Shown: in pieces, positions 1-64,000 of the stretch
Layout: each line of letters begins with the position of its first letter
Position numbering within the stretch: position 1 is the stretch's first letter
Assembly (NCBI GenBank): GCA_903952205.1
Contig: CAJBEZ010000008.1
Location: 1-64,000, forward strand
Length of the DNA: 64,000 nucleotides
Reading direction: 5' to 3'
Source: an uncultured Desulfomonile sp.
Lineage (GTDB): Bacteria > Desulfobacterota > Desulfomonilia > Desulfomonilales > Desulfomonilaceae
Position numbers and translations under genes: made by a program
Notes under the pieces: generated by a model
What the model saw: the letters and a program-made list of their open reading frames with translations, nothing else
Database searches by the model: none
What the model was told of the DNA's origin: nothing

Positions 1-324
1 AAAGATCATGCCTGTGCCTACCTCGCACAGACGACTCAACACACGGCCTAGCGCATCGTCGTTGAATTTCTCAGCGGTAACTTCCTCCCCCAAAAGCAGC
101 TCGGTGTCCAACTCCGAAACGAATCTTTCAAACCGATACAGCGGGCTGCGACCCGAAAGCGTGTCCAGGATCATTGCCGACGCCACAAGCCCCGGACTAA
201 CGTCGCTTTCCATGGCGCAAAGGCGGTCAACTTCTTCGGCCACGCCAATTTTCTTGACAAACGCAGCGATAATAGGTAAATGGCGCACATCCGCTTGGGA
301 CAAGATTCCTGGCATTACCCTCAT
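1..324 (-). CDS. IS1634-family transposase, N-terminal part (cut by window edge)
   Basis: Reading the minus strand from the ATG at 324 gives 108 open codons that run off the left edge. The translation matches the N-terminal DUF4277 domain of IS1634-type DDE transposases as I know it, with the hallmark stretches SPLYRFERFVSELDTELLLG and FNDDALGRVLSRL. A strong ribosome site (AGGAGG, about 5 bases before the ATG) supports the start. The catalytic DDE part would lie outside the window, so intactness cannot be judged. The element's right end should lie somewhere in 325 to 435, just before the neighbouring gene begins to look normal. Confidence 0.85.
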   Translation of the reverse strand, partial: MRVMPGILSQADVRHLPIIAAFVKKIGVAEEVDRLCAMESDVSPGLVASAMILDTLSGRSPLYRFERFVSELDTELLLGEEVTAEKFNDDALGRVLSRLCEVGTGMIF

Positions 325-951
325 GTTGCACCTCCTGATGGTGCTTCTCACTTATCAAAATCTTGTCCCGTTGGCGCGGAAAATTTAGCCTCCCGTGAAA
401 ATAATCTCTCAAGTTCATCAAAGAGTGCGGAAAGTAAGTTAAGAGACATTAAACCTCCAATATGGCGAAGAATTCAGGTCTGCGGAGACATCACCCTATA
501 TGAATTACATACTATAATCCAAACGGTTATGGATTGGTTGGGACACCACCCGCACGTATTCATCATTCGGAGATTGTGGTACGCTGACCCGATAGACGGA
601 CCTGAAGCGGATGCTGACGAAAGTATAAGCTCTTTGGATGAGTTAAATTTAGAAGAGAAGGAGAAATTCCGCTACATTTACGATTTCGGAGATAATTGGG
701 AACATGAGATTCTGTTAGAAAAGATTTTACCTATTAATGAAAAGACTCAATATCCGGCTTGCCTCTCTGGTAAACGCTCTGGACCTCCTGATGACTGCGG
801 CGGTTCAGTAGGTTATATCAATCTCCTGAACGTTCTCAGGGATACAAATCATCCCGACTACAATCACTGGATGGAATGGGTAGGAGTGGATTTTGACCCG
901 GAAAGGTTCGATAAAGATAAGATAAACTTGAGACTAAAAACGACTTGGTGA
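280..951 (+). CDS. plasmid pRiA4b ORF-3-like protein, natural 5' end lost
   Basis: From about base 436 the frame encodes a typical pRiA4b ORF-3 family protein: LRDIKPPIWRRIQV, then YDFGDNWEHEILLEKILP, CLSGKRSGPPDDCGG and a C-terminal EWVGVDFDPERFD. The family is common in mobile regions and has no settled function. In relatives a short beta strand precedes the LRDIKPP motif. Here it is replaced by a Ser-rich stretch that overlaps, antisense, the start of the IS1634-type transposase. The nearest ATG (280) therefore lies inside the insertion sequence. I infer that the IS inserted into or next to the gene and removed its first codons. The rest of the domain looks intact, but whether it is expressed is doubtful. 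Confidence 0.7.
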   Translation: MAHIRLGQDSWHYPHVAPPDGASHLSKSCPVGAENLASRENNLSSSSKSAESKLRDIKPPIWRRIQVCGDITLYELHTIIQTVMDWLGHHPHVFIIRRLWYADPIDGPEADADESISSLDELNLEEKEKFRYIYDFGDNWEHEILLEKILPINEKTQYPACLSGKRSGPPDDCGGSVGYINLLNVLRDTNHPDYNHWMEWVGVDFDPERFDKDKINLRLKTTW

Positions 952-1382
952 TTACTGGCAGGCTTTATGATACCAACTTACTATCAATTCGAATCCCGTC
1001 GCTCCCTCCATAATGTGCTGTCATTACAGTCAGTTATAGTTATGTAGGCGGCGGTTGCCTCCGCTTTGCCCCAGTTTTCTGAAATTCGCATAAAATGTGG
1101 ATTCAAGGACCAAGCCTATTTGGTAGAAAGGCCGCGTCCTGAGCGAATTTTGTAACAAATAAACCTTACAGGCGACAATTTGTGTTCGGGGATGTCAGAA
1201 ATTGTGATCAGACAGAGTTGATTGCGGGCGGTATCCGCTCCACTTCAATTGTCCAGCTTTTAGCGGTCAAAAAAAAGAGGCGAGGAAGAAGCAATGTTCA
1301 GCCTTCCCTCAAACACGTCATATTCTGTTTTATCGAAATATCCCCAGACGAGAGGACGATCAGAGACGCGAATAATGTGGGC
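952..1382. other. gene-free stretch in a mosaic region
   Basis: I see no convincing gene here. A short plus-strand frame at 1182 to 1388 has no recognisable domain and no clear ribosome site. The only notable sequence is the tRNA-end-like segment at 988 to 1010, listed separately. Confidence 0.5.
988..1010 (+). other. tRNA 3'-end-like segment, possible attachment-site remnant
   Basis: These 23 bases read like the end of a tRNA: T-loop TTCGAAT, a 5-base stem half CCCGT, a 7-base acceptor half CGCTCCC, a discriminator T and CCA. The 5 bases before the T-loop do not pair with CCCGT and no tRNA body lies upstream, so this is not a functional tRNA. Islands that integrate into tRNA genes leave such 3'-end copies as attachment sites. 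That reading is inference and chance cannot be excluded. Confidence 0.3.
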
Positions 1383-2387
1383 TCATAGAGATTGCAGATC
1401 TCTGAATGCGCTTATTTTCCCCATGCTATGAGCGTCGAGAACTGCTCTAACAATTGCCCTTGACATGCAATCCGCTGCCGCACGCCCTATTTCGTTCATA
1501 GCCTCGGCCATCGGCACAGAGAAAAAACCTTCCGAGTCCTTTAGATTATGTTCTCCCGTAGCCATGCAGAAAATGGTATCCCCGTCGAACATCGTATGAG
1601 CCGGCCTAATCGCTCGAGCGAGCCCATCGTGAGCCATCTGAGCGATTTTTTGGGCCTGGGCTTTCGTCAGAGCCGCATTGGTAGCGATGACCCCCAAGGT
1701 AGTATTAGACGGCGGGGCAGGAGCGGTTGCCAACGGCAGTTTGACAGACCGTCGCCCCTCTGAGCCGAATTCTCCGGCAACTTCCAGGTGGACTTCCCAG
1801 GGAAGCCCAGTAGTGCGATTGATCACCGACCCCAAAGAGTTAACAGCGACCAGTGCGGCTACTGTCATACCGGATGCTAAGAGTTCGCTGGCAGAGCCAA
1901 CGCCGCCCTTGATGGTTCCGGATACCGCGCCAGTGCCTGCTCCTACGCACCCAACAGGGACCGGTCCCGTGGATGCCGACTCGCATGCTCGTATTCCCCA
2001 TTCCTGCCTAATAGGCGGCACATAGTCCTTGCCACGCCCTAGATCAAACAGCGCAGCTGATGGAACGATGGGGGCGACCTTCCCTTCGGCAAGCGGGAAG
2101 CCGCACCCTAGCTGCGCAAGCCATGTAACCACTCCGTCGGCTGCTGACAGTCCGAACACGGAACCACCACACAGCACAATTCCTTGAACTTTTTCCACCA
2201 AATTGACCGGCGCAAGGAGGTCTGTTTCCCTGGTTCCCGGAGCCGAGCCTCGCACGTCGACTCCGCCCACGGCTCCAGCCTTGCAAAGTATTACGGTCAC
2301 GCCACTAGCGGCCGACAAAGAGGTATAATGACCGACCATGATGCCCTCGACGTCAGTAAGTCCATTATTTTTACCGCTTTTTGTCAT
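1383..2387 (-). CDS. P1 family (DmpA-like, S58) peptidase
   Basis: A 334-residue protein of the P1/DmpA family of self-processing N-terminal nucleophile aminopeptidases. Features seen are the N-terminal LTDVEGIMVGHYT, the GGSVFGLSAADGV segment near residues 74 to 86, and the NTTLGVIATNA stretch near residue 230. In the family, chain cleavage before a Ser or Thr at that last position creates the nucleophile. Homologues without DmpA activity exist, so the substrate is unknown. It starts at an ATG, ends 11 bases past the neighbouring channel gene's stop side, and shares that gene's orientation, so the two could be cotranscribed. Confidence 0.85.
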   Translation of the reverse strand: MTKSGKNNGLTDVEGIMVGHYTSLSAASGVTVILCKAGAVGGVDVRGSAPGTRETDLLAPVNLVEKVQGIVLCGGSVFGLSAADGVVTWLAQLGCGFPLAEGKVAPIVPSAALFDLGRGKDYVPPIRQEWGIRACESASTGPVPVGCVGAGTGAVSGTIKGGVGSASELLASGMTVAALVAVNSLGSVINRTTGLPWEVHLEVAGEFGSEGRRSVKLPLATAPAPPSNTTLGVIATNAALTKAQAQKIAQMAHDGLARAIRPAHTMFDGDTIFCMATGEHNLKDSEGFFSVPMAEAMNEIGRAAADCMSRAIVRAVLDAHSMGKISAFRDLQSL

Positions 2388-2398
2388 TGGAAGGGCTC

Positions 2399-3100
2399 TT
2401 AATTTTCTTTGGTTTTACGTCTTCTTAGATTGTACTCGATTTCCAAAGACACCAACCTGGCCAACAGTATTGCAGGGAATAGCTGACCTATCAAGGCTTG
2501 AAGCATCGATAGCGCTCGAGCTGATGGACTCAATGGAAGTATGTCGCCATAACCGACACTTGTCATGGTAGTATAACTAAAATATGTGAGTCTACCCATG
2601 AGCGCGTGTACATCTCCGCTGAGCTTTGGGACGTCTATGTTAAAGGCTTCCGGGTTGATTGTGCAGACTATGAGATAGAGGTAACCGAATAAAATGGCTG
2701 TCAACATGTAAGCGGCAATTGAACCTGCAATTCGCCGGTAGGTTATAGGTCCTCTCTTGAAGACATGCATCAAAATTATTGCTATTAGCGTTGCGGTCAG
2801 AACAGTTCTGAAACCGAGGGCCATAAACAAAGCTCTTGAACTTGGGTATGCGTATCCCCAGAAATGGGAACCCAAACCAAGCGCAGCTATTATGGCTACG
2901 ACTCTCGCCCAGTGTGGAGTTTGGCTGACCGCCATCACTCCGGTTATCAACACTCCTATAAAAACCAGATGTATGGCAAATCCGCCAAAATCAGAATCAA
3001 TGAAAGGATAAATTACAAAGGTCTCGAGCAAAAGCACAACAAGCAGTCCTGTTAGACCTACGTCTTCATCCCATAGCTTTCTAGAAGCCTTAGAAATCAT
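2399..3100 (-). CDS. ion channel protein with K+ selectivity filter
   Basis: A 233-residue integral membrane protein. Several hydrophobic segments fill residues 15 to 150, and a pore-domain module of two helices closes the chain. The pore loop carries TMTSVGYGDILPLSP, the classic TVGYGD-type potassium filter. There is no cytosolic RCK or cyclic-nucleotide domain, so gating is not evident. The layout (extra N-terminal helices plus an Ion_trans_2 pore) is common for small prokaryotic channels of unknown physiological role. Confidence 0.85.
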   Translation of the reverse strand: MISKASRKLWDEDVGLTGLLVVLLLETFVIYPFIDSDFGGFAIHLVFIGVLITGVMAVSQTPHWARVVAIIAALGLGSHFWGYAYPSSRALFMALGFRTVLTATLIAIILMHVFKRGPITYRRIAGSIAAYMLTAILFGYLYLIVCTINPEAFNIDVPKLSGDVHALMGRLTYFSYTTMTSVGYGDILPLSPSARALSMLQALIGQLFPAILLARLVSLEIEYNLRRRKTKEN

Positions 3101-3437
3101 GGTTTTAGTTGCATCCTCAGTAAATGGTTAACATTTTGGTCTTCTATGTAAAAGTTATGTTCACACTAATATTATTAGTTGCAGTATATTATACCATAAT
3201 ATTAAACCTGGTTGTGAATTAATGAACTAGTCAGAGACCTCTAACGAAATAAGTTTGAAGGCTGACCGAATAGTGCAGTTTGTCAACATCTGTTCGAATA
3301 TGACAAATGACCCGTCGAACAAAGGCATGCAAGCTGCCATCCAGCTTCTTTCGGTTTTGCGCCAAGCTCCACTGTTTTTTGTTGCGGTTGACTGCCGGTG
3401 ATGCCGGAGCGTTATGACTTTTTCGGAGGGATCGAAT
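3101..3437. other. intergenic stretch between divergent genes
   Basis: The channel gene leaves to the left and the glyoxalase-fold gene to the right, so promoters for both should lie here. The part at 3160 to 3210 is very AT-rich. Past 3230 the composition is ordinary and no gene is supported. Confidence 0.4.
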
Positions 3438-3878
3438 ATGGAATGTTTGATGGATCACATCGTCTTGAATGTGGAAGATGATGAGAAGATGATCTCTTTT
3501 TATTCGAAAGTACTTCTGATGCCACCTGAACGCCTGGACGAATACCGTGCGGGGAATGTTCCATTCCCGTCTTTGCGACTCAATGCGGACACAATCATCG
3601 ACCTGTTTCCGAAAAAATTGTGGAGGAAAAGCGCTCGGGCTGGAGGCGGTCACGAGAACTTGAACCACTTCTGTATCGTATTGAACAAAGAAGCCTGGCA
3701 GGAACTCCTGGAGCTACTTCAGGCCAACTCCGTTTCGATAGAAGATGGACCTGTTCAACGTTGGGGTGCGCATGGTACCGGGACCTCTATCTATTTTCGG
3801 GACCCGGAGGGCAATCTCATAGAGGCCAAGTATTACGAGACGGACAACAGTTCAGAGAAATGTCTTCCTGGTTCATGA
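3438..3878 (+). CDS. VOC (glyoxalase/dioxygenase fold) family protein
   Basis: A 146-residue single-domain VOC protein. It opens with MDHIVLNVEDD, where the His is the usual first metal ligand. NHFCIVL near residue 74 gives a second His, and the terminal strand FRDPEGNLIEAKYY gives the Glu ligand. I chose the ATG at 3438 because GGAGGG lies 7 bases before it and the translation starts just before the domain. The family includes lyases, dioxygenases and resistance proteins, and the substrate cannot be told. The next frame, a DUF2284 stub, starts 15 bases downstream. Confidence 0.8.
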   Translation: MECLMDHIVLNVEDDEKMISFYSKVLLMPPERLDEYRAGNVPFPSLRLNADTIIDLFPKKLWRKSARAGGGHENLNHFCIVLNKEAWQELLELLQANSVSIEDGPVQRWGAHGTGTSIYFRDPEGNLIEAKYYETDNSSEKCLPGS

Positions 3879-3893
3879 AAGGAGGAGAATCCT

Positions 3894-4073
3894 ATGCAAC
3901 CTTCACCATTGACTCCTTCCAGCAAAGGCGGGACTCTATTAGCCGATAGTGATCTAGCGAAGTATTGCGCTCTGGCAATTGAAGCTGGCGCCACCCATGC
4001 CAAACAGATCCATCCAAGCAGCGTTGTTACTGCGCCCTGGTGTTCAATACCGAAGATCTTAGCTCAGTCATGA
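3894..4073 (+). pseudogene. DUF2284 metal-binding protein, N-terminal stub
   Basis: A 59-codon frame starts 15 bases after the glyoxalase-like gene with a strong ribosome site (AAAGGAGG). Residues 16 to 45 (LADSDLAKYCALAIEAGA, then HAKQIHPSSVVTAPW) resemble the start of DUF2284 proteins. In those, this segment is followed by a Cys-rich metal-binding core. Here the frame stops right after PW and no Cys core follows, so most of the gene is gone. It lies directly before a methyltransferase with an internal stop, suggesting a decaying operon. Confidence 0.55.
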
Positions 4074-4086
4074 TACACGGAGAGCC

Positions 4087-4890
4087 ATGAAGATCTCATA
4101 CATTCACGGTTACGACCCCAGAGAAAACATACGCCTTCAGGATCAGGCTTCCACCCTGGTTGAATTGCTCCATTCCGACACTTCATATCCTAGCGGAAGC
4201 AGTGTGCTTGAAGCGGGTTGTGGGGTTGGCGCTCAGACTGTTACTCTGGCCCGGAACAGCCCGAATGCGTTTTTTACTTCCTTCGACATATCCGAAGACT
4301 CAATTACCGAAGCCAGGAGAAAAGTTTCAGCGGTGGGGTTTACCAGTGTCCAATTCCAGCAAGGTGATATCTTCAATTTACATTTTAGGCCGGAAACTTT
4401 CGACCACATCTTCGTATTTTTCGTTCTGGAGCATTTATCACGACCGCTTGATGCGCTACGTTCCCTGAAAGTTGTTCTCAAGCCTGGTGGAACAATTACC
4501 GTCATTGAAGGTGATCACGGTTCCGCGTCCTTTTACCCGGATAGCCCGTCTGCCCGTAAAGCGATTCAGTGTCAAGTGGAACTCCAGAAGAGGGCAGGCG
4601 GTAACGCCATGGTGGGTAGGGAATTATATCCATTGTTACAACAAGCGGGCTTTCGTTCGATTCGAGTTTCCCCACGAATGGTTTACGTTGATTCAAGCAA
4701 ACCTCAATTTGTGGAAGGTTTCACCAAAAGAACTTTTTCGGCCATGATAGAGGGTGTTCGTGAATCTTAAATTAAAGAGGGAATGACAGAACAACACGTC
4801 TTTGACGAGGGAATAAAGGACCTTTACAGAACAACGGAACCGGATGGCGTATTTTGTTATACTTTTTTCAAGGGTTTTGGAGAAAAATGA
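4087..4890 (+). pseudogene. class I SAM-dependent methyltransferase with in-frame TAA
   Basis: Residues 38 to 140 form a Rossmann methyltransferase: VLEAGCGVGAQT (motif I), SFDISEDSI, QGDIFNL, FDHIFVFFVLEHL and LKPGGTITVIEGDHG. The frame stops at a TAA at 4768 to 4770 after 227 residues. Reading on in the same frame gives 39 more residues ending at 4890, including FDEGIKDLYRT and GVFCYTFFKG. From memory these match the natural C-terminus of this methyltransferase group, so the full-length product would be about 267 residues. The catalytic fold up to the stop is intact, so a truncated enzyme might still be made, but loss of function is more likely. TAA is not a known recoding codon in bacteria. 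Confidence 0.75.
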
Positions 4891-4924
4891 TCGGCGCTTA
4901 AATCCATAGCAATTCCTGCCTTAC

Positions 4925-5350
4925 TCAAAACCCCAACGCCAACTGCGTCGTATATTCATCAGTCTCGGGCGCCGCTTTGACCCTCCCGACTACTGGAGGC
5001 TTAAGATATTTCTTCTTTTGGGGAATTTTGATCACGTACCCCAAAAGTTTCGTCAGAGGCCCGCAAAGACCAACCATAGCCTTCTTCATGATTACGGATA
5101 TAGCCAGGCCTGTGGGCCCCTGACGTTGCCGTCTGCCTTCAAGCGTTAATACCTCACTGGTCAAAATGATCCTGGCGAATCTATCTTCCGCCTTGGAGAA
5201 AACCACCACTTCAAAAACGCCCGTTTCATCTTCCATCGTCAGGAACATTATCCCTTTTCCGGACTTGGTCGGGGGTGTGTGAATTATAATCACCATGCCG
5301 GAGACTCTGATGACTCTCGATCCATGCTCCATCGTACGCTCTGCAAACAA
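4925..5350 (-). pseudogene. DnaE-type polymerase C-terminal OB-domain fragment, copy 1
   Basis: The frame encodes the OB-fold found near the C-terminus of DnaE/DnaE2 polymerase subunits: VSGMVIIIHTPPTKSGKGIM, FLTMEDETGVFEVVVF, then VLTLEGRRQRQGP. It ends in a ~50-residue tail closing with TTQLALGF. Polymerase, PHP and helix-hairpin-helix parts are absent. The only start near the domain is a TTG at 5350, and the open frame continues a little further upstream with no ATG, so the 5' end looks truncated. A second, similar fragment lies at 7045 to 7602. Conservation of reading frame in both copies is odd for simple debris. Confidence 0.6.
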
Positions 5351-5470
5351 TTCTGGCCAAATGGTATTCGGGTTATGACGTTCAGTTATTTATTTTTCTA
5401 CGACAGACTTACGGACTCGGAGGTATTTTGCCGCATCCTTTCTGGTCTGTTGGCCATTTTGTTCATTGTC

Positions 5471-5836
5471 CTACGCTACGCATATCCCAGGGACCGCAAC
5501 TTTTGTGAAGAGATGAGGTGAAGCTACCGCACTGTGTGGGTAATTCTTCAAATGAGCCTGAAACTCTGGATGGTTAAATGCCTGCTTGAAGTCTGAGACC
5601 GTCTCCCATACAGCATAGTTCATGAATACGCAACTACCAGCAATGCCTCGGTGCAGTTGAGTGGAGATAAAGCCGGGTTGTTGTTTCATAAACCCCGCAT
5701 CCTTAGCCCAAGCTTTGAGTAGCTGTTCTACGTCCGAGGGGGCCACTGTGAACTTGTTCATAAGTAGGACCGGACCACCGTCTGCTTCCATTTGAGCGAA
5801 GACGCTAACTTTATCATCCATTTCCGAGAAATTCAT
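5471..5836 (-). CDS. antibiotic biosynthesis monooxygenase (ABM) family protein
   Basis: A 121-residue protein with the small ferredoxin-like ABM fold: VLLMNKFTVAPSDVEQLLKA, then GFISTQLHRGI and FMNYAVWETVSDFKQAF. Members are cofactor-free quinol-type monooxygenases or heme-degrading enzymes, and the substrate here is unknown. I chose the ATG at 5836 because AAGGAG lies 6 bases upstream. A longer frame to 5965 would overlap the membrane gene and has no family match. It is the last gene of a likely marR-membrane-ABM operon. Confidence 0.8.
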   Translation of the reverse strand: MNFSEMDDKVSVFAQMEADGGPVLLMNKFTVAPSDVEQLLKAWAKDAGFMKQQPGFISTQLHRGIAGSCVFMNYAVWETVSDFKQAFNHPEFQAHLKNYPHSAVASPHLFTKVAVPGICVA

Positions 5837-5883
5837 ACGTACTCCTTGCTTGAAATTATTGACCCAGCTAAAGGTTGACTGGT

Positions 5884-6387
5884 CTATTTCATAGGTTTCC
5901 ACGGCTTTAGAACAGAAATGAATACTGCAAAAATCACAGTAAGGTTCTGTAAAGCCCCTCCCCATAGATTCATGGTTCTTGCGTGAAGATAGATCGGGTT
6001 AGAAAGAGCAGCCATCCCTTCTGCCTGTGAAATGGGCGGCAGAGCGTTAAGCCATTGTCCAAGCCAAAATGTGCCGAAGACTACCCCGAAGATGTTGATG
6101 AGCCATTTCACCGTGATCCATCGATGTTTAAACCACCCCCAAACAGTTAACAGCGAGTAAATAACTCCTGTCAGTAAGCACCCTGTCGCTGCAGGTGCAA
6201 CTAATACGTCGTCGATGAACTTCCTCGACATATCAACACCGTAGAGCTGTAACCCTTCTGTTGGTTTTATGAACAGGCTCATCAGAGTGAGACATAAACC
6301 ACAGGCTGCCCATGTACAACCAAACAGTATATGGAAGCTTTTTAGCCATTTCTGTCCCACCGGACCCATTTTCCCCATATTACTCAA
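5884..6387 (-). CDS. four-helix integral membrane protein of unknown function
   Basis: A 167-residue hydrophobic protein with four predicted membrane helices: roughly residues 16 to 38, 65 to 84, 92 to 112 and 140 to 160. It is rich in Trp and Gly. I do not recognise the family with certainty; small DUF2269-like or copper-resistance-D-like proteins are similar in layout. Its start overlaps the end of the marR gene by four bases, so it is translationally coupled to the regulator and probably under its control, together with the downstream monooxygenase. Confidence 0.7.
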   Translation of the reverse strand: MSNMGKMGPVGQKWLKSFHILFGCTWAACGLCLTLMSLFIKPTEGLQLYGVDMSRKFIDDVLVAPAATGCLLTGVIYSLLTVWGWFKHRWITVKWLINIFGVVFGTFWLGQWLNALPPISQAEGMAALSNPIYLHARTMNLWGGALQNLTVIFAVFISVLKPWKPMK

Positions 6388-6836
6388 CCTCTTGTATTGT
6401 TGACAAGCCTTTCACGGATTTTTTCCAGAGTATGCAGGGTTTCCAGAAGATCGTGATCCGGAATACCCGTCGCAAGTTGATTCGCCCAGTCAACCCATAT
6501 TCTGTCAACCTTTTCATAGACCCGAGCGCCTAATTCCGAGAGAGCGATCAACGGGGATCTTTTGTGCCCAGAATTGGGTTGAAGTATCATTAATCCTTCC
6601 TTTACCATTGCATTAACTTGCTTCTGAGCACCTTGTCGCGTAATCCCCATGGCGACAGCAATCTGTGGCGCAGTCAGCGCTTTACCTGCCAGAGTTACGG
6701 CACCCATGACCTGCCACTTGGCGCTTGTGAGCTTAAGGGATTTAACCAGTTCGTCACCTGCCTGAATAAGGCATCCGTTGAGACGAAAAATGGTGAGAAC
6801 AATTTTTGTTAAAATCTCTGATTCATGGCAACTCAT
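6384..6836 (-). CDS. MarR family transcriptional regulator
   Basis: A winged-helix regulator of 150 residues. The recognition region reads LTAPQIAVAMGITRQGAQKQ near residues 55 to 75. A wing follows (GLMILQPNSGHKRSPLIALS), and the chain ends in a dimerisation helix. The ATG at 6836 is preferred over one 120 bases upstream because GAGG sits 5 bases before it and MarR proteins are usually 140 to 160 residues. It leads an operon with a membrane protein and an ABM monooxygenase, so it probably represses that operon and responds to a small aromatic or quinone ligand (inference). Confidence 0.85.
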   Translation of the reverse strand: MSCHESEILTKIVLTIFRLNGCLIQAGDELVKSLKLTSAKWQVMGAVTLAGKALTAPQIAVAMGITRQGAQKQVNAMVKEGLMILQPNSGHKRSPLIALSELGARVYEKVDRIWVDWANQLATGIPDHDLLETLHTLEKIRERLVNNTRG

Positions 6837-7044
6837 GTTGACCTCAAAACACAAACTCATCACAGCATACTCAATTGACAACCAGTTGGCAAGTGAGTCC
6901 AGGCTCGTGTTCGTGCAGCCAAGGCTGGGTCTCTTCCCTCCTTGCGTTTCAGTCACTTCTTAGAAGTTTAACAGGCGATCTTCAAACATGATGCTGCGCC
7001 TGTTGAGTGCCGATTTGCAGTCCCTGATCCGAATGGTCCATTTC

Positions 7045-7602
7045 TCAAAATCCCAACGCCAACTGCGTCGGATATTCACTCACATCGGATTCCGGGATAA
7101 CCCTAATGGCAGTGAGCGGTTTGGAATATGTCTTAATTTTGGGAATTTTCATCACATACCCCAAAAGTTTCGTCAGAGGCCCACAAAGGCCAATCAGGGC
7201 CTTCTCCATGATTACGGATATAGCCAGGCCAGTGGGTCCCTGACGCTGCAGTCTGCCTTCAAGTGTTAATACCTCACTGGTCAAAATAATCCTGGCGAAT
7301 CTATCTTGCGCCTTGGCAAAAACCACTACTTCAAAAAGCCCCATTTCATCTTCCAGCGTCAGGAACATAACTCTCTTTCCGGACTTGGTCGGGGGCGTGT
7401 GGACCAGAATCAGCATTCCTGAAACTCTAACTGTTGCGCCACTGGGCATCCGACGCAAATTACTCGATGTAACCACATTCTGCTTTCTCAAAATATTCCT
7501 CAGCGAAGTCAGAGGATGCGCATGGCAAAAGATATTCATGGACATGGCTTCTCGAAGTGTCTTTTCAGCGCAGGCTCTATCAGGTAATTGAGCAGGTTTC
7601 AT
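7045..7602 (-). pseudogene. DnaE-type polymerase C-terminal fragment, copy 2
   Basis: A 185-codon frame whose residues 10 to 185 match the C-terminal part of DnaE-like polymerases: the FCHAHPLTSLRNIL segment that normally reads SGHPL, then RMPSGATVRVSGM and the OB-fold FLTLEDEMGLFEVVVF. It ends in the same tail (YPTQLALGF) as copy 1, and the two look about three-quarters identical by eye. All catalytic domains are missing. It could be a remnant of a duplicated dnaE2-type gene or a free OB-fold protein kept for its own sake. Confidence 0.6.
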
Positions 7603-7732
7603 GGTGCTGCGTTTCTACATTCGTTTTTGGTTTGCACGTCTTGCATTATAGAGACCAAATACTCTCCGTTCAAGTAAAAACCATTTCTGTTCAAAAAATC
7701 CGTCAGGATTCAATTGGAAGAACGATCTGCCC

Positions 7733-7761
7733 TTGACCCCCTCTACACCTTTGTCTTATAA
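7733..7761 (+). promoter_or_regulatory. sigma-70-type promoter before HU copy 1
   Basis: TTGACC at 7733 to 7738 and TTATAA at 7756 to 7761 are separated by 17 bases and lie about 50 bases before the HU start. The second HU gene has the same arrangement. Confidence 0.6.
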
Positions 7762-7812
7762 AGCCGAAACTCATATTGTTGACAAAATAACTGTTTCAAG
7801 AGAGGTGTGGAT

Positions 7813-8085
7813 ATGACAAAGGCTGAATTTGTGGACAAACTTGCCGAAAAAGGTGAGATAACGAAGAAGCAGGCAACCGAAGCCATAAACCGGATTTTCA
7901 CCACCATGGCCGACGGGTTGGTTGCCGGTGAGGAAATCTCCATTCCTGGTTTCGGAAAATTCTCCGTTGTGACGAGAAAAGCCCGAACTGGCATGAATCC
8001 TCAGACCAAAAAGAAAATCAAGATCCCGGAGAAGAAGGTTCCCAAGTTTGCTGGAGCAAAGGCCCTGAAGGAATCGATAAAATAA
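7813..8085 (+). CDS. HU family DNA-binding protein, copy 1
   Basis: A 90-residue histone-like protein covering the whole HU fold: MTKAEFVDKLAEKGEITKKQ, then the beta-arm region ISIPGFGKFSVVTRKARTGM and a Lys-rich end. NPQTKKKIKIPEKK corresponds to the family signature NPxTGxxIxIP, but Gly is replaced by Lys. Such proteins bend and compact DNA. I start at the ATG at 7813, preceded by AGAGAGG; a GTG six bases earlier is possible. It is about 85 percent identical to the copy at 10736. Confidence 0.93.
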   Translation: MTKAEFVDKLAEKGEITKKQATEAINRIFTTMADGLVAGEEISIPGFGKFSVVTRKARTGMNPQTKKKIKIPEKKVPKFAGAKALKESIK

Positions 8086-8286
8086 TTGAGATTCTTAGAA
8101 GTTTTTGAAAAATTGCTTCACCGGCTTTAAGTTGATGACTTCTTTTGCTTATGGAAGAATTAGGTTGTGGATAGGCAATCGATATCAGGATGCCTGTTTT
8201 CGTAATTTTCCGCAAGCCGGCGTTAAAATTGTAACTGATAGTCCTACGATCCCAGTATGATCTCTAGGAGATTTAGGGTATTTCCG

Positions 8287-10224
8287 CTAGGTTCGTTTTT
8301 CGGGCGATTTAAGCTCATCAAAATCGAATGTTAGCGAGACGCTGCCTTCGTCAACGGTCTTGCGCATCTCGTACGGCAATTTCTCAAAGACTCGCATCAT
8401 GGACCTGTTCTCCATGAGGACCTCAGTCCTGAACCCCTTGATGTTGCGTTCTCGTGCGATATCTATCAGGTAGTTGAGCAGAGCGCTTGCAATTCCGCGA
8501 CCCCGATAATTCTCGTCAACCATGAAAGCCACTTCCGGGTAAGCATGTCCGGGGTTGATCATATAACGAGCCTCTCCAATAATCTTGCGGTCTTCTCTAG
8601 ATCCGATTGCAACAACCAGGGACAGACCTTCTTCCTCCGTAATATTTACGTATTGCTGGAGATTTTTCTGGGGCATAGACCTGCGGGCGCTGAAATATCT
8701 GAAATAGACGGATTTCTCCGAGAGGTTGTAGAAAAGGTCCCTCAACATCTCTTCATCCGTAGATTTTATAATTCTGATGTGGCCTCTAATGCCACCTTTG
8801 AATATTCTATTGGTCCGGAAACGACGACGCATTTCTGGGGAACAAATCCTGTAGTAGATCTGATTTGGGAAAACGTAACCCAACTCGCTGGCGGACTTCA
8901 TCAGGTTTTCCCTATGGTCCGGGTGAGCAATGTCAATGAGCGCCATTGCACGGTCACGGATGGAGCGTCCACCCAAATATGCGCTACCATACTCGGTGAT
9001 GACATAATTGGCGTCGCCTCGATTCATTATGACTGCGGCGTTAGGCCCGAAGACGGGAACTATATTGGATTTGTTCCTCTTGGGCGAAGTTGACCGTAGG
9101 CAAATGATGGATCGCCCACCTTTGGAAAGGTTTGCCCCTCGCATGAAATCGCTGTCACCGCCAGACCCCTCAAAGGCCGTCCAAGATGTACTGCCCTGCC
9201 TGATCTGGCCTCTAAGGTCTACCTGCATAGCCAAGTTGACCGCAACCATGCGATCATTCGAGCCTATGAACGTAGGATCCAAAAGCATATCGGAAGGATA
9301 TAATTCCACCATAGGGTTGTCATGGATGTAATCGTATAATTTTTGCGTGCCCATGCAACAAGTGGCCAGAGATTTGCCTCGAAATAATTTCTTCGTGCTG
9401 TTGTCTACTACGCCTGATTCGATCAGCTCAATGAGGGGATCGGTGAAAATCTCAGTGTGAATACCAAGGTGTCGGCGATCTTTGAGAAAGTCCATCAACC
9501 CTCTTGAAATTCCGGCGAAACCGAATTGAACAATCGATCCATCGTCGATAAGGTCGCTGGCATAGGCGCTTATGGTTCTCTCCCGCTCACCCAGAGGTTC
9601 TTCCGACAATTCAGTGAGTGGTTCCGGCGCTTCCACAAGGTAGTCTATTTTGTCAATTGGAATAAACGTGTCTCCGTATGTGCGTGGCATGAACGGATTG
9701 ACTTGAGCTATAACCTTCCGAGCAGATTCCACCGCTGCTACGCTGAAGTCCACAGAAATACCGAGACTGAACCTGCCGAATCGGTCTGGTTCCGACACCT
9801 GGATCATTGCTACGTCAACAGGAATCCGGCGGTTTCGGAAAAAGAATGGGATCTGCGAATGGAAAAGCGGTATATAATTATACTCAGGGGACGGTCCGGA
9901 ACCGTCCACACCACCACCAGAAAAGAATGTCTTGATTCTGAACCTACCCCATGGATCCAAGGCTAACCGAGACGCTTCTGTTCCACGAATAAACTGCACA
10001 AGTTCCACGTCTTCAGCGTAAGAAGTTTCCAGAGCCCTAAGTATTGTCTTCGGTTCAGAGCAAAGGCTCCCGATGTAAATTCGGTCACCGTTCCTGATCT
10101 TCTGCGCCGCTTCGGAGGGGGAGATCAGTTTAGAGGTGTACTCATCCTGCCAGCGTTTCGCTTGAGTCGCAATCATCTGTTTGTCGTGAGCCCCATCTAA
10201 ATAATTCCATTGAACATGAGTCAT
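8287..10224 (-). CDS. acetyl-CoA hydrolase/transferase fused to a GNAT acetyltransferase
   Basis: A 645-residue two-domain protein. Residues 25 to 470 are an acetyl-CoA hydrolase/CoA-transferase (AcsA/Cat1-like). They include VITEYGSAYLGGRSIRDRAM, where the family's catalytic Glu lies in the TEYG motif, and the following ALIDIAHPDHRENLM. Residues 500 to 640 are a GNAT domain with the acetyl-CoA loop YRGRGIASALLNYLIDIA. This fusion is known in databases; the enzyme likely moves CoA between short acyl groups while the GNAT part may regulate or modify a partner. The gene stands alone between the two HU genes. Confidence 0.88.
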   Translation of the reverse strand: MTHVQWNYLDGAHDKQMIATQAKRWQDEYTSKLISPSEAAQKIRNGDRIYIGSLCSEPKTILRALETSYAEDVELVQFIRGTEASRLALDPWGRFRIKTFFSGGGVDGSGPSPEYNYIPLFHSQIPFFFRNRRIPVDVAMIQVSEPDRFGRFSLGISVDFSVAAVESARKVIAQVNPFMPRTYGDTFIPIDKIDYLVEAPEPLTELSEEPLGERERTISAYASDLIDDGSIVQFGFAGISRGLMDFLKDRRHLGIHTEIFTDPLIELIESGVVDNSTKKLFRGKSLATCCMGTQKLYDYIHDNPMVELYPSDMLLDPTFIGSNDRMVAVNLAMQVDLRGQIRQGSTSWTAFEGSGGDSDFMRGANLSKGGRSIICLRSTSPKRNKSNIVPVFGPNAAVIMNRGDANYVITEYGSAYLGGRSIRDRAMALIDIAHPDHRENLMKSASELGYVFPNQIYYRICSPEMRRRFRTNRIFKGGIRGHIRIIKSTDEEMLRDLFYNLSEKSVYFRYFSARRSMPQKNLQQYVNITEEEGLSLVVAIGSREDRKIIGEARYMINPGHAYPEVAFMVDENYRGRGIASALLNYLIDIARERNIKGFRTEVLMENRSMMRVFEKLPYEMRKTVDEGSVSLTFDFDELKSPEKRT

Positions 10225-10735
10225 GATCCGACGGAATTGTTTTTCCGTTCATTTTGGTGGAAATGAGGGGTATGGGGATTGTTCCCTAAGCCACGAAAAC
10301 GCTTAGCTATCTTCAGAAAAAAACACCCAACATTTGCAAAACCTGACTCACGTAAGTGGAGAAATCGCTTTGATCCCTTGCCGGAGCGTACCTTATCGAA
10401 CCTCTTTTAGTCAATCAGAATCTCGGCGTAACGCATTGCCAGAAAATGACAGATCAGAGATTACTGCGCCTGCTATTGCATACCGTCCATCTGATTATTC
10501 AGACCAGTGGCCCACGGACGATATTACTCGACTAATAGCTGCATCAGTAAAATTCTTTTAATTGCCCTGCTTCTTCGCAATCTACGGAGCTCTTTGAGCG
10601 ATTCAAAACTGCCAATTGAACTTTCATCTGATCGGCGCAGAATTGATTTCTTGACACTTCTCGTTCCCGGGGGTTATAGAACCCGCACTCATTTTACTGA
10701 CCTAATATTATGATTATTTCAAGAGAGGAGCGATC
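10225..10735. other. intergenic stretch before HU copy 2
   Basis: About 510 bases without a supported gene; short frames here lack domains and ribosome sites. The 3' part holds the HU promoter listed separately. Confidence 0.5.
10651..10679 (+). promoter_or_regulatory. sigma-70-type promoter before HU copy 2
   Basis: A perfect TTGACA at 10651 to 10656 and TTATAG at 10674 to 10679 are spaced by 17 bases, about 57 bases before the HU start. The layout copies that of HU copy 1. Confidence 0.65.
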
Positions 10736-11008
10736 ATGACCAAGGCTGAATTTGTGGACAAACTTGCGGAGAAGGGCGAGATAACCAAGAAACTCGCTTC
10801 AGATACCATTAACCTGGTTTTTTCATCCATTTCCGATGTGCTGGTCGCTGGTGAGGAAATCTCGATCCCTGGCTTCGGCAAATTCTCCGTTGTGACGAGA
10901 AAAGAGCGAACAGGCTTGAATCCTCAGACCAAAAAGAAAATCAAGATCCCGGAGAAGAAGGCTCCCAAGTTTACTGGGGCAAAGGCGTTAAAAGAATCGG
11001 TAAAGTAA
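10736..11008 (+). CDS. HU family DNA-binding protein, copy 2
   Basis: A 90-residue HU protein nearly identical to copy 1: MTKAEFVDKLAEKGEITKKL, the IPGFGKFSVVTRKERTG arm and NPQTKKKIKIPEKKAPKF. The ribosome site is AGAGAGGAG before the ATG. The first 50 bases of coding sequence and the leader are also conserved between the copies, so the duplication probably included the promoter region. Differences concentrate in the helical dimerisation part. Its 3' end touches the IS701-like remnant on the other strand. Confidence 0.93.
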   Translation: MTKAEFVDKLAEKGEITKKLASDTINLVFSSISDVLVAGEEISIPGFGKFSVVTRKERTGLNPQTKKKIKIPEKKAPKFTGAKALKESVK

Positions 11009-11850
11009 TTCCATTTTTGTTGAGTAACTGCGGTGTACGCCGGGATCGCGCGAAATTCCTGTGGTGAAATAACCGCGTCGTGCTGCGGCGAGCATATCAG
11101 AGAAAGTGATAGTTTTCTTGATATACCAAGGGGCAGCGATGAGGAGCAGGTCTTTTCTCATACGGAACTGATTGACTAACCAGACTACCACAAAGCAATA
11201 GCTCCAGTAAGCCATCAGCGGTGAGCGAGTCACTGATTGCTCGAAACGACACGGCGGATCTGCGCTGCCGAGTAGACTCTTTGTTTCTCGATTAGTGATC
11301 TCGATACTCCAGCGGTGACTGAATCTCTGGATGGTTTCTTCATCGGAAGCGGTGGTGTCGGTGTCGAAGAAAGCCGTGTCTGGGTAATTGTCACCAGGAT
11401 CTTGGACCATCACGATAGACAATGGTTCATTCCCAGCAGCCTTGTACCAGATTGCCATGAATCTGTTCACGGACACAATGGTTTCCTGGCCATATAGGCT
11501 GATCCATATCCATTCCCACTGGGTTTTCAAGTCGTTGAAGAGCGATCCGGGACAAGGCAAACGGCTTCCTTTTTGCCGTGAACGACCTCTCTTAGTGGAG
11601 CAGGATTGAGCTACCAGAGCATATAGTGTGGCGTCTTTACAAACTTATCCCGTTATGTGAACCCCTTGGAGGCGACCTTGAAGAAGTTGTTTGTGCGAGT
11701 ATCCGCCGTCGACGATCACCCTGAGGGTTATTGAGGGGTCAAGCCACGAACGAGTCAGACGAATCAATTGAGCGCTTAACTCGGACTTTCTCTGGTGTTG
11801 GCCCAGAGGCTTCACCTTGGTTTTTTCCGGGTACCACAGGTGAGCGGCGA
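10988..11850 (-). pseudogene. IS701-like DDE transposase remnant
   Basis: On the minus strand, from about 11850, the frame reads KSELSAQLIRLTRSWLDP and VIVDGGYSHKQLLQG. It then meets a TAA at 11645 to 11647 and continues in the same frame with KDATLYALVAQ, RSRQKGSRLPCPG and TQWEWIWISLYGQ. It ends in FSHRWSIEITNRETKSLLGS and a C-terminal tail. This is the central and C-terminal part of an IS701-type transposase as I know it. The N-terminal half is missing and the TAA interrupts what is left, so it is dead. Its upstream edge runs into the 3' end of a membrane-protein gene on the same strand. Confidence 0.75.
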
Positions 11851-12422
11851 ATGGTTTCTGCTGCTGATGATGCCAGTCGCTTCCGTCTGGCGTGCTGAGA
11901 GTAGGCTGTAGTGAATGCGACACCTAAGATGACAAAGCCGAATTCCAGTCCTTGAAAGAACAACTCACGGGTCTCAGGGTAGTAGAGCTTTGCAAAATTG
12001 ACCAGCGTATTCGCCAGGAAAATGAACCCCCAAAGACTGGTGACCGTGTAGCAACTACGAATAAAAGCCGGCGAGTCCCACAATTCCCGGGGTACGTGTT
12101 CGCGAGCGTAATCTTCAGTGAATGGACGCCCAACGAAGACTGATAAAAGCGTAATCACAAAAAGGGTTCCGCTTGCTAGGACTCCTAAATGCTTGATTAC
12201 CCAGATGTCCTTCAGCCAAGCCACCGAGACTAAAGCGAATGCAAAGAACAAAACCCCTGCCCACAAGATTGCGCCGCGATGAAGTCTTGTCAGGCCCATC
12301 ACTATAACCAAGAAGGTGGCGACACAAATCCCAATTTGGAGCCTTAGCATAGAATGGCCACTGGAAATTATCCAGAAGGCAATCCAAGGCGAAAAAGCCA
12401 GCAACAGTTTAATGGTATCCAC
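11739..12422 (-). CDS. multi-helix membrane protein, C-terminus altered by a transposase remnant
   Basis: Residues 1 to 180 form about six membrane helices with a conserved-looking loop (FVGRPFTEDYAREHVPRELW). I do not recognise the family securely. The last ~45 residues are polar and are encoded by DNA that in another frame is IS701-like transposase, so the natural C-terminus was probably replaced when the element arrived. The protein up to the last helix (about residue 177) seems whole, so function may be retained. Confidence 0.6.
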   Translation of the reverse strand: MDTIKLLLAFSPWIAFWIISSGHSMLRLQIGICVATFLVIVMGLTRLHRGAILWAGVLFFAFALVSVAWLKDIWVIKHLGVLASGTLFVITLLSVFVGRPFTEDYAREHVPRELWDSPAFIRSCYTVTSLWGFIFLANTLVNFAKLYYPETRELFFQGLEFGFVILGVAFTTAYSQHARRKRLASSAAETIRRSPVVPGKNQGEASGPTPEKVRVKRSIDSSDSFVA

Positions 12423-12612
12423 TGTTATTATCCCCGATCTGCAGAAATAACATCAGACTGTTGAATCTCATTGTTAAGTATCCATGTTGATTTTATGCAG
12501 TTCCTCTATTTCAGAAATTGCCTTGATTGGTAAGCTCTGGTACCGTTTGGCCAGACATCAACGACCTGATAAACGTGCGGATTCGTGGGTTGAGTATTCA
12601 ACAAACCTACTC

Positions 12613-12897
12613 TTAATCAAGTTCCTCGTGTTCTTTTTGCCATTCCTTCCAAAATTTCTTCTCACAGTCGTCGATACATTTGAAATAGAGACGCCAATTT
12701 CCCTCATTTACTCCGCCCCTGCCTCCACCTCCCCAGTAGGGAAGATAGCCGAATTTTTCCCTGCAGTCCCTTAAACATAGGGAGCGGTCCTGTTCAACAC
12801 TCTCATACGACCTTGCAGTATCAACAAACGGTCCATCTGAAAGGAACAGGATAAGGAAAAGAGCTATCCAACCCTTCAATAATTTGCAACTCATCAT
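12613..12897 (-). CDS. small secreted protein with two CX3C motifs
   Basis: A 94-residue protein with an N-terminal hydrophobic segment (residues 8 to 24) that looks like a signal peptide. The mature part has SLCLRDCREKF and YFKCIDDCEKKFWKEW, i.e. two CX3C pairs in predicted helices about 35 residues apart, with a Gly-rich linker between. Paired CX3C motifs often form a disulfide-linked helical hairpin. GAGGA lies 9 bases before the ATG. No family recognised. Confidence 0.55.
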   Translation of the reverse strand: MMSCKLLKGWIALFLILFLSDGPFVDTARSYESVEQDRSLCLRDCREKFGYLPYWGGGGRGGVNEGNWRLYFKCIDDCEKKFWKEWQKEHEELD

Positions 12898-12985
12898 AGA
12901 AATCAGTCCTCACTCCAAGTCTAACGGGAGCAGTTTTAACTACCTATAAATAATGGATCAGTTCCCATCTTCAGGATACTATGTG

Positions 12986-13859
12986 GGGCGCCTCTAAAAA
13001 TCAATTTGTTAGTCTTTGGATTCCCTAAAATTCCGCAATTCAGCATAATGTGATTGGAATTTTCATCATCACAAGTTTATAAATCATCTTTTTCGGCCTA
13101 ATCTTACCCGTTTACGCTGCTAAGGACGCAACTATCCTAGTGGAGTCTAGTTGCGGAATAGCCTTTATGGCGTCACGCTTAACCAATTGGACCAGACGCC
13201 TCATGTTGTAAACAAGGTTCATCATACCAATCTTGGCCCTTGCGCGAGCTATGCCAATCGTACGAACAATGTGGCCTCCCATAGCGTGCTGCGCCCCAAA
13301 TACGTGTTCCACCCGAGCCCGAGTGTTTGACTTGATACGATTTGACGCCTTTTGTTCATCCGTAAGAGGATGGTTCCGAGCCTCTTTTTCATGGATCTGA
13401 CTTTCAAAACCATTGCCGGCCGGCGTCTCTTCGCTCTCTTTCGAACGGTATGCGCTGTCTGCGTATATCCTGCGCTTTTTTCCGTCGGCGTCGACTGTTT
13501 GATCCAGGAGTTCGTCAAACACCTGGCTGTCATGAACCGCCGCATCGCTCACAGCGTAATTCTGGACTAGCTTGTTGGTTTCGTCGGAGTTTATATGGTT
13601 TTTGTAGCCGTAGTGCTTTTCATACACAACATTCAAACAGGGTCGAAATGCCTCCCAATCAATGAGCCCCTTCAACGTAACCAATGGATCACCAATCTCG
13701 GTAAGCTTGACTGTACGCTCACAGATGTCGAAAAAACCAGGTTGAAGCCGAATTGGCATTTTGTTTGTCCTCCCTGCTTGTTATACTTTCTCTATAGCAC
13801 AGACTGAACAAGCCGCGAAGAATGTGGACTGAAAAATCAATCAACTTCTTGAGACGCCC
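12986..13859. mobile_element. IS5-type element, internally deleted, with imperfect terminal inverted repeats
   Basis: The left end reads GGGCGCCTCTAAAAATCAA (from 12986). The reverse complement of the right end reads GGGCGTCTCAAGAAGTTGA (ending at 13859). The two agree at about 13 of 19 positions. They enclose the shortened transposase at 13112 to 13759. At about 874 bp the element is roughly 400 bp shorter than a complete one of this type would be. I see no clear target duplication. Confidence 0.6.
13112..13759 (-). pseudogene. IS5-type transposase with a large internal deletion
   Basis: The first 48 residues match the transposase N-terminus (IGDPLVTLKGLIDWEAFRP). The chain then jumps directly to the catalytic C-terminal part (YGYKNHINSDETNKLVQNYA, DSQVFDELLDQ, YADSAYRSKES, RARVEHVFGAQ). 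Roughly 120 to 130 residues containing the helix-turn-helix region and the first catalytic Asp are missing without breaking the frame. The protein should be unable to transpose. A good ribosome site (GGGAGG) precedes the ATG at 13759. Confidence 0.8.
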
Positions 13860-13869
13860 ATAAATAATT

Positions 13870-15450
13870 CTAAGTCTTGTAGCGTTCCACCAATTCCTTC
13901 AGAGAAATGCCCAAATCTGAAATTTGTCGGGCGGCTTCCTCCAGTTGAGTCACGCCTGACACGTTTTGCCTCATAGCTTGATCTATATACGCAATTGCAT
14001 TTGAAACCTGATCGACCCCCACTGTCTGTTGTTCGTTGGAAGATTGAATTACTGTCGCTGCGTCTGCAGAGTCCAACACGTTCTTCCCGAGAGCCCGTAT
14101 TGATTCACCGGCTAATTTAGACTGTTTGACCCCGGCCGCAACCGCCTTATTACCCTGTTCGGTAGCCATTACGACCGCGCCGATCCATTTTCTTGTATCT
14201 TCAAGAATGCCCCTTACCTGTTCTGTCGCTTCTCTCGACCTATCCGCCAAACTTTTTATCTCCCCCGCCACAACAGCGAATCCCTTTCCCTGTTCACCAG
14301 CCTTAGCCGCTTCAATGGACGCGTTGACAGCAAGAAGATTGGATTGATCCGCGAGATCTCTAACAGAGTCAATTATGTCCTCAATGGACTGGCTCTGTTC
14401 GTTGAGTCTCTGAACTGTTTCTCCAATAGACTCCATTTCAACACGGATTGTGGACATTTTGTTCACAGTCTCTTCTATGGCTTTTTCGCCTTCATTGGAA
14501 GTCTGGACGGCAAAATGGGCGCTTTGAGCCACGTTCCTGGCTTTTTCCGAAGTCAATCTGGCCGTTTGAAGCAATTCTTCAACCGTGCTGACAGTTTCGG
14601 TAATACTTGATGACGTCTCCGTGGCGCTCGTGGCGATTTGAGCAACACTGGTTGAGATCTGGGCGGCAGAGGAAGCAAGGGTTCTAGCGCCTTCGGCGGT
14701 TTTTCTCAAATTGTCTCTCAAAGACTCTACCATTTGGTTTAGAGCCTGACTCAAGGTTCCAACCTCATCGTCACCTTTTGATTCCAAAGTTCGGGAAAGG
14801 TTACCCGCCGCTATGGCCTTAGCAAGATCCACCGCTTCAGCGAGTGGCCTGGTAATGGACCGAGGCACGAAGTAGCCAAGAGGGAAAGCTAAGACAACTA
14901 CTAGTAGCGCTCCAAAAATGACTATTTTGTAAATAACAGACGCAAAATCATGGACAGCCGCCTTGCGTTCGGCCAAGGTTTGATTTTCCCTTGCCAGAAC
15001 CTTTCCCATTATCTGGTGAAACTTATCCCAATCATTGTTTTTATCTACTAACCGACGTGAACGGATAGAAGGCTCAACAACTTCTTTTTTCCAACTTTCC
15101 ATGGCTTCCTGCGCGTCGGATAACAAGTTCTTCTGGTCGGTACTCGAGATCTGAGTCCTAAGGAGATTAATAACGTTTGAGTATTCCTTTTCCATTTGCT
15201 TGATTTGCTCAAGAGACTCAACATTCTTTGACAAAAAGTATGATTCAAAGGTTGCTCGTATATCACGGGAGGTATTCTGGGCCTGCATGACGGTGATAAC
15301 TGTTCTAAATGAGTCTTCAGCTCGATTTACCATGCTCATCAGTTCATTAAGACACAGGAGACCTACCGTCGCAAGTATCAGAAAAAGAAAAATTGGGACC
15401 ATTGCTGTTGCTGCGATTTTGGTCTTTAACCTGAGTTCCGTGAATTTCAT
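13870..15450 (-). CDS. methyl-accepting chemotaxis protein
   Basis: A 526-residue chemoreceptor. A first membrane helix (about residues 12 to 34) is followed by a ~140-residue helical periplasmic sensor, a second helix (about 172 to 192), a HAMP domain (to about 247) and a long cytoplasmic coiled coil. The signalling tip is seen as LLAVNASIEAAKAGEQGKGF followed by EIKSLADRSREATEQV. It should relay a ligand signal to CheA/CheW. No che genes are adjacent and there is no C-terminal CheR-binding pentapeptide. Confidence 0.92.
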   Translation of the reverse strand: MKFTELRLKTKIAATAMVPIFLFLILATVGLLCLNELMSMVNRAEDSFRTVITVMQAQNTSRDIRATFESYFLSKNVESLEQIKQMEKEYSNVINLLRTQISSTDQKNLLSDAQEAMESWKKEVVEPSIRSRRLVDKNNDWDKFHQIMGKVLARENQTLAERKAAVHDFASVIYKIVIFGALLVVVLAFPLGYFVPRSITRPLAEAVDLAKAIAAGNLSRTLESKGDDEVGTLSQALNQMVESLRDNLRKTAEGARTLASSAAQISTSVAQIATSATETSSSITETVSTVEELLQTARLTSEKARNVAQSAHFAVQTSNEGEKAIEETVNKMSTIRVEMESIGETVQRLNEQSQSIEDIIDSVRDLADQSNLLAVNASIEAAKAGEQGKGFAVVAGEIKSLADRSREATEQVRGILEDTRKWIGAVVMATEQGNKAVAAGVKQSKLAGESIRALGKNVLDSADAATVIQSSNEQQTVGVDQVSNAIAYIDQAMRQNVSGVTQLEEAARQISDLGISLKELVERYKT

Positions 15451-15710
15451 TAGAATCTCCTAAACATAGGGGAATGCGATAGTCTGGCGTTCCATGTGCG
15501 TATAATCGCCTATCAAGCTTATAACATGTCGAAACTACTTGTAAACAAGAATAAAGTGAACCGGGGCCGCTTATGATGCTTTCTTGCCCGCGTTATCATG
15601 CAGTTTTATGTTCGAGAGAGAACTCGTGCGCTTCCTGCTGTTCCCTTGCAAAATTCTTCGCAGGAAAGATATAAGTATTACACGATAATATTTTTGCAAG
15701 TAATCGAGAC

Positions 15711-17606
15711 ATGAAATCCTGGGATGCAACCGACATAATTGTTGTGGGAGCAGGCCACGCCGGATGTGAGGCGGCATTGGTGGCTGCTCGCAAAGGATTC
15801 AACGTTTGGATTTATTGCCTTAATGTTGATTCTGTTGGACTGATGCCGTGTAATCCTTCGATCGGCGGGATAGGCAAAGGCCATCTCGTTAAAGAAGTAG
15901 ACGCACTGGGCGGCGAAATGGGGATTGCCGCAGATAAAAGCTGCATCCAGTACAAGCTCCTAGGTGTCAGCAAGGGGCCAGCGGTTCGGGGTTCCAGGAT
16001 GCAATGCGATCGCCTTGATTACTCGATAGCAATGCGTACTGCCATAGAAGCGCAAGACAACATCCTGATCAGACAGGAAATGGTCGATCGTGTAATTGTC
16101 CAGAGCGGGAGATGCGTAGGGATCGTCGAAAGGACAGGATACGAGGTTAAGTCCAGAGCGGTAATCCTCGCTGCGGGAACTTTCCTCGATGGGACCATAC
16201 ATGTCGGTCCGGTGAGTTATAAGGCGGGAAGGGCTGGAGAATTTCCATCTATCGGTCTTGCCGTTCAGTTAAGAGAGATTGGGTTCCCGTGCGGTCGTTT
16301 CAAGACTGGAACGCCTCCACGGGTCAAGAAGTCAAGCGTTGATTTCTCTGTGATGATTGAAGACAGAGGAGACGAGGAAGCTGTTCCTTTCTCTATAACG
16401 ACTCAATCGATCGACAGACCGAGTAGGTCGTGTTTTAAAACACACACTACAGAGAAAACCCGAGAATTTGTCCAAAAGCATTTGAAGAAATCGTCATTGT
16501 ATTCTGGAGCAATCCAGGGAATGCCAGCTAGGTACTGTCCCTCGCTTGAAGACAAAATCGCTAGGTTTCCTGAACGTCAGGGGCACCCGGTTGTTGCTGA
16601 GCCAGAGGGCCTCACCTCCTCGGAAATATATCTCAAGGGCTTGGGAAACTCATTGCCGGCTGAATTGCAGTACGGATTACTTCATACCGTCCCAGGTTTG
16701 GAATCCGCTGAAATCATTCGCCCTGCCTATGCAATTGAATATGATTTCATAGACCCTAGGTGTCTCAATCTCACGCTTGAAACAAAATCTGTGCAGAATC
16801 TGTACTTTGCAGGTCAAATAAATGGCACATCTGGATATGAAGAGGCTGCCGCACAGGGTTTGATAGCGGGCGTCAACGCCGCTTTGAAATTGTCGGAAGA
16901 ACCGCCGCTAATTCTCGAGAGATCCGAGGCGTATATTGGAGTCATGATAGACGACCTCGTGACTCGAGGGGTTGTGGAACCCTATCGAATGTTTACGTCA
17001 AGGGCAGAACATAGACTTCTGCTAAGGGAAGATAACGCAATTGATCGACTCGCCCAAAAAGGCGCCGCAGTTGGGCTGGTTTCTTCAGAATCATTGAAAA
17101 TGGTTGAACAGAGAAGCCGGGAATTGCGAGACCTTATCAAACAGCTTAATGAACTCAAAATAAGGCCTTCAGTGGACGTAAACGATTTGATGCGCTCTCG
17201 ATGCGGTTCCGAGATGCGCGAGAGCATGTCTGCGTCCAAGATCCTCAAGAGGCCTGAAATAAGAATAGTTGATCTGGAGTCATTGGAGGCGTGGAACCTT
17301 GGTCATGTAGATCGATGGTTAGCCTCTCAAGTCGAAGTAGAATTAAAATATGAAGGATATATTGCCAGACAGAAACGTGAAGCCGAGCGCTTTGCCAGGT
17401 TGCAGAATGTCCGCATACCTGAAAGCTTCGTTTATGACTCAATCCCGGGGCTGTCTCGTGAGATAAAGGAGCGATTGAGCTTGATACGTCCGACTTCCAT
17501 AGGGCAAGCTTCCCGAATATCGGGTGTAACCCCGGCGGCCTTGACCGCAGTAATGGTAGCGCTCAGGGGCAGGGCGCCTCAAGCGTCAGAAAAGAGGAAA
17601 CGCTAA
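15711..17606 (+). CDS. mnmG: tRNA uridine-5-carboxymethylaminomethyl synthesis enzyme MnmG (GidA)
   Basis: A 631-residue FAD protein that with MnmE modifies the wobble uridine of certain tRNAs. The FAD-binding motif is [14 protein letters not shown] at residues 8 to 21. The family signature [19 protein letters not shown] follows at about 45 to 63. [18 protein letters not shown] and [14 protein letters not shown] are also typical, as is the C-terminal helical GidA-associated domain. Length matches the family (620 to 635). mnmE and rsmG are not adjacent. Confidence 0.96.
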
Positions 17607-17638
17607 TTTGCCGGATATATAACTTCTGTTTGGTTGGC

Positions 17639-19117
17639 CTATTGTCCCTGCCCCAGTTGGTCCAAGTCGATTCTTAACCTTCCAACGAATCCTCCATCAA
17701 GTATGTAAATGGCGGGTCTGTCAACAGATGGCTCCACAATTGCGTAGATAGTTTGGGGAGTTCTTTGTTCGTTTTTCTTGTCGATCTTTTTGTGTCCGTA
17801 TGCCTCATTGGGTTGGCCGGGGTCTGAATCAATTTTTTCCTGAGTAGCTTGTAATAAAGGATCCCACCCCATACGGATATTTGTCGGACTTCCTGATCCT
17901 TTTTGATGAAGCCAAAATTGAAGAGGAGAATTGTTCAAATGATACTTAGAGAGGTCTTCCGGAATAGGGGAAATCTCCGATTTAAAATTCAAATCTTTTA
18001 GTGACCACAATAAACCGCTAACCAGCCAGTCATCAAGCTTGTCGATTTTCTTAGGGGCCTCCATTTTCCACTTGTTGTCCGTTGACTTCGACAGCAGCCA
18101 CTTTTGATCCATGAATTCAATTTCGATTTTCTCCACATCAATTGGTTCGAACGAGGTTATAGATTTATCTGTAAGGCTCTCAGCGTCAACCTTGGTATTC
18201 TGGAAAAATTTGTCTTCTACCACATATACTGGAGCCTGTCCTGATACGGAAAGATATACCGAGTTGTCGGGTGACATCGACTCCCTGGACTTTTCTGAAA
18301 TAGCTCCCAAAGTCAGTTTTTTTGAGAAATCCCTGCCTTTCAACACAATTTTGTTCAAAGATTTGTCAAAACCGTAAGAATCGTTTTCGGTCAAAGGCGC
18401 ATCGAGCATCTCCTTAGCTTTCAATTCCGCTAGGCTCATCAAAAATGATCGAACCCCCGAAGTCTTGGCCCTGGCGTCGACAGGATCTGTAATACGCCAT
18501 TTACCTTCTGTCTTATTGAGATTCGTTTGTTTACCTTCACGGATAATTTCTATCGCCGTTATGTCTTCCGGTGAAAATTTGACGACAGCTTTCTCGCGCA
18601 CATCAAAAAGAGACTTATTGAGACTCTTCTCGAGTGTGTCGGCAACCAGGAACAGTCTTGGGTCTCCCTGGACTCTCAAATAGTATGAGGCCTTGGACGG
18701 ATTCGAAGCTCCAAAAGACATTTCGACTGTTTTTCCATTTGCGCTAAAAGATACGCTTATACTTGGTTTCTCGAGACCGTAAAGGTTCCAGTCGGCGTCT
18801 TTCTCCAGGACTATCTTTTCTGGTTGGGCGGATGCAGACGACGTAATCAAGCCCTCGATCGTCCTCGTGTCGGCATTCGTTTCTATAGGACTGACCACAC
18901 GCCAGGTATTGGATTCGCCTTTTTTTATCTGGATTGGGTGATCTTTGGATCCCACAATCTTAATTTCGGTTAAGGAATCTCTGTCGAGTTGCAGGAGTCT
19001 CGATGCCTTTTCTTTGCGTTCGGACTCTGACTGTTTATACTTAAATTCGACAAGGAATATGTAAATCAGAACAATTGACAGTACGCCCAAATACACCAGT
19101 AGCCTGGATGGTCTCAT
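17639..19117 (-). CDS. DUF4340 domain-containing membrane-anchored protein
   Basis: A 492-residue protein with one N-terminal membrane helix (residues 7 to 23) and an extracytoplasmic part made of repeated DUF4340-type beta modules (for example WRVVSPIETNADTRTIEGLI and KWRITDPVDARAKTSGVRSF). It is the last gene of a four-gene operon after an ABC ATPase, a permease and a GldG-like protein. This set is widespread, related to the GldAFG gliding-motility transporter, but its cargo is unknown. Confidence 0.85.
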   Translation of the reverse strand: MRPSRLLVYLGVLSIVLIYIFLVEFKYKQSESERKEKASRLLQLDRDSLTEIKIVGSKDHPIQIKKGESNTWRVVSPIETNADTRTIEGLITSSASAQPEKIVLEKDADWNLYGLEKPSISVSFSANGKTVEMSFGASNPSKASYYLRVQGDPRLFLVADTLEKSLNKSLFDVREKAVVKFSPEDITAIEIIREGKQTNLNKTEGKWRITDPVDARAKTSGVRSFLMSLAELKAKEMLDAPLTENDSYGFDKSLNKIVLKGRDFSKKLTLGAISEKSRESMSPDNSVYLSVSGQAPVYVVEDKFFQNTKVDAESLTDKSITSFEPIDVEKIEIEFMDQKWLLSKSTDNKWKMEAPKKIDKLDDWLVSGLLWSLKDLNFKSEISPIPEDLSKYHLNNSPLQFWLHQKGSGSPTNIRMGWDPLLQATQEKIDSDPGQPNEAYGHKKIDKKNEQRTPQTIYAIVEPSVDRPAIYILDGGFVGRLRIDLDQLGQGQ

Positions 19118-19171
19118 GGTTTAAGTCAAGCCCTCCAAATCAGTAGTATCAAAATATCACCTTGATTTAAC

Positions 19172-20683
19172 TTATATTCTAGCCAGCTTTCTTCGGTATA
19201 AGAAAACGCAAATCCCCGCTACTATCCACAGCAGCGGTATAATCACAACTGGGACCATGAACGAAATGAGCGACTGATTTGCAGTCAGGACAACAGGTTG
19301 CGCTTTCTGGGACTTAGGTCGAATGGCGATAAGGTTTTCGTCCTCGGCCAGCCACGAAACGGTGTTCATGAACAGATCGCCGTTCCCTTGCAATTTAAAA
19401 AAACGATTGGCGGCAAAAAGGGAACTGCCGGTCACTACTACTCGACCTTTTAAGGCAATTTCCTGACCGTCTAATTGACCCATGGATTGATCTGAAGTAT
19501 CAGTTTCCAGTTGTGAAAGACTTCCTTCACGAATATTTTTTGACCCTGAAGGATCTTGCGATTCATCAGGTTTTGTGCCTGGTGGGGTCTTCTTTATCGT
19601 GATTGTTGATACTGACATTACTGGTATTGGACCTTTTTGTCCCGTGTTTTCATTAAAATCAGCGACTCCCGATTTCAACTGTTGTTCATCGATAGTCCAG
19701 GACACAGGACTCGTCTTGGCGAGTTCAGTTGTCTGAATGTCGGTCAGGGCGGGAGAAAGCGCTCTTACTGATCTGGTTTGAGGGAAGAAGGACGCAACCG
19801 TAAAACCCTTGGTGATTGGAAACTGAGCGTAAGTAGTGATCACGGGCATCAGGTAATCCCCGCCAAGCGCCTGGCTCATTCTGTCAACAACTATATCGCC
19901 TCCCGTGGTCTGGAAACCAAAACTGGCTAAGGATTCTGATAACTTGGGAGTCTGAAAGGGATTCATGAGTATAAGAAGGCTGCCGCCCCTGCCAACATAA
20001 TCCTGGATAGCCTTGATCTCGTTCTGCATGGGATCAGTCTTCGGACCTGCGATGACAAGCATCGTGGCGTCGGAGGGAACTTCCGGGGCCTGAAGCAGAA
20101 TGATTTCTTCTGTTTTGTAATTTTGTTTCTCGATTTGCTCTTTTGCCACGGAAAAACCTTCTGGACCTGAATCTGCAGGGTCAAGTTCCCCATGTCCCTT
20201 CAGAAAATAGACTTTCTTGGAATCTTTTCTCAAGAGCTTCATTAGGGAGTTTGTAACTGATTCTTCATCAATAGTGTTGAGGCGTTCCGTCTTATCGCCG
20301 GCTTTAAGAATTAGGGCAGGGTAACTGTCCACCTTGTTTTGAAGTGCGATAGCCCTGTCCCTGTCGGGATCGTAAAAAGTGTAAGTAAAGTTCTTCCACA
20401 CGTCACGATATCGTTCGAGAAGATCCTGGGTCTCATCTCGACCCGGTTGATCCTTTGTTTCATAAAAGGCCAGAACTTCTACTGGAAGGTCCTTCTCTCT
20501 AAATGTTTCCACAAGCTGTCGGCTCTGGGGGGCCAGTGTATGTTTTCCCGAATTGGTAAGGTCCCATCTCTTCGGATTTTCTATAGCCACATATTGAAGC
20601 GCTATTACTATTCCCAAGAAGATGAGAGTTCCAACAGCCAGACCTCCACCCCGCATTGCTCGAGATTGCAAGAAGTCCCTCAT
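19172..20683 (-). CDS. GldG-like ABC transporter auxiliary protein
   Basis: A 503-residue protein with membrane helices at both ends (about residues 14 to 32 and 470 to 495). A GldG/IFT52-like periplasmic domain lies between them: LTNSGKHTLAPQSRQLVETF near the start, VYFLKGHGELDP and LLILMNPFQTP in the middle. It starts 4 bases after the permease stop, so it is coupled to it. The relatives act with an ABC-2 type permease and ATPase; substrate not known. Confidence 0.85.
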   Translation of the reverse strand: MRDFLQSRAMRGGGLAVGTLIFLGIVIALQYVAIENPKRWDLTNSGKHTLAPQSRQLVETFREKDLPVEVLAFYETKDQPGRDETQDLLERYRDVWKNFTYTFYDPDRDRAIALQNKVDSYPALILKAGDKTERLNTIDEESVTNSLMKLLRKDSKKVYFLKGHGELDPADSGPEGFSVAKEQIEKQNYKTEEIILLQAPEVPSDATMLVIAGPKTDPMQNEIKAIQDYVGRGGSLLILMNPFQTPKLSESLASFGFQTTGGDIVVDRMSQALGGDYLMPVITTYAQFPITKGFTVASFFPQTRSVRALSPALTDIQTTELAKTSPVSWTIDEQQLKSGVADFNENTGQKGPIPVMSVSTITIKKTPPGTKPDESQDPSGSKNIREGSLSQLETDTSDQSMGQLDGQEIALKGRVVVTGSSLFAANRFFKLQGNGDLFMNTVSWLAEDENLIAIRPKSQKAQPVVLTANQSLISFMVPVVIIPLLWIVAGICVFLYRRKLARI

Positions 20684-20686
20684 TTC

Positions 20687-21457
20687 TCATCCCCTCCATC
20701 GCTGAGTTTCGATTGACCTAAAAGTTAAAAACAGGAAAACCGCAGAGAAAAAGACGAAAAATGAGACGTCGGACACAACTAGAATACCCTTCAGAAAGGA
20801 GTCTAAACGCTCCAAGATTGAAACCTGCCTAATTATTGTCCCTGCTGTAGGACCGGTGAACGAAGAAGTCCAACTTATCATCCAGAACATAAGGGCTGCT
20901 CCAAACGAGATTGCTCCAGCGATTATCTGATTCTCCGTCATCGAGGATATGAAGACCCCCATGGCGATGAAGGATGATCCCATCAATATGATCCCTAAAT
21001 ATGAGCTTATAAAGACTCCCATGTCAAAAGAACCAAGTGGAGCCATGATCAAAAGGAAGGACAGGGTGCATGCCATCATTACAAGAAGAACAGACAAAGG
21101 CGCCAGAAACTTTCCCATCACAATTCCAAAGTCATTGACTGGATACGTTAGTAGGAGTTCTATGGTACCAGACTTCTTTTCCTCGGAGAATAATCGCATT
21201 GTGAGAAGTGGAATCAGGAACAGAAGAATTATACTCATGTTTTGAACTAGCGGTCGAATGACCACGTCCGTGAGGTTTATTCTTTCCGCGAACATGGGAT
21301 TGTTTGCAGCTTGTAAGCTAATGACGCTGAGTAGAGAGACATTCGCCCAAAAAAAGAACCCCACTATAATTAGAAATATGGCTATGACGGCGTAAGCAAC
21401 CGGAGATACGAAGAAATTAGCCATTTCCTTTCTAAATATCGCTACCAGTCCGTGCAC
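20687..21457 (-). CDS. ABC-2 type transporter permease (GldF-like)
   Basis: A 256-residue permease with about six membrane helices and the motif FSEEKKSGTIELLLTYPV near residues 88 to 105, typical of ABC-2 and NosY/GldF permeases. It begins with GTG; this G is shared with the TAG stop of the ATPase gene, so translation is coupled. It should form the membrane channel of the transporter. Confidence 0.88.
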   Translation of the reverse strand: MHGLVAIFRKEMANFFVSPVAYAVIAIFLIIVGFFFWANVSLLSVISLQAANNPMFAERINLTDVVIRPLVQNMSIILLFLIPLLTMRLFSEEKKSGTIELLLTYPVNDFGIVMGKFLAPLSVLLVMMACTLSFLLIMAPLGSFDMGVFISSYLGIILMGSSFIAMGVFISSMTENQIIAGAISFGAALMFWMISWTSSFTGPTAGTIIRQVSILERLDSFLKGILVVSDVSFFVFFSAVFLFLTFRSIETQRWRG

Positions 21458-22443
21458 TATGCCACCTCCTTTCCCATAGTAGTATTATCTTCAGCCCGCG
21501 ATTCAATGGTTTCCTCAGTTATCAGATCTAGGAAAACATCTTCCAGACTGACATCAATTGACCTAAGTTCCAGCAACTCCCATTCCTTTTCAACTATTGC
21601 CCTAGCCAGAATTGGCCTCACGTCTAAATTCTTTTCGGCCTCAACACTTAAGGTTGAACATCCATCTTGCAGTGGCGCCAAAACTTTAACAGACGAAACT
21701 CCCCTCAAAATTTGGACAAGATTTGTCGCCTCGTGTTCCGGAGCCCTTAGTGAGACCTGAATCCTGGATGTTCTACCTGAACCGCTGATAAGGTTTTCCG
21801 GAGAATCCTCCGCTACAATGGATCCTTTGTTTATAATTATGACTCGGGAGCAAATTTGGCTGACTTCAGGTAGAATGTGGGAAGACAGGATGACGGTTTT
21901 GTTGAGAGCGAAACTCTTTATCAGATTTCTTATTTCTTTTATCTGTCTTGGGTCCAGCCCGATTGTGGGTTCATCAAGAATGATAATCTCCGGGTCACCG
22001 ATAAGCGCCTGGGCCAGACCAAGTCTCTGTCTGTAACCTTTTGACAGCCACCGAATCATTTTCCCCTGAACGTCTTCAATGCCGACTACTTTGGAAACCC
22101 GCTCGATCTCCTGATTTCGATTCGAGGAAGGAACTCCTTTGGCCCGTGTAACAAATTCCAGATAACCTCTAACTCGCATCCAATTGTATAGAGGAACGTT
22201 TTCGGGAAGATAGCCGATCTTACGCCTTACAGCCATAGAATCATGAGCGATGTCAATTCCCGAGACCCTAACTGACCCGGACGAGGCTGGGGTGAAGCAC
22301 GTGAGAATTCTCATAGTGGTGGTCTTGCCGGCTCCATTTGGACCCAGGAAGCCAACAATTTCTCCAGCCTTGACCTGAAAGTTTACATCCTTTACAGCGG
22401 CGAAGCGACCATAATATTTGGTCAGTCCGATGACCTCAATCAT
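21457..22443 (-). CDS. ABC transporter ATP-binding protein
   Basis: A 328-residue ATPase. Walker A is FLGPNGAGKTTTMRIL. The signature region is LSKGYRQRLGLAQALIGDP (LSKGY in place of LSGGQ, usual in this group), and Walker B is IIILDEPTIGLDP. A ~100-residue C-terminal domain follows. I start at the ATG at 22443 because GGAGG lies 6 bases before it and MIEVIGLTKYYGRF is the standard beginning; a frame 20 codons longer lacks support. First gene of the four-gene operon. Confidence 0.92.
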   Translation of the reverse strand: MIEVIGLTKYYGRFAAVKDVNFQVKAGEIVGFLGPNGAGKTTTMRILTCFTPASSGSVRVSGIDIAHDSMAVRRKIGYLPENVPLYNWMRVRGYLEFVTRAKGVPSSNRNQEIERVSKVVGIEDVQGKMIRWLSKGYRQRLGLAQALIGDPEIIILDEPTIGLDPRQIKEIRNLIKSFALNKTVILSSHILPEVSQICSRVIIINKGSIVAEDSPENLISGSGRTSRIQVSLRAPEHEATNLVQILRGVSSVKVLAPLQDGCSTLSVEAEKNLDVRPILARAIVEKEWELLELRSIDVSLEDVFLDLITEETIESRAEDNTTMGKEVA

Positions 22444-22561
22444 ATAGCTTCCTCCTAAGCGATTGTTCAAAGGCCGTTCTACCAAGACGAACAGTAATGT
22501 CAAGTATCGCTTAATTAGCTTTATATTCAGTTAAATAATTATATAATACGAAAACATGAAC

Positions 22562-22581
22562 TATGTTAATTAATTAACATA
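22562..22581. promoter_or_regulatory. perfect 20-bp palindrome between divergent genes
   Basis: The sequence TATGTTAATTAATTAACATA is its own reverse complement. It lies in an AT-rich stretch between the ABC operon (leftward) and the TPR gene (rightward). This is the right place and form for a dimeric regulator site, but the high AT content makes chance symmetry more likely than usual. Confidence 0.35.
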
Positions 22582-22730
22582 TTGTTATTAACCACTATTA
22601 TTATCGCAGATTGTTGACCGGATGACGTTGAAGTGGTATAGGCGTATTGCTGGTTGTTTTCGTGAATCATCGAGGGATGGACCCAAAAAAGATCCGCCGT
22701 GAAAACTGATGAAAATGGAGAATTGAAATA

Positions 22731-24143
22731 ATGGAGACGCATCAAAAACCTCTCCTTAAAACAGTATGGATAGTTCTTTTGTCGTTGGTGATCTCGATGG
22801 CGTCTTTAAATGTCGCCTCGGCTGAAGCTCCAACCGATGCTCAGCAGGCAGAGAACGCCTTTTTCAGAGGCAGCCATTTACTATCACGGGACAACATGAC
22901 AGAGGCGCTGCCGGCGCTTGAAGAAGCGGTTCAATTTGACCCCGGGAACGAGAAATTCAGGCGTGTGCTTGCCGTAGCTTACAACAACTACGCTATTCGT
23001 CTGAGCAAAGACGGAAAAACCCTTGAAGGGCTGCGTTTCATGGAAAAGGCCCATTCGGTAGTATCTAATGACGAGCAGATTCAGAAAAATTTTGTCAACG
23101 CATGCATGCAGTTGGCGGCTGTTCCAGATGACAAAATTCCAGTCAGGGACAAGCTTCATTTTCTAAGGAAAGCCCTGGAACTTGACCCCGAAGAGACTAC
23201 GCTGAAGAAGGCTTTGGCCGCCCTGATAAATAATGAGGGGGCGTCTCGGAATCCTGGAGCATCCTCATCAGAGGAGATAAAATCTCTTGAGGAGGCTATG
23301 AGTCTTGACCCAGACAATATCAAGATCAGAAAAAACCTTTGCGTTTCTGTGTACAATCTGGCGCTGGAGCACGAGAAGAGGGGAGAGCTTGAACAGGAAG
23401 TCGATTTATTGCAAAAGTCCGCCAGGCTATGTCCTAAGGATCATACTGTTGAGCAAGCTCTGGCCAGAACGCTTTCGAACCTTGCGGTTATCAAGGGTAA
23501 TAGCGGTGACTACGAATCGCAGATTTCCCTACTGAAAGACGCTCTGGAGCTGGAACCTGGGGATTCTACAACCAGGAACAATCTTGCCGCCGCTTACAAC
23601 AACTATGCTGTTGCAGACAATTCCCTGGACTTCGCTTCTCGGGTGTCATATCTGGAAAATGCCATAAAATTAGACCCCAAAAATCCTCTCGCTCATTCAA
23701 ATCTCTCAAACATTCTGGCAAAAGAAGGGATCATGGAATACAAGGCAGGGCAGATATCCAAGGCCACAGCGCTTCTGGAAAAATCTCTGAAACACGATCC
23801 CAAGAATAAAGCCGCGCAATCAAACCTCGCCGCCATCTATCACAACCAGGCCATTTCGTATGGAGAGCAGGGAAAGCATGAGCAGGAGATTCAGCAACTG
23901 AACAAAGCCCTGAGTGTGGCCCCGGATAATCAACAGATAAAGACCGATCTCGCCTTAGCTTACAATGATCATGCAGTGAGTCTCGAGAAAAAGGGCGAAA
24001 CCAAGCAGCAGATAAGTCTGCTAACAAAAGCCGGCAAACTGGCGCCCGACAACAAAGTCATCAAGGAAAATCTAACACGGGCCAAAGAGAAGGAAATCTC
24101 CGGTAAACCCAAAGATGAAACAAAGCAGGGCGCAAAAAAATGA
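22731..24143 (+). CDS. secreted tetratricopeptide-repeat protein
   Basis: A 470-residue protein with a signal peptide (hydrophobic residues 13 to 29, then NVASA). Repeated TPR-like helical pairs fill the rest and show recurring AL.LDP and AAxYNNxA patterns (for example ALELDPEETTLKKALAAL, AIKLDPKNPLAHSNLSNILA). A Lys/Glu-rich tail ends the chain. Such proteins are scaffolds; the partner is unknown. The AAYNNYAV pattern recurs about every 70 residues, suggesting internal duplication. No operon partner is evident. Confidence 0.85.
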   Translation: METHQKPLLKTVWIVLLSLVISMASLNVASAEAPTDAQQAENAFFRGSHLLSRDNMTEALPALEEAVQFDPGNEKFRRVLAVAYNNYAIRLSKDGKTLEGLRFMEKAHSVVSNDEQIQKNFVNACMQLAAVPDDKIPVRDKLHFLRKALELDPEETTLKKALAALINNEGASRNPGASSSEEIKSLEEAMSLDPDNIKIRKNLCVSVYNLALEHEKRGELEQEVDLLQKSARLCPKDHTVEQALARTLSNLAVIKGNSGDYESQISLLKDALELEPGDSTTRNNLAAAYNNYAVADNSLDFASRVSYLENAIKLDPKNPLAHSNLSNILAKEGIMEYKAGQISKATALLEKSLKHDPKNKAAQSNLAAIYHNQAISYGEQGKHEQEIQQLNKALSVAPDNQQIKTDLALAYNDHAVSLEKKGETKQQISLLTKAGKLAPDNKVIKENLTRAKEKEISGKPKDETKQGAKK

Positions 24144-24250
24144 CGGGATATGGTTATTTTTGAATCCCAAGCCGTTCTGTATTAGTTGGAACAGCCTGCT
24201 TAATTTCTTCTGTTCTTAAGGTAACCACGGCGTGTTGATCTGAGGAGGCT

Positions 24251-24841
24251 ATGTTGCTAAACATCATCTGGCTTTTTTTGCTCGTCGCTTCGACTGTAAC
24301 GGCTTTAATGACGGGTAATCTCAAAAATCTTGTTAACTCGGTTCCCGAGGCGGCGATGAACGCTTTTAAGCTTTCTATCGGATTAACGGGAATAATGGCT
24401 CTTTGGCTTGGGATAATGAAAATTGCTGAAGTAAGCGGCTTGACTAACAGATTAAGCTCTTTGATCGCGCCAATTATGGTACGCCTATTCCCTGGTGTGC
24501 CGAGGGATCACCCTGCCATAGCAGCGATGGCCGCCAACATGATCGCCAACATGTTTGGCTTGAACAATGCGGCGACTCCTCTGGGTATCAAGGCCATGAA
24601 GGATCTCGACTCTCTTAACACTACGAAAGGCTCTGCAACTCATGCAATGTGCATGTTTCTTGCCATCAACACTTCAAGTCTTCAATTGGTGCCGTTTGGA
24701 GCAATAGCTTTACTGGCGGCTGGTGGCTCTTCGGACCCAACAATAATCATTTTTCCTGCCATTGTCGCCACGAGTTTCTCCACAGTGTCAGCAGTTTGTA
24801 TAGCTCGCTTCATGTCAAAGCTTAAACGATTTCAGGACTGA
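24251..24841 (+). CDS. spmA: spore maturation protein A-like membrane protein (nucleoside recognition domain)
   Basis: A 196-residue membrane protein matching SpmA: LVNSVPEAAMNAFKLSIGL, LFPGVPRDHPAIAAMAANMI, NMFGLNNAATPLGIKAMKDL and FLAINTSSLQLVPFGAIAL. The name comes from Bacillus, but the pair occurs in many non-sporulating bacteria, where its role is unclear; transport of a small molecule is suspected. GAGGAGG precedes the ATG. spmB follows after 22 bases. Confidence 0.9.
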   Translation: MLLNIIWLFLLVASTVTALMTGNLKNLVNSVPEAAMNAFKLSIGLTGIMALWLGIMKIAEVSGLTNRLSSLIAPIMVRLFPGVPRDHPAIAAMAANMIANMFGLNNAATPLGIKAMKDLDSLNTTKGSATHAMCMFLAINTSSLQLVPFGAIALLAAGGSSDPTIIIFPAIVATSFSTVSAVCIARFMSKLKRFQD

Positions 24842-24863
24842 TTATGGGCTCTTTGGGTGCGTC

Positions 24864-25403
24864 ATGCCGATTAACGAACTAGTGTCAACGATTTCAAATC
24901 TCATCTTAATCCTCTTTCTAGTAGGAATTCCAGTTTATGGCTCACTGAAGGGCGTTAGGGTTTACGAGACTTTTGTTGACGGCGCAAAACAGGGTTTTGA
25001 AATTGCGGTCAATATCATCCCTTACCTTGTGGCGATACTGGTGGCCGTAGGAATGTTCAGGGCATCCGGAGCTATGGACATAATTATGGGCATGCTGCCT
25101 TCCGTTTTTCTCGATTTCGGGGTCACTTCGGAGATTATTGCGATGGCTTTGACCAGGCCTTTATCAGGGTCTGCTTCGCTGGGAATCCTGGGTGAGATAG
25201 TAACCTCCCAGGGACCGGACTCATTTCAAGCCAGGCTTGGTTCAGTAATACTCGGAAGCACCGAGACAACCCTGTACGTGGTAGCGGTCTATTTTGGCGC
25301 CGTATCCATAACAAGGACCAAGTATGCGGTGCATGCCGGGCTAATGGCCGATCTGGTGGGTGTTATAGCTTCGATAATTGTTTGCCGGCTCTTTTTCGGT
25401 TGA
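24864..25403 (+). CDS. spmB: spore maturation protein B-like membrane protein
   Basis: A 179-residue partner of SpmA with about five membrane helices. Motifs are YGSLKGVRVYETFVDGAKQG, PYLVAILVAVGMFRASGAMD, ALTRPLSGSASLGIL and GSTETTLYVVAVYFGAV, all typical of SpmB. It lies directly behind spmA, so the two form an operon. There are no sporulation genes nearby. Confidence 0.9.
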   Translation: MPINELVSTISNLILILFLVGIPVYGSLKGVRVYETFVDGAKQGFEIAVNIIPYLVAILVAVGMFRASGAMDIIMGMLPSVFLDFGVTSEIIAMALTRPLSGSASLGILGEIVTSQGPDSFQARLGSVILGSTETTLYVVAVYFGAVSITRTKYAVHAGLMADLVGVIASIIVCRLFFG

Positions 25404-25430
25404 AACCCGGCCATTTATGTAGGGCCCTTG

Positions 25431-25523
25431 TGGCGGAGAGAGAGGGATTCGAACCCTCGGTGGGACTCTACACCCCACACTCGCTTAGCAGGCGAGCACC
25501 TTCGGCCGCTCGGTCATCTCTCC
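25431..25523 (-). tRNA. tRNA-Ser (anticodon GCU)
   Basis: The minus strand starts GGAGAGA and ends TCTCTCC-G-CCA, giving a 7-bp acceptor stem and an encoded CCA. The anticodon stem CTCGC/GCGAG holds the loop CTGCTAA, so the anticodon is GCT (reads AGC/AGU). A long variable arm follows, as expected for serine tRNAs, and the T-arm is GAGGG-TTCGAAT-CCCTC. Total length 93 bases. Confidence 0.95.
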
Positions 25524-25587
25524 ATGCCTCAATGTTCCAAAATATTCACATGAACATGTTCTGTCAAGGTTTTTCAACGCCTCCAGG

Positions 25588-27528
25588 TTAGTGCGTTTCG
25601 AATTGGTCCACCGGGATCTCATCGATAAACCTGGATGTAGTCGTTGGAATCACTCCCAATCTGCGGTCATAGGTAGTCTGAGGAACCACTATCACAAGTC
25701 GATCCTTGGCCCTGGTAACGGCTACATAAATCAGTCTTCTCTCTTCCTCAAGATCATCAGGGTCTCCCAAAGACATCGGTGATGGTATCTTTCCTTCAGT
25801 GGCCCAAATAAGTATAACAGTTCCCCATTCAAGGCCTTTTGCGGAATGTATGGTGGATAGCACCAGCTTCTCAGTGTTTCCTTCCCAGTCTTCGTCGATT
25901 TCACGCTCCGGCGGTTCAATTGCGACGTCATTCAGGAATTCCACGAGGGATTTGTATGGGGCGCTCATCTGCGCCAGTTGGTCCAGTTCACGTAACCGCT
26001 TGGGGTAATTATCGTACGCCGCCTGAAGGTACGGGGTCAAGAAATGGTTGAGACTGTCTATTTTTTCTGGAAGATTGCCGTCCATGCGCGATATTTCATT
26101 TATTGAATTTATAAGATTCTCGACGGAGTCAGAATATTTCTTGCCTTTCGGCAAAACAGTCGCCAAATCCTCCAGTTCTCCTACTTTTGAGAACACGTTC
26201 GCCAGGGTTTGGGAGGTCTTATCTCCAACATGCGGTATCAATTTTAGGATACGCGCCCAGCTAATTTTGTCGTTCTTGTTTGAAATTACTCTAAGGTGAG
26301 CAATGGCGTCCTTAATATGCGCGCTTTCAACAAACTTGAACCCGCCGTATTTTACGTATGGGCATCTGACTTTCGTCAATTCGGCTTCAAGATCAAAAGA
26401 GTGGAAACCGGCTCGAAAAAGTACAGCCACATCATTTAAAGGTATGCCGTGTTGCCGCAATTCGTTGACTATTCTAAGAATTAGCAGGCTTTGCTCTTTT
26501 TCACTGAATGGTCTTGCCAACATTGGTTTGGCGCCGTTCTTTTTTTCGGAAAAAAGACGCTTGTGAAAACCGCTCTCCGCCCCTTGTATTATACCGTTAG
26601 CGACATCGAGAATGGGTTGAACACTTCGAAAATTTTCTTCCAGCTTGATTATTCTTGCGCCTGAAAAAAGTTCCGAAAAACGCATGATATTGTTGAAATC
26701 AGCGCCTCTGAAGGAATAAATGCTCTGAGAATCATCCCCAACAGCCATCACATTGTCGTGGCCATCTGCGAGTAGTCTGACCATCCGAGCCTGAAGCCTG
26801 TTGGTGTCCTGATACTCATCCACAAGGATGTGCGACCATCTGTTACATATGTCTCGCCGTACCCCGTCATTCGTTTCGATTAGTTCTATGGACCGTGTCA
26901 ACAAGTCATCGTAGTCAACTGAATGATGGCTCTTCTTGAAGTCTTCGTAAAATTCTCTGATCCTTTCTATATCGGCCCCAAAAGACTCAAAATGAGGACA
27001 TCTCCGTCCGATTACCTCCTGGATCGAATTCCCTGTCCCTAAGGAGCGGCCAATAATCTCAGAAATTGTTCTGGGCTTAGGGAAGGCTTTCATGTCTTCG
27101 ATGGGTGGCCGGATCTCCTTCCGCGCAATGTCGAGGGCGTCATGACTGTCGCTTTGATCAAGGATGGTAAAAGAAGCGTCGAGATCGATGAATCTAGAAT
27201 ACTTTCGCAATATGGACGCCCCAACCGAATGGAAAGTGCCTCCAGAAACGAGGGCAACCCTATCATCCAACAACCTGATGGCCCTACCGAGCATTTCCTG
27301 TGAAGCTTTTCTTGTGAATGTAAGGAGAAGAATCGAAGTCGGGTCCACGCCATGATCCACCAGCCATGCCACACGATAAACTATGGTTCTTGTTTTCCCA
27401 GAACCTGCGCCGGCAATAACCAGGACTGGCCCGGCTCCAGAGCTGACTGCCTCGAATTGTGAGCGATTCATCTCGCGTTCATAATCAATCGGTGTTCTGT
27501 TGGAATGTGTCGTTGTCATAGGATACAA
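25588..27528 (-). CDS. UvrD/Rep-type superfamily 1 DNA helicase
   Basis: A 646-residue ATP-dependent 3'-5' helicase. Seen in order: the Q motif MNRSQFEAVSSGAG, Walker A VIAGAGSGKTRTIVYR, motif Ia LLTFTRKASQEML, motif II ILVDEYQDTN, motif III AVGDDSQSIYSFRGAD, LEENFRS, motif V TIHSAKGLEW and motif VI RRLIYVAVTRAKDRL. It is a little shorter than UvrD or PcrA (about 720 residues) and lacks their long tail. It probably acts in repair or replication restart. Confidence 0.92.
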   Translation of the reverse strand: MYPMTTTHSNRTPIDYEREMNRSQFEAVSSGAGPVLVIAGAGSGKTRTIVYRVAWLVDHGVDPTSILLLTFTRKASQEMLGRAIRLLDDRVALVSGGTFHSVGASILRKYSRFIDLDASFTILDQSDSHDALDIARKEIRPPIEDMKAFPKPRTISEIIGRSLGTGNSIQEVIGRRCPHFESFGADIERIREFYEDFKKSHHSVDYDDLLTRSIELIETNDGVRRDICNRWSHILVDEYQDTNRLQARMVRLLADGHDNVMAVGDDSQSIYSFRGADFNNIMRFSELFSGARIIKLEENFRSVQPILDVANGIIQGAESGFHKRLFSEKKNGAKPMLARPFSEKEQSLLILRIVNELRQHGIPLNDVAVLFRAGFHSFDLEAELTKVRCPYVKYGGFKFVESAHIKDAIAHLRVISNKNDKISWARILKLIPHVGDKTSQTLANVFSKVGELEDLATVLPKGKKYSDSVENLINSINEISRMDGNLPEKIDSLNHFLTPYLQAAYDNYPKRLRELDQLAQMSAPYKSLVEFLNDVAIEPPEREIDEDWEGNTEKLVLSTIHSAKGLEWGTVILIWATEGKIPSPMSLGDPDDLEEERRLIYVAVTRAKDRLVIVVPQTTYDRRLGVIPTTTSRFIDEIPVDQFETH

Positions 27529-27675
27529 AACCCGGAATAATGGAATAGTTAAGCCAATAAGTAAGAACTGGAATAAAGAAAAACATAGTCAAAAACGTCT
27601 ATTTATGATATCATTACTACATTAGTTCCATTTTAATTGGTTGCCAAAAGGTAAATGTCATTGAAGGAGGATCGC

Positions 27676-28473
27676 GTGAACAGCTCAGTAAAAGTTCTTG
27701 CTTGCCCGGTATGCCACCACCATTTTTCCCATTTTTGGAACAGTGAGGGAAAAGCCGTTTCGGCTTTCGGATACGGGTTGGATTTTAGACTTTTGCCCCG
27801 CGATTCAAATAGATTATCTGATATCGCCACATGTCCCAACTGTTTTTTTACTTACAGGACCCAGGATTTTCAGACCAGAGTTCCGGAAAACCTGAAACTA
27901 GTTGTAAATTCATCGGCTTATCAGAGTATATTTGTCGTTGAATCAAGCGAGGAAAGACGAGCACGTGCCCAACTCGGTCTCTTGCGTGTTCTGGAGGCAA
28001 AGGGTTTGAACCCCAGAGATTTGGGTATAATGGGGCTCAAAGGTTCCTGGACCGCTCGAGAACTCGGCGCCACGCGTACAGAACAGGAACTGCTTGAAAA
28101 GGCTGATAGCTATCTGGATGACGCCCTCCGACGTGGCCTGACCAAGGGAGATCCGGCAATGGTAATGTACCTGCTGGGAGAGATAAACAGGCGTCGGGAG
28201 TCATTTCTCAGAGCCAGAGAGATGCTGACTTTTTTGGGCAATAATCCTAGGTACAGGTATCCATCGCTATTACTGACCGTTCTCATAGAAGAAGAAGACC
28301 CTACTCCATACTGGTCACAACATTCCCCGGAGCGGATGGAACTGAACTCCACCAAATTCAAAGGCCTATTCCCGCCTCTCAGGAGTATTCCTCCCAGAAA
28401 AACGGAGTTCTCGCCGGATGAGTTAAGAGAAGGACAAGAACAATCGGACGGAGACGACCTTCGCAAATTCTGA
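27676..28473 (+). CDS. DUF2225 protein with zinc-ribbon Cys pairs
   Basis: A 265-residue DUF2225 protein. Two CxxC pairs (ACPVC near residue 10 and TCPNCFF near 50) should bind zinc at the N-terminus. FGYGLDFRLLPRDSNRL is also typical of the family, and the rest is helical and TPR-like. The GTG at 27676 is chosen since AAGGAGG sits 5 bases upstream; an ATG 21 bases earlier contains that site. Function is unknown. Confidence 0.8.
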   Translation: MNSSVKVLACPVCHHHFSHFWNSEGKAVSAFGYGLDFRLLPRDSNRLSDIATCPNCFFTYRTQDFQTRVPENLKLVVNSSAYQSIFVVESSEERRARAQLGLLRVLEAKGLNPRDLGIMGLKGSWTARELGATRTEQELLEKADSYLDDALRRGLTKGDPAMVMYLLGEINRRRESFLRAREMLTFLGNNPRYRYPSLLLTVLIEEEDPTPYWSQHSPERMELNSTKFKGLFPPLRSIPPRKTEFSPDELREGQEQSDGDDLRKF

Positions 28474-28645
28474 GGGCTGCCTTTCGTATTCCCTCAAGTA
28501 TACGATTCAAAAATAATATTGCCTGTATTCTATAACTGCCCTATTTTTCGAGCCGGATCCAGTTGAAAAGGCTTGAATATATGTTATTATATTAAACAAA
28601 GCAGGAAAAGAACGACAGAAAAATGTCTGTAACGGAGGAAAATGG

Positions 28646-30379
28646 ATGAGACCGTACTTCGAGAAGATGGCGGAACTGGGAAAACCTTTAGCCGAGTCCA
28701 AAATACGTGATGGTGAAAGTAACCTTGCGAAGATTCGTGAATTGGAAATCGAGTTGGAGCAAGAAGTTGAAAAAAAACGTTCTGCCGGTCTTCCGGAGAA
28801 AAAAATAAATGACCGCGGTCAGTTAACTGTGTACCAAAGGCTGGAACGCCTTCTGGATCCAGGGAGCTGGCGACCCTTGCATTCAATATTCAACCCCGAA
28901 GACAACGAAGAAGGTAGCACGGGGGTAGTTGACGGCCTCGGAAAAATCAACGGTAAATGGGCCGTCATCATAGGTTTTGACAATAAGGTAATGGCAGGAG
29001 CATGGGTACCGGGGCAGGCCGCCAATGTGCTGAGAGTCACCGATCTCGCCAAGAGATTCAAATTGCCGTTAGTCTGGTTGGTTAACTGTTCAGGAGTAAA
29101 ACTTACCGAGCAGCAGGAGGTGTACCCTGATCGCAGAGGAGGGGGAGCCACATTCTTCCGTCATGCGGAATTGGCAAAACTCGGAATCCCCGTGCTTGCG
29201 GGAATCTATGGAACCAATCCCGCAGGAGGAGGCTATCACGGCATTAGCCCCTCGATACTACTGGCGCACAAAGACTGTAACATCGCTGTTGGCGGTGGCG
29301 GCATTGTCAGCGGTATGACCCCAAAAGGTTTTTTTGATCTTGAAGGCGCTGAGTCCCTGATAAACGCAACCCGCCATTTCAAGGAAGTCCCTCCTGGCAG
29401 TGTGAATATCCATTATAACGAGACGGGATTTTTTAAAAGGGTCTATGACACCGAAGAAGGTCTTCTGAATGCTCTCAGAGAATATATGAGTTATATGCCC
29501 GCGTATGATCCCCGGTTTTTCCGAGTGGCTGATCCGGCGGAGCCCAAGTTTAAGTCCGAAGACCTAAATTACATCGTCCCAATGAATCAGAAGGCCATTT
29601 ATAACTTCAATGACGTGCTGGCGCGGCTGACCGACAACAGCGAACATATGGAATTCAGACCCACCTACGGCCCTGAGGTGTATACCGGCATAGCAAAGAT
29701 TGATGGTTTCGTCGTAGGACTTATCGGCAACAAACAGGGTTTCCTGGGGCAGGGTTATCCCGAATACGCCTCATATCCAGGGATAGGTGGTAAGCTCTAT
29801 CGGCAGGGTCTCATAAAATTAAACGAATTTGTCACACTTTGCGGCCGTGATCGTGTTCCTATTGTTTGGTTCCAGGACACTTCCGGTATTGATGTGGGAG
29901 ACATTGCTGAAAAGGCAGAGCTTCTGGGCCTTGGTCAGTCGCTAATTTATTCCATAGAACAAACAACCGTGCCTATGATGCTTTTCGTGCTTCGTAAGGG
30001 GACGGCTGCTGCTCATTACATTATGGGTGGTCCAACCGCCAACAATCATTGCGCTTTCACGCTGGGAACCCCCGCTAGTGAGATTTACGTTATGCATGGA
30101 GAAACAGCGTCGGCCGCTTCTTTCGCCAGGCGGCTCGTAAAAGAGAAGGACGCCGGTCGTCCGTTAGACCCCGTCATTGACAAGATGAACGCTTTGGCCA
30201 AACAATATTATGATCAATCTCGGCCGATATATTGCGCAAAGAGAGGATTCGTTGACGAAGTAGTTCCTTTCACCAAGATGAGGGAATACATGGTTGCTTT
30301 TGCAGGATGCGCATATCAAAACCCTGATTCGATCTGCCCCCATCATCAGATGATAATCCCCAGAATAATAAAAGGTTAA
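28646..30379 (+). CDS. gcdA: glutaconyl-CoA decarboxylase alpha-type carboxyltransferase
   Basis: A 577-residue biotin-dependent carboxyltransferase with two crotonase-like halves. Motifs include the N-terminal MRPYFEKMAELGKPL, NPAGGGYHGISPSILLAHKD, NIAVGGGGIVSGMTPKGFFD and the second-half GTAAAHYIMGGPTANNHCAF. These are characteristic of glutaconyl-CoA decarboxylase alpha subunits (about 587 residues) rather than propionyl- or acetyl-CoA carboxylases. In the known complex it passes CO2 from glutaconyl-CoA to biotin while a membrane beta subunit pumps Na+. The biotin carrier and beta subunits are not in the window. GGAGG precedes the ATG. Confidence 0.85.
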   Translation: MRPYFEKMAELGKPLAESKIRDGESNLAKIRELEIELEQEVEKKRSAGLPEKKINDRGQLTVYQRLERLLDPGSWRPLHSIFNPEDNEEGSTGVVDGLGKINGKWAVIIGFDNKVMAGAWVPGQAANVLRVTDLAKRFKLPLVWLVNCSGVKLTEQQEVYPDRRGGGATFFRHAELAKLGIPVLAGIYGTNPAGGGYHGISPSILLAHKDCNIAVGGGGIVSGMTPKGFFDLEGAESLINATRHFKEVPPGSVNIHYNETGFFKRVYDTEEGLLNALREYMSYMPAYDPRFFRVADPAEPKFKSEDLNYIVPMNQKAIYNFNDVLARLTDNSEHMEFRPTYGPEVYTGIAKIDGFVVGLIGNKQGFLGQGYPEYASYPGIGGKLYRQGLIKLNEFVTLCGRDRVPIVWFQDTSGIDVGDIAEKAELLGLGQSLIYSIEQTTVPMMLFVLRKGTAAAHYIMGGPTANNHCAFTLGTPASEIYVMHGETASAASFARRLVKEKDAGRPLDPVIDKMNALAKQYYDQSRPIYCAKRGFVDEVVPFTKMREYMVAFAGCAYQNPDSICPHHQMIIPRIIKG

Positions 30380-30417
30380 GAGACTTTACTTTCGATTTGT
30401 TTGGAAGGAGTGAAATA

Positions 30418-30921
30418 ATGAGCGAAACTGAAAAAAATCTCAAAGAGGCGTTTGCTGGAGAATCACAGGCGAATCGCAAGTATTTAGCGTTTGCGAAGAA
30501 GGCCGAACAAGATAACATGAAAGGGGTCGCCAAACTTTTCAAGGCCGCAGCGGCAGCGGAAACTATTCATGCGCACAACCACCTGGAAGTTCTCAAAGGG
30601 GTCGCATCGACTCTGGAAAATCTTAAAGAAGCCTATGGCGGTGAACATCACGAATTCACCTCTATGTATCCCGAGTTTATTAAGGCCGCCAAAGCGGAAA
30701 AAAACAACGCCGCTCTGAAGAGTTTTCATTGGGCGAATGAAGTCGAAAAAGTTCACGGTGAACTTTACCAAAAGGCCGTAGAGGCCGTGGAATCTGGCTC
30801 AACGGTTCCTGAAAAAGATTATTATATCTGTAATAAATGCGGTTATACCGTGGGTGACTCAGCCCCAGACAAATGCCCTGTATGCGGCGCAAAAAAGGAT
30901 GAGTTTTTTATTGCCGATTAG
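30418..30921 (+). CDS. rubrerythrin
   Basis: A 167-residue rubrerythrin. The N-terminal four-helix diiron domain shows ESQANRKYLAFAKKAE and AAAETIHAHNHLEVL. The C-terminal rubredoxin-like iron site is CNKCGYTVGDSAPDKCPVCG (two CxxC pairs). It reduces hydrogen peroxide in anaerobes. The ATG at 30418 follows GGAAGGAG, and a frame seven codons longer has no site. It lies 38 bases after gcdA and may be read through from it; a strong hairpin follows. Confidence 0.93.
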   Translation: MSETEKNLKEAFAGESQANRKYLAFAKKAEQDNMKGVAKLFKAAAAAETIHAHNHLEVLKGVASTLENLKEAYGGEHHEFTSMYPEFIKAAKAEKNNAALKSFHWANEVEKVHGELYQKAVEAVESGSTVPEKDYYICNKCGYTVGDSAPDKCPVCGAKKDEFFIAD

Positions 30922-30933
30922 TGACTAAATAAG

Positions 30934-30983
30934 TCCCGCTCCTTTTTCAGAAAGATCTTACACGAATGAAAAACGGAGCGGGA
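30934..30983 (+). terminator. long hairpin after the rubrerythrin gene
   Basis: TCCCGCTCCTTTTTCA (30934 to 30949) pairs with TGAAAAACGGAGCGGGA (30967 to 30983) except for one bulged base, around a 17-base loop. The position right after a stop codon and before the next gene's leader fits a terminator. The T run is within the stem rather than after it, so it could also be an mRNA-end stabilising structure. Confidence 0.6.
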
Positions 30984-31051
30984 AACACAATTTACCACAC
31001 AATTACAACCTGGAAGAGATCAAAACACATTATTGTGAGGAAGGGGGCGGT

Positions 31052-32230
31052 ATGGCGCAAACTGTTTCGGTTAAAAATATCGGCCTAAGGGGCGTCACAG
31101 TCGCTGACACAAAGATCAGCTTCATAGACGGGAATCAGGGCATACTAATTTATCGCGGATACAGAATTGAAGAGCTGGCTGAAAGATCGACATTCCCAGA
31201 AACCGCTTTCTTGCTTCTGCACGGATATCTGCCATCTACCGAGGAGCTTAAGGTCTTTGCGGGAAAAATCGTTGAGGAAGCTGTAGTCGAGGATTACGTT
31301 TACGATTGCCTAAAAAAGCTGCCAAAAGAATCCAACCCAATGGATGTCCTGCAAGCCGGTGTTCCTCTGCTGGCTATGAGCGATCCCGATCTTTATGATG
31401 AGAGTCGTTCGGCGAACGTTAGAATGGCGACCAGATTAATAGCAAGGCTACCGGTGGTTGTCGCCGCCTGGCATCGAATCAGAAATGGTCTGGAGCCCCT
31501 CCCTTACGATAAAGCTCTTACTCACGCGGGGAACTTCCTGTGGCTCCTCACGGGGCAGAAACCCGACGAGCAAACGGCAAAAGATCTTGATTGCTGTCTG
31601 GTCTTACACGCTGATCACACATTTAACGCCTCGACATTCGCGTGCAGGGGAGTATGCAGCACCCGGGCCCACATGTACTCCGCAGTCTCGGCAGGAGTTG
31701 GCGCCCTTTCGGGAAGCCTGCATGGAGGGGCCAACACTAAAGTTATGGAGATGCTTCTCAAAATAGAGAATGAACCGGATATTGAAGGATGGATAAAGAA
31801 CCAGATTGAATCCGGCCAGAAGATCATGGGATTGGGACACGCAGTTTACAAGACCATGGATCCCAGGGCCAAATTCCTGCGTCCTATGGCCACCAGACTT
31901 GCCAAGGCAAGGAATATGGAAAAATGGGACAACCTTTCCAAGCTGGTTGAGAAGACATCTGTTGAGGAGTTCAACCGGAGGGGTAAGACAGAGATTATGC
32001 CGAATGTGGACTTTTACAGCGCCCCTGTTTATTTCATGATGGGAATACCCAAGGATCTTTTCACCCCTATTTTCGCCATTTCCCGAATCGCTGGATGGTG
32101 CAGCCACATCATTGAAGAAAAATTTGGAGAGGCTCAGGAAAAGCCCATGCTTTACAGGCCTCAAGCAGAGTATGTAGGCAACTACTGCGGTTTGATGGGA
32201 TGTGAATATTCGCCATTGCCTGAAAGGTGA
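31052..32230 (+). CDS. citrate synthase family protein
   Basis: A 392-residue citrate or 2-methylcitrate synthase of the short type. The N-terminal ISFIDGNQGILIYRGYRIEE is followed by HADHTFNASTFACRG, GALSGSLHGGANTKVMEML and MGLGHAVYKTMDPRAKFLRP with the active-site His residues, and by the Asp-containing NVDFYSAPVYFMMGIP. Substrate preference cannot be told from sequence by eye. It stands directly before sdhA/sdhB, which fits a TCA-type context. GGAAGG precedes the ATG. Confidence 0.9.
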   Translation: MAQTVSVKNIGLRGVTVADTKISFIDGNQGILIYRGYRIEELAERSTFPETAFLLLHGYLPSTEELKVFAGKIVEEAVVEDYVYDCLKKLPKESNPMDVLQAGVPLLAMSDPDLYDESRSANVRMATRLIARLPVVVAAWHRIRNGLEPLPYDKALTHAGNFLWLLTGQKPDEQTAKDLDCCLVLHADHTFNASTFACRGVCSTRAHMYSAVSAGVGALSGSLHGGANTKVMEMLLKIENEPDIEGWIKNQIESGQKIMGLGHAVYKTMDPRAKFLRPMATRLAKARNMEKWDNLSKLVEKTSVEEFNRRGKTEIMPNVDFYSAPVYFMMGIPKDLFTPIFAISRIAGWCSHIIEEKFGEAQEKPMLYRPQAEYVGNYCGLMGCEYSPLPER

Positions 32231-32259
32231 CATCCCGTGAATGAAAGGGGTTCGGCAAA

Positions 32260-33978
32260 ATGGATTTCTTTTTTGACGCATTGATAGTGGGATCAGGTCT
32301 GGCGGGATTACGAGCCGCCCTGGAGATTCCCGCCGACTATAAGGTAGGGCTGATTAGCAAGGTTTTCCCGACCCGGTCACATTCCGGCGCCGCTCAGGGT
32401 GGCATAGGGGCTGCGTTGGGTAATGAAGAACCCGACTCCTGGGAATGGCACATGTACGACACAGTCAAGGGGGGAGACTACCTCACAGACCAGGATGCGG
32501 CGGAAACGCTCGCTTCAGACGCTCCAAGGGCTGTCTACGAACTGGAACACATGGGTGTTCCGTTCAACAGAACGGCTGAGGGCAAGATCGCCCAAAGGGC
32601 TTTTGGCGGACACACGAGAGATTTCGGGGAAGGGCCGGTGAAGAGGGCCTGCTATGCCGCAGACCGTACTGGTCGAGTGGTTCTGGACACCCTGTATGGA
32701 AAGGCCCTCGAAAAAAAGGTCCATATTTTTTCAGAGTATTACATGCTGGATCTGATCTTTTCCCAACGCAAAGCCGTCGGAGCGGTTGTTTATGAATTGG
32801 CGACCGGCAATGTTCACGCAGTATGGTCAAAAACGATTCTTATAGCTACAGGGGGATATGGAAGGGTATTCAAGACTAACTCCAATTGTTTCACAAATAC
32901 TGGAGATGGAGTTTATTTCTGCTTCCGAAACGGAATCCCCTTAGAGGACATGGAGTTTGTGCAGTTTCATCCTACGGGGATATATCCACTAGGGGTGTTG
33001 TTAAGTGAGGCTGCTAGAGGGGAGGGCGGTGTCCTTATCAATGGTTTGGGGACTCGTTTTATGCCGGAGTATGCGCCTACGCTACAGGATCTTGCCCCGA
33101 GAGATGTAGTCTCGAGGGCTATTTCCACGGAGATTCGTGCCGGCAGGGGAATAAATGGCGGGGATTACGTGCATCTTGACCTTACCCATCTCGGCGCATC
33201 CAGGATCGAAGAGAAACTCTCCGACATTTCGTCGTTCGCAAGGATTTATTTGGGAATAGACTCGACCAGTCAGCCGATTCCAGTCACACCGACATGTCAC
33301 TACATGATGGGGGGTATACCTACAGATCTCAATGGTAGAGTCGTGGGTCTCGATGGCTCTGTGATTACTGGATTGTACGCTGCAGGGGAGTCGGCTTGTG
33401 TTTCGGTTCATGGCGCTAATAGGCTAGGCACTAACTCTCTCCTGGATCTGGTGGTTTTCGGCAGAAGGGCGGGGAAAGCCATAAGCGAAGACTCCAAAGG
33501 CCTTGAAAGTCCACAACCGATAGAAGGTTCAGCGGTAGATGTTGTGGAGAAAATACGACGGATCAAAAACAGCAAGGGTAAAAAGGCCGCCGGTATCAGG
33601 GCAGGTATGCAGCAAGCCATGACAGACACGTGCTCTGTTTTTCGCAACAAGGAAGACATGGAAAAGGGATTGGATGAAATCAGACGCATCAAAGGCGATT
33701 ACCAATCTGTCTCAATAGACAATAAAGGCGACAAGTTCAACACGGATCTCCTGGAAGCCATGGAACTTGAGTCCTTGCTGGGCCTGGCCGAAGTTATCCT
33801 GGTGTCGGCCCTTAACAGGACTGAAAGTCGAGGCGCTCATTATCGTGAAGACTACCCTGAACGTGACGATCAAAATTGGCTCAAACACTCTCTGGCGACA
33901 TCGAGTCCCGATGGACCGGCAATTTCTTTCAAGCCGGTCAAGATTACCAGGTTTGAGCCCAAGGCGAGGAAGTTCTGA
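32260..33978 (+). CDS. sdhA: succinate dehydrogenase/fumarate reductase flavoprotein subunit
   Basis: A 572-residue flavoprotein. The FAD motif is ALIVGSGLAGLRAALE. SHSGAAQGGIGAALGN contains the region of covalent FAD attachment (the His of the HSGAAQGG type motif). Substrate residues lie in EFVQFHPTGIYP and RDVVSRAI, and NRLGTNSLLDLVVFGRRAG is conserved. It ends in the TGATG overlap with sdhB. No membrane anchor (sdhC or sdhD) gene is found on either side, so the complex must use an anchor encoded elsewhere or be soluble. Confidence 0.93.
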   Translation: MDFFFDALIVGSGLAGLRAALEIPADYKVGLISKVFPTRSHSGAAQGGIGAALGNEEPDSWEWHMYDTVKGGDYLTDQDAAETLASDAPRAVYELEHMGVPFNRTAEGKIAQRAFGGHTRDFGEGPVKRACYAADRTGRVVLDTLYGKALEKKVHIFSEYYMLDLIFSQRKAVGAVVYELATGNVHAVWSKTILIATGGYGRVFKTNSNCFTNTGDGVYFCFRNGIPLEDMEFVQFHPTGIYPLGVLLSEAARGEGGVLINGLGTRFMPEYAPTLQDLAPRDVVSRAISTEIRAGRGINGGDYVHLDLTHLGASRIEEKLSDISSFARIYLGIDSTSQPIPVTPTCHYMMGGIPTDLNGRVVGLDGSVITGLYAAGESACVSVHGANRLGTNSLLDLVVFGRRAGKAISEDSKGLESPQPIEGSAVDVVEKIRRIKNSKGKKAAGIRAGMQQAMTDTCSVFRNKEDMEKGLDEIRRIKGDYQSVSIDNKGDKFNTDLLEAMELESLLGLAEVILVSALNRTESRGAHYREDYPERDDQNWLKHSLATSSPDGPAISFKPVKITRFEPKARKF

Positions 33979-34706
33979 TGAAAGTGACATTGCGGATTTA
34001 CAGGTTTGATCCCTCTGTGGATGAGGCGCCATATTATCGAAATTATGCTATTGAAGCGGAGCCGCATGAACGAGTCCTTGACTGCTTGAACAGAATAAAG
34101 TGGGAACATGATGGCACGCTGTCTTACAGGATGTCCTGCGCTCATGGTGTTTGCGGGTCGGACGCAATGAAAATTAATGGTCGTTGCGCATTGGCGTGCC
34201 AAAAGTTGGTAAGAGACTGCGAGGCCGACTTAATACTGGTGGAACCTTTACCGGCGTTTACAGTTCTAAAGGACCTCATAGTTGATCTGACGCCATTTTT
34301 TGAAAAAGTAGATTTCATCAGACCGTATCTTATTGCTGGAGAACCACCGGAAAAGGAGCGCCTGCAGTCTCCTGAAGACCGGAACAAAATGGGGGAATCT
34401 ATTCGGTGCATTCTATGCGCCTGCTGCACTGCGGCGTGTCCTGTTGCAAATGAAAATGAAACTTTCTTGGGCCCCGCTCCTTTAGTCCAGGCTTTTCGCC
34501 GGATATTTGATTCGCGGGATATTGAGAGGGTCGAACGTTTGCAACAACTGAACGTGGAAAACGGAGTTTGGGCATGCCTGAACCACTACGAGTGCACCAG
34601 GGTTTGCCCCAAGGAGATCCCTGTCACGAAATACATAAATACTACCAAACGTGAGATTAAGCGAGTTTTTGGGCCTACCCAGGAGAAAAAAGATACTTCA
34701 GCTTAG
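33978..34706 (+). CDS. sdhB: succinate dehydrogenase/fumarate reductase iron-sulfur subunit
   Basis: A 242-residue iron-sulfur protein. The [2Fe-2S] site is SCAHGVCGSDAMKINGRCAL(AC), with Asp in place of one Cys as in some SdhB proteins. The 4Fe-4S and 3Fe-4S sites are CILCACCTAACPV and ACLNHYECTRVCPKEIP. It overlaps sdhA by one base and so is translationally coupled. It passes electrons from the flavin towards a quinone-binding anchor. Confidence 0.93.
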   Translation: MKVTLRIYRFDPSVDEAPYYRNYAIEAEPHERVLDCLNRIKWEHDGTLSYRMSCAHGVCGSDAMKINGRCALACQKLVRDCEADLILVEPLPAFTVLKDLIVDLTPFFEKVDFIRPYLIAGEPPEKERLQSPEDRNKMGESIRCILCACCTAACPVANENETFLGPAPLVQAFRRIFDSRDIERVERLQQLNVENGVWACLNHYECTRVCPKEIPVTKYINTTKREIKRVFGPTQEKKDTSA

Positions 34707-34838
34707 ACTCAGGCCTAAAGATCGTGATAAATTGAAATTCGTTGCAGCAAAGATGATTGTTTGGCGCATGTTGTGGTAATGCATCCGGCGGGGTATATAT
34801 TGGGTAATTAGTGTGGGTTGATCGGAGCGATTCATAAC

Positions 34839-36827
34839 ATGCAGGATAAACTCCAAAATCTACGTCTTCCTCTGGATGGTCATATTGACCTGACTTACCG
34901 ATGCAATAACCACTGCCGGCACTGCTGGTTGTGGTTACCGGCGAACTTAAGAGAACAAAAAGAAGAACTAACTTTTGATGAAATAAAACGTATCGTTGAT
35001 GAAGCCCGGTCCATGGGTTGCCGTAAATGGAGTATATCCGGTGGTGAGCCAATGCTGCGGCCCGATTTCCCGGAAATCTTCGACTATGTTACCAGTAAGG
35101 CCGTCTCATATAGCCTCAACACCAATGGGACCCTCATTACCCCAGAAATGGCAACGATCCTGAAGCGCAAGGGAACGAAAATGGTCGCCCTATATGGGGC
35201 CACCAAGGAAACCTATGACCATGTCACCCGCCATCCCGGCGGCTTTGAAAAGGTCATGCGGGGCTTCAGTTACCTGAAGGAAGCAGGGGCCGGGTTCATA
35301 GTGCAGTTGATCCCTATGCGGGACAACTGGCATGAATGGGACGAGATGCAGGAACTGGCGCAGTCTCTGAGCAGTCATTGGCGTATCGGCGCCCCATGGC
35401 TGTATCTGTCGGCAAGCGGTGATCCGAGGGTAAATGAGGAGATCAGGAGGCAGAGGCTTGACCCGAAGGATGTGGTGGAACTCGATAAACCCGACATGAC
35501 TTATGATGAAAACATGGGGGGAGAAACCGGGCCCCATTCATGCCAAAACTGTGAAGATGACTATCTGTTCGCGAGTTGTATAAAGGGTCGTCGTGATTTT
35601 CACGTAGATCCCTATGGAAAGATGAGTTTCTGCGCTTTTCTGAAAGATCCAGCGTTTCGCTATGACTTACGCCAGGGTAGTTTTGAAGATTGCTGGGAAC
35701 GCTTTATCCCGTCGTTATCGGTCAAGGCGCAGCTTGGACGGGAATATGTCGAGAACTGTGGCGCCTGTGAAAACCGGCGGGACTGCCGGTGGTGCGCTGT
35801 GTACGCCTGGCTCGAACACAGGCGATTTTCCGCGCCTGTCGAACATCTGTGTGAAGTGGCGACTGCAAACAGTCGTTTCAAGAAAGACTGGAGGACCTCA
35901 CATCGCCGTTTTTATAAAATTGCAGGGATAACTATTCAGGTTGACAGCGATCTGCCCTTCACAGATCAGACCTTTCACCCCAAGTTTGCGGCCTTCCGCG
36001 TTGACGGACCCGGTCCGGACACGGTGAGCATACGTCATCACTTCAGTCTGCCCGACCTGACAGGCAAGGATTTGGGTCGCGAGATGTACCGCAAACCGCC
36101 CTGGGCCATATACAGGCAAAACTCCTCCTATATCTATCTCGGCATCTCGCCTCAACCTGACGACCCTACACTGCACAGGGCCGTGACTTTCAATAACGAC
36201 CATTCCAGGGCAAAGATATACAACAATCAGAAAGAAGTCTGGCTGAATGGCGATCTACATTCTCTGACGCTTTTCCCTTCGGACCAGGTCTTGATCGCCC
36301 GCCTCCTGGCTGACCGGCAGGGTTGTTACTTCCATTCCGCGGCCGCCATCGTAAATGGCGCTGGAATGATCTTTATTGGCCACTCAGAGGCCGGTAAGAC
36401 CACGACGACGCATTTGCTGACGGATGCGAGCCGACCCGGAAACGGCAGTTCGAACCTTCAGGTTGAGATCCTCTGCGATGACCGGAACATAGTCCGGCGC
36501 CTCGAGGACGGCTGGTGGGTTTACGGCACATGGAGTCACGGTGATAGCCCTCTAATCTCCGCTAACGGAGCGCCTATGCACGCGATCCTCTTCCTTGAGC
36601 AGGGCGACGAAAACACGCTGACCCCGCTTATTGACCGGAAAGAGATAGTCCGGCGCCTCCTGGGGTGTGTAGTCAAATCATTTGTCACAGCGGACTGGTG
36701 GAACAAAACCCTCGACACGATTGAGCGGATGTCACACGAGGCCCCCTGCTACGTCATGCGGTTCGACAGGACAGGAAAGATTGTGGAGGAGCTAGTCAAA
36801 CTGGCCGACCGTCCCTCGTTCATGTGA
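34839..36827 (+). CDS. radical SAM/SPASM protein fused to an HPr-kinase-like domain
   Basis: A 662-residue two-part protein. Residues 15 to 210 are a radical SAM domain with TYRCNNHCRHCW (CxxxCxxC for the 4Fe-4S/SAM cluster, Cys22, 26, 29) and the SISGGEPMLRPDF segment. Residues 230 to 345 carry a Cys-rich SPASM domain for auxiliary clusters (CQNC, CGACENRRDCRWC, HLCEV). From about residue 350 the chain turns into a fold like HPr kinase/PEP carboxykinase, with P-loop FIGHSEAGKTTTTHLL near 512 and CDDRNIVRR after it. HPr-kinase-like enzymes phosphorylate the C-terminal Ser in some lasso peptide pathways, but fusion to a radical SAM enzyme is unusual to me. I use the ATG at 34839; a TTG 21 bases upstream is possible. 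First gene of the peptide-modification cluster. Confidence 0.85.
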   Translation: MQDKLQNLRLPLDGHIDLTYRCNNHCRHCWLWLPANLREQKEELTFDEIKRIVDEARSMGCRKWSISGGEPMLRPDFPEIFDYVTSKAVSYSLNTNGTLITPEMATILKRKGTKMVALYGATKETYDHVTRHPGGFEKVMRGFSYLKEAGAGFIVQLIPMRDNWHEWDEMQELAQSLSSHWRIGAPWLYLSASGDPRVNEEIRRQRLDPKDVVELDKPDMTYDENMGGETGPHSCQNCEDDYLFASCIKGRRDFHVDPYGKMSFCAFLKDPAFRYDLRQGSFEDCWERFIPSLSVKAQLGREYVENCGACENRRDCRWCAVYAWLEHRRFSAPVEHLCEVATANSRFKKDWRTSHRRFYKIAGITIQVDSDLPFTDQTFHPKFAAFRVDGPGPDTVSIRHHFSLPDLTGKDLGREMYRKPPWAIYRQNSSYIYLGISPQPDDPTLHRAVTFNNDHSRAKIYNNQKEVWLNGDLHSLTLFPSDQVLIARLLADRQGCYFHSAAAIVNGAGMIFIGHSEAGKTTTTHLLTDASRPGNGSSNLQVEILCDDRNIVRRLEDGWWVYGTWSHGDSPLISANGAPMHAILFLEQGDENTLTPLIDRKEIVRRLLGCVVKSFVTADWWNKTLDTIERMSHEAPCYVMRFDRTGKIVEELVKLADRPSFM

Positions 36828-36866
36828 TACAACGACAAATGTAATGGAGATAGCCAAGAGGCAAAA

Positions 36867-37037
36867 ATGACGCAACGTTACACAATCCAGGCTGTTATTT
36901 ATCCGGGGGATGAAACGGTGCAGAATCTTAGAGACGCTATTCATCTACATTTGGAGGGAGAGGATCTGGTTGATATGGGACTGGTTCCGCACGCTCCACT
37001 ATTGGCAACTATGGAGATGGATCCGATATATGCCTGA
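36867..37037 (+). pseudogene. HicB-like antitoxin remnant
   Basis: A 56-codon frame. It opens like HicB antitoxins (YTIQAVIYPGDE), lacks the central core and then gives their C-terminal part (TVQNLRDAIHLHLEG and PHAPLLATMEM). The middle ~25 residues have been lost in frame. No HicA toxin gene is next to it. It sits in the gap between the first and second radical SAM genes and is probably a leftover of insertion, though a short peptide could still be made. AAGAGG lies 6 bases before the ATG. Confidence 0.5.
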
Positions 37038-37061
37038 ATGCCCGATGAACTGTGACGGAAA

Positions 37062-38225
37062 ATGACATACACAAAGAAACTCAAACCCCATGAATTTGTC
37101 TTTCCGGCGGGTAAAGGGCCGAGACTGTCGCAAATAGACATTGAACTAACGGAGCGCTGCAACAACAACTGTATCCACTGCCTCATAAATCGTCAGGAAA
37201 ACGACGAACACGCTCACTCCCGTGAGATGGATACGGCATTCGTAAAGGATCTCCTAAAACAGGCAGCGGACCTTGGCTGCCTCGCTGTCCGTTTCACCGG
37301 CGGCGAACCCTTGTTGAGAGAAGATTTCGCTGAATTATATATGTTTGCCCGCCGCCTGGGTATGCATGTTATTCTGTTTACCAACGGCCGCCTTATCACA
37401 CCTGAACTGGCCAGACTCTTTGCCAAATATCCACCGGGCAAACCTATAGAAGTCAGTGTATACGGTATGAGGCCTGAAAGCTATGACGCCGCTGCAGGGA
37501 AAAAAGGGGCTCACGCGGAATTTTGGCGTGGTATGGAACTGCTTCGCGAGCATAAGGTCTGGTTTGTGGTGAAGAGCAGTATATTGCCGCCCAACCGTGA
37601 TGACATGGTGGATTTTGAGCAGTGGCTGACAGAGATTGATGGCGAGGATAGCCAGCCACGCTATGCAATGAATTTTGATTTGAGGGCGCGGCGTGATGAT
37701 CCCGGAAAAAACGAACGTATCAGGCGGTTGAGGCTATCGCCGGAAGAGACGATGAGCGTGCTGAAGCGCAGCCCAATTTATGTGGATAGCATGCGGGAGT
37801 TCTGCGGGAAATTTATGAGTCCGTCCGGGAATAAACTGTTTTCCTGCGGCGCCGGTCACGGGACCTGCGTCGACGCTTATGGCAAGGCACAGATGTGCAT
37901 GGGCCTGCGAGATCCTGAAACAGTTGTTGACTTGCATGAAGCAACATTGAAGGCTGCTTTGGAACATTCATTTCCAAAACTGCGAGAAATCAGGGCGACC
38001 GATCCTGAATATCTGGCGCGTTGCGCCAGGTGCTTCCTGAAGGGCCTGTGCGAACAGTGCCCGGCCAAATCCTGGATGGAGCATGGCACGCTTGATACGC
38101 CGGTCGAGTATCTATGCGGCTTAGCCCATGCCCAAGCTCTATATCTAGGTCTGATCACAGAAAACGAAAAAGCGTGGGAAGTTGAGAATTGGCGTGAGCG
38201 GATTGATCTTTTCAGCCGAAAATAA
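37062..38225 (+). CDS. radical SAM/SPASM peptide-modifying enzyme 2
   Basis: A 387-residue enzyme. The radical SAM cluster motif is TERCNNNCIHC near residues 31 to 41, with VRFTGGEPLLREDF after it. The C-terminal SPASM region is rich in Cys (SCGAGHGTCVDAYGKAQMC, CARCFLKGLCEQC, YLCGLAHA). Such enzymes form thioether, C-C or epimerised bonds in ribosomal peptides. It differs clearly from the other two radical SAM proteins of the cluster, so it probably does a different step. It leads directly (21 bases) to the PqqD-like gene. Confidence 0.9.
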   Translation: MTYTKKLKPHEFVFPAGKGPRLSQIDIELTERCNNNCIHCLINRQENDEHAHSREMDTAFVKDLLKQAADLGCLAVRFTGGEPLLREDFAELYMFARRLGMHVILFTNGRLITPELARLFAKYPPGKPIEVSVYGMRPESYDAAAGKKGAHAEFWRGMELLREHKVWFVVKSSILPPNRDDMVDFEQWLTEIDGEDSQPRYAMNFDLRARRDDPGKNERIRRLRLSPEETMSVLKRSPIYVDSMREFCGKFMSPSGNKLFSCGAGHGTCVDAYGKAQMCMGLRDPETVVDLHEATLKAALEHSFPKLREIRATDPEYLARCARCFLKGLCEQCPAKSWMEHGTLDTPVEYLCGLAHAQALYLGLITENEKAWEVENWRERIDLFSRK

Positions 38226-38246
38226 ATCACTTAGGAGGTCGCTTGA

Positions 38247-38552
38247 ATGGATGACGTGACGTTCGATATGGTTTGTTTCCCCTCCGAGGACATTGTGGCA
38301 AGAGAAATCGAAGGCGAGTTGATCATTGTGCCGCTTGTCGCCGGTATCGGCGACACGGATGATGAACTCTATACGTTGAACGAGACAGGCAAAGCCATCT
38401 GGTCCAGATTAGACGGAAAAAGAACACTTCGGGCCATATCAGAGGAATTGGCTACGGAATTCAACGCTCCTCTCGAGGAAGTCGGAAAAGATTTGTCCGG
38501 TCTGATGAATGAGCTTATACGTCGGAAGATGATCCTCGTTCAGTCTGTTTGA
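38247..38552 (+). CDS. PqqD family peptide-binding (RRE) protein
   Basis: A 101-residue PqqD-like protein: an N-terminal beta part (DIVAREIEGELIIVPL) followed by the helical LNETGKAIWSRLDGKRTLRA and ISEELATEFNAPLEEVGKDL. In PqqD and related RRE domains this fold binds the precursor's leader peptide and presents it to the radical SAM enzyme. Strong ribosome site TAGGAGG. It sits between two radical SAM genes, supporting a role as common chaperone for the pathway. Confidence 0.92.
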   Translation: MDDVTFDMVCFPSEDIVAREIEGELIIVPLVAGIGDTDDELYTLNETGKAIWSRLDGKRTLRAISEELATEFNAPLEEVGKDLSGLMNELIRRKMILVQSV

Positions 38553-38586
38553 ACCTGTTTTGGTTGTGGGACAACCCTGTAACAAA

Positions 38587-39561
38587 ATGAAATCAAAGGA
38601 TGTAATTGATTGTGATATTTCCTCATGCCCGTTCCGTATAGCAGATCAGAATCGCTGCTCCTTGCCGGACTGGCAGTATCACAGGATGGAATCTACGGGC
38701 GGCAGCCGCATCACGAATAGTCTCGTTGTTGAATCATTGGAAATCGGTCGGGCGCTTGCGGATCATGGCAGGGCCAAATTTCGCGCCGGTGGCACGTGCA
38801 TGTATCCGTGTGTCCAGCCCGGCGATACACTCCATATCGAAGCCCGCCCCATCGATGACATCCCTGTTGGCAGTATCACGGTGTTCCGCAGAAACGGCCG
38901 TCTCTTTGGACATCGGGCAATCGCCAGTGGTGTCGATGATGACGGACCATACATCGTCACACGTCCCGACCGTAGCGATCAAGGCAGCGATGGACCTATC
39001 CGTGAACAGAATATACTTGGTGTTGTTTCGAAGATCGATCGTAAGGGTAAACAGGTTTCCACGGCGCCAATTGCCCTCAGGGGCGCTGCAAGGGCGAGCG
39101 CCATGATTCTGGAGTGGTGGGACGTTAGTGCCCGGTCGCTGGTGGTCAGTGGGCTTGAAAGAGTTCAACGTTTGAGCGTTTATGAAAACATAGCGCCGCT
39201 CTGGTTCAAACTTTTTAGACCTCAGATCCGTTTTGAGGTACGAACCCCGCTCAAACCGAGGCAATCCCATGACTTGTACAGATTGTTTCCGCCAGATGAA
39301 TTCGATGTGTCTCTGCCCGTTCAGCAAGGGAAACCGGTTATGGAATGGACGTTGGCGCTCTATCTCAACGCCGGGAAATCCCCCGCAGCATGGGCAACCC
39401 TGATCCGCAGCCCGGAGGGATGCCCCATCGGGATGGGGTGGCATATTGCGAACAGGAGAATGCAGCTCCGTTATCAAGGGATTGGGCTGGACAATGCCGT
39501 TACCGGCAAGGCAGGCGAGATTTTGGCCCGAACTGGTATGGCCATCATACAGGAGGCGTAA
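38587..39561 (+). CDS. signal-peptidase-like protein with Cys replacing Ser, and GNAT-like C-terminus
   Basis: A ~324-residue protein. Residues 65 to 165 look like an S24/S26 signal peptidase fold: RAGGTCMYPCVQPGDTL aligns with the GxSMxPxLxxGD motif. Cys71 stands where the catalytic Ser should be. GHRAI (His109) matches the Ser/His type of signal peptidases, and TRPDRSDQGSD gives nearby Asp residues. No membrane helix is visible. From about residue 195 on, WATLIRSPEGCPIGMGWHI and MQLRYQGIGLDNAV resemble a GNAT acetyl-CoA loop. The N-terminus has four extra Cys. The start is uncertain (ATG 38587 or TTG 38560). It may be a cytosolic processing protease/acyltransferase of the pathway, or a non-catalytic relative. 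Confidence 0.7.
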   Translation: MKSKDVIDCDISSCPFRIADQNRCSLPDWQYHRMESTGGSRITNSLVVESLEIGRALADHGRAKFRAGGTCMYPCVQPGDTLHIEARPIDDIPVGSITVFRRNGRLFGHRAIASGVDDDGPYIVTRPDRSDQGSDGPIREQNILGVVSKIDRKGKQVSTAPIALRGAARASAMILEWWDVSARSLVVSGLERVQRLSVYENIAPLWFKLFRPQIRFEVRTPLKPRQSHDLYRLFPPDEFDVSLPVQQGKPVMEWTLALYLNAGKSPAAWATLIRSPEGCPIGMGWHIANRRMQLRYQGIGLDNAVTGKAGEILARTGMAIIQEA

Positions 39562-40668
39562 ATGTATCCCACCTCAACCATGCAAATCCAGGATTTCCCG
39601 CTCTGGGACAAACTCAAGGAGCGGCGGGCCATCATGTCATTTGACCTGGAGATTACAGCCCGCTGCAATCTCCACTGCGGCCATTGTTATATCAATCTCC
39701 CCGCTAACGACCAGGAGGCCCGGGCAAAGGAATTGACCGTTCAGGAGATAGGGGGAATCGCCGATCAGGCGGTTGCCCTTGGGGCGGTTTGGGCGCTTAT
39801 CTCCGGCGGAGAACCACTCCTGCGTCCGGACTTTCCTGAAATTTACATGACCCTCAAGAGAAAGGGACTCCTCGTTTCTGTATTCACAAATGCGACCCTG
39901 TTGCGGGAGGATCACATTTCATTGTTGAAAAAATACCCGCCCAGGGATATCGAAGTTACGGTGTACGGCGCCTCTTCTGAGACGTACGATAGTGTCACCC
40001 GACGTCCGGGCGCCTTTGCCGCCTTCACGCATGGTCTGAACCGACTCCTCGAAAGCGGCGTCAAGGTCCGCCTCAAGGCAATGGCCCTACGTTCGAATTT
40101 CCACGAATTGCCTGAGATTGCGGCCTTCTGCCGATCCCATACGAAGGATTACTTTCGTTTTGACCCCCAGTTGCATTTGCGTTTCGACAGGGATGAGGGA
40201 CGCAACGCGGAAATCATGGCTGAACGCCTGACGCCTGAGGAGATCGTAGCGCTCGAGAGGGCCGATGGCGACCGTTTTACAGCCTTACAGAAAAACTGCG
40301 ACACACTGATCAGCGATGAGTTTACCCACTACGGCTGTGATCATCTCTTCCACTGCGGGGCAGGCAATGGCAGCTTCAATGTCGGTTACGACGGAAAATT
40401 CAGGCTATGTTCTTCCCTGTGGGCGCCGCAGACACTGTATGATCTGCGGAAAGGGACACTGCGGGATGCATGGGAACAGTTTGTGCCGCAGGTCCGGGAT
40501 ATGCGCTCGCAACGCCCTGAGTTCCTGGACCGGTGCCGTCGGTGCTCCATAATCAATCTATGCCTGTGGTGTCCGGCCCATTCATATCTCGAAACGGGCG
40601 AAATGGACACTGTTGTAGATTACTTTTGCCGGGTCGCGCACGCACGAGCAGCGGCCATAAGTGGCTGA
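39562..40668 (+). CDS. radical SAM/SPASM peptide-modifying enzyme 3
   Basis: A 368-residue enzyme. ITARCNLHCGHCYINLP (CxxxCxxC near residues 34 to 41) and ALISGGEPLLRPDF mark the radical SAM domain. The SPASM region has YGCDHLFHCGAGNGSFNVGY, CRRCSIINLCLWC and YFCRVAHA. It starts right after the stop of the signal-peptidase-like gene, with its ribosome site (AGGAGG) inside that gene, so the two are coupled. The region around the third Cys set resembles enzyme 2, suggesting common ancestry. Confidence 0.9.
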   Translation: MYPTSTMQIQDFPLWDKLKERRAIMSFDLEITARCNLHCGHCYINLPANDQEARAKELTVQEIGGIADQAVALGAVWALISGGEPLLRPDFPEIYMTLKRKGLLVSVFTNATLLREDHISLLKKYPPRDIEVTVYGASSETYDSVTRRPGAFAAFTHGLNRLLESGVKVRLKAMALRSNFHELPEIAAFCRSHTKDYFRFDPQLHLRFDRDEGRNAEIMAERLTPEEIVALERADGDRFTALQKNCDTLISDEFTHYGCDHLFHCGAGNGSFNVGYDGKFRLCSSLWAPQTLYDLRKGTLRDAWEQFVPQVRDMRSQRPEFLDRCRRCSIINLCLWCPAHSYLETGEMDTVVDYFCRVAHARAAAISG

Positions 40669-40760
40669 CGCCAGACAAGACTTTTTTCGTCGGTCTCCGA
40701 AAGGAATGATCGGGGGGCAACCCGCCCCGCAACCAGAATCAGATAGTAGGGAAATGAGGC

Positions 40761-40859
40761 TCACGCCGGGACGGTCAAGGTCCCTCTCGGACAGATCTTA
40801 ACCTTCTTTTCTATCTCAGCGGCCTTCTTGGTCTTGGCCACCTCTAGGCTCGCTGCCAT
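40761..40859 (-). CDS. possible 32-residue small protein overlapping a binding-protein gene
   Basis: A minus-strand frame starting at the ATG at 40859 has AAGGAG 7 bases upstream. Its product is Lys-rich at the start and ends KVKICPRGTLTVPA, slightly like an AbrB-type strand. The start lies inside the 3' end of the binding-protein gene, and the ribosome-site bases are also Lys-Glu codons of that gene. Could well be coincidence. Confidence 0.2.
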   Translation of the reverse strand: MAASLEVAKTKKAAEIEKKVKICPRGTLTVPA

Positions 40860-41889
40860 AGATCTGCTCCTTGGTGTACACACCACACTTGATGAGTGTC
40901 TCGAAGATGTTCTCCCTGGTGATCAGAGTAACTGGAGTGACAACAGTCGGAACATCCACGGCGCCGTTGAAGATCATCCTGTCAACTTTGATTATCTCTG
41001 TCACCTTTTTTTCCGGATTTCGCGCGAGCTTGACCGCGACCTCGGCAGCCGTTTCCGCCATTTTGTCGAGAGAATATCTCACATCAATGGCTTGTATCCC
41101 TTGGGCCAAATACCGAATGTTCTCGAGGTCGGCTTCTACGCCGGCAACGAAAACTTTCCGAGTATCATCCAATCCCCGTTGTTTCAATGCCGATATCACG
41201 CCTCTCGCCAACGCGTCACTGTTACAAATGAATGCGTCCACTTTATCCCCGTACTTGGTAAGCAACTTGTTTGCTGTTTTTGAGGCTTGGTCAGGATCCC
41301 AATTCGGATGAGTTTGCTGGATTACAAGCTCCAGCCCTTTATGAGCCCTAACAGTTTCCAGCGGGCTTTCAGTAAGAAACGTGACGTCGGAGCTACCCGG
41401 CGGCCCTAGAATAAATGCGACCCTACCTTCTATTTTGCCGGATTTCCGGGCCTTGAACCATTCCAGCATCGCATCGCACTGCAGTTTTCCTGCGGTCCAC
41501 ATATCCTCAAGGACCATCATGTCTATTGGGCCGTTCATAGGGAGACTGCTGTATCCAACCACTTTCACCCCCCGCTCATTGGCCATTCTCACCAGAATGA
41601 AAGCAATATCCGTATTTACGGGCTCCATAACAATCACTTTCACACCATGATCCAACATGCTCTCGAATTTTGATATCTGCTCTATCTGACTGTCATGACA
41701 GGACTCAAAGATCGTTACCGCACCTAATTCCTTAACCTTTGCAAGAAAAGCGGTCTTTTCGGTTTGATAACGTTCCTGCTGCATGGAACTCAGAACTAAT
41801 CCTATCTTCACCTTGTCAGATGGAAACCCCGGACAGGAAATGAGCGCTATTGCCGCCAGCAATACTGCCATAATAATCGGCTTCTTCAT
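40816..41889 (-). CDS. sugar-type ABC substrate-binding lipoprotein, no transporter adjacent
   Basis: A 357-residue periplasmic binding protein of the RbsB/LacI-like group. The signal peptide ends in a lipobox-like LISC near residue 19. The mature part has KIGLVLSSMQQERYQTEKTA, VKVIVMEPVNTDIAFILVRM, AFILGPPGSSDVTFL and DAFICNSDALARGVISALK, all typical. The ATG at 41889 is preceded by AAGG. No permease or ATPase follows, so it is an orphan. It might feed a distant transporter, or serve as a ligand sensor tied to the peptide locus (inference). Confidence 0.85.
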   Translation of the reverse strand: MKKPIIMAVLLAAIALISCPGFPSDKVKIGLVLSSMQQERYQTEKTAFLAKVKELGAVTIFESCHDSQIEQISKFESMLDHGVKVIVMEPVNTDIAFILVRMANERGVKVVGYSSLPMNGPIDMMVLEDMWTAGKLQCDAMLEWFKARKSGKIEGRVAFILGPPGSSDVTFLTESPLETVRAHKGLELVIQQTHPNWDPDQASKTANKLLTKYGDKVDAFICNSDALARGVISALKQRGLDDTRKVFVAGVEADLENIRYLAQGIQAIDVRYSLDKMAETAAEVAVKLARNPEKKVTEIIKVDRMIFNGAVDVPTVVTPVTLITRENIFETLIKCGVYTKEQIYGSEPRGGQDQEGR

Positions 41890-41985
41890 TTGTAACACCT
41901 TAAAAGGCGACGAAAAAATCCATTGCCATACCCTGTTATGAGCCCGTTCTTTCGAGAATGCGTCATACGCCCCGGTTTCCCTCGA

Positions 41986-43200
41986 TTAATGTCTTGAAGA
42001 CCATGGTGGAACAGGAAATATATACGGCTCCGATGCGAATTCCCTGGGCCACACTACCTCTAAGATTCCAACTTGCCACTGGCTGAGAAACATTCGCACA
42101 TGATTCTGCTGTTTCAGATTCCCGCTGGAAACGAACCGGACCGGTCCTAATACCGAGTTCATGTCGGTATCTACCAGGGAGCGACGGACCCCTTCACGAT
42201 TAAAAACCCCTTCAGGAGTTAAATCTGAAGTTCGATTGAGGGCGTCAGCAATGACTTGTACGCAAGCGTACGCCACCGCTCCAAAGTATCTGGGGGCAGC
42301 AAGAAACCGCTCTATGAAGTCGCTGTAGAATTTTTCAACCCCTGGATAGGGTAGACGACCGTCCCAAAAGTCAATTATAAAGACATAATCAGACGCCTCA
42401 CCAGCTCCTAACATAAATTTAGGCATTACGAAACTGCGTCCGCCACCTACAAAAAGCTTCGGGTTGATATCCATGTCCTGGAATTGAAGCATTAAGATAG
42501 CTCCCTCATTGTCTGATGAAGCTATAAAAATAACATCGGGCATAGCTTGCTTGACCCTCTCAAGGATTGGCCTGAAATCCGACATCCCAAGTTCGAAGCT
42601 CTCTCTCCCTACTATATTCCCTCCCATTGCAGTGAAATCTTTCGACAGAACTTCCGCCGCCTTCACCCCAAAAACTGTATTCTCGTAGACCAGGGCTAGG
42701 GTCCTGGCGTTTACCACTTCTTTCAAAAAGGACAGGAGCGGCCCAAAGCGTTGGCTCAAAGGCGGAGCAATATGAAACACATAGTTTCCATCAAGTTCGG
42801 GGGCTTGCCGGTCGGAAGCGGTTGTCTCCAGACACGGGACCCTTCGTTCCTGCGCGATTTTCTCTATCTCCAACGAAGCCTCGAATCTACCAGACCCAAT
42901 CAAAGCAATTACACCGTCCTCTGAAATCAATTTCTCAGCCGCTGACCGGGCTAGGTCCGGCTGGTCGTTGTCATCTTCAATGATGATGCTAACTTGGCGC
43001 CCTCTGATTCCTCCAGCCCTGTTAATATCATCCACTGCCATTATAAGCGCATTCTTCTCAATCTCTCCGATTTGACTTCGTTCTCCGGTCAAGGGGATCA
43101 CAGCCCCGAGCTTCAATGAATCTCCCATCACGGATGAATCCCCACACATCAATATGGCGAGAGCGATAAGAATCGGAGACCACCACATGATCCCTCTCAT
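41986..43200 (-). CDS. branched-chain amino acid-type ABC substrate-binding protein, orphan
   Basis: A ~404-residue LivK/type I periplasmic binding protein: LKLGAVIPLTGERSQIGEIE, DDINRAGGIRGRQVSIIIED, VIALIGSGRFEASLEIEKIA, then PDVIFIASSDNEGAILML. The ATG at 43200 puts a signal peptide (hydrophobic residues 5 to 17) first; a frame 29 codons longer exists. No Liv permease or ATPase genes are near. It is transcribed away from the first export cassette, from a shared 260-base intergenic stretch. Confidence 0.85.
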   Translation of the reverse strand: MRGIMWWSPILIALAILMCGDSSVMGDSLKLGAVIPLTGERSQIGEIEKNALIMAVDDINRAGGIRGRQVSIIIEDDNDQPDLARSAAEKLISEDGVIALIGSGRFEASLEIEKIAQERRVPCLETTASDRQAPELDGNYVFHIAPPLSQRFGPLLSFLKEVVNARTLALVYENTVFGVKAAEVLSKDFTAMGGNIVGRESFELGMSDFRPILERVKQAMPDVIFIASSDNEGAILMLQFQDMDINPKLFVGGGRSFVMPKFMLGAGEASDYVFIIDFWDGRLPYPGVEKFYSDFIERFLAAPRYFGAVAYACVQVIADALNRTSDLTPEGVFNREGVRRSLVDTDMNSVLGPVRFVSSGNLKQQNHVRMFLSQWQVGILEVVWPREFASEPYIFPVPPWSSRH

Positions 43201-43462
43201 GGCTTCCAGGAAAGCATTGGAAATCGAATTGTCGGCTGAAAAGCCTCTTGTGGATAATGGACGGAACCTTTGAATTGTCAAGCGCAAAGTGCTCCCGTAT
43301 TAGAGTGTCTCGTCGTATGGAATAGCCTTTCAAAATGCAGCCTATAGGCAGTTTACATTTTTCTGCCATCAAGGATGAATGGATGATATATTGAAATCTT
43401 CATCCTGACGCGATTGGGTATAATCAAATGTCTATGACGCCCCACAGGAGTCCCCAGGTTCT

Positions 43463-44707
43463 ATGGCAAAGCCCGGCAAAGAAATTATGAATCGGATAGA
43501 AACGCCTGATCAGCTTGACGAGTTTCTACGTTTCAAATCCACGAAGAGCTGGCTTGCCCTGGCTTCGATGGCCGGTATTGTTACACTGGCGGTCATCTGG
43601 GGAATTTTCGGTGAGGTGCAGACAAAGGTCGAGGGCACAGCCATCCTTTTGGCGGAGGGAGGGTTGTTTCAAATCGTCGCCAAGGAGTCCGGCCATCTCC
43701 AGGAATGTAAGGTTCGTTCAGGTGACATCATTCAGGAAGGACAAATCGTAGCTGTTGTCAACAATCCACAGCTTGAAAACCAGATCAACACGAAGCAGGC
43801 GGAAATCGATTCAATAATAGCAAGCCGTTTTAAACAGTCTCAACTGATTCTCGCCAGGACAGACGCTCAAAAGCGGGTGTTTGAAACACAACGGCTGCAA
43901 TTGATACAGAGGAAGGTGTTCATTGAACGGCGTCTCAGGGCCCTGGACGAGCGGGTAAGAACTTATGAGGAACTACTGAAGGAAGGAGCGGCCACTCGCC
44001 AAGCGTATCTCAACGCCAAACTGGAATATGAAAAAACCCTGGAAGATGGGGCGTCGGTCGACACCGAGCTGAACGAGCGAAATTTGAAAAGGCGAGAGCT
44101 TGAAGCCAGTGTTCACGATCAGCTATTTCAACTAAAGTATAAACTCAGCCTGGCGCAAGGCGAGCTTTCGGCCCTGCAAAAAAAAATGGATCTCACCACC
44201 TCGATCAGAAGCGATTTTCATGGTCGGGTTATTGAGGTATTGGCCCGGCAGGGTCAGCGCGTTCTGGAGGGTCAGGCCATCGTGACCTGTGATAGGGCTC
44301 TCACTCACCTGGAGGTTGAGATATTCGTCCCCGCGGCCGAAGGAAAGAAGATCCTTCCAGGAATGAGAATACAGGTTGTGCCGTCCACTGTTCAGCGTGA
44401 GGAGTACGGGTTCATGACCGGGAAAGTGTCTAGCGTTGATATATTCCCTATCTCCAGGGACGCCCTGCTTTCGTGGCTGAAGAATGACAAACTTGTTGAT
44501 TCCGTCATGCAAAAGGGCCCCTTGTTATCTGTCTTAGGATCGCTCGATCGTGACCCTTCCACCAAAAGCGGCTTCCATTGGTCATCACTTAAGGGATCGG
44601 AGGTGGAACTCACCGCAGGGACCATGGGTAAAGCCGAAGTGGTGGTTTCGAAGCAGCCGCCGGCCGCTTTGGTATTACCAGCGATTAAGAAGTGGTTGGG
44701 CTCCTGA
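43463..44707 (+). CDS. NHLM-type export membrane fusion protein (HlyD-like), cassette 1
   Basis: A 414-residue adaptor. One membrane helix (residues 30 to 48) is followed by a lipoyl-like beta part (VAKESGHLQECKVRSGDIIQ), a coiled coil of about 130 residues (QLILARTDAQKRVF to KLSLAQGELSALQKK) and a second lipoyl half plus beta barrel (VPSTVQREEYGFMTGKVSSV). This layout is that of the secretion protein of NHLM bacteriocin systems. It should join the inner-membrane ABC transporter to TolC. Its stop is one base from the next gene's ATG. Confidence 0.88.
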   Translation: MAKPGKEIMNRIETPDQLDEFLRFKSTKSWLALASMAGIVTLAVIWGIFGEVQTKVEGTAILLAEGGLFQIVAKESGHLQECKVRSGDIIQEGQIVAVVNNPQLENQINTKQAEIDSIIASRFKQSQLILARTDAQKRVFETQRLQLIQRKVFIERRLRALDERVRTYEELLKEGAATRQAYLNAKLEYEKTLEDGASVDTELNERNLKRRELEASVHDQLFQLKYKLSLAQGELSALQKKMDLTTSIRSDFHGRVIEVLARQGQRVLEGQAIVTCDRALTHLEVEIFVPAAEGKKILPGMRIQVVPSTVQREEYGFMTGKVSSVDIFPISRDALLSWLKNDKLVDSVMQKGPLLSVLGSLDRDPSTKSGFHWSSLKGSEVELTAGTMGKAEVVVSKQPPAALVLPAIKKWLGS

Positions 44708-44708
44708 A

Positions 44709-46913
44709 ATGATTGCCCGTCATCTTCAGTCCGTCAAAAAGTATCTGCGGTCCTTATTCAAACCCCAGAACCGATTTGTTACCCCTACTGTCATTCAGAT
44801 GGAATCGATCGAATGCGGAGCGGCCGCTTTATGCATGATTGCGGCCTACTACGGACGCTGGGTGACCCTGGAACAGATGCGGATCGATTGCGGCGTTTCT
44901 CGTGATGGCAGCAAGGCCGGCAACATCCTGAAGGCGGCGCAAGGATATGGTCTGATCGCAAGTGAGCGTCATCCTGAGATCGAAGATCTCAAGAAGCTTC
45001 CCTTCCCGCTGATAGCCTTGTGGAATTCGAATCACTATGTGGTTGTTGAAGGTTATGGACCTAAGAAATGGTATCTTAACGACCCTAGCGGGGGGCCAAG
45101 AGACGTGGCGCCGGAGGAATTCGACAAGAGCTTTAGCCGAGTCGCAATGACCTTCCAGCCTGGACCCGACTTCCAGCCGGGCGGAGAGAAGCCCAGCACG
45201 CTGAGGGCGCTGCGGAAGAGGGGGAAGGGTCTCGGCCTGGAACTGCTCTACGCCTTTATCGCCGGTTTGATGCTGGCGCTTCTAGGGCTTGTTATCCCAG
45301 CGTTCACGAAAATCTTCGTGGACGAGTTCATGCTGGGTAATACTTCGTACTACGTTCGCCCGCTGCTTATTGCCATGGGGATTGCCATCTTCATGCAGGC
45401 TTGTCTCACGTGGCTCAGGGAAAGTGTGTTGCTTCGTCTGGAGACAAAACTGGCATTGCTGACTTCCGCCAAATTTTATCTTCACCTGTTAAAACTTCCG
45501 GTGACATTTTTCTTTCATCGTTATGCAGGCGAGGTAGGTTCACGAATCTCATTAAATGACTATATCGCCTCTATTCTTTCGGGACAGCTCGCAACCAGCA
45601 TTCTCTCCTGTTTCACCGCCGTGTTCTTTTTTCTTGCCATGCTCCAGTACGATACATGGCTAAGTCTTTTTGCCGGAGTAATTGCCGTCATTAATCTTCT
45701 AGCGCTCCAGTTTGTGGCCAGAAAACGTAAGGATATAAACAAACGAAACCTGGAGAAATCAGGGAAGTCCTATGGCGTCGGTATGTCAGGGATGATGAAC
45801 ATTGAAACCATAAAAGCCACGGCAGGTGAATCGGACTTTTTTGCCCGCTGGGTCGGCTATCAGGCTTTGCGCGTGAACGCCCAGCAGGATTCCGGAGCGT
45901 TTTCTCAACTGTTTGCCGTCGTTCCCGCCCTTCTTACGAGCTTCAGTTCTATGGTGATCCTTGGGGTCGGTGGAATCAGAATCATGGACGGTTTTATGAG
46001 CATCGGGGGGCTGGTCGCCTTTCAGATGCTTATGAACAGTTTCAATAGTCCTTTTTCCACGTTGCTCTCTCTCGGCGCTCAGGTTCAGGAACTGGAAGGG
46101 TCTGTTCAAAGGCTCGACGATGTTCTCAACCATGGCATTGATCCACAGCTAAGCCGTAGTGAGAAGGTCCCTGTTTCCCCGCTCGAACCCGCTAAGCTGA
46201 CTGGCCACTTATATATTAGGAATCTCTCCTTCGGGTATAGCAGATTCGACAAACCTCTCATCCAGGATTTCAGCCTGGTGTTGACACCCGGAAGGCGAGT
46301 AGCCCTCGTTGGAGGATCCGGAAGCGGCAAGTCGACGGTTGCAAAGCTCGTTGCGGGAATCTATGAACAGTGGAAAGGCGATATCCTGTTTGACGGCAAA
46401 TCCCGGTCGGAGATCCCTCGAAAGGTGATGACCAACTCCCTCGCCATGGTCGACCAGGACATCATGCTGTTTGAAGGCACAGTGCGAGAGAACATCTCCA
46501 TGTGGGACGATACCATGACGGATGAGGTTGTTATCCGTGCGGCCCAGGACGCTTGCATGCATGACGATATTGCGGCGGCGCAGGGCGGGTACGATCACGT
46601 TCTGGACGAAGGCGGCCGAAACCTGAGCGGAGGACAGCGCCAACGCATGGAAATTGCCAGATCACTGGCAATGGATCCAACCATACTGATCCTGGATGAG
46701 GCGACCAGCGCTCTTGATCCCCTGACGGAAAAAATGGTTGACGACAATATAAGAGTCCGCGGGTGCGCCTGCCTGATTGTCGCCCATCGGCTGAGCACCA
46801 TAAGAGACTGCGACGAGATACTTGTTATGGAGAGCGGCGGCGTGGTCCAACGTGGGACTCACGAAGACATGGCCCATATCGATGGACCGTACGCCCGTTT
46901 GATCAAGGAATAA
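44709..46913 (+). CDS. C39 peptidase/ABC exporter (NHLM-type), cassette 1
   Basis: A 734-residue bacteriocin-type exporter. The N-terminal C39 peptidase has the nucleophile Cys in QMESIECGAAALCMIAAYYG, His in SNHYVVVEG and Asp in LNDPSGGPR, so all three catalytic residues are present. Six membrane helices follow, then an ATPase with Walker A GGSGSGKST, signature LSGGQRQRMEIARSLAMDP and Walker B ILILDEATSALD. It cleaves leaders after GG/GA-type sites during export. The ATG at 44709, two bases after the HlyD stop, starts the protein at its normal N-terminus. Confidence 0.92.
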   Translation: MIARHLQSVKKYLRSLFKPQNRFVTPTVIQMESIECGAAALCMIAAYYGRWVTLEQMRIDCGVSRDGSKAGNILKAAQGYGLIASERHPEIEDLKKLPFPLIALWNSNHYVVVEGYGPKKWYLNDPSGGPRDVAPEEFDKSFSRVAMTFQPGPDFQPGGEKPSTLRALRKRGKGLGLELLYAFIAGLMLALLGLVIPAFTKIFVDEFMLGNTSYYVRPLLIAMGIAIFMQACLTWLRESVLLRLETKLALLTSAKFYLHLLKLPVTFFFHRYAGEVGSRISLNDYIASILSGQLATSILSCFTAVFFFLAMLQYDTWLSLFAGVIAVINLLALQFVARKRKDINKRNLEKSGKSYGVGMSGMMNIETIKATAGESDFFARWVGYQALRVNAQQDSGAFSQLFAVVPALLTSFSSMVILGVGGIRIMDGFMSIGGLVAFQMLMNSFNSPFSTLLSLGAQVQELEGSVQRLDDVLNHGIDPQLSRSEKVPVSPLEPAKLTGHLYIRNLSFGYSRFDKPLIQDFSLVLTPGRRVALVGGSGSGKSTVAKLVAGIYEQWKGDILFDGKSRSEIPRKVMTNSLAMVDQDIMLFEGTVRENISMWDDTMTDEVVIRAAQDACMHDDIAAAQGGYDHVLDEGGRNLSGGQRQRMEIARSLAMDPTILILDEATSALDPLTEKMVDDNIRVRGCACLIVAHRLSTIRDCDEILVMESGGVVQRGTHEDMAHIDGPYARLIKE

Positions 46914-46973
46914 TGACAGGATTGCCCCGCTCACATGAGTGAGGTTCCTGCTGTTTGAATCGAGGAAACACAT

Positions 46974-49889
46974 TTGACACGTCCGATTGCCCACCATGTC
47001 CGCGAAGTTGGAGAGGCTTTAGAGGTAGGAGCCAACCAACCATTTTGGTTGGGTGAAGCTGACTCGTTCTGGATGGTGGAACAGGGAACCGTTGATATCT
47101 TTTCCGTCAGAACAGAAAAAGGACAACACGAGGGGCGGCGAAGACGTTTGTGCCGCGTAAGGGCCGGCGAATTTATTTTCCCTTTGAAGCCCAGCGAGGG
47201 TGACCACTTCTTGAGTTTTCTCGGGGTGCCGGGGCCTGATACCTGTTTAATCAGGACCAACGTGGCTCATTTGGAGTCCATGCAGAAAGACCCGGTTCTC
47301 TCTGAAGCTTTAGCCTTGGCCGCCGACACCTGGGTCTCTGTCTTATCAACCTCACTCAGTATCGGCCGACTGGTCCCTAAATATTCACAGGAAATCAGGA
47401 ACGGACAGACACTTGATTTGGGGCCTGGCCAGACAGTCCACTGCGCCGCCGGCGCTCTGTGGATTGTCCAGAGTGACGGAACCACACGGTACCTTGGTCG
47501 AGATGACCTGCCTTTGATCCGGCCGGACTATTATACGCCGCTTTGCAGTCATACCTGGCTTACAGCAGTCGAAAAAACCCGGCTGCAGGCGTTCGCTTTG
47601 TCCAAGCTTCTGATGCAGGGAGTCGCCCTTATGCGTTGCCTCTCTCAGTTCCACGTTCAGGTTTTCAAATTGACAATTCTGGAGCTGGAAGCGGTAGACA
47701 GCATCGAAAGAAATCGCCTTCTGGCGGGCATCGACCACGACCACCAAGTTGCGCAAAGCGCATTGGGCCACCTTTCAGCGGTTCTCGGCAAGGATAGCGT
47801 TGGACTTGAGGCGACCACGAGCGACCCACTTTTCAACGCCTGTCAGATTGTGGGGGAGGCGCAGGGCATCAAAATCGCGCGACCGGTGGACTCTTCTGGA
47901 ATTCTGGATATGGATGACGCCGTATCACGCATAGCGCATGCGTCAGGTTTCCGGACCAGAGCAATCAAGCTCAAAGGAAAGTGGTGGACGGATGATCACG
48001 GGCCGATCCTTGGGACCTTGTCAGGGGATGGGTCGCCAGTAGCGATACTGCCCGACCGAAAGGGACGGTATCATATCCATGATCCTTCTTCCCACTCGCA
48101 AGTTCTTGTCGACGCTTCGGTAAATGAGACCTTGGACCCCGGTGCGTTTGTGTTCTGCCGACCGTTTCCGGACGGACGACTTACCCCATTGTCACTGTTC
48201 CTTTTCGCCTTGGCCGGTCATCGAAAAGACATTCGGTTGATCATTCTTTTGGGGCTCGGCTCCGGTCTACTGGCGACTTTTGTTCCCGTGGCTACAGGTG
48301 TGTTGTATGACTCCGTCATTCCCAGTTCGAACAGGACTCTTCTGTTTCAGATGGTGGCCGGCCTGGCGGCGGGGTCCTTTGTTTCGGCCATATTCCAGCT
48401 TGTTCAGGGACTGGCGCAACTCAGGTTTCTTGGTGGGATGGAAGCGACACTTGAAATCGCCGTATGGGACCGCCTCCTGAATCTACCGGCGGTCTTCTTC
48501 AGGCGATTTTCCGCGGGTGATCTGGCCAATCGCTCCTCATCCGTTTACCAGATTCAGCAGTATATTTCAGGAGCGGTGCTCGGGTCGCTACTCTCTGGTG
48601 TGTTCGGCTCGTTTAACATAGCTCTGCTATTCTACTACTCTCCGATTCTCGGAATCCTGGGATTGGCGATTCTGTTTGTTTCCGCCTTGATACTCGCTGT
48701 ATTGCTTGTGATACAGCTCAAATATCAAGCGCCTCAATTTAAGCTGTATGGAAAAATCGCCGGTCTGAATCTTCAGATTTTGACGAGCATAACGAAACTC
48801 AGGGCAAACGCTTCCGAATTGAGGGCTTTCAAAAAATGGTCCCTCACGTATTCTCAGCTCAAAGAGCTTACCGTCAAATATCGCAAGTTGGGTATGGCAG
48901 CCTCGATTTTTCAATCTTCGCTGCCTCTTGTTATTTCCCTTGCGACTTTCGCTGCGCTGGCCCGGATGTGGAACCCCGATGATCCATTTATGCAAACGGG
49001 GCAGTTTCTTGCCTTCACCGCTGCTTTGACAGCGGTCATTGCCTCTGTGATGTCCGCTCTGTCGAACCTTACCAGGGTCCTCTCCGTAATTCCGCTTTAT
49101 GAGCGAATGCAGCCCATATTGGAGCAGGCGCCTGAGACACAAACCTCAAAGACAGCGCTCGGCCAGCTTACCGGCGCCTTGGAGATGGCTCACGTCAATT
49201 TCCAATACAAACCCGATGAACCGGAAGTCCTCAAAGATGTGAATTTCAAGGCGGATCCAGGCGAATTCATTGCCCTTGTGGGACCTTCCGGATCAGGCAA
49301 GTCGACCATACTAAGACTTCTCATAGGGTTCGAAACACCTGGATCAGGCTCGATATACTATGATGGGAAGATGCTTGCGGAACTGGACATTCAGGCGGTA
49401 AGACGTCAGTTGGGTGTGGCGCTCCAGGGGGGACAAGTGCTCTCCGGAACCATTTTTGAGGCTATTACCGGCGGATCTCGGCTCACTATGGAAGACGCAT
49501 GGGAGGCTGCCCGCATGGCCGCTGTTGACAAGGATATCGAAGCAATGCCGATGGGCATGGCCACGGTTATCGGTGAACAGGGGGCAGGCATATCAGGAGG
49601 TCAGCGCCAGAGGCTTCTCATTGCCCGGGCTATCGTGAGGAAGCCCCGGATAGTGTTGTTTGATGAGGCTACCAGCGCTTTGGATAACGTCAGCCAAGCC
49701 CTGGTCAGCAAGAGCCTCGAAGGGCTTCAGGCCACTCGCATCGTGATCGCTCATCGCCTGAGCACCATTAGAAACGCCAACCGCATTTATGTGCTGGTGC
49801 GCGGCGAAGTAGTAGAATCAGGCTCTTATGAACAACTCATGGCCAAGGGCGGGGTTTTCTCAGAGTTGGCGAAACGGCAAATTGCCTGA
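46974..49889 (+). CDS. second NHLM-type ABC transporter (no peptidase), cassette 1
   Basis: A 971-residue ABC protein. The first ~380 residues form a cytosolic region typical of the second ABC subunit of NHLM systems (with KWWTDDHGPILGT), in place of a C39 domain. A six-helix membrane part follows, then an ATPase: Walker A GPSGSGKST, signature ISGGQRQRLLIARAI, Walker B IVLFDEATSALDN. It probably pairs with the C39 transporter as a heterodimer. The start is a TTG with GAGGA 8 bases upstream; no in-frame ATG fits better. Confidence 0.88.
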   Translation: MTRPIAHHVREVGEALEVGANQPFWLGEADSFWMVEQGTVDIFSVRTEKGQHEGRRRRLCRVRAGEFIFPLKPSEGDHFLSFLGVPGPDTCLIRTNVAHLESMQKDPVLSEALALAADTWVSVLSTSLSIGRLVPKYSQEIRNGQTLDLGPGQTVHCAAGALWIVQSDGTTRYLGRDDLPLIRPDYYTPLCSHTWLTAVEKTRLQAFALSKLLMQGVALMRCLSQFHVQVFKLTILELEAVDSIERNRLLAGIDHDHQVAQSALGHLSAVLGKDSVGLEATTSDPLFNACQIVGEAQGIKIARPVDSSGILDMDDAVSRIAHASGFRTRAIKLKGKWWTDDHGPILGTLSGDGSPVAILPDRKGRYHIHDPSSHSQVLVDASVNETLDPGAFVFCRPFPDGRLTPLSLFLFALAGHRKDIRLIILLGLGSGLLATFVPVATGVLYDSVIPSSNRTLLFQMVAGLAAGSFVSAIFQLVQGLAQLRFLGGMEATLEIAVWDRLLNLPAVFFRRFSAGDLANRSSSVYQIQQYISGAVLGSLLSGVFGSFNIALLFYYSPILGILGLAILFVSALILAVLLVIQLKYQAPQFKLYGKIAGLNLQILTSITKLRANASELRAFKKWSLTYSQLKELTVKYRKLGMAASIFQSSLPLVISLATFAALARMWNPDDPFMQTGQFLAFTAALTAVIASVMSALSNLTRVLSVIPLYERMQPILEQAPETQTSKTALGQLTGALEMAHVNFQYKPDEPEVLKDVNFKADPGEFIALVGPSGSGKSTILRLLIGFETPGSGSIYYDGKMLAELDIQAVRRQLGVALQGGQVLSGTIFEAITGGSRLTMEDAWEAARMAAVDKDIEAMPMGMATVIGEQGAGISGGQRQRLLIARAIVRKPRIVLFDEATSALDNVSQALVSKSLEGLQATRIVIAHRLSTIRNANRIYVLVRGEVVESGSYEQLMAKGGVFSELAKRQIA

Positions 49890-50124
49890 GCATCGCATCA
49901 GAATCCTACAATACCTCCCGCCTGCTTTTATCCCAGATCAGAAAAACCAGGTTCTAAACTGCAATTCAATTTGACATGTTCACGAAAAGTAAGCTTTAAT
50001 GATACTTTGGCGCTTTTTTTGTAGCTGCGGCGCTCTAATGGATAAGTGGCGTACATGGCCGAAAAAGCATGCGTCCTCAATAGCAGGGTAGCCTCGCCGT
50101 TCATATCTTCGAAAGGCTTATTGG

Positions 50125-51558
50125 ATGGGTTTGCCTCGTTTTATCTTATGGCTGTCATGTTGCCTTGTACTATGGGCGGCCACTTTCGTTCCGGCAGCGG
50201 AGGATAGCTTCCCCAGCGGCTCACAGGTAAACAGACAAAGCTCCTTGAAGCCACCGAAGCGGGATCAACCCCGGTTTACCCTTGAGCAGGCGGTCCAGAC
50301 TACCTTGCAGCGAAATCCAAAGGTCGGTGAAGCCCTCGCACGGATCAGGCAAAGGGTGTGGGGTGAGCAGTCTGTGTATTCGGATTTTTTCCCTTCCGCC
50401 ACAGTCGACTACGCCGGAACATGGAACAGATACAAGGTTGGGGACGGTGGATTCGGGCCGCCTGATCACGTGTCTCGGGGTAGAACTAAATATATCAGGG
50501 ATAATTTCTTCAATAGTGATTACCCTTACAGGATTGATCCATGGAAGCGCTTTAGGGGAGCTGTGACCGTGACTCAGCCTCTTTACCAGGGTGGGAAGAC
50601 GGTGAGCGACGACAATTCAGCGAAACTCCAGGTGACCGTTTCAGAGTTACAGTTGCAGGTCGATCGGCAGGACCTCATTCTGGCGGTATACCAGACGTAT
50701 TACGACATGACGCTCGCTGAACTGCTGCTCGGGGTGGCCAGTGAGTCCATATCCAACCTCGAAATACTCAAGAATCTTAATGAAAAATTTCTTCGGGCCG
50801 GGACAGTAACCAAGACTGACGTTCTGACAACTGAAGGTTCACTTTACAGGGCTTACGTGGGCCAAAGACTGGTAATGAAATATATCGAGGCCGCCCGGGC
50901 AAAGTTGAACAACCTCCTGTCCAACCCTCCGGAGACCCCCTTAGAAATAGTGCAGGATTACAAGCAGCGATCGAATCCTTACAGTATTCCGCAGATTTAT
51001 AACACAGCCATGGCCAACCGTGATGAGATCGTCCAGGCCACACTTGAAATCCGGAGAGGGATTGAAGCGACCAAGGCGGCCAATGCCGCTTTGCTGCCAA
51101 AAGTATCACTGTCAGCCGTAGGGACGCGAACGAACGATGACTGGAACGTTGTCGACCCGGAAGGAAACAACGATTGGACGCTCACAGGGACGCTCACATG
51201 GGCTTTCAACATGTTCAAGTTCAATTCAAATGTAAAGGAATCAAGGGAAGCTGTTAACGAAAAGTTCTTCGCGAGGCAGAGGCTGGTTCAGGACATTTCC
51301 CAGAATGTGAAGCTTGCCTATCTGGACATGAAAACCTCGGAGCGGGATATCGATGATTTCCGGAGAATGGTAGCTATCAGATCCGAGAACTTCAGGCTTT
51401 TCCAGATGAGATACCAGCAGGGCGACGTGAGTTTCACCGAAGTCATCATAGCCGAGAACGATTATGTTAACAGCAAGGTTGATTACTACACGGCCCTGGT
51501 CAATTACAGGATCAATCAGGCGATACTGGAAAGACGAATGGGAATACTGAGGCGATGA
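50125..51558 (+). CDS. TolC family outer-membrane efflux protein, cassette 1
   Basis: A 477-residue outer-membrane channel. A signal peptide (residues 1 to 24, ending PAAE) is followed by two repeats of long helices and short barrel strands: FTLEQAVQTTLQRNPKVGEA, GAVTVTQPLYQGGKT, LILAVYQTYYDMTLAELLL and LTGTLTWAFNMFKF. It should complete the tunnel for the cassette 1 exporter. Close in layout to the TolC of cassette 2; both share the phrase DDWNV(V/L)DPEG. Confidence 0.9.
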   Translation: MGLPRFILWLSCCLVLWAATFVPAAEDSFPSGSQVNRQSSLKPPKRDQPRFTLEQAVQTTLQRNPKVGEALARIRQRVWGEQSVYSDFFPSATVDYAGTWNRYKVGDGGFGPPDHVSRGRTKYIRDNFFNSDYPYRIDPWKRFRGAVTVTQPLYQGGKTVSDDNSAKLQVTVSELQLQVDRQDLILAVYQTYYDMTLAELLLGVASESISNLEILKNLNEKFLRAGTVTKTDVLTTEGSLYRAYVGQRLVMKYIEAARAKLNNLLSNPPETPLEIVQDYKQRSNPYSIPQIYNTAMANRDEIVQATLEIRRGIEATKAANAALLPKVSLSAVGTRTNDDWNVVDPEGNNDWTLTGTLTWAFNMFKFNSNVKESREAVNEKFFARQRLVQDISQNVKLAYLDMKTSERDIDDFRRMVAIRSENFRLFQMRYQQGDVSFTEVIIAENDYVNSKVDYYTALVNYRINQAILERRMGILRR

Positions 51559-51587
51559 TATGGGCAAGTGAGAGGCACCTGACGTTA

Positions 51588-52463
51588 TTAGAAAAAAAGT
51601 GTGAATTGCAACTGTAATGTTAGGGCATTCTCCACAACATGAACATCGAGCGAACGGGTCACAACCGAGTCTTTGAGGCCATCAAAGACTCCGGATACAT
51701 TCTGGTAAGCATAGCATCCATACAGTCCCAGCAGAAGGTTGTCGGTTATGTTGGTCATGCCATGTACCCGAGCTTCAAGCAGGACACCGTCCCGTGCCGC
51801 ACAGTGGTATTCCCCATAATTCAGGAGTTGTCTCACTGAACCGTTTATGGTTTTGTAAATGAATCGGGATGTGAGAAATTCAAAGGTTGAACGCCAGCCC
51901 GGGTAAGCCATTTCCGCACACAGACCAACAAAGGGGACATTTGAGGTGACGTTGTCCCGCGAATAGACAGCGGCGTTTACATCGTTGGTTCCCTCATCAT
52001 TATACCACCAGTATTCCCGTCGCCAACCCCCTACTACACCGAAACGATGTCCCGCCGGTCTCCAGACATCAAACAGGGCGGCGGCCTCAACGCCGACAAA
52101 TCCGGGTCTGGCGTTCGAGTATAAACCTGGTGGCGCAGTGGGCACTGGTGGGGCCGTCCACCACGGTCCGTATATAATGTTTTGCTGCCCATACACGCTC
52201 ACATCACCGATTAAACGAACAGACAACGGGTTGATGGGCGAGAATTCCAGGGTGCCTGATAGGATGGGAAAGCCGAAAGAGATATCAAGCTGAACGTCAT
52301 GAACAGGATCAACTGCGCTACTCACCACCTGTGAACCGTATAGATATCCGACCCTAAAAGATGAGTTGACAGGGATGTTCCACGGGAGAAATTGCCCATG
52401 GGCGGATGACACCGTCACCCCAAGGACCAGGAGCAATACATGCGTGAATGTCCTGATACGCAT
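51588..52463 (-). CDS. predicted outer-membrane beta-barrel protein next to the precursor
   Basis: A ~291-residue protein with a signal peptide (residues 5 to 22). Alternating strands rich in Tyr, Gly and Phe follow (SFRVGYLYGSQVVSS, HRFGVVGGWRREYWWYND). It ends in LQLQFTLFF, and a terminal Phe is typical of outer-membrane barrels. I do not recognise the family. It is read toward cassette 1 and away from the precursor gene 220 bases upstream. Possible roles are a passive pore, a receptor or an immunity-like function, all unproven. Confidence 0.6.
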   Translation of the reverse strand: MRIRTFTHVLLLVLGVTVSSAHGQFLPWNIPVNSSFRVGYLYGSQVVSSAVDPVHDVQLDISFGFPILSGTLEFSPINPLSVRLIGDVSVYGQQNIIYGPWWTAPPVPTAPPGLYSNARPGFVGVEAAALFDVWRPAGHRFGVVGGWRREYWWYNDEGTNDVNAAVYSRDNVTSNVPFVGLCAEMAYPGWRSTFEFLTSRFIYKTINGSVRQLLNYGEYHCAARDGVLLEARVHGMTNITDNLLLGLYGCYAYQNVSGVFDGLKDSVVTRSLDVHVVENALTLQLQFTLFF

Positions 52464-52682
52464 TAGAATAGTTCCAGTAGAATTCACTGATTAAAGCTTG
52501 CCCGTTTACTATATCGCAGCTTGAAGGAAAGAAAAAGACAAATGAACTTTGATGTGTAACCATTCTGGTTGTACTGTTTCAGATCTTTCCAAATAAAAAA
52601 GTTGATGTTTTTCGACGCCCATTGTACCATCGGGGGACAATTGTAAGTTTTTGTGTGACCAATCCAAACCAATGGAGGTAAC

Positions 52683-52886
52683 ATGACAGACAGCAAGAAA
52701 CAATGGGTTAAACCGGAACTGATCGTTCTGGTCAGGAGTAATCCGGCGGAAGCGGTGTTGGGGGCGTGTAAGGGTTCAGGGTGGGACCCTCAGGTGCCGG
52801 CGATGAGGGCTAACCAATGTAATGAGAGTGAGATGCGGGGCAATGGGTCGATTTGTGTGGCATGTATGGGTATTGCGGCGAGCTAA
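52683..52886 (+). CDS. candidate RiPP precursor peptide, 67 residues, four Cys
   Basis: A short gene with a strong ribosome site (TGGAGG, 5 bases before the ATG). The N-terminal part is charged and hydrophobic (KQWVKPELIVLVRSNPAEAV), as expected of a leader bound by a PqqD-type protein. LGA at residues 26 to 28 could be a C39-type GA cleavage site. The predicted core of 39 residues would hold all Cys (29, 46, 58 and 61), several Gly/Ser and the C-terminus GIAAS. It sits between two NHLM export cassettes in the same orientation as both. The role as precursor is inferred; no radical SAM signature by itself proves it. Confidence 0.75.
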   Translation: MTDSKKQWVKPELIVLVRSNPAEAVLGACKGSGWDPQVPAMRANQCNESEMRGNGSICVACMGIAAS

Positions 52887-53102
52887 CCCTGCTACCCCTA
52901 TAATCCCCCCTGGTTTTTTGGCCCTAGTGTATCCGTGAAGGAAGGCGGGGTTTACAGACTCTGCTGCGGAAAGCAAGGGCCTTGTCGGCAAAGGAAAGCA
53001 GCGGCCACTGAGCTGGAGTTGGATTTGGCCAAAAGAAATGCCAATGTTTCAATACCGACTTTGACATATTTAGCACAATTGATAGACTTCAAGGTGTTCT
53101 AA
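52887..53102 (+). other. open frame continuing after the precursor stop
   Basis: Directly after the TAA of the precursor, the same frame stays open for 71 codons. A GTG at 52935 could start a 55-residue product beginning VKEGGVYRLCCGKQGPC. The rest reads ATELELDLAKRNANVSIPTL and TYLAQLIDFKVF, which looks protein-like. No ribosome site precedes the GTG. It may be remnant coding DNA or a second small gene. Its end overlaps the HepT-like fragment on the other strand. Confidence 0.3.
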
Positions 53103-53379
53103 TTAAGAAAACCTTGAGGTCATGGCCATGTTTCAACGCGATATTACCCACTATCATCTGAATCCAGCTTATTTCTCCGAGTGTCGGATCAGCAATTACA
53201 TGATTGCCAAGATCATTTATAGCCGCTATAGCGAGTTGTAGGAAACGTTCAGCGCTTCCATATCGCTCCGGATCTTCAATAAATTCCTCATAACTGTATC
53301 TGGAAATACGACTCAGGATGCGCAGGTATTCTTCCGGCCTATTGATCCGCCAGCGCAAGATTCCAACGTTTACCATCAA
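53089..53379 (-). pseudogene. HepT-like (DUF86) toxin fragment
   Basis: Residues 1 to 67 match HepT-type nucleotide-linked RNase toxins: RWRINRPEEYLRILSRI, YSYEEFIEDPERYGSAERFL, QLAIAAINDLGNHVIAD. Past residue 70 the chain diverges and stops at 96. The family's RxxxxH catalytic region near residues 95 to 105 (RN..VH.Y) is absent. The usual partner MntA is not found upstream. This is a dead toxin-antitoxin leftover between precursor and cassette 2. Confidence 0.75.
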
Positions 53380-53578
53380 GAATTCTCCCCTATCGAAATC
53401 ACTTTTCTGGTAGAGAACTTTGTTGTGTCTTGTAGTCTCGAACCTTATTACGAATTTTTATTACGACAACACCATACAGGGAAGGTCCTACGGTGTCGAA
53501 TTCATTTGAAATTCAGCCCCGGTTCTTCTATGTTCAATATTATTGGATGGGAAACCAAGTTCATTAGAGTGCAGGATT

Positions 53579-54826
53579 ATGGAACAGCTATTCAGACAAG
53601 ATGTCATGGATCGACTTAACTCCCCGGAACGTCTAGATGAACTATTAAAGATAACCTCGCCTCGAGGCTGGATAGCATTGTTATCCCTGGCGCTGGTAAT
53701 CCTTACAGCTCTAGCCTGGGGCATATATGGCACGATTTCTACCAAGGTGGATGGTTCAGGCATATTCATCGACCCGGAGGGAGTTCACCCTGTAATATCG
53801 CTCGGTTCAGGAAGGCTTAGTTCGATCCGGGTCAAAGTCGGCGACATTGTAGAAGTCGGTCAGTTGGTGGCTACTATGACCAACCCTGATGTCCAGAAAC
53901 AACTGGACAATCAGAAGATCATTTTATCAGTCCTGGAAAAGGAGTATGCCCAGGAAAAGAATCTGATGGAGAAGGAGTCTGAGTCCAAGCGGCGAGTTCT
54001 TGGGGCCCAAAGAGACAATATAAACAGTTCAATCAAGATTCAGGATAGCAAGGCTAAATGGCTTAAAGATAGGCTTAGCGCATACGAAGACCTGTTCGCT
54101 GAGGGGTATGTCCTCAAACAGAATGTTGTCCAGACCAGGCTGGATCTGGATAACACCATGCTTGAGTCCGAGAAACTCCAGAATGAACTGGGAAACAATC
54201 ACCTTCAGGAAGTAGAACTTCAGGAAAGCCTCCAGCAGAGAATTTTCAAACAGAAATTCGACATTGAACAGGCTAAAGGCAAAGAGGAACTCCTTGAACG
54301 TCAGCTCGAAGAGTCAACTCAGGTTTTTAGCCCGATCAAGGGCACTGTGATCTCACTGGAAGCAATGGAAGAATCCATGATCCAGACAGGAATGACAATA
54401 CTTAATGTGGAACCCCTTGAACCAGGTCTGAAAGTCTTCATGAGCGTTTCAGCGATGAAAGGCAAAAAAATTCAGCCGGGCATGACTGCGGAAATTACCC
54501 CGACCACTGTTAAGAGGGAAGAATACGGATATATATTTGGAACGGTCATAGACATTAGCGAATTTCCAATTACTGCTGATAGCCTCATGAGATTGTTCAA
54601 CAATCGTAGTTTTGTGGAGGACGCCATCAGGCTTGGTCCTCTAACCTCGGTCAACATAGAGCCGGTGAAGGACACAACCACGCGGAGTGGGTTCAAATGG
54701 TCCAGCCAGAAGGGGGCAAAGGTGCTGGTTACTGTGGGCACGCTTTGTTCCGGCGAGGTTGTGGTCAAACTTCAGTCCCCAATATCATTGGTGATTCCAA
54801 AACTGAAAGAATGGATAGGCCAATAG
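53579..54826 (+). CDS. NHLM-type export membrane fusion protein (HlyD-like), cassette 2
   Basis: A ~415-residue paralogue of the cassette 1 adaptor: an N-terminal helix (residues 28 to 48), the lipoyl half SLGSGRLSSIRVKVGDIVEV, a coiled coil of about 130 residues and the end region TPTTVKREEYGYIFGTVIDI, which closely matches its counterpart. I start at the ATG at 53579 by comparison with cassette 1, since a frame 12 codons longer has no match there. The next gene's TTG lies one base after the stop. Confidence 0.85.
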   Translation: MEQLFRQDVMDRLNSPERLDELLKITSPRGWIALLSLALVILTALAWGIYGTISTKVDGSGIFIDPEGVHPVISLGSGRLSSIRVKVGDIVEVGQLVATMTNPDVQKQLDNQKIILSVLEKEYAQEKNLMEKESESKRRVLGAQRDNINSSIKIQDSKAKWLKDRLSAYEDLFAEGYVLKQNVVQTRLDLDNTMLESEKLQNELGNNHLQEVELQESLQQRIFKQKFDIEQAKGKEELLERQLEESTQVFSPIKGTVISLEAMEESMIQTGMTILNVEPLEPGLKVFMSVSAMKGKKIQPGMTAEITPTTVKREEYGYIFGTVIDISEFPITADSLMRLFNNRSFVEDAIRLGPLTSVNIEPVKDTTTRSGFKWSSQKGAKVLVTVGTLCSGEVVVKLQSPISLVIPKLKEWIGQ

Positions 54827-54827
54827 C

Positions 54828-57026
54828 TTGCTGGACTCTATAAAAAACTGGTTCCTCACACAAAATACAGCTAAACCCCGGCGTGTCCGTACTCCAACCG
54901 TACTGCAAATGGAGGCCGCTGAATGCGGAGCGGCTTGTATGACCATGATTCTGGCCCACTATGGCAGATGGGTCCCGCTGGACAAGGTTCGGCTGGACTG
55001 CGGCGTTTCCCGTGATGGGAGCAAAGCGAGTTACGTTGTCAAAGCGGCTGAAGGCTATGGCCTGTATGCGCAGGGATTACGGGTAAGCCCTGAAAGTATT
55101 AAGGAACTCAAATTCCCGCTAATAGCGTTCTGGAATCTTAACCACTTCGTGGTAGTCGAGGGTTTTGACAAAAAGCGCTGGTTTTTGAACGATCCTGCTG
55201 AAGGCCCGCGCACCGTCACGTATGAAGAATTCGACAGAAGTCTCAGTGGAGTGGCTCTTACCTTTGACAAGAGTCCGCAATTTCAGGAAGGAGGGCAGAA
55301 ACCCAGGCTTTTCAATTCCTTGAAGAAAAGGGCAATCGGGATGTGTCCGGCTCTGGCTTACGCCCTTCTGACTGGGCTACTCCTTACATTTATCGGACTC
55401 GTCATCCCCACCTTCACAAAAATATATGTCGACCACTACCTGATGGACAGACAGGTGGATTGGCTCAAAGCCCTGTTGTGGATAATGCTGATCACAATTT
55501 TCCTGAATATGGGTGTCACATGGCTACAACAGAACATTCTGCTGAGATTAAATTTTAAGCTCGCACTAAGCAGTTCGTCGGCGTTCTTTAACCACCTGTT
55601 GCGTCTTCCTGTTGATTTCTTTTTTCAACGATACAGCGGCGAGATTCAGTCCAGGGTAGCGCTCAATGATAGAGTAGCTTCACTATTATCGGGGCAGCTA
55701 TCCTCTACCATGTTGCACTGTCTTACTTCCGTCTTCTTCGTTGCAGTCATGCTTAGTTACAGTGTTTTCCTTACCGCAATTGGCGTTGTCGGAGCGATTC
55801 TCAACCTAATGGCGCTTGAAGGGGTTTCCCGCAAACGAAGAGACCTTAACAAACGCCTGTTGCAGGAAAAAGGCAAACTGACCGGCGTGACTATGTCCGG
55901 CATTTACATGATAGAGACACTCAAATCAGCAGGAAGGGAGGACGACTTCTTTGCTCGCTGGTCGGGCTATCAGGCAAAGACTACAAGCGCAGGCCAGGAA
56001 CTTGGTTTTTGGTCGGCAATGCTGGACAGGGTGCCTCCTTTTCTGGCGTCATTGAACGCCATCTCCGTTCTTGGATTTGGAGGTGTTCTGGTGATGCAGG
56101 GTTTTTTGACTTTGGGTGACATGATGGCGTTTCAGGCTTTATTGTCAGGTTTTATCCAACCTATCAACAACCTGGTAGGGCTGGGAAGTCAGTTGCAGGA
56201 AATCGAAGGAGACCTTGGCAGGCTTGACGATGTTTTGGCAAATCCTGTCGATGAGGAACTCGCAAAGGCCGAAGCCGTAAAACTGACACCGGATCTTGCT
56301 GAAAAACTCAATGGAAAAGTTGAAATCAACAACATTTCTTTTGCCTACGGCCGGTTTGACAAACCTTTCATCAACCAGTTCAGCCTTACCATAAATCCCG
56401 GAAGCAGGGTCGCTCTGGTCGGAGCTTCCGGCAGCGGTAAATCCACTCTCGGAAATCTCGTCGCCGGATTATACACCCCGACTCAGGGAGAAATCCGGTT
56501 TGACGGCAAACTGAGGTCGGAAATCCCCCGGCTGGTTATGGCCAATTCCCTTGCCAAGGTGGATCAGGACGTTATTCTTTTTGAGGGCTCAATCAGGGAC
56601 AACATTGCTCTATGGAATGACAGCGTCACTGACACGGCAATTATTCAGTCGGCCAAGGACGCATGTATCCACGATGTGATCAGTTCCCGGCCACTGGGGT
56701 ATGAGGACCAAATCATTGAAGCGGGAAGGAATTTCAGCGGCGGCCAACGGCAACGTCTGGAAATAGCCAGAGCTTTGGCTCTGGAGCCGTCAATTCTGAT
56801 CCTTGATGAGGCGACCAGCGCCCTCGATCCGCTCACGGAAAAAATCATAGATGATAATTTACGTCGCAGAGGCTGTTCATGCCTGATTATTGCGCACAGA
56901 CTCAGCACAATACGTGATAGCGATGAGATCATTGTTTTAAAAGGCGGCCAGGTTATCGAAAGAGGCTTGCACGATGAGCTTGTGGCACTCAATGGCTACT
57001 ATGCCGAATTGCTGAAGGATACATAG
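54828..57026 (+). CDS. C39 peptidase/ABC exporter (NHLM-type), cassette 2
   Basis: A 732-residue paralogue of the cassette 1 exporter, strongly similar along its length. The C39 domain retains Cys (QMEAAECGAACMTMILAHYG), His (LNHFVVVEG) and Asp (LNDPAEGPR). The ATPase has GASGSGKST, FSGGQRQRLEIARALALEP and ILILDEATSALD. A TTG start is needed to cover the N-terminus; it is coupled to the HlyD-like gene. The active site is intact, so this is not a degenerate copy. Confidence 0.92.
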   Translation: MLDSIKNWFLTQNTAKPRRVRTPTVLQMEAAECGAACMTMILAHYGRWVPLDKVRLDCGVSRDGSKASYVVKAAEGYGLYAQGLRVSPESIKELKFPLIAFWNLNHFVVVEGFDKKRWFLNDPAEGPRTVTYEEFDRSLSGVALTFDKSPQFQEGGQKPRLFNSLKKRAIGMCPALAYALLTGLLLTFIGLVIPTFTKIYVDHYLMDRQVDWLKALLWIMLITIFLNMGVTWLQQNILLRLNFKLALSSSSAFFNHLLRLPVDFFFQRYSGEIQSRVALNDRVASLLSGQLSSTMLHCLTSVFFVAVMLSYSVFLTAIGVVGAILNLMALEGVSRKRRDLNKRLLQEKGKLTGVTMSGIYMIETLKSAGREDDFFARWSGYQAKTTSAGQELGFWSAMLDRVPPFLASLNAISVLGFGGVLVMQGFLTLGDMMAFQALLSGFIQPINNLVGLGSQLQEIEGDLGRLDDVLANPVDEELAKAEAVKLTPDLAEKLNGKVEINNISFAYGRFDKPFINQFSLTINPGSRVALVGASGSGKSTLGNLVAGLYTPTQGEIRFDGKLRSEIPRLVMANSLAKVDQDVILFEGSIRDNIALWNDSVTDTAIIQSAKDACIHDVISSRPLGYEDQIIEAGRNFSGGQRQRLEIARALALEPSILILDEATSALDPLTEKIIDDNLRRRGCSCLIIAHRLSTIRDSDEIIVLKGGQVIERGLHDELVALNGYYAELLKDT

Positions 57027-59978
57027 ATGGTCGACAATTCATCCAAAACCAATTTAGTAAAAAGCGACCAAATAGCATCCATTCTTGAGCACTTGGCGGG
57101 ATCTGGTCAAACATTGAAACTGGAAGGCAATCGATCAATCGGGCTAAACAAACCCGGCAGTGTTTATTTTGTAGGATCGGGATATATCGACATTTTTGCA
57201 ATACGCAATCCAGACGCTGATGTCCTGGGGCCAAGACTCAACATTATGCGTGTTGAGCCTGGACAATTGATATTTGGACTGAGCGCCGATGAAAAGTTAC
57301 ATGATATTGGCTTTATTGGAGTATCAGGGGGGCGCACAGAACTTTTGGAAATGACCATTGAAGACTTCCTGGGGCAGGTTGGTTCCGCTGATGTCAAGGC
57401 GCCTTTTATTTCAATGATTGAAACGTGGGTTAAGGGGCTTTTAGAAAACCTCTGCCCTCGATCGGGACAAACCCCTGTGGCCTTTAAGGAAATTGCGCCC
57501 GGATCATCTGTGGAAATTACCGATCAGGCTATCCTGGGGGTGCGTCATGGATTGGTTTGGGTCATTACTGCAAATGGAACAGCCGGCTTTATGGGTCGAT
57601 CCGAGCTTTCGGACTTTTCCAAAGACAGGATATTGCCGGTTAGCAAACATTCGTGGATAGTCGCTGACCACTGTTCAATTTCAATCTCAACTACTGTTGA
57701 TCTGATTCAGGATAATAAGGGGCTTGCCAAAGCTTTGACGGATTTCCATGGACTCGTTGTCCTTCTGGTCAGACTGCAGTATCAACAAAGAATTACCGAA
57801 CAGACCAGAATGCTCGTACAGGAGCAGGATCAGGAAAAGAGACTCGTTGAGTCCGCCCTTGAAACACTGAGTTCAGCCATAATTAAAGATCGGAGGCTTT
57901 TCAAGGACTTTAGGGGAAAACCTTTACTGGACGCCTGTCAAATGGTTGGAACACACATTGGAATTACTTTTGTACAAAAACCGGACGATCAAAAAGGCTC
58001 AGTAGATCCTTTAAGAAACCTGTGTGAAGCCTCTCGTGTTCGCATCCGGGAGGCGCTCCTCACCGGCAAATGGTGGGCCGAGGATCATGGCTCGTTCCTG
58101 GGATTCACTGTCGACGATAATAGACCCGTGGCTATCCTTTGCATGAAACCCGGATTTTATATTCTTGGCGACCCGCAGGACGGATCAAAGACAAGGATAA
58201 ACGCACAGCAGGCGGCTCGAATTAAACCTGTGGCGTATACATTTCAGGTCCCTTTTCCGGAAAAAGCGCTGAATGCGTGGGATCTCGTCAAATTCTCCTT
58301 AAAAGGATCGGCGCCGGATATCTGGAGGAACTTGGGTCTTGGAATAATGGCCGGGTTGCTTGGATTGATCACGCCTATCGCTACAGGTATTCTCATCGAT
58401 GACATAATACCCAGTGAAGATCGTTTCCAGTTACTTGGGCTTTCGGCCGCTTTTGTCGTCTCAGCTATCTGCATCACCATGTTTCAGTTCGTTCAGGCGC
58501 TATCAGTTTTACGAATTGAAGGCAAGGCCGGCTTCCTCGTCCAGTCTGCCGTGTGGGACCGACTTCTGGCTCTTCCTGTTACTTTTTTCAGGCAATACCC
58601 AGCCGGCGACCTCGCCAACAGGACACTGGGCATAGATCAGATGCGCCAGTTAATATCCACTCAGGCGATGTCCACCATTCTGGCCGCTGTTTTTTCGGTC
58701 TTTCAGGTGGCCCTGCTATTTTATTACAGCATCGAGCTTGCCATAGTAGGAATTGTTTTAACTCTGATATCGCTCGTAGTTCCAATAATATGTCTGGTTT
58801 TGCAACTTAAATACCAGAGGCCTCTTTACGATTTAGTGGGAAAAATCCAGGCTTTCAATCTTCAGGTCATAAACGGCATTGCGAAGCTTCGGATAAGCGC
58901 AGCGGAAAAAAGGATGTTTCATCGTTGGGCCGGCATGTTTTCGAGGCAAAAAGAGCTATCCTACAAATCCGGGATCGTGGGAAACGTCCTCGGGGTATCT
59001 GTAAGCTCACTTACACTAGCCGGGACATTAGTGATGTTTACGTGGTCCTTCTTCAGTATGGACAAGGCCTTGCACTCTATGTCCCCCGGTAATTTCATGG
59101 CGTTCATAAGCGCTTTCACAAGTGTCCTGGGTAGCGCTTTTTCAACTTTGACGACGATTTTTCCCATGATCCAGGTTAAACCCATCTATGAGAGAACAAA
59201 ACCCATACTGAAAGCTTTGCCCGAGGTCAAACAAACCGCTGCTTATCCAGGGGAGTTGTCGGGACATATCGAACTGAGTCAGGTATCTTTTCGCTATAGC
59301 CCATCCGGCCCACTGGTAATCAAAAACTTCTCGCTTGAGATTATGCCTAGGGAATTTGTAGCCCTCGTCGGCCCTTCGGGTACGGGTAAGTCAACTTTGT
59401 TACGTTTACTCCTTGGTTTCGACCAACCTGAATCTGGGGCCATCCTTTACGATGGGCAGGACCTGACTAAACTCGACGTAAAAGCGGTTCGCCGCCAGAT
59501 CGGCGTAGTGCTGCAAAACGGACTGCTGTTCTCCGGCAGCATATTCGAGAATATCGTCGGCTCTTCACCTTTGACCCTGAACGAGGCATGGGAGGCCGCG
59601 CGTATGGCGCAACTCGAAGACGATATAAAAAACATGCCTATGGGCATCAACACCGTCATCGGCGAAGGTGGCAGCGGACTATCAGGTGGCCAGAGACAAA
59701 GGCTGCTGATCGCCCGGGCGTTGGTGAGGCATCCAAGGATTCTATTCTTCGATGAAGCGACCAGCGCTCTGGATAACGAAAGACAGGAACTTGTCAGCGA
59801 AAGTATTGAAAAACTTGAGGCCGCAAGGCTTGTTCTGGCGCACAGACTCAGCACGATTAAAAACGCTCACAAAATTTGCGTTATAGTTGAAGGCGAACTT
59901 GCTGAACTCGGAAATTATGATGAACTGATGGTAAAGCAGGGATTTTTCTATGATTTGGCCAAACGCCAGATCGTGTAA
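57027..59978 (+). CDS. second NHLM-type ABC transporter, cassette 2
   Basis: A 983-residue paralogue of the 971-residue protein of cassette 1. The N-terminal ~400 residues are the accessory region (for example KWWAEDHGSFLGFTVDD). The membrane domain follows, then the ATPase with GPSGTGKST, LSGGQRQRLLIARALVRHP and ILFFDEATSALDN. It begins directly after the stop of the C39 exporter, so the two should be made together. Confidence 0.9.
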   Translation: MVDNSSKTNLVKSDQIASILEHLAGSGQTLKLEGNRSIGLNKPGSVYFVGSGYIDIFAIRNPDADVLGPRLNIMRVEPGQLIFGLSADEKLHDIGFIGVSGGRTELLEMTIEDFLGQVGSADVKAPFISMIETWVKGLLENLCPRSGQTPVAFKEIAPGSSVEITDQAILGVRHGLVWVITANGTAGFMGRSELSDFSKDRILPVSKHSWIVADHCSISISTTVDLIQDNKGLAKALTDFHGLVVLLVRLQYQQRITEQTRMLVQEQDQEKRLVESALETLSSAIIKDRRLFKDFRGKPLLDACQMVGTHIGITFVQKPDDQKGSVDPLRNLCEASRVRIREALLTGKWWAEDHGSFLGFTVDDNRPVAILCMKPGFYILGDPQDGSKTRINAQQAARIKPVAYTFQVPFPEKALNAWDLVKFSLKGSAPDIWRNLGLGIMAGLLGLITPIATGILIDDIIPSEDRFQLLGLSAAFVVSAICITMFQFVQALSVLRIEGKAGFLVQSAVWDRLLALPVTFFRQYPAGDLANRTLGIDQMRQLISTQAMSTILAAVFSVFQVALLFYYSIELAIVGIVLTLISLVVPIICLVLQLKYQRPLYDLVGKIQAFNLQVINGIAKLRISAAEKRMFHRWAGMFSRQKELSYKSGIVGNVLGVSVSSLTLAGTLVMFTWSFFSMDKALHSMSPGNFMAFISAFTSVLGSAFSTLTTIFPMIQVKPIYERTKPILKALPEVKQTAAYPGELSGHIELSQVSFRYSPSGPLVIKNFSLEIMPREFVALVGPSGTGKSTLLRLLLGFDQPESGAILYDGQDLTKLDVKAVRRQIGVVLQNGLLFSGSIFENIVGSSPLTLNEAWEAARMAQLEDDIKNMPMGINTVIGEGGSGLSGGQRQRLLIARALVRHPRILFFDEATSALDNERQELVSESIEKLEAARLVLAHRLSTIKNAHKICVIVEGELAELGNYDELMVKQGFFYDLAKRQIV

Positions 59979-60338
59979 AAAGTCGTCTGAACAATTAGCG
60001 GGTTTTTCGGCGTTTCCTACATTTGGACATCCTCCCTCCAGACAAATTATGGCATGGTATATTATATTAATTGGTCATACCCAATAATGTATAAGTTACA
60101 TTAAGAAATTATTATAATATATTGACTAATCATGGTTTTTATGAATATTATTATGAATGAAGCCTTGAAGGGAATCCCAAATAACCTGTTCAATAAGTCG
60201 TAGTATTAATTGATGATTCACTTAAAACCGCACGAAGTGGCTCTTCAGCAGCGTCTGCCTGTAACCGGGCAGGTCGGGAGACAAAACCGGACCATGCCGA
60301 ACGGCTCGGTGTGGGGATTGCGTATCAAAAGGTTCGTA
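59979..60338. other. AT-rich gap before the second TolC gene
   Basis: Past the ABC gene an AT-rich run from 60045 to 60200 carries a promoter-like pair (listed separately). Open frame exists from 60210 to the TolC start, but that stretch has no ribosome site or signal-peptide character. No second precursor peptide could be found here. Confidence 0.4.
60122..60151 (+). promoter_or_regulatory. promoter-like pair before TolC of cassette 2
   Basis: TTGACT at 60122 to 60127 and TATTAT at 60146 to 60151, spaced 18 bases. It would let tolC be read independently of the ABC genes. The AT-rich setting makes false matches likely. Confidence 0.35.
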
Positions 60339-61775
60339 ATGGGCTGGGCAAAACTTCGACTAATTGTCGCCGCCATTGTGTTTGTCTTTTCAATATTAGC
60401 GGAAGCCCAAATATTTAAGCCTGTGGCTTTTGCATCCACTCCGACGCCTATCCCTGAGATGGATATGGCGAATTACGCGAACACAAAATTGTCTGTTCGT
60501 GACGCTATTGATCTATCTATCAGGAGGAATTTCAGCCTTCGCAGTCAAGCCCTCACTATCGCCCAAAAAGAAAACCTCAAATGGGCCTCATATTCAGATT
60601 TATTTCCGCAGCTAAGTGTTACATACGATTCCGAGATAAACCGTTACCGTCAAGCGTCGAACAGCGGAATTTTCCAGGGGATTCATCCCAGCCGATGGAC
60701 TTATCGTGGCCAAACCAATAACCCCACTTTCCAGCCATTGTATCCTTACCGAATAGACCCTTACAAGCTGATGACCCTTACAGCGACTTTGACCCAGCCC
60801 CTTTACAACGCCGGCCGGCTTGGAAACTCGTACAGGTATGCGATTATGGACGAGATCGCTTCCGGGGTGGATATGGCGACTATGTGCAGAGATCTCACCA
60901 ACTCGGTCATCCAGTCCTTTTATCATGTGGTGTTGGGCAAGAAACTATCGGAGGTTGCCGACGAATCCATACGGGAACTGACGGCTTTCAAAGCAAGGGC
61001 CAAGGCGCTCCTAAAACACGGAGAGGCTTTGAGGGTAGACGTATCGGCCGCTGAAGCGACTCTTGCCAAGTCCAAAGCCAGAAAAAGCAAAGTCGTCACT
61101 GACATGCAGACGGCCATGGCGCAGTTGAATTTTCTTTTGGCTTTTCCTCAAGGCGCCTGTTTGAAACTCGATGACAAGATTTCTTACGAACCGTCACCCT
61201 ACAAATGTCCAGACATATACATGATAGCGGTATCAAATCGTTCAGAGGTAGCGAAAGCCAACATTTCCATTGATCAGGCCAAAGCGCAAGTCAAGATAGC
61301 CCAGTCCTCATTGGCGCCGGATATCAATTTGCAATTGCAGGGACAGAGGCTAAACGACGACTGGAACGTCCTGGATCCCGAGGGGACCAACGATTACTCC
61401 GTCCAGGGAACTCTAGTGTGGGCGTTTGATATCTTCAGAAGCCGTGAAACGGTCCGCAAGACGAGAAACGCCTATGCTCAGACTTTTGTAAACAAGGAAT
61501 ACCTTGTCCAACAGATCATGCGGGAGGTTAACACCGCATATCTGCAGGTAAAGCAGAACGAAGCGAATGTTGAGGAGTTCAGGACAGAGATCAAATGGCG
61601 CAAGGATCAGCTCGACAGGATCAAAGCCATGTACAACCAGCAATTAACCACATACCTAAATGTCATGGATGCAATAGCCAGCCTGGATCTTTCCAAATCC
61701 AACTATTTCACTGCAGCTATCAATCACATCGTCGCAGTGGCTGAACTGGAACGCCAGATGGGGACGCTTAGGTAG
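60339..61775 (+). CDS. TolC family outer-membrane efflux protein, cassette 2
   Basis: A ~478-residue outer-membrane channel. I choose the ATG at 60339 because AAGG lies 6 bases upstream and a signal peptide (LRLIVAAIVFVFSILAEAQ) follows at once; frames reaching 60210 or 60294 are alternatives. Motifs are LSVRDAIDLSIRRNFSLRSQ, LTATLTQPLYNAGRL, FYHVVLGKKLSEVADESI and YSVQGTLVWAFDIFR. It is the closing gene of cassette 2. Confidence 0.88.
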   Translation: MGWAKLRLIVAAIVFVFSILAEAQIFKPVAFASTPTPIPEMDMANYANTKLSVRDAIDLSIRRNFSLRSQALTIAQKENLKWASYSDLFPQLSVTYDSEINRYRQASNSGIFQGIHPSRWTYRGQTNNPTFQPLYPYRIDPYKLMTLTATLTQPLYNAGRLGNSYRYAIMDEIASGVDMATMCRDLTNSVIQSFYHVVLGKKLSEVADESIRELTAFKARAKALLKHGEALRVDVSAAEATLAKSKARKSKVVTDMQTAMAQLNFLLAFPQGACLKLDDKISYEPSPYKCPDIYMIAVSNRSEVAKANISIDQAKAQVKIAQSSLAPDINLQLQGQRLNDDWNVLDPEGTNDYSVQGTLVWAFDIFRSRETVRKTRNAYAQTFVNKEYLVQQIMREVNTAYLQVKQNEANVEEFRTEIKWRKDQLDRIKAMYNQQLTTYLNVMDAIASLDLSKSNYFTAAINHIVAVAELERQMGTLR

Positions 61776-61793
61776 CGCCATTGGTCCCGCTCA

Positions 61794-62231
61794 TTATTTT
61801 GTTAGCTTGGGCGAATCAAACCACAGCCCTGCAACTTGCTCTTTCTGGTTCTTAAAGTCTAAAACGAGCCGAATCAGAACATCGTTATCGGTTTTCGAGA
61901 ATCCGGCCTTGAACAGCGAAATTATGTCGCCTTCCGCACGATAGTATCCCATGTATTCAGAAGACTTCAACTGGCCCAGGGAATCCTCGACACTTTGGCA
62001 CAGTTTTAGAAAATTTTCTTCAGTCTGGGCCCTTTTCATTTTATCTGAAAAATCCCTGGCGTACAAATCGTAATTTTTTGTAGCGATTCCCTTTAAGATT
62101 GAATCCATCTCAGCAGTTGAAACTTCCTTGATCTTACCGTCTGGGATGGCGGGCTGAGAATAGCAGACATCAGCCATGTAAGGAATGCACACTATACATA
62201 ACAACACGCTCAGGATTGCAAGATTCTTCAT
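61794..62231 (-). CDS. secreted DUF3887-like protein
   Basis: A 145-residue protein with a clear signal peptide (residues 4 to 25). A small alpha/beta domain follows of the kind seen in DUF3887/NTF2-like proteins (AEMDSILKGIATKNYDLYAR and YMGYYRAEGDIISLFKAGFS, ending in AGLWFDSPKL). It probably binds or senses in the periplasm; function unknown. GGAGG precedes the ATG. It is convergent with the TolC gene. Confidence 0.65.
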   Translation of the reverse strand: MKNLAILSVLLCIVCIPYMADVCYSQPAIPDGKIKEVSTAEMDSILKGIATKNYDLYARDFSDKMKRAQTEENFLKLCQSVEDSLGQLKSSEYMGYYRAEGDIISLFKAGFSKTDNDVLIRLVLDFKNQKEQVAGLWFDSPKLTK

Positions 62232-62313
62232 GATAATCGCCTCCGCTTCTAATAAAAATGTCTAACATAATCGAAAATGAGGCCAGTCTTCTAGTTCGTA
62301 GATGAACATAGTC

Positions 62314-62338
62314 AATCTCCGCACATTATGCGGAGATT
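62314..62338. other. 10-bp perfect hairpin
   Basis: AATCTCCGCA and TGCGGAGATT flank a 5-base loop. No T-run follows on either strand. It lies between the DUF3887-like gene and the tandem secreted genes and could be a terminator or a mobile/regulatory repeat. Confidence 0.4.
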
Positions 62339-62460
62339 ATACGGGTTATTCGCCGCAATCTCAATAGACCTCAAAGGAGAGGGACTCAACACGGATGCGT
62401 TTTTGCGAAGCTAAGGACCGATATGTGGCTGTTTCTAACTAACTATGGTTTGGCGATGGC

Positions 62461-63051
62461 TTATTGATAAACGAGAGTGACGCTATTGGGTGCCCATTCC
62501 AATACGGGATATCCACCCTCTGTTTTAGGGCTGGATTTTGAGAACCATTGTCCAGATGCAGCTAAACCAACGGCGGTAAAGTTAGTCGGAAATCCCGTAA
62601 ACCAATTTACGTTATCACTGCGATTGACCACACCGGTAAGCGAGTCCACATTAATAGGATCTGTGTTCGCCCCATTAACAACGAGGTATATTTGTGCCGG
62701 ACCAGGGGGCACGCTCGATATTGTCCAGGTGCATGTGGTAGGCACGCATGTCGTGGTTGACGGTGACCAATTTACTGATGCAGTACCTGGACTATTTTTA
62801 ATTACTGGTGGGTCGACCGTAACATCAACATAAATAGGGCTCCAATTCCCAGCTCTACCGATCACAACGCATGGGGCAAGCGCCGCAGAAGAAAGGTCAG
62901 ATTGAAGTAAATTGGAATTCGGGTCCCCAGTATCAGGTGCCGCTGCTCCCGGTTGAGTGTTGCCAAGATTACTGTCCAACTGGCCAAATACTGTGACAAC
63001 CGAGCCAATTATCAAAATCGTTACACAAAAAACTGTAATTTGTCTCAACAT
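62461..63051 (-). CDS. secreted protein of unknown function, tandem family member 1
   Basis: A 196-residue secreted protein. Residues 5 to 22 are a signal peptide. The rest is Thr/Ser/Pro-rich and beta-like, with one Cys pair (TTTCVPTTCTW) and the end WAPNSVTLVYQ. That end matches the ends of the next two proteins (WVPASITVIWQ, WVPNSITIIWQ), so the three are related though this one has diverged most. I start at the ATG at 63051, with GAGG 5 bases upstream. Confidence 0.6.
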   Translation of the reverse strand: MLRQITVFCVTILIIGSVVTVFGQLDSNLGNTQPGAAAPDTGDPNSNLLQSDLSSAALAPCVVIGRAGNWSPIYVDVTVDPPVIKNSPGTASVNWSPSTTTCVPTTCTWTISSVPPGPAQIYLVVNGANTDPINVDSLTGVVNRSDNVNWFTGFPTNFTAVGLAASGQWFSKSSPKTEGGYPVLEWAPNSVTLVYQ

Positions 63052-63087
63052 GTTGACCTCTAGTCTGTTCATTTTTTCAAAACCTCG

Positions 63088-63573
63088 TTACTGCCATATT
63101 ACGGTGATAGAAGCTGGCACCCATGGTGTCCCGGGACTATACACGGTCACACCGGTAAATATAGTGGTGGCACATGCCGTCGAAAGAGGGAACCAATTGG
63201 GAAATTGGGCTTTCGTAATAATCGTGGTACCCTGCGACAACAACACTTGGGGTGAGATAGGGACCATTGTAGGTGTGCCTGTATTTAGGCTCATATATAC
63301 AGGGGCGGTTGGTGGCGGATTTTGAGGGGAGTTTGCGACAATGATTGTAGCAGTGGTAGGTCCCCAGAAAGTTGTGGGGGGGGTGGCGTTGTCACAGCAT
63401 CCACTGAAATCAGTGGGAGTGGTGAAGAACAATTCCTGGTAGTAGGATGGCGCCTGAACCAAGGTGTTAGCATTGGCTGTTGCGACAACTGTGCACGGGG
63501 TTTTTGGACCGGCTATAGCAACACACGGTATCAACAGAAATACAAAACAACATATAAACATAATTTTGCTCAT
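63088..63573 (-). CDS. secreted protein of unknown function, tandem family member 2
   Basis: A 161-residue protein with a signal peptide (residues 5 to 21). The mature part has PCTVVATANANTLVQAPSYY, then a Pro-rich NSPQNPPPTAPVYMSLNTG, GTTIITKAQFPNWFP and the end WVPASITVIWQ. Two Cys pairs may form disulfides. Much of the sequence recurs in member 3, showing recent duplication. Confidence 0.65.
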   Translation of the reverse strand: MSKIMFICCFVFLLIPCVAIAGPKTPCTVVATANANTLVQAPSYYQELFFTTPTDFSGCCDNATPPTTFWGPTTATIIVANSPQNPPPTAPVYMSLNTGTPTMVPISPQVLLSQGTTIITKAQFPNWFPLSTACATTIFTGVTVYSPGTPWVPASITVIWQ

Positions 63574-63609
63574 GGGACTCAGCTCCTTCCGTAAATCAGG
63601 TTAAATCCA

Positions 63610-64000
63610 TTACTGCCATATTATGGTAATAGAATTGGGGACCCATGGGGTCGCCGGACTATAGACGGTTACGCCGGTAAAAGATGGCGTTGAAGTCCCA
63701 CTTGGGAACCATCCCGAGAACTGGTTAATGGTAATAACCGTCGTGCCTTGCGAAATAAGCACTTGGGGAGTGCCAGCGACAGCGCCGTTTAGAGCTAAAT
63801 AGACAGGGGCTGTGGGCGGAGGATTCTGAGGGGGGTTTGCGATTATGATTGTCGCTGTAGTGGGGGCGTTAGCGCCGGTACAATAAGTGAAAACCGGGTT
63901 ATTGGCAAAACCAAGCGATTGGTAGTAATCGGGCGCTTGAACTAGGGTGTTGGCATTGGCCGTTGCGACAACCGTGCATGGTGTGAGCGCACCGCATATT
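63610..64000 (-). CDS. secreted protein, tandem family member 3 (cut by window edge)
   Basis: The minus strand gives 129 residues of a close relative of member 2: PCTVVATANANTLVQAPDYY, NPPQNPPPTAPVYLALNG, GTTVITINQFSGWFP and WVPNSITIIWQ at the end. The N-terminus lies beyond the right edge. An array of such genes may continue there. Confidence 0.7.
   Translation of the reverse strand, partial: ICGALTPCTVVATANANTLVQAPDYYQSLGFANNPVFTYCTGANAPTTATIIIANPPQNPPPTAPVYLALNGAVAGTPQVLISQGTTVITINQFSGWFPSGTSTPSFTGVTVYSPATPWVPNSITIIWQ

Follow-up and report, generated by a model that had tools for sequence, protein, structure and literature searches.

A probable member of a widespread, apparently unnamed RiPP class beside a Nif11-leader pathway in an uncultured Desulfomonile sp.

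Results

Gene content of the locus

The window is the whole stretch of 64,000 nucleotides that was analysed, taken from an uncultured Desulfomonile sp. (assembly GCA_903952205.1, contig CAJBEZ010000008.1). The features of its 27 kb peptide-modification and export region, together with one gene cluster lying just beyond the window, are listed below (rSAM, radical SAM).

34842-36827, plus strand: rSAM1, rSAM/SPASM enzyme fused to an HprK-like kinase (PF04055, E 8.6e-23)
37062-38225, plus strand: rSAM2, rSAM/SPASM enzyme (PF04055, E 2e-23)
38247-38552, plus strand: PqqD-type RRE, leader-binding protein (PF05402, E 1.9e-14; 54.2 bits, cut-off 23.4)
38560-39561, plus strand: S24/S26-type protease with a Cys nucleophile and a C-terminal GNAT-like domain (alignment and fold matches)
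39562-40668, plus strand: rSAM3, rSAM/SPASM enzyme (PF04055, E 5.1e-21; SPASM)
40816-43287, minus strand: two periplasmic binding proteins, no obvious membership in the pathway
43463-44707, plus strand: cassette 1 HlyD-type adaptor (TIGR03794, 293 bits, cut-off 156)
44709-46913, plus strand: cassette 1 ABC1 with peptidase domain (TIGR03796, 995 bits, cut-off 853)
46974-49889, plus strand: cassette 1 ABC2 (TIGR03797, 867 bits, cut-off 709)
50125-51558, plus strand: cassette 1 TolC-type outer membrane channel (TIGR01844, E 8.2e-30)
51588-52487, minus strand: beta-barrel-like protein, no obvious membership in the pathway
52683-52886, plus strand: precursor peptide, 67 aa (family members in other genomes)
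53089-53379: HepT-like fragment, no obvious membership in the pathway
53543-54826, plus strand: cassette 2 HlyD-type adaptor (TIGR03794, 309 bits)
54828-57026, plus strand: cassette 2 ABC1 (TIGR03796, 1020 bits)
57027-59978, plus strand: cassette 2 ABC2 (TIGR03797, 860 bits)
60210-61775, plus strand: cassette 2 TolC-type outer membrane channel (TIGR01844, E 3.3e-19)
C8:66485-73246, just beyond the window: Nif11-leader cluster with three Nif11-leader peptides, a PoyD epimerase and two B12-rSAM C-methyltransferases

The initial annotation had described three distinct rSAM/SPASM genes, a PqqD-type RRE, a peptidase-like protein and a precursor-like peptide, and each of these was recovered: PF04055 matched all three rSAM genes, which are intact, PF05402 matched the RRE, and the peptidase was found to be S26-like with Cys in the nucleophile position. 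The eight export genes that had been called NHLM-type comprise six that scored above the NHLM cut-offs and two generic TolC genes. Since the precursor family recurs across many genomes, mostly beside the same enzymes, its association with these enzymes is more than chance.

In the window, 12 kb with opposite-strand genes separate the enzymes from the precursor. No precursor was found in the gap after rSAM3 (40668-40816), a position where several relatives have one. Operon 34842-40668 is without the class ABC exporter, a methyltransferase and a PF14907 gene, and the sole PF14907 gene of the genome is situated outside it. Scanning the operon for promoters and terminators gave nothing above the shuffled background. 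ORF 36867-37037, taken by eye for a HicB antitoxin remnant, was dropped as such because nothing in Pfam matched it.

Radical SAM enzymes, kinase domain and protease

rSAM1 is composed of an rSAM/SPASM part (about residues 1-350) and an HprK-like kinase part (about residues 356-661) with the P-loop GHSEAGKT, and this fusion was seen in about 40 loci. The kinase domain at the C-terminus is a detail that was absent from the initial annotation. The AF2 model of rSAM1 (pLDDT 87.8) aligned with SuiB, SkfB and anSME in structure comparison, and its C-terminal half aligned with PEP carboxykinase (Z 12, rmsd 6). The PEP carboxykinase fold is common to HPr kinase. The kinase part matched ScmC weakly and lay far under every NCBIfam cut-off, and a sequence-profile search against the PDB returned mostly P-loop matches with a weak HprK match (E 0.21). 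The fold comparison, made on a predicted structure, gives better support for an HprK-like domain than the profile search. Identity to the aligned relatives was 46-65% for rSAM2 and 56-74% for rSAM3.

In the alignment of the protease, Cys80/His118 of the window protein replace the usual Ser/His. Of 76 homologues, 65 have Ser as the nucleophile and 11 have Cys; 75 have the His motif. The window copy had no Pfam match of its own; in the family, PF00717 was found in 20 of 25 members and GNAT in 10 of 25. Fold matches were to LexA, UmuD and signal peptidase and to GNAT enzymes, at E values of about 1e-3 or weaker, and these matches together with Cys80 and His118 point to an S24/S26-type protease.

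The precursor peptide family

The window precursor has the leader MTDSKKQWVKPELIVLVRSNPAEAVLGACK, Cys at positions 29, 46, 58 and 61, and Ser at its C-terminus, and GGAGG stands directly 5' of its ATG. A paralogue is located at G000:C5:2897. Family leaders follow the pattern W-x-x-P-x-L...PEE-x-VL-x-x-CK, with three or four aligned Cys. In the precursor alignment the leader columns gave Trp 87/90, Pro 93/93, Cys 94/94 and, for Lys after that Cys, 91/94, and the other aligned Cys columns gave 92/92, 65/71 and 92/93. PqqD-like RREs are reported to recognise the motif W/Y/LxxP/L/I (PMC12710340). The PqqD family has one copy in the genome. The last residue was Ser or Thr in 89 of 94 precursors, compared with 16% at other core positions, and in 67 of 71 precursor groups below about 50% identity. 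From genome to genome the core differs strongly, and one cluster often encodes several different precursors.

A short precursor with a conserved leader and a variable core beside the enzymes, together with a PqqD-like RRE, is the arrangement of an RRE-dependent RiPP, and the RiPP-type pathway proposed at the outset is thereby supported by a real precursor family. No NCBIfam or Pfam model recognises this family, the peptide at 52683-52886 included, and no NCBIfam model claims the enzyme and precursor set, in agreement with the earlier remark that the combination was not recognised as a named class. In the open-licence literature, searches on SynChlorMet, on PqqD with HPr kinase and radical SAM, and on three-radical-SAM RiPPs found no description of the class, and an earlier description elsewhere is possible.

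Conservation of the gene set

Loci were retrieved with PqqD as the sole bait, and the other parts were scored afterwards and independently. The 80 loci obtained contained the precursor in 62, HprK in 58, S26 in 76 and strong rSAM matches in 75; among the 38 loci that span 15 kb or more, the counts were 35 for the precursor, 31 for HprK, 36 for S26 and 23 for three rSAMs. The set of rSAM1-HprK, rSAM2, PqqD, S26, rSAM3 and precursor is therefore conserved in other genomes, which was the check proposed with the initial annotation. In total, 100 precursors were found in 67 of 86 loci, most of them adjoining the enzymes. Linkage of precursor and enzymes is far above background, because the precursor profile matched only 6 of 60 whole genomes of relatives. 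The gene set and the precursor family extend over more than 15 bacterial phyla and methanogen bins, and nearly all class loci come from metagenome bins; one from a culturable strain is L093, of Desulfofustis glycolicus DSM 9705. PF14907-type nucleotidyltransferases were present in 24 of 81 class loci. Five loci with no nearby HprK gene (L051, L067, L076, L081 and L082) also have precursors ending in Ser; this terminal residue is thus not strictly coupled to the kinase.

Export cassettes and the neighbouring Nif11-leader pathway

In both cassettes (43463-51558 and 53543-61775), HlyD, ABC1 and ABC2 exceeded the NCBIfam cut-offs for NHLM export. Within C8:66485-73246 the Nif11, PoyD and rSAM_ocin_1 models scored above cut-off, and the leaders of the Nif11-leader peptides (C8:66485-67687) end in VAGG. 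As their exporter, the 80 class loci usually encode one MsbA-like ABC protein, about 600 aa long. Four genomes had an NHLM ABC1; Nif11 was present in all four and the precursor in two.

The initial annotation had treated the three rSAMs, the precursor and both NHLM cassettes as a single locus, a reading under which the NHLM ABC1 peptidases would cleave the leader. The precursor does lie between cassettes 1 and 2, a single contig of G015 carries a 94% identical precursor with the periplasmic binding protein pair and a cassette-1 homologue, and in L058 an NHLM ABC1 above cut-off stands next to three precursors. However, L058 is the only one of the 80 class loci with an NHLM-type HlyD adaptor, many of the others having the MsbA-like ABC protein; precursors occur without an over-cut-off NHLM ABC1 in G009, G011, G028 and G040; NHLM and Nif11 occur without the precursor in G012 and G056, G012 holding the cassette-2 type; and the precursor leader has no GG motif, in contrast to the VAGG ends of the neighbouring Nif11 leaders. 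We regard a single integrated locus as unlikely, and membership of the eight export genes in the same combination is not supported, with MsbA-like transporters usual in the class and cassette 2 found in relatives with the Nif11 cluster. The 27 kb most likely holds two adjacent RiPP pathways, not one. Cassette 2 is most likely part of the Nif11 pathway that follows the window, and at least one of the two export systems probably belongs to that pathway. Cassette 1, which is found together with the precursor in two genomes, may serve, and export, the window precursor, because in G015 (another genus of the same family) the near-identical precursor lies upstream of the cassette-1 homologue. This division into two pathways is blurred by L058, where NHLM stands beside the class once.

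Comparison with known systems

SynChlorMet (TIGR04248-TIGR04251) is the nearest named system. PqqD, SPASM rSAM enzymes and an HprK-like protein are common to it and the window, which has three rSAMs where SynChlorMet has two; ScmC, ScmD, ScmE and ScmF rank among the better NCBIfam matches, and the over-cut-off SCM locus L134, with PqqD, two rSAMs and an HprK-like protein, adds an S26-like gene. Filing the operon as a divergent SynChlorMet cassette (ScmC/D/E/F) is nevertheless improbable. The window proteins missed every cut-off (ScmC 20.8 against 125 bits, ScmD 29.2 against 100, ScmE at best 80.9 against 400, ScmF at best 88.8 against 400), the rSAMs tested from a Chlorobiaceae bin and an archaeal bin also fell below cut-off, the precursor family was in none of four SCM loci of 14-16 kb, and ScmD genomes and precursor genomes barely overlap. 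A cofactor or metal-binding peptide pathway, in which the peptide is dismantled into a small molecule as for PQQ or mycofactocin, would fit the pairing of rSAM/SPASM enzymes with PqqD and the 111 bits of rSAM1 to the mycofactocin maturase model (cut-off 265), but cofactor precursors are conserved, whereas here the core varies strongly and a cluster often has several precursors; we consider this very unlikely. Kinship with lasso peptides, with a lasso-type precursor, PqqD as B1 and HprK and the NTP transferase as tailoring enzymes, is highly improbable, even though the leader motif, the RRE, the HprK-like kinase and the PF14907 partner are common to paeninodin and pseudomycoidin clusters and 3 of 60 precursors weakly matched each of NF033534 and NF033524 (best E 0.003). 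The window precursor matched no lasso precursor model, operon 34842-40668 contains neither an asparagine-synthetase-like cyclase nor a transglutaminase-type B2 protease, and three rSAM/SPASM enzymes with four aligned Cys are non-lasso features.

The class of the window precursor resembles paeninodin and pseudomycoidin in its W/YxxP-type leader, discrete PqqD-like RRE, HprK-like kinase and C-terminal Ser, and in the PF14907-type gene of many loci; it differs in having rSAMs and conserved Cys and no lasso cyclase or B2 protease. The paeninodin-type pairing of kinase and Ser/Thr ends is frequent in it, with Ser also in the five HprK-less loci. PadeK targets the C-terminal Ser of its precursor, and PsmN puts a hexose on the phospho-Ser (PMC9266682). 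The SPASM rSAM fold and Cys-rich cores are shared with sactipeptides and ranthipeptides (AlbA, SkfB, CteB, PapB), and the rSAM1 model aligns to SkfB and sactipeptide-maturase structures; the class differs in its three separate rSAMs per cluster, the fused kinase domain and the leader, and a thioether here is putative. As for NHLM/Nif11 and proteusin-type systems (PoyD, rSAM_ocin_1), the window cassettes are genuine NHLM and a Nif11/PoyD cluster follows just beyond the window, whereas the peptide at 52683 lacks a GG site and carries neither a Nif11 nor an NHLP leader, and the class is usually without NHLM.

Discussion

We consider it likely that operon 34842-40668 and the peptide at 52683 form a member of a widespread, apparently unnamed RiPP class, standing beside a second, Nif11-leader (proteusin-like) pathway. 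The gene set and its precursor are read directly from the sequences; the chemistry proposed here draws on knowledge of the protein families. The W-x-x-P-x-L motif of the leader would dock on the PqqD-type RRE, and the bound core would be presented to the three SPASM-type enzymes. These would most likely cross-link the conserved Cys through a thioether or similar bond (-2 H each), a guess from fold and Cys conservation. By analogy with PadeK acting on the lasso peptide paeninodin, the HprK-like domain would phosphorylate the C-terminal Ser/Thr. The S26-like protease (Cys80/His118) would cut off the leader, perhaps near VL-x-x-CK, and its GNAT-like domain may cap the newly made N-terminus. In many genomes a dedicated ABC protein would export the product; in the window this role may fall to NHLM cassette 1, and cassette 2 would mainly serve the Nif11 peptides. 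Taken jointly, the proposal is tentative and somewhat doubtful as a whole: a class that NCBIfam and Pfam do not recognise, present in methanogen bins as well as in more than 15 bacterial phyla, in which three SPASM enzymes act on one RRE-bound Cys-rich core, the kinase fused to one of them adds a phosphate to Ser at the C-terminus, and the N-terminus is both released and capped by a signal-peptidase-like Ser/Cys-His protease that in some cases carries an acetyltransferase.

The recognisable leader, single RRE and fixed gene set give a handle on a peptide family that occurs mostly in uncultured anaerobes of many phyla, methanogen bins included, and that has no precursor model. If the proposed steps hold, one pathway would unite C-terminal phosphorylation of the lasso type with SPASM chemistry and with leader removal by a signal-peptidase-like protease, and the fused rSAM-kinase would become directly testable. 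For annotators, the neighbouring NHLM exporters should not be assigned wholesale to the window precursor.

Gene content of the locus

ORF listing, translation and profile scans recovered all parts named in the initial annotation. These comprise three radical SAM (rSAM)/SPASM genes, a PqqD, a protein of the S24/S26 type, a gene for a peptide of 67 residues, and both NHLM cassettes, each complete. Most likely two peptide pathways adjoin here, class (A) with the precursor in the window and a Nif11 pathway (B) beyond the window. The PqqD, S26 and rSAM3 genes were packed almost without gaps.

34842-36827, rSAM1-HprK
37062-38225, rSAM2
38247-38552, PqqD
38560-39561, S26-like protein
39562-40668, rSAM3
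40816-43287, minus strand, two periplasmic binding proteins (PBP pair)
43463-51558, NHLM cassette 1
52683-52886, precursor peptide
53089-53379, minus strand, fragment of a HepT-like ribonuclease (PF01934, E 1.1e-7)
53543-61775, NHLM cassette 2
62461-63999 and L006:3610-6045 (L006, DNA just past the window), minus strand, several consecutive small secreted proteins that resemble one another in sequence

The HepT-like fragment, between precursor and cassette 2, is probably the remnant of a toxin-antitoxin pair. The small secreted proteins were followed by an inverse-autotransporter-like protein (PF11924, E 1.1e-4). Just 3' of rSAM3, 72 bases (40664-40735) matched part of an ATPase-like ORF in G015, a genome of another genus of the family (L111, G015:C529, 3901-3970), where the precursor position differs from that in the window; by this sequence comparison, the junction 3' of rSAM3 is rearranged.

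Precursor peptide

The peptide at 52683-52886 is a real precursor. Searching its own genome with it turned up the leader once more, in a second precursor of the family (G000:C5:2882-3106, L005); this lies on a different, short contig, where the neighbouring genes are unrelated. PqqD of this family is single-copy in the genome, so the 34.8 kb operon must serve that precursor in trans, if it is used. Precursor matches were obtained in 6 of 297 sampled genomes of the phylum, own genome counted; in four of the six (L025-L028) the match lay directly 3' of an rSAM3 homologue, with HprK, rSAM2, PqqD and S26 genes upstream. L024 carried two precursors between rSAM2 and PqqD.

Among 94 distinct precursors, W, P, L, E, VL and CK of the leader were nearly invariant and a G-P pair was frequent; the recognition motif of PqqD-like RREs is reported to be W/Y/LxxP/L/I (PMC12710340). 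Cys columns were kept in 94/94, 92/92, 65/71 and 92/93 sequences, and these residues may be cross-linked. The C-terminal residue was Ser or Thr in 89/94 precursors, and in 67 of the 71 groups below about 50% identity, with Ser plus Thr making up 16% of the remaining core positions. The precursors are recognised by no family in Pfam or NCBIfam.

Distribution of the class

Seven PqqDs were aligned (A1) and used as sole bait to scan 84,980 species genomes, giving 80 loci, nearly all from metagenome bins; L093 belongs to a named strain, Desulfofustis glycolicus DSM 9705. Record titles included, as examples, Chloroflexi, Planctomycetota, Acidobacteria, Aminicenantes, Deltaproteobacteria, Chlorobiaceae, Bacillota, Actinomycetota, Poribacteria, WOR-1, WOR-3, KSB1, Calditrichaeota, Lentisphaerae, Myxococcales, Edwardsbacteria and methanogenic archaea. 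The other parts were then recovered independently, with profiles built from the first sequences. Precursor, HprK, S26 and strong rSAM matches occurred in 62, 58, 76 and 75 of the 80 loci, respectively. Of the loci, 38 spanned 15 kb or more; among these, 35 had the precursor, 31 HprK, 36 S26 and 23 three rSAMs. The whole-genome background was low, the precursor profile matching 6/60 relatives only.

The usual gene order was rSAM1-HprK, rSAM2, precursor, PqqD, S26 and rSAM3, followed in many loci by an ABC protein of ~600 aa (29/81) and a PF14907-type nucleotidyltransferase (24/81); some loci had an extra methyltransferase. In five loci (L025:9130-11225, L033, L056, L088, L096), a LynF/TruF/PatF-type peptide prenyltransferase and then an FAD-dependent oxidoreductase lay 3' of the precursor, which suggests prenylated class members.

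Predicted modification enzymes

rSAM1 is a fusion, with a P-loop and a weak ScmC match in its last 300 residues. Its AlphaFold model was confident (pLDDT 87.8); the first half aligned to the SPASM enzymes anSME, SuiB, SkfB, a sactipeptide maturase and PqqE, and the second half to ATP-dependent PEP carboxykinase (Z 12, rmsd 6.0-6.1, 247 residues). PEP carboxykinase and HPr kinase share the same fold. The HprK-like domain would phosphorylate the precursor C-terminal Ser/Thr. This pairing of an HprK-like domain with a conserved C-terminal Ser resembles paeninodin, whose precursor C-terminal Ser is phosphorylated by PadeK, and pseudomycoidin, to which a nucleotidyltransferase homologue adds hexose (PMC9266682). 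The C-terminal Ser was also kept in precursors of five loci without HprK nearby, which argues against a strict link.

The S26-like protein may remove the leader and may also cap the N-terminus. Its model matched LexA/UmuD/signal peptidases and GNAT enzymes (E 1e-3 and weaker), and a GNAT model was matched by 10/25 S26-like proteins examined. Of 76 homologues, 65 had Ser at the nucleophile position, 11 had Cys there, and 75 had the His motif; the window protein has Cys80/His118. Several Cys-type copies came from loci without HprK-fused rSAM1 (L051, L067, L076, L081, L082).

Relation to named systems

By cast of genes, SynChlorMet is the nearest system. The window genes missed every SynChlorMet model cut-off, as did the rSAMs tested from a Chlorobiaceae bin and an archaeal bin; ScmD exceeded its cut-off in 13/395 phylum genomes, own genome not among them. 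Among four SynChlorMet loci covered over 14-16 kb, one (L134) clearly had genes of the HprK-like and S26-like kinds; the class precursor family was absent (0/4). Membership of the lasso peptides fails, with neither cyclase nor B2 in the operon at 34842-40668; two lasso precursor models were each weakly matched by 3/60 precursors. Class (A) is therefore described as a sister class; judged against open-licence papers, its novelty is that of a variant among RRE-plus-rSAM RiPPs, with no new principle.

Export cassettes and the Nif11 pathway

Within L006:6485-13246 (G000:C8:66485-73246), three Nif11-leader peptides, leaders ending VAGG, tails identical (AEAECVIIAT)
Within L006:6485-13246, PoyD-type epimerase (473 bits, cut-off 325)
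Within L006:6485-13246, two rSAM_ocin_1 B12 radical SAM C-methyltransferases
L006:14324-15970, near this cluster, AprA-type methyltransferase-like protein (PF23525, E 1e-79)

The combination of Nif11-leader precursors, PoyD-type epimerase and B12-rSAM C-methyltransferases resembles proteusin pathways. NHLM ABC1 exceeded the cut-off in the own genome (G000), G012 and G056, with broken copies in G015, and Nif11 was present in all four; the class precursor was found in G000, G009, G011, G015, G028 and G040. Since NHLM ABC1 occurred with Nif11 in these four genomes, and G012 has a cassette-2-type exporter and a Nif11/PoyD/B12-rSAM cluster without the class precursor, the Nif11 peptides are most likely the substrates of cassette 2. 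In G015 (82% complete), where no S26 homologue was found, a 94% identical precursor is followed downstream by the PBP pair and a homologue of cassette 1, whose HlyD is 93% identical. Cassette 1 is thus a candidate, from two genomes only, for the exporter of the 52683-52886 peptide.

An over-cut-off NHLM ABC1 also adjoins the class in L058 (JAUYTV010000051.1, from a Methanoregula bin), beside PqqD, rSAM3 and three precursors of the class. Some rSAM genes there seem broken, and the arrangement may reflect mis-binning or an NHLM system of a kind rare in archaea.

Follow-up and report, generated by a model that had tools for sequence, protein, structure and literature searches.

Introduction

Peptide kinases related to HPr kinase are known from lasso-peptide biosynthesis. 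PadeK, ThcoK, SyanK and BsfK are HPr-kinase homologues that occur in RiPP clusters together with a PqqD-type recognition element. PadeK, ThcoK and SyanK target a C-terminal Ser, and the motif is H-(15)-G...GK[ST]...DD (PMC10368454, PMC8498205). BsfK phosphorylates Ser3, which lies inside the core (PMC10368454), and pseudomycoidin provides a precedent for further decoration of a phosphoserine (PMC8498205). In the literature that we searched, HPr-type peptide kinases of RiPP pathways are described from lasso peptides only. That search, which was made mostly outside subscription journals, turned up no paper in which an HPr-kinase domain is coupled with radical SAM chemistry in an enzyme.

In SynChlorMet cassettes (SCM; NCBIfam TIGR04248-TIGR04251) an HprK-like protein, ScmC (TIGR04249), is encoded alongside radical SAM/SPASM enzymes and a PqqD-like protein, and the locus described here has the same three components. 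Radical SAM/SPASM maturases, including MftC, ScmE/ScmF, PqqE and the sactisynthases, share a radical SAM domain and SPASM cysteines. A third relative is HPr(Ser) kinase/phosphorylase itself (TIGR00679, PF07475; PDB 1jb1, 2qmh).

The window analyzed in this study is a 64,000-nucleotide stretch of DNA from an uncultured Desulfomonile sp. It encodes a protein that is probably a bifunctional RiPP maturase, predicted from its sequence and its relatives to modify a cysteine-rich core and to phosphorylate a terminal Ser or Thr. Like the lasso kinases, its kinase-like domain belongs to the HPr-kinase homologues of RiPP clusters with a PqqD-type element; unlike them, it shares a polypeptide with a radical SAM/SPASM enzyme, its family does not conserve the second P-loop glycine, and it is encoded in a cluster in which no lasso cyclase was found among the proteins scanned and whose precursors are Cys-rich with an unrelated leader.

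Gene content of the locus

The features of the locus are listed below.

34839..36827, + strand: fused protein, radical SAM/SPASM maturase (about residues 1-345) and HPr-kinase-like domain (about residues 351-662)
34902..34925, + strand: radical SAM [4Fe-4S] motif CNNHCRHC (C22-x3-C26-x2-C29; residues 22-29 of the fused protein)
36333..36335, + strand: H499, the kinase His, 15 residues ahead of the P-loop and equivalent to H148 of the lasso kinase BsfK (PMC10368454)
36378..36401, + strand: P-loop GHSEAGKT (residues 514-521)
36474..36485, + strand: C-D-D-R motif (C546-D547-D548-R549; residues 546-549)
37062..38225, + strand: second radical SAM/SPASM enzyme (rSAM2)
38247..38552, + strand: stand-alone PqqD-type leader-binding protein (PF05402, E 1.9e-14)
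38560..39561, + strand: S26/signal-peptidase-like protein with Cys at the position of the S26 nucleophilic Ser (GTCMYP)
39562..40668, + strand: third radical SAM/SPASM enzyme (rSAM3)
43463..49889, + strand: NHLM-type exporter set 1, putatively tied to the precursor by its position, with an HlyD-like protein (43463-44707), a C39-peptidase ABC protein (44550-46913) and a second ABC protein (46974-49889)
50125-51558: TolC of exporter set 1
52683..52886, + strand: candidate precursor with leader KKQWVKPELIVLVRSNPAEAVLGACK, a three-Cys core and a C-terminal Ser
53543..59978, + strand: NHLM-type exporter set 2, directly 3' of the precursor, its putative role suggested by position
60210-61775: TolC of exporter set 2

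Two solute-binding-protein genes on the opposite strand, recognized by eye, separate the rSAM3 side from the exporter sets. Between 43463 and 61775, two full NHLM-type sets (HlyD, C39-ABC, ABC and TolC) surround a single precursor gene, and no such paired sets were noticed in the relatives' loci that were fetched. Long S26-like proteins with GTCMxP, in which Cys replaces the nucleophilic Ser, are encoded at 38560-39561 and also at L053:7192-8421 and L155:4745-5812. Shorter S26 proteins in sister loci have G-x-SM-x-P.

The 56-aa ORF at 36867-37037, between the fusion and rSAM2, looks by eye like a shortened HicB antitoxin without a library match. At first it resembled a precursor, but it was rejected because the leader motif is absent and nothing in the family matches it.

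The original prediction had drawn on HPr-kinase-like enzymes of some lasso pathways. Neither a lasso cyclase (asparagine-synthetase-like) nor a B2 protease was present among the scanned proteins of 27.6-61.8 kb, so a lasso-peptide cluster was rejected and the locus is better described as a non-lasso RiPP cluster.

The fused protein

The interval 34839-36827 is one open frame on the + strand, with ATG at 34839, a stop at 36827 and 662 aa. Its N-terminal half matches Pfam Radical_SAM (PF04055, residues 18-173, E 8.6e-23). With the CxxxCxxC motif and a SPASM-type cluster (C307-x2-C310-x5-C316-x2-C319-x18-C338), this agrees with the original description of the front half as a radical SAM/SPASM enzyme. 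The SPASM cysteines after the barrel (CxxCx5CxxC...C), assigned by pattern and not by a domain model, are kept in 17 fusions. The mycofactocin maturase MftC is the top NCBIfam match of the fused enzyme at 111 bits, far under the MftC cut-off of 265, and the protein differs from the known maturases of this class in its added C-terminal kinase-like domain.

Relatives of the fused protein can be aligned with it end to end at 61-70% identity, which argues against chance read-through. Judged by these alignments, the fusion of a radical SAM/SPASM enzyme with an HPr-kinase-like domain is real and old. About 20 loci from several phyla carry it. Homologues of the C-terminal half were present in 26 of 395 genomes from the same phylum as the source and in three genomes of a genome collection, including a WOR-3 MAG and an Anaerolineales MAG. 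Fusions of about 670 aa were found in four same-phylum genomes (G000, G292, G367 and G330), and the others had stand-alone proteins of 290-350 aa. In L161 the fused gene is split within the kinase domain by about 2.4 kb, into parts at 4442-6052 and 8443-9006.

The HPr-kinase-like domain

The lasso-kinase motif H-G-G-G-K-S-D-D (PMC10368454) is matched in the C-terminal half except at the second glycine of GxxGxGK, where Glu517 occurs at a position that varies across the family; Thr stands for Ser at 521. A further motif, G563-T-W-S-H-G, follows. H499, G514, G519, K520, D547, D548 and R549 are invariant in an alignment of 22 family members, so that catalytic residues beyond the P-loop, whose loss would have argued against a kinase, are conserved. 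In a larger set of 41 rows, which includes a frameshifted kinase (L126), the H, G, GK, DD and R residues occur in all rows except three divergent stand-alone kinases without part of the motif (L067-L069) and three fused domains.

Family membership was examined with profile searches. The C-terminal half alone had ScmC as its first NCBIfam match (E 2e-4; 20.7 bits against a curated TIGR04249 cut-off of 125 bits), followed weakly by HprK_rel_B (E 0.11). It had no significant match in Pfam, and phmmer against PDB returned only chance matches to the P-loop. No HPr-kinase model reached significance with the window protein by itself. Stand-alone homologues that are 43-50% identical to the C-terminal half match TIGR00679 HPr(Ser) kinase (1.6e-5, L056), ScmC (1.6e-11, L056) and HprK_rel_B (1.5e-7, L058). 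PF07475 (Hpr_kinase_C) is matched by 12 of the 22 aligned members (best 1.1e-5), and a profile of the family hits the solved HPr kinase structures 1jb1/2qmh (E 3.3e-4), the aligned span starting at the His and ending at DD-R. Matches of the profile to ABC transporters were discounted, since they cover only the P-loop region, whereas those to HprK run from the His to DD-R.

The C-terminal half alone matches only ScmC and, weakly, HprK_rel_B; its link to HPr kinase comes through its relatives. By that route the original reading of the rear half, made from its P-loop and CDDRN, was upheld: members of the family, though not the window sequence taken alone, match profiles of the HPr kinase superfamily. 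The family shares this superfamily with HPr(Ser) kinase/phosphorylase but stays below the curated TIGR00679 cut-off of 240 bits (best homologue 24.3 bits, window C-terminal half unlisted), leaves the rest of HprK unmatched, and sits in RiPP operons. AlphaFold2 models built from four or five sequences had a mean pLDDT of 45 for the C-terminal domain and 38 for the full protein.

Fused domains that have lost catalytic residues

Three fused kinase domains (L158:3868-5850, L159:8316-10367 and L163:11785-13536) have lost most or all catalytic residues and are still kept at full length. L158 and L159 share ancestry, so the three represent two events. Each of these loci also encodes an intact stand-alone kinase (L158_9129, L159_10999 and L163_10994), and among the other fused loci an extra intact kinase occurs only in L156, in a separate cluster. 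Catalysis by a kinase therefore appears to be required in these pathways. Retention at full length means that a non-catalytic role is possible, and the dead domains are probably retained for docking.

The original prediction had offered either one enzyme for two steps or kinase-like use as a binding module. Both appear in the family, since most fused domains are intact and three are dead with a separate intact kinase. An HPr-kinase-like half that merely binds the peptide or a partner enzyme, or acts as a scaffold for either, with no catalysis in the window protein, is unlikely. The persistence of the three dead domains would fit such a role, but all catalytic residues are intact in the window protein and in nearly all other fusions, and the additional intact kinases would be pointless if catalysis were unimportant. 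A catalytic kinase half in the window protein is thus preferred.

Precursor peptides

The precursor at 52683-52886, located between the exporter sets, reads MTDSKKQWVKPELIVLVRSNPAEAVLGACKGSGWDPQVPAMRANQCNESEMRGNGSICVACMGIAAS and ends in ...GIAAS, in line with the terminal Ser given for the candidate precursor in the original prediction. An orphan precursor on another contig (L045) has the same leader and ends in ...LPS. The core GSGWDPQV...GIAAS is identical at L117:211-420 (G396, another genus), where the leader differs.

Precursors were collected with a leader-only profile of 28 positions, without regard to the kinase or the C-terminus. The 60 distinct precursors ended in Ser (50), Thr (7), Tyr (1), His (1) and Arg (1). 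The His and Arg enders both come from one MAG (G422), in which the kinase gene is likewise frameshifted; alternative frames give three-cysteine cores ending in ...DNPS and ...AVVSS, and on this basis the two were counted as Ser in the total. The phylum of G420 yielded ten further precursors (70 in all with the leader profile), seven ending in Ser and three in Thr, and three found by eye beside further kinases (L059, L060 and L065) all end in Ser. In total, the last residue is Ser in 62, Thr in 10 and Tyr in 1 of 73 precursors. As a background, Ser was last in 8.2% of the 441 long ORFs taken from these loci. The nominal P of the excess is about 5e-56, a value that ignores common descent, but apart from its last residue the core is hypervariable.

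Nearly all confident leader matches sit in genomes or loci with the kinase family; for some on short contigs (L117, L157, L176 and L177) no enzymes were seen. None of the leader-family precursors came from a genome shown to be kinase-free, so comparisons within the family do not separate the terminal Ser from the leader. G433 has five near-identical short precursors on five contigs (L131-L135), which end in ...CPTIGT or ...CPTLGT, and only that of L132 adjoins a kinase/radical SAM set.

Comparison with ScmC cassettes

Of the same 395 genomes, 18 encode bona fide ScmC proteins, which lie above the curated cut-off at 150-304 bits. The 15 ScmC loci examined have a similar gene logic, with radical SAM/SPASM enzymes, PqqD, an HprK-like protein and sometimes S26, and ScmC is the top NCBIfam match of the fused C-terminal half. 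The window domain scores far lower than these proteins, and the precursors differ as well. ScmC cassette precursors consist of Cys-x-x-Gly repeats, which the window precursor family lacks, and none of the 13 read ended in Ser, Thr or Tyr. Wherever the motif was read, ScmC has DD without the following Arg, and in none of the 15 loci was ScmC seen fused to a radical SAM enzyme. The short Cys-x-x-Gly-repeat peptides beside bona fide ScmC (L213-L227) have a leader with Y-x-x-P and resemble cassette precursors. The distant kinase of L069, which has DDS instead of DDR, also adjoins Cys-x-x-Gly-repeat peptides. Together with the ScmC precursors, this indicates that the terminal Ser tracks the DD-R subfamily and not HprK-like RiPP proteins in general. 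Our guess is that R549 reads the terminal carboxylate of the peptide.

A kinase that targets another Ser or Thr of the precursor or core, possibly in preparation for dehydration, would leave the terminal Ser as a signal for, e.g., peptidase or exporter recognition. BsfK shows that an HprK-like RiPP kinase can work inside the core (PMC10368454), and several bona fide ScmC proteins retain the His, P-loop and DD though their precursors are not Ser-ended. In the hypervariable cores, however, no internal Ser or Thr position stands out and the last residue does; no lyase or dehydratase was matched among the scanned cluster proteins; and Thr substitutes for the terminal Ser, as expected of a kinase target. 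We think an internal site improbable and favor the terminal residue as the substrate. From the intact residues, the hydroxyl-bearing C-termini of 73/73 precursors and the extra kinases beside dead domains, we infer that kinase activity is retained in the HPr-kinase-like half.

Core cysteines and the fused radical SAM domain

Precursors were assigned by hand to 33 kinase rows, as the nearest in the locus or from the same genome. Three core cysteines (C-x4-9-C-x2-3-C) were present in 16/16 fused rows and two or fewer in 17/17 stand-alone rows (Fisher 9e-10, ignoring descent); the precursors of stand-alone-kinase clusters mostly have two. In the kinase tree, stand-alone kinases nest within the fused clade (L052 by fused L050; the stand-alones of L156, L158 and L159 by fused L126). 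Cysteine number follows architecture in all three supported independent pairs (five on the best tree), although a sample of three pairs is too small to reach significance. L156 and L158 have both architectures in one stretch with largely matching precursors, L158 having one extra three-cysteine precursor.

A strict rule of three cysteines with fused and two with stand-alone kinases is weakened by genomes or loci that have two-cysteine precursors alongside the fusion (L100, L179 and L182). Because of these the rule is one-way: three-cysteine precursors are confined to places where rSAM1, the fused radical SAM domain, is present or could be hidden by an incomplete contig. We infer that this domain may act on the extra, C-terminal-most cysteine pair. 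The original prediction had expected the fusion to correlate with a terminal Ser. Terminal Ser is indeed prevalent, but it tracks the kinase family, fused or stand-alone, and what accompanies the fusion itself is the third core cysteine.

Discussion

The proposed pathway would begin with the PqqD protein (38247-38552), which from the function of PqqD probably holds the precursor leader W-x-KPxLIVLVR...EEAVLxxCK. The radical SAM/SPASM half, together with rSAM2 and rSAM3, would modify the cysteine-rich core. The correlation with the third core cysteine ties the fused radical SAM domain to that residue, and its chemistry may be, e.g., thioether formation. The kinase half would use ATP to phosphorylate the side-chain hydroxyl of the C-terminal Ser or Thr, in the manner of the lasso-peptide kinases, and the fusion would keep both activities on one stretch at the C-terminus of the peptide. 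The leader may be removed and the product exported through the S26-like protein, an NHLM C39 transporter or both, as their positions suggest.

A more specific proposal, which we offer tentatively and consider somewhat doubtful, is a RiPP class in which one polypeptide couples radical SAM modification of a C-terminal cysteine to recognition and phosphorylation of the terminal Ser or Thr of the same peptide, with the kinase domain also docking the peptide. Such docking on behalf of the radical SAM half would explain why the domain persists after catalytic loss where a second kinase is available. That the terminal phosphate is an intermediate and the phosphoserine is later decorated with a sugar, nucleotide or lipid, for which pseudomycoidin is the precedent (PMC8498205), is very unlikely, as no nucleotidyl- or glycosyltransferase occurs among the scanned window cluster genes.

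The bifunctional maturase preferred here would extend terminal-Ser phosphorylation to radical-SAM peptides in several phyla, with a substrate rule, terminal Ser or Thr, that is legible from sequence. It would also assign precursors to an HprK-like group that appears in libraries only as a cassette protein or "HprK-related kinase." The naturally dead and split kinases would offer a means to separate catalysis from docking, and the correspondence of one extra radical SAM domain with one extra cysteine gives a specific prediction of which enzyme acts where. The locus and its relatives may represent a family of radical-SAM RiPPs whose terminal-Ser kinase is fused in one branch, and they point to phosphorylated natural products of a family not yet described.

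Follow-up and report, generated by a model that had tools for sequence, protein, structure and literature searches.

S26-type peptidases are classed as serine enzymes, and the locus analysed here raises the question of what is done by an S26-like protein of an uncultured Desulfomonile sp. that carries a cysteine at the position of the catalytic serine. The window, that is, the whole stretch of DNA that was analysed (64,000 nucleotides), places its gene in a RiPP cassette made up of an HprK-like kinase, three radical SAM/SPASM enzymes, a PqqD-type RiPP recognition element (RRE) and the peptidase itself (Table 1). Because of this HprK kinase and PqqD/RRE context, the purpose of the protease is sought in peptide maturation, and the protein is rather probably an RRE-dependent cytosolic RiPP leader peptidase of SipW-type S26 fold in which Cys71, His109 and Asp128 replace the Ser/His/Asp triad.

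Table 1. Features of the window discussed in the text.
Feature	Position	Strand	Length	Basis or remark
rSAM1, radical SAM/SPASM fused to HprK-like kinase domain (~35883-36827)	34818-36827	+		ScmC-type match weak
rSAM2, radical SAM/SPASM enzyme	37062-38225	+		
PqqD-type discrete RRE	38247-38552	+		Pfam PqqD, E 1.9e-14
Cys-type SipW/S26-like putative leader peptidase	38587-39561	+	324 aa	
Cys71 codon (TGC), catalytic Ser position	38797-38799	+		
rSAM3, radical SAM/SPASM enzyme	39562-40668	+		ATG directly after the peptidase stop codon
NHLM-type exporter set 1 (probable exporter)	43463-49889	+		
Set 1, HlyD	43463-44707	+		NCBIfam TIGR03794/TIGR03796 matches above cut-off for HlyD and C39-ABC
Set 1, C39-ABC	~44742-46913	+		NCBIfam, above cut-off
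Set 1, second ABC	46974-49889	+		similarity within window
Precursor peptide MTDSKKQWVKPELIVLVRSNPAEAVLGACKGSGWDPQVPAMRANQCNESEMRGNGSICVACMGIAAS	52683-52886	+	67 aa	profile matches, alignment
NHLM-type exporter set 2 (probable exporter), downstream of precursor gene	53543-59978	+		similarity to set 1

The peptidase frame opens with the ATG at 38587 (an in-frame TTG lies upstream at 38560), 34 bases after the PqqD stop codon. The protein consists of an N-terminal helix (residues ~46-60), the S26 domain (~60-160), linker helices and a truncated GNAT-derived tail (~213-324). The GxSMxP, HR and D boxes of the SipW/Sec11 type follow one another in the expected order on an S26/S24 fold, as GTCMYP (Cys71), FGHRAI (His109) and TRPDR (Asp128), with the box-1 serine replaced by cysteine. 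The Ser nucleophile is thus absent, as is the membrane anchor typical of secretory signal peptidases, and by hydropathy the protein is soluble (top 19-residue Kyte-Doolittle mean, 1.06). The sequence-only reading of this DNA had placed Cys71 at the S26 Ser position, taken the His from GHRAI and the Asp from TRPDRSD and seen no membrane helix, and in all of this it was borne out. The precursor peptide escaped that reading, which also left the HprK kinase and the PqqD/RRE context unconnected to the protease. A read error or a pseudogene as the origin of Cys71 was ruled out, since the cysteine is common to 14 distinct proteins and the frame is open.

Pfam and NCBIfam barely detect the protein, the best match being TIGR02228 (signal peptidase I; E 2.1e-4, under the cut-off). 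A profile built from a small homologue alignment (A5) was more informative against the PDB: its matches there include catalytic subunits of SEC11 (6.6e-10) and acetyltransferases of the GNAT type (about 1e-8). The protein was also modelled with AlphaFold2 (mean pLDDT 87.7; numbering of the model starts at protein residue 32), and model residues 29-129 match S26/S24 peptidases with Z up to 11.3 (rmsd 3.1, 94 aligned). The highest of these matches is to SipA (4n31) of Streptococcus pyogenes, a signal-peptidase homologue required for pilus polymerisation. This opens the way to a different reading, in which the S26 domain is protease-dead and acts like SipA, as a scaffold or chaperone that would keep the complex of precursor and RRE in place for the radical SAM enzymes.

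Conservation of the triad bears directly on this alternative. Homologues were collected from GTDB contigs and from whole-genome searches that covered the phylum of the window, Omnitrophota and the order to which a Smithellaceae genome belongs; in the contig search, homologues were retrieved with an alignment as query and none with a single protein. Class-level searches over 63 genomes gave no additional family member. Among 96 distinct homologues, the His and the Asp are each invariant (96/96); at the nucleophile position 82 carry Ser, the other 14 carry Cys, and no third residue occurs. The residue before the Asp is Gly in 77 of the 82 Ser proteins but P, Q, S or R in every one of the 14 Cys proteins, an association (Fisher p 5e-13) that is overstated because the sequences are related. 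Such a loss of Gly in all Cys forms could mean a changed active site and, together with the SipA match and the degenerate state of the fused GNAT, it speaks for a scaffold. A dead enzyme, however, should lose its Cys, His and Asp, which are instead invariant through deep divergence, and the nucleophile is exclusively Ser or Cys; moreover, when a set of neighbouring genes was scanned with Pfam, no second candidate for a peptidase turned up within the cassettes of the relatives. A scaffold role is therefore unlikely.

In the peptidase tree, built with two alignment columns, including the nucleophile, left out, 12 of the Cys proteins group together as a single clade (SH-aLRT 96), within which Cys71, His109 and Asp128 do not vary. 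This clade-wide triad supports the earlier idea of a soluble variant of the Ser/His/Asp subtype, with Cys in place of Ser, that works in a peptide pathway. Because one of the two remaining Cys proteins (L090) is placed close by and the other (L039) elsewhere in the tree, the Cys nucleophile may have arisen more than once. The separately placed S26-like protein (L039:1276-1893, - strand) has its Cys in GRCMIP and carries EKRDS in place of KGD.

The surroundings of the peptidase gene are shared with its relatives. Their gene order is (rSAM1-)HprK, rSAM2, precursor, PqqD, S26, rSAM3 and MsbA-like exporter, with variations and missing members, and most relatives whose DNA extends far enough have the peptidase flanked by PqqD and rSAM3. 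The rSAM1-HprK fusion recurs in L059, L140 and L142, and rSAM3 is mostly 56-69% identical to its counterparts in the relatives that share the cassette. The peptidase slot is taken by a Ser-type protein that lacks a GNAT in L003, L007, L010, L066 and L140, the last of which is a genome of the window's own family. MsbA-like exporters were found in L053-L055, L059 and L066, and NTP transferase matches in L140, L059 and L146; neither was seen in the cassette of the window, which has two NHLM-type exporter sets in place of the MsbA-like exporter. Each set is followed by a TolC-like gene (43463-51558 and 53543-61775), and the second of these by three small genes on the - strand (61794-63573) for apparently secreted proteins of no recognised family. 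Elsewhere in the window, two near-duplicate ORFs on the - strand (4925-5350 and 7045-7602) resemble by eye the nucleic-acid-binding piece of DNA polymerase III alpha.

The Omnitrophota genome G491 (L142, 3578-9984) holds a whole Cys-type cassette with three precursor genes; its enzymes are 54-63% identical to those of the window and its peptidase 32%, and transfer between phyla is possible. A full Ser-type cassette with a precursor is found in L066 (5098-11412), a record named Euryarchaeota archaeon ADurb.BinA087 that is possibly misbinned. A YcaO-like protein with TPR is represented in L059 by its C-terminal part, upstream of the cassette (L059:1-903).

A candidate substrate, a conserved peptide, was first found among small ORFs that lie between the genes of five relatives. 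Profile search extended it to 39 distinct copies, of which 5 are cut by a contig end, and the family is absent from Pfam and NCBIfam and matches the PadeA family weakly. Its members share a WxxPxL leader, VLxxCK, a Cys-rich core and a C-terminal Ser, the latter in 32 of the 34 copies not cut by a contig end. In the group with the leader consensus WxxPxLxVLxRxxPEExVLxxCK, a Glu stands 15 residues after the Trp in all 27 members. Since the cut in LppA, as counted from its motif, falls 15 residues after the Tyr of YxxP (PMC13381572), cleavage of the precursors may, by analogy, follow this Glu. In the precursor of the window the two residues would be Trp8 and Glu23, and a cut next to VLxxCK is the alternative. 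The precursor adjoins Ser-type and Cys-type cassettes alike. A second member in the genome of the window (G000:C5, L139:2864-3103, + strand) lies on another contig, of 5.9 kb, which has no cassette genes, and adjoins a PAS/histidine kinase gene.

In the window, the precursor gene is located about 13 kb from the peptidase gene and beside C39-containing exporters, which could cut in its stead, and this counts against a leader peptidase. The NHLM exporter C39 domains would then remove the leader, and the Cys-S26 protein would act later, for instance in trimming of the core. The precursor lies between the two exporter sets, with their C39-ABC proteins, and carries VLGA/C, a sequence that resembles a C39 site. 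Yet the Gly is missing at the matching -2 position in most other precursors, and relatives with the same cassette (among them L054 and L059) export through MsbA-like ABC proteins without a C39 domain, so that leader removal by the exporters in the window is quite improbable.

The trees of the cassette genes are in conflict. With the nucleophile residue masked, the peptidase tree of 14 cassettes unites the Cys forms (99/99), whereas the rSAM3 tree of the same 14 cassettes, a set that leaves out L010, rejects a single Cys group (p-AU 0.016). The rejection obtained with an earlier rSAM3 set (p-AU 0.006) included one badly trimmed row, L010, and both rejections are moderate and based on few sequences. 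Because the peptidase tree has a single Cys group that the rSAM3 trees reject, the peptidase gene appears to have been replaced or exchanged, as Ser and Cys versions, within one cassette slot. Such a replacement suggests in turn that Ser-type and Cys-type peptidases do the same job.

Exchange of Ser for Cys could also have changed the reaction. In engineered subtilases, a Ser to Cys replacement favours aminolysis over hydrolysis, and the Cys71 enzyme might likewise cut the leader and pass the acyl-enzyme to an amine, yielding a cyclised or tailed peptide. To our knowledge, no peptide ligase or cyclase reaction is known for the S26 fold. The Ser-type cassettes, with their closely related rSAM3 and the same kind of precursor, argue for one common reaction, which makes a ligase or cyclase very improbable.

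The C-terminal tail had been read as a GNAT-like domain and the protein as a protease joined to an acetyltransferase. The ancestry stood: model residues 182-293 match GNAT chains with Z up to 9.3 (rmsd 3.3, 90 aligned, a partial fold), and a complete fused GNAT is present in the Ser-type relatives L021 (Pfam Acetyltransf_1, 4.5e-17), L004, L019, L063 and L071. The acetyltransferase did not. The motif QGIGLD departs from the acetyl-CoA loop [RQ]xxGx[GA], and the protein ends about 30 residues later, truncated after helix 3. The loop is intact in 13 of 15 Ser-type fusions, against 1 of 12 Cys-clade proteins. In the window protein, L053-L058 and L108, no more than about 50 residues follow the loop, while L018, L024, L059 and L089 retain at least 75; a Cys form of 200 residues (L060) is too short for a GNAT. 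An active acetyltransferase was accordingly rejected on the broken loop and the truncation, and a bifunctional enzyme, for which the GNAT fold match and the intact motifs of fused Ser-type relatives would speak, is extremely improbable. The tail is a degenerate remnant of a GNAT and probably non-catalytic.

Taken as a leader peptidase, the Cys enzyme would act in the following way. The WxxPxL leader of the precursor would bind the PqqD-type RRE, the Cys-rich core would be modified by the radical SAM/SPASM enzymes, and the HprK-like domain would phosphorylate the C-terminal Ser. Docking on the helix that precedes the S26 domain would allow the RRE to present the leader. With His109 and Asp128 as its activating residues, Cys71 would attack the peptide bond, and the core would be released for export. 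What speaks for this reading is the invariance of the His and the Asp, the restriction of the nucleophile to Ser or Cys, the Cys clade, the fold match and the sequence match to SEC11, the shared slot, the precursor, the tree conflict, the exporters without a C39 domain in L054 and L059, the absence of a competing peptidase among the genes scanned in the relatives' cassettes and the parallel with LppS set out below.

With the rest of the triad unchanged, a conserved Cys clade would amount to a natural swap of the nucleophile in the S26 fold, one that can be tested side by side in cassettes of the Ser and Cys types that match closely. Through the precursor family, defined substrates become available for cassettes in which radical SAM/SPASM enzymes occur together with an HprK-like kinase. 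Text searches of the open-access literature found no report of the SPASM/PqqD/HprK/peptidase combination, of a natural Cys signal peptidase or of the precursor strings. The Cys clade, the radical-SAM/HprK/S26 cassette and the precursor family thus appear to be new relative to the literature and libraries compared.

Several known systems share parts of this arrangement. SipW/SEC11-type signal peptidases (Ser/His/Asp) have the same fold, motif order and triad positions but differ in their Ser nucleophile, their membrane anchor and their setting outside a RiPP cassette. SynChlorMet systems (Scm; NCBIfam TIGR04248-TIGR04251) likewise combine PqqD, an HprK-like protein (ScmC) and paired radical SAM/SPASM proteins; membership was rejected, because the matches to ScmC, ScmD, ScmE and ScmF are weak and none comes near its curated cut-off. 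The precursors resemble paeninodin-type lasso peptides (PadeA/PadeK) in their WxxP leader (PMC13381572) and C-terminal Ser, whereas the window cassette has radical SAM enzymes and shows no lasso cyclase or B2 peptidase. Because the paeninodin-type kinase phosphorylates precisely the C-terminal Ser (PMC9266682), phosphorylation of this residue is likely, by analogy, in the precursor family as well.

The closest parallel is LppS, the SipW-like leader peptidase of linear polyphosphorylated peptides (LPP) in Paenibacillus alginolyticus (PMC13381572, May 2026), which depends on a discrete RRE and is inactivated by each of S29A, H68A and D93A. The two share the SipW-like S26 domain, the triad positions (with 38 residues from Cys71 to His109 here and 39 for the equivalent spacing in LppS), the helix before the domain and the partner RRE; they differ in the nucleophile, Ser29 against Cys71. 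The LPP clusters, described from Bacillota, also have the HprK-like kinase, a precursor leader with aromatic-xxP and an MsbA-like exporter, the last in relatives of the window only, while the main text of PMC13381572 names no radical SAM enzyme or GNAT. Of the features by which LPP clusters are recognised, an SpI-like peptidase, a discrete RRE and an HprK-like kinase are all present in the window, whereas neither the NTP transferase nor the MsbA-like exporter was seen in its cassette; the LPP leader, YxxPxVLxHQxIxFETxxS, is absent from the precursor family, and WxxP takes the place of YxxPxVLxHQxIxFET, the sequence cleaved by LppS, which weighs against the leader-peptidase reading. The phosphate, too, is on Ser3 of the core in LPP, against the conserved C-terminal Ser here. 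With a Cys for the S26 Ser and without the LPP leader, the window peptidase is filed in neither group. In all likelihood it nevertheless works like LppS, and the job proposed for the Cys enzyme is the one recently shown for this serine-type cousin (PMC13381572), which would extend LppS-like leader removal from Bacillota to Desulfobacterota and Omnitrophota, and also to an archaeon should that record prove to be correctly binned.
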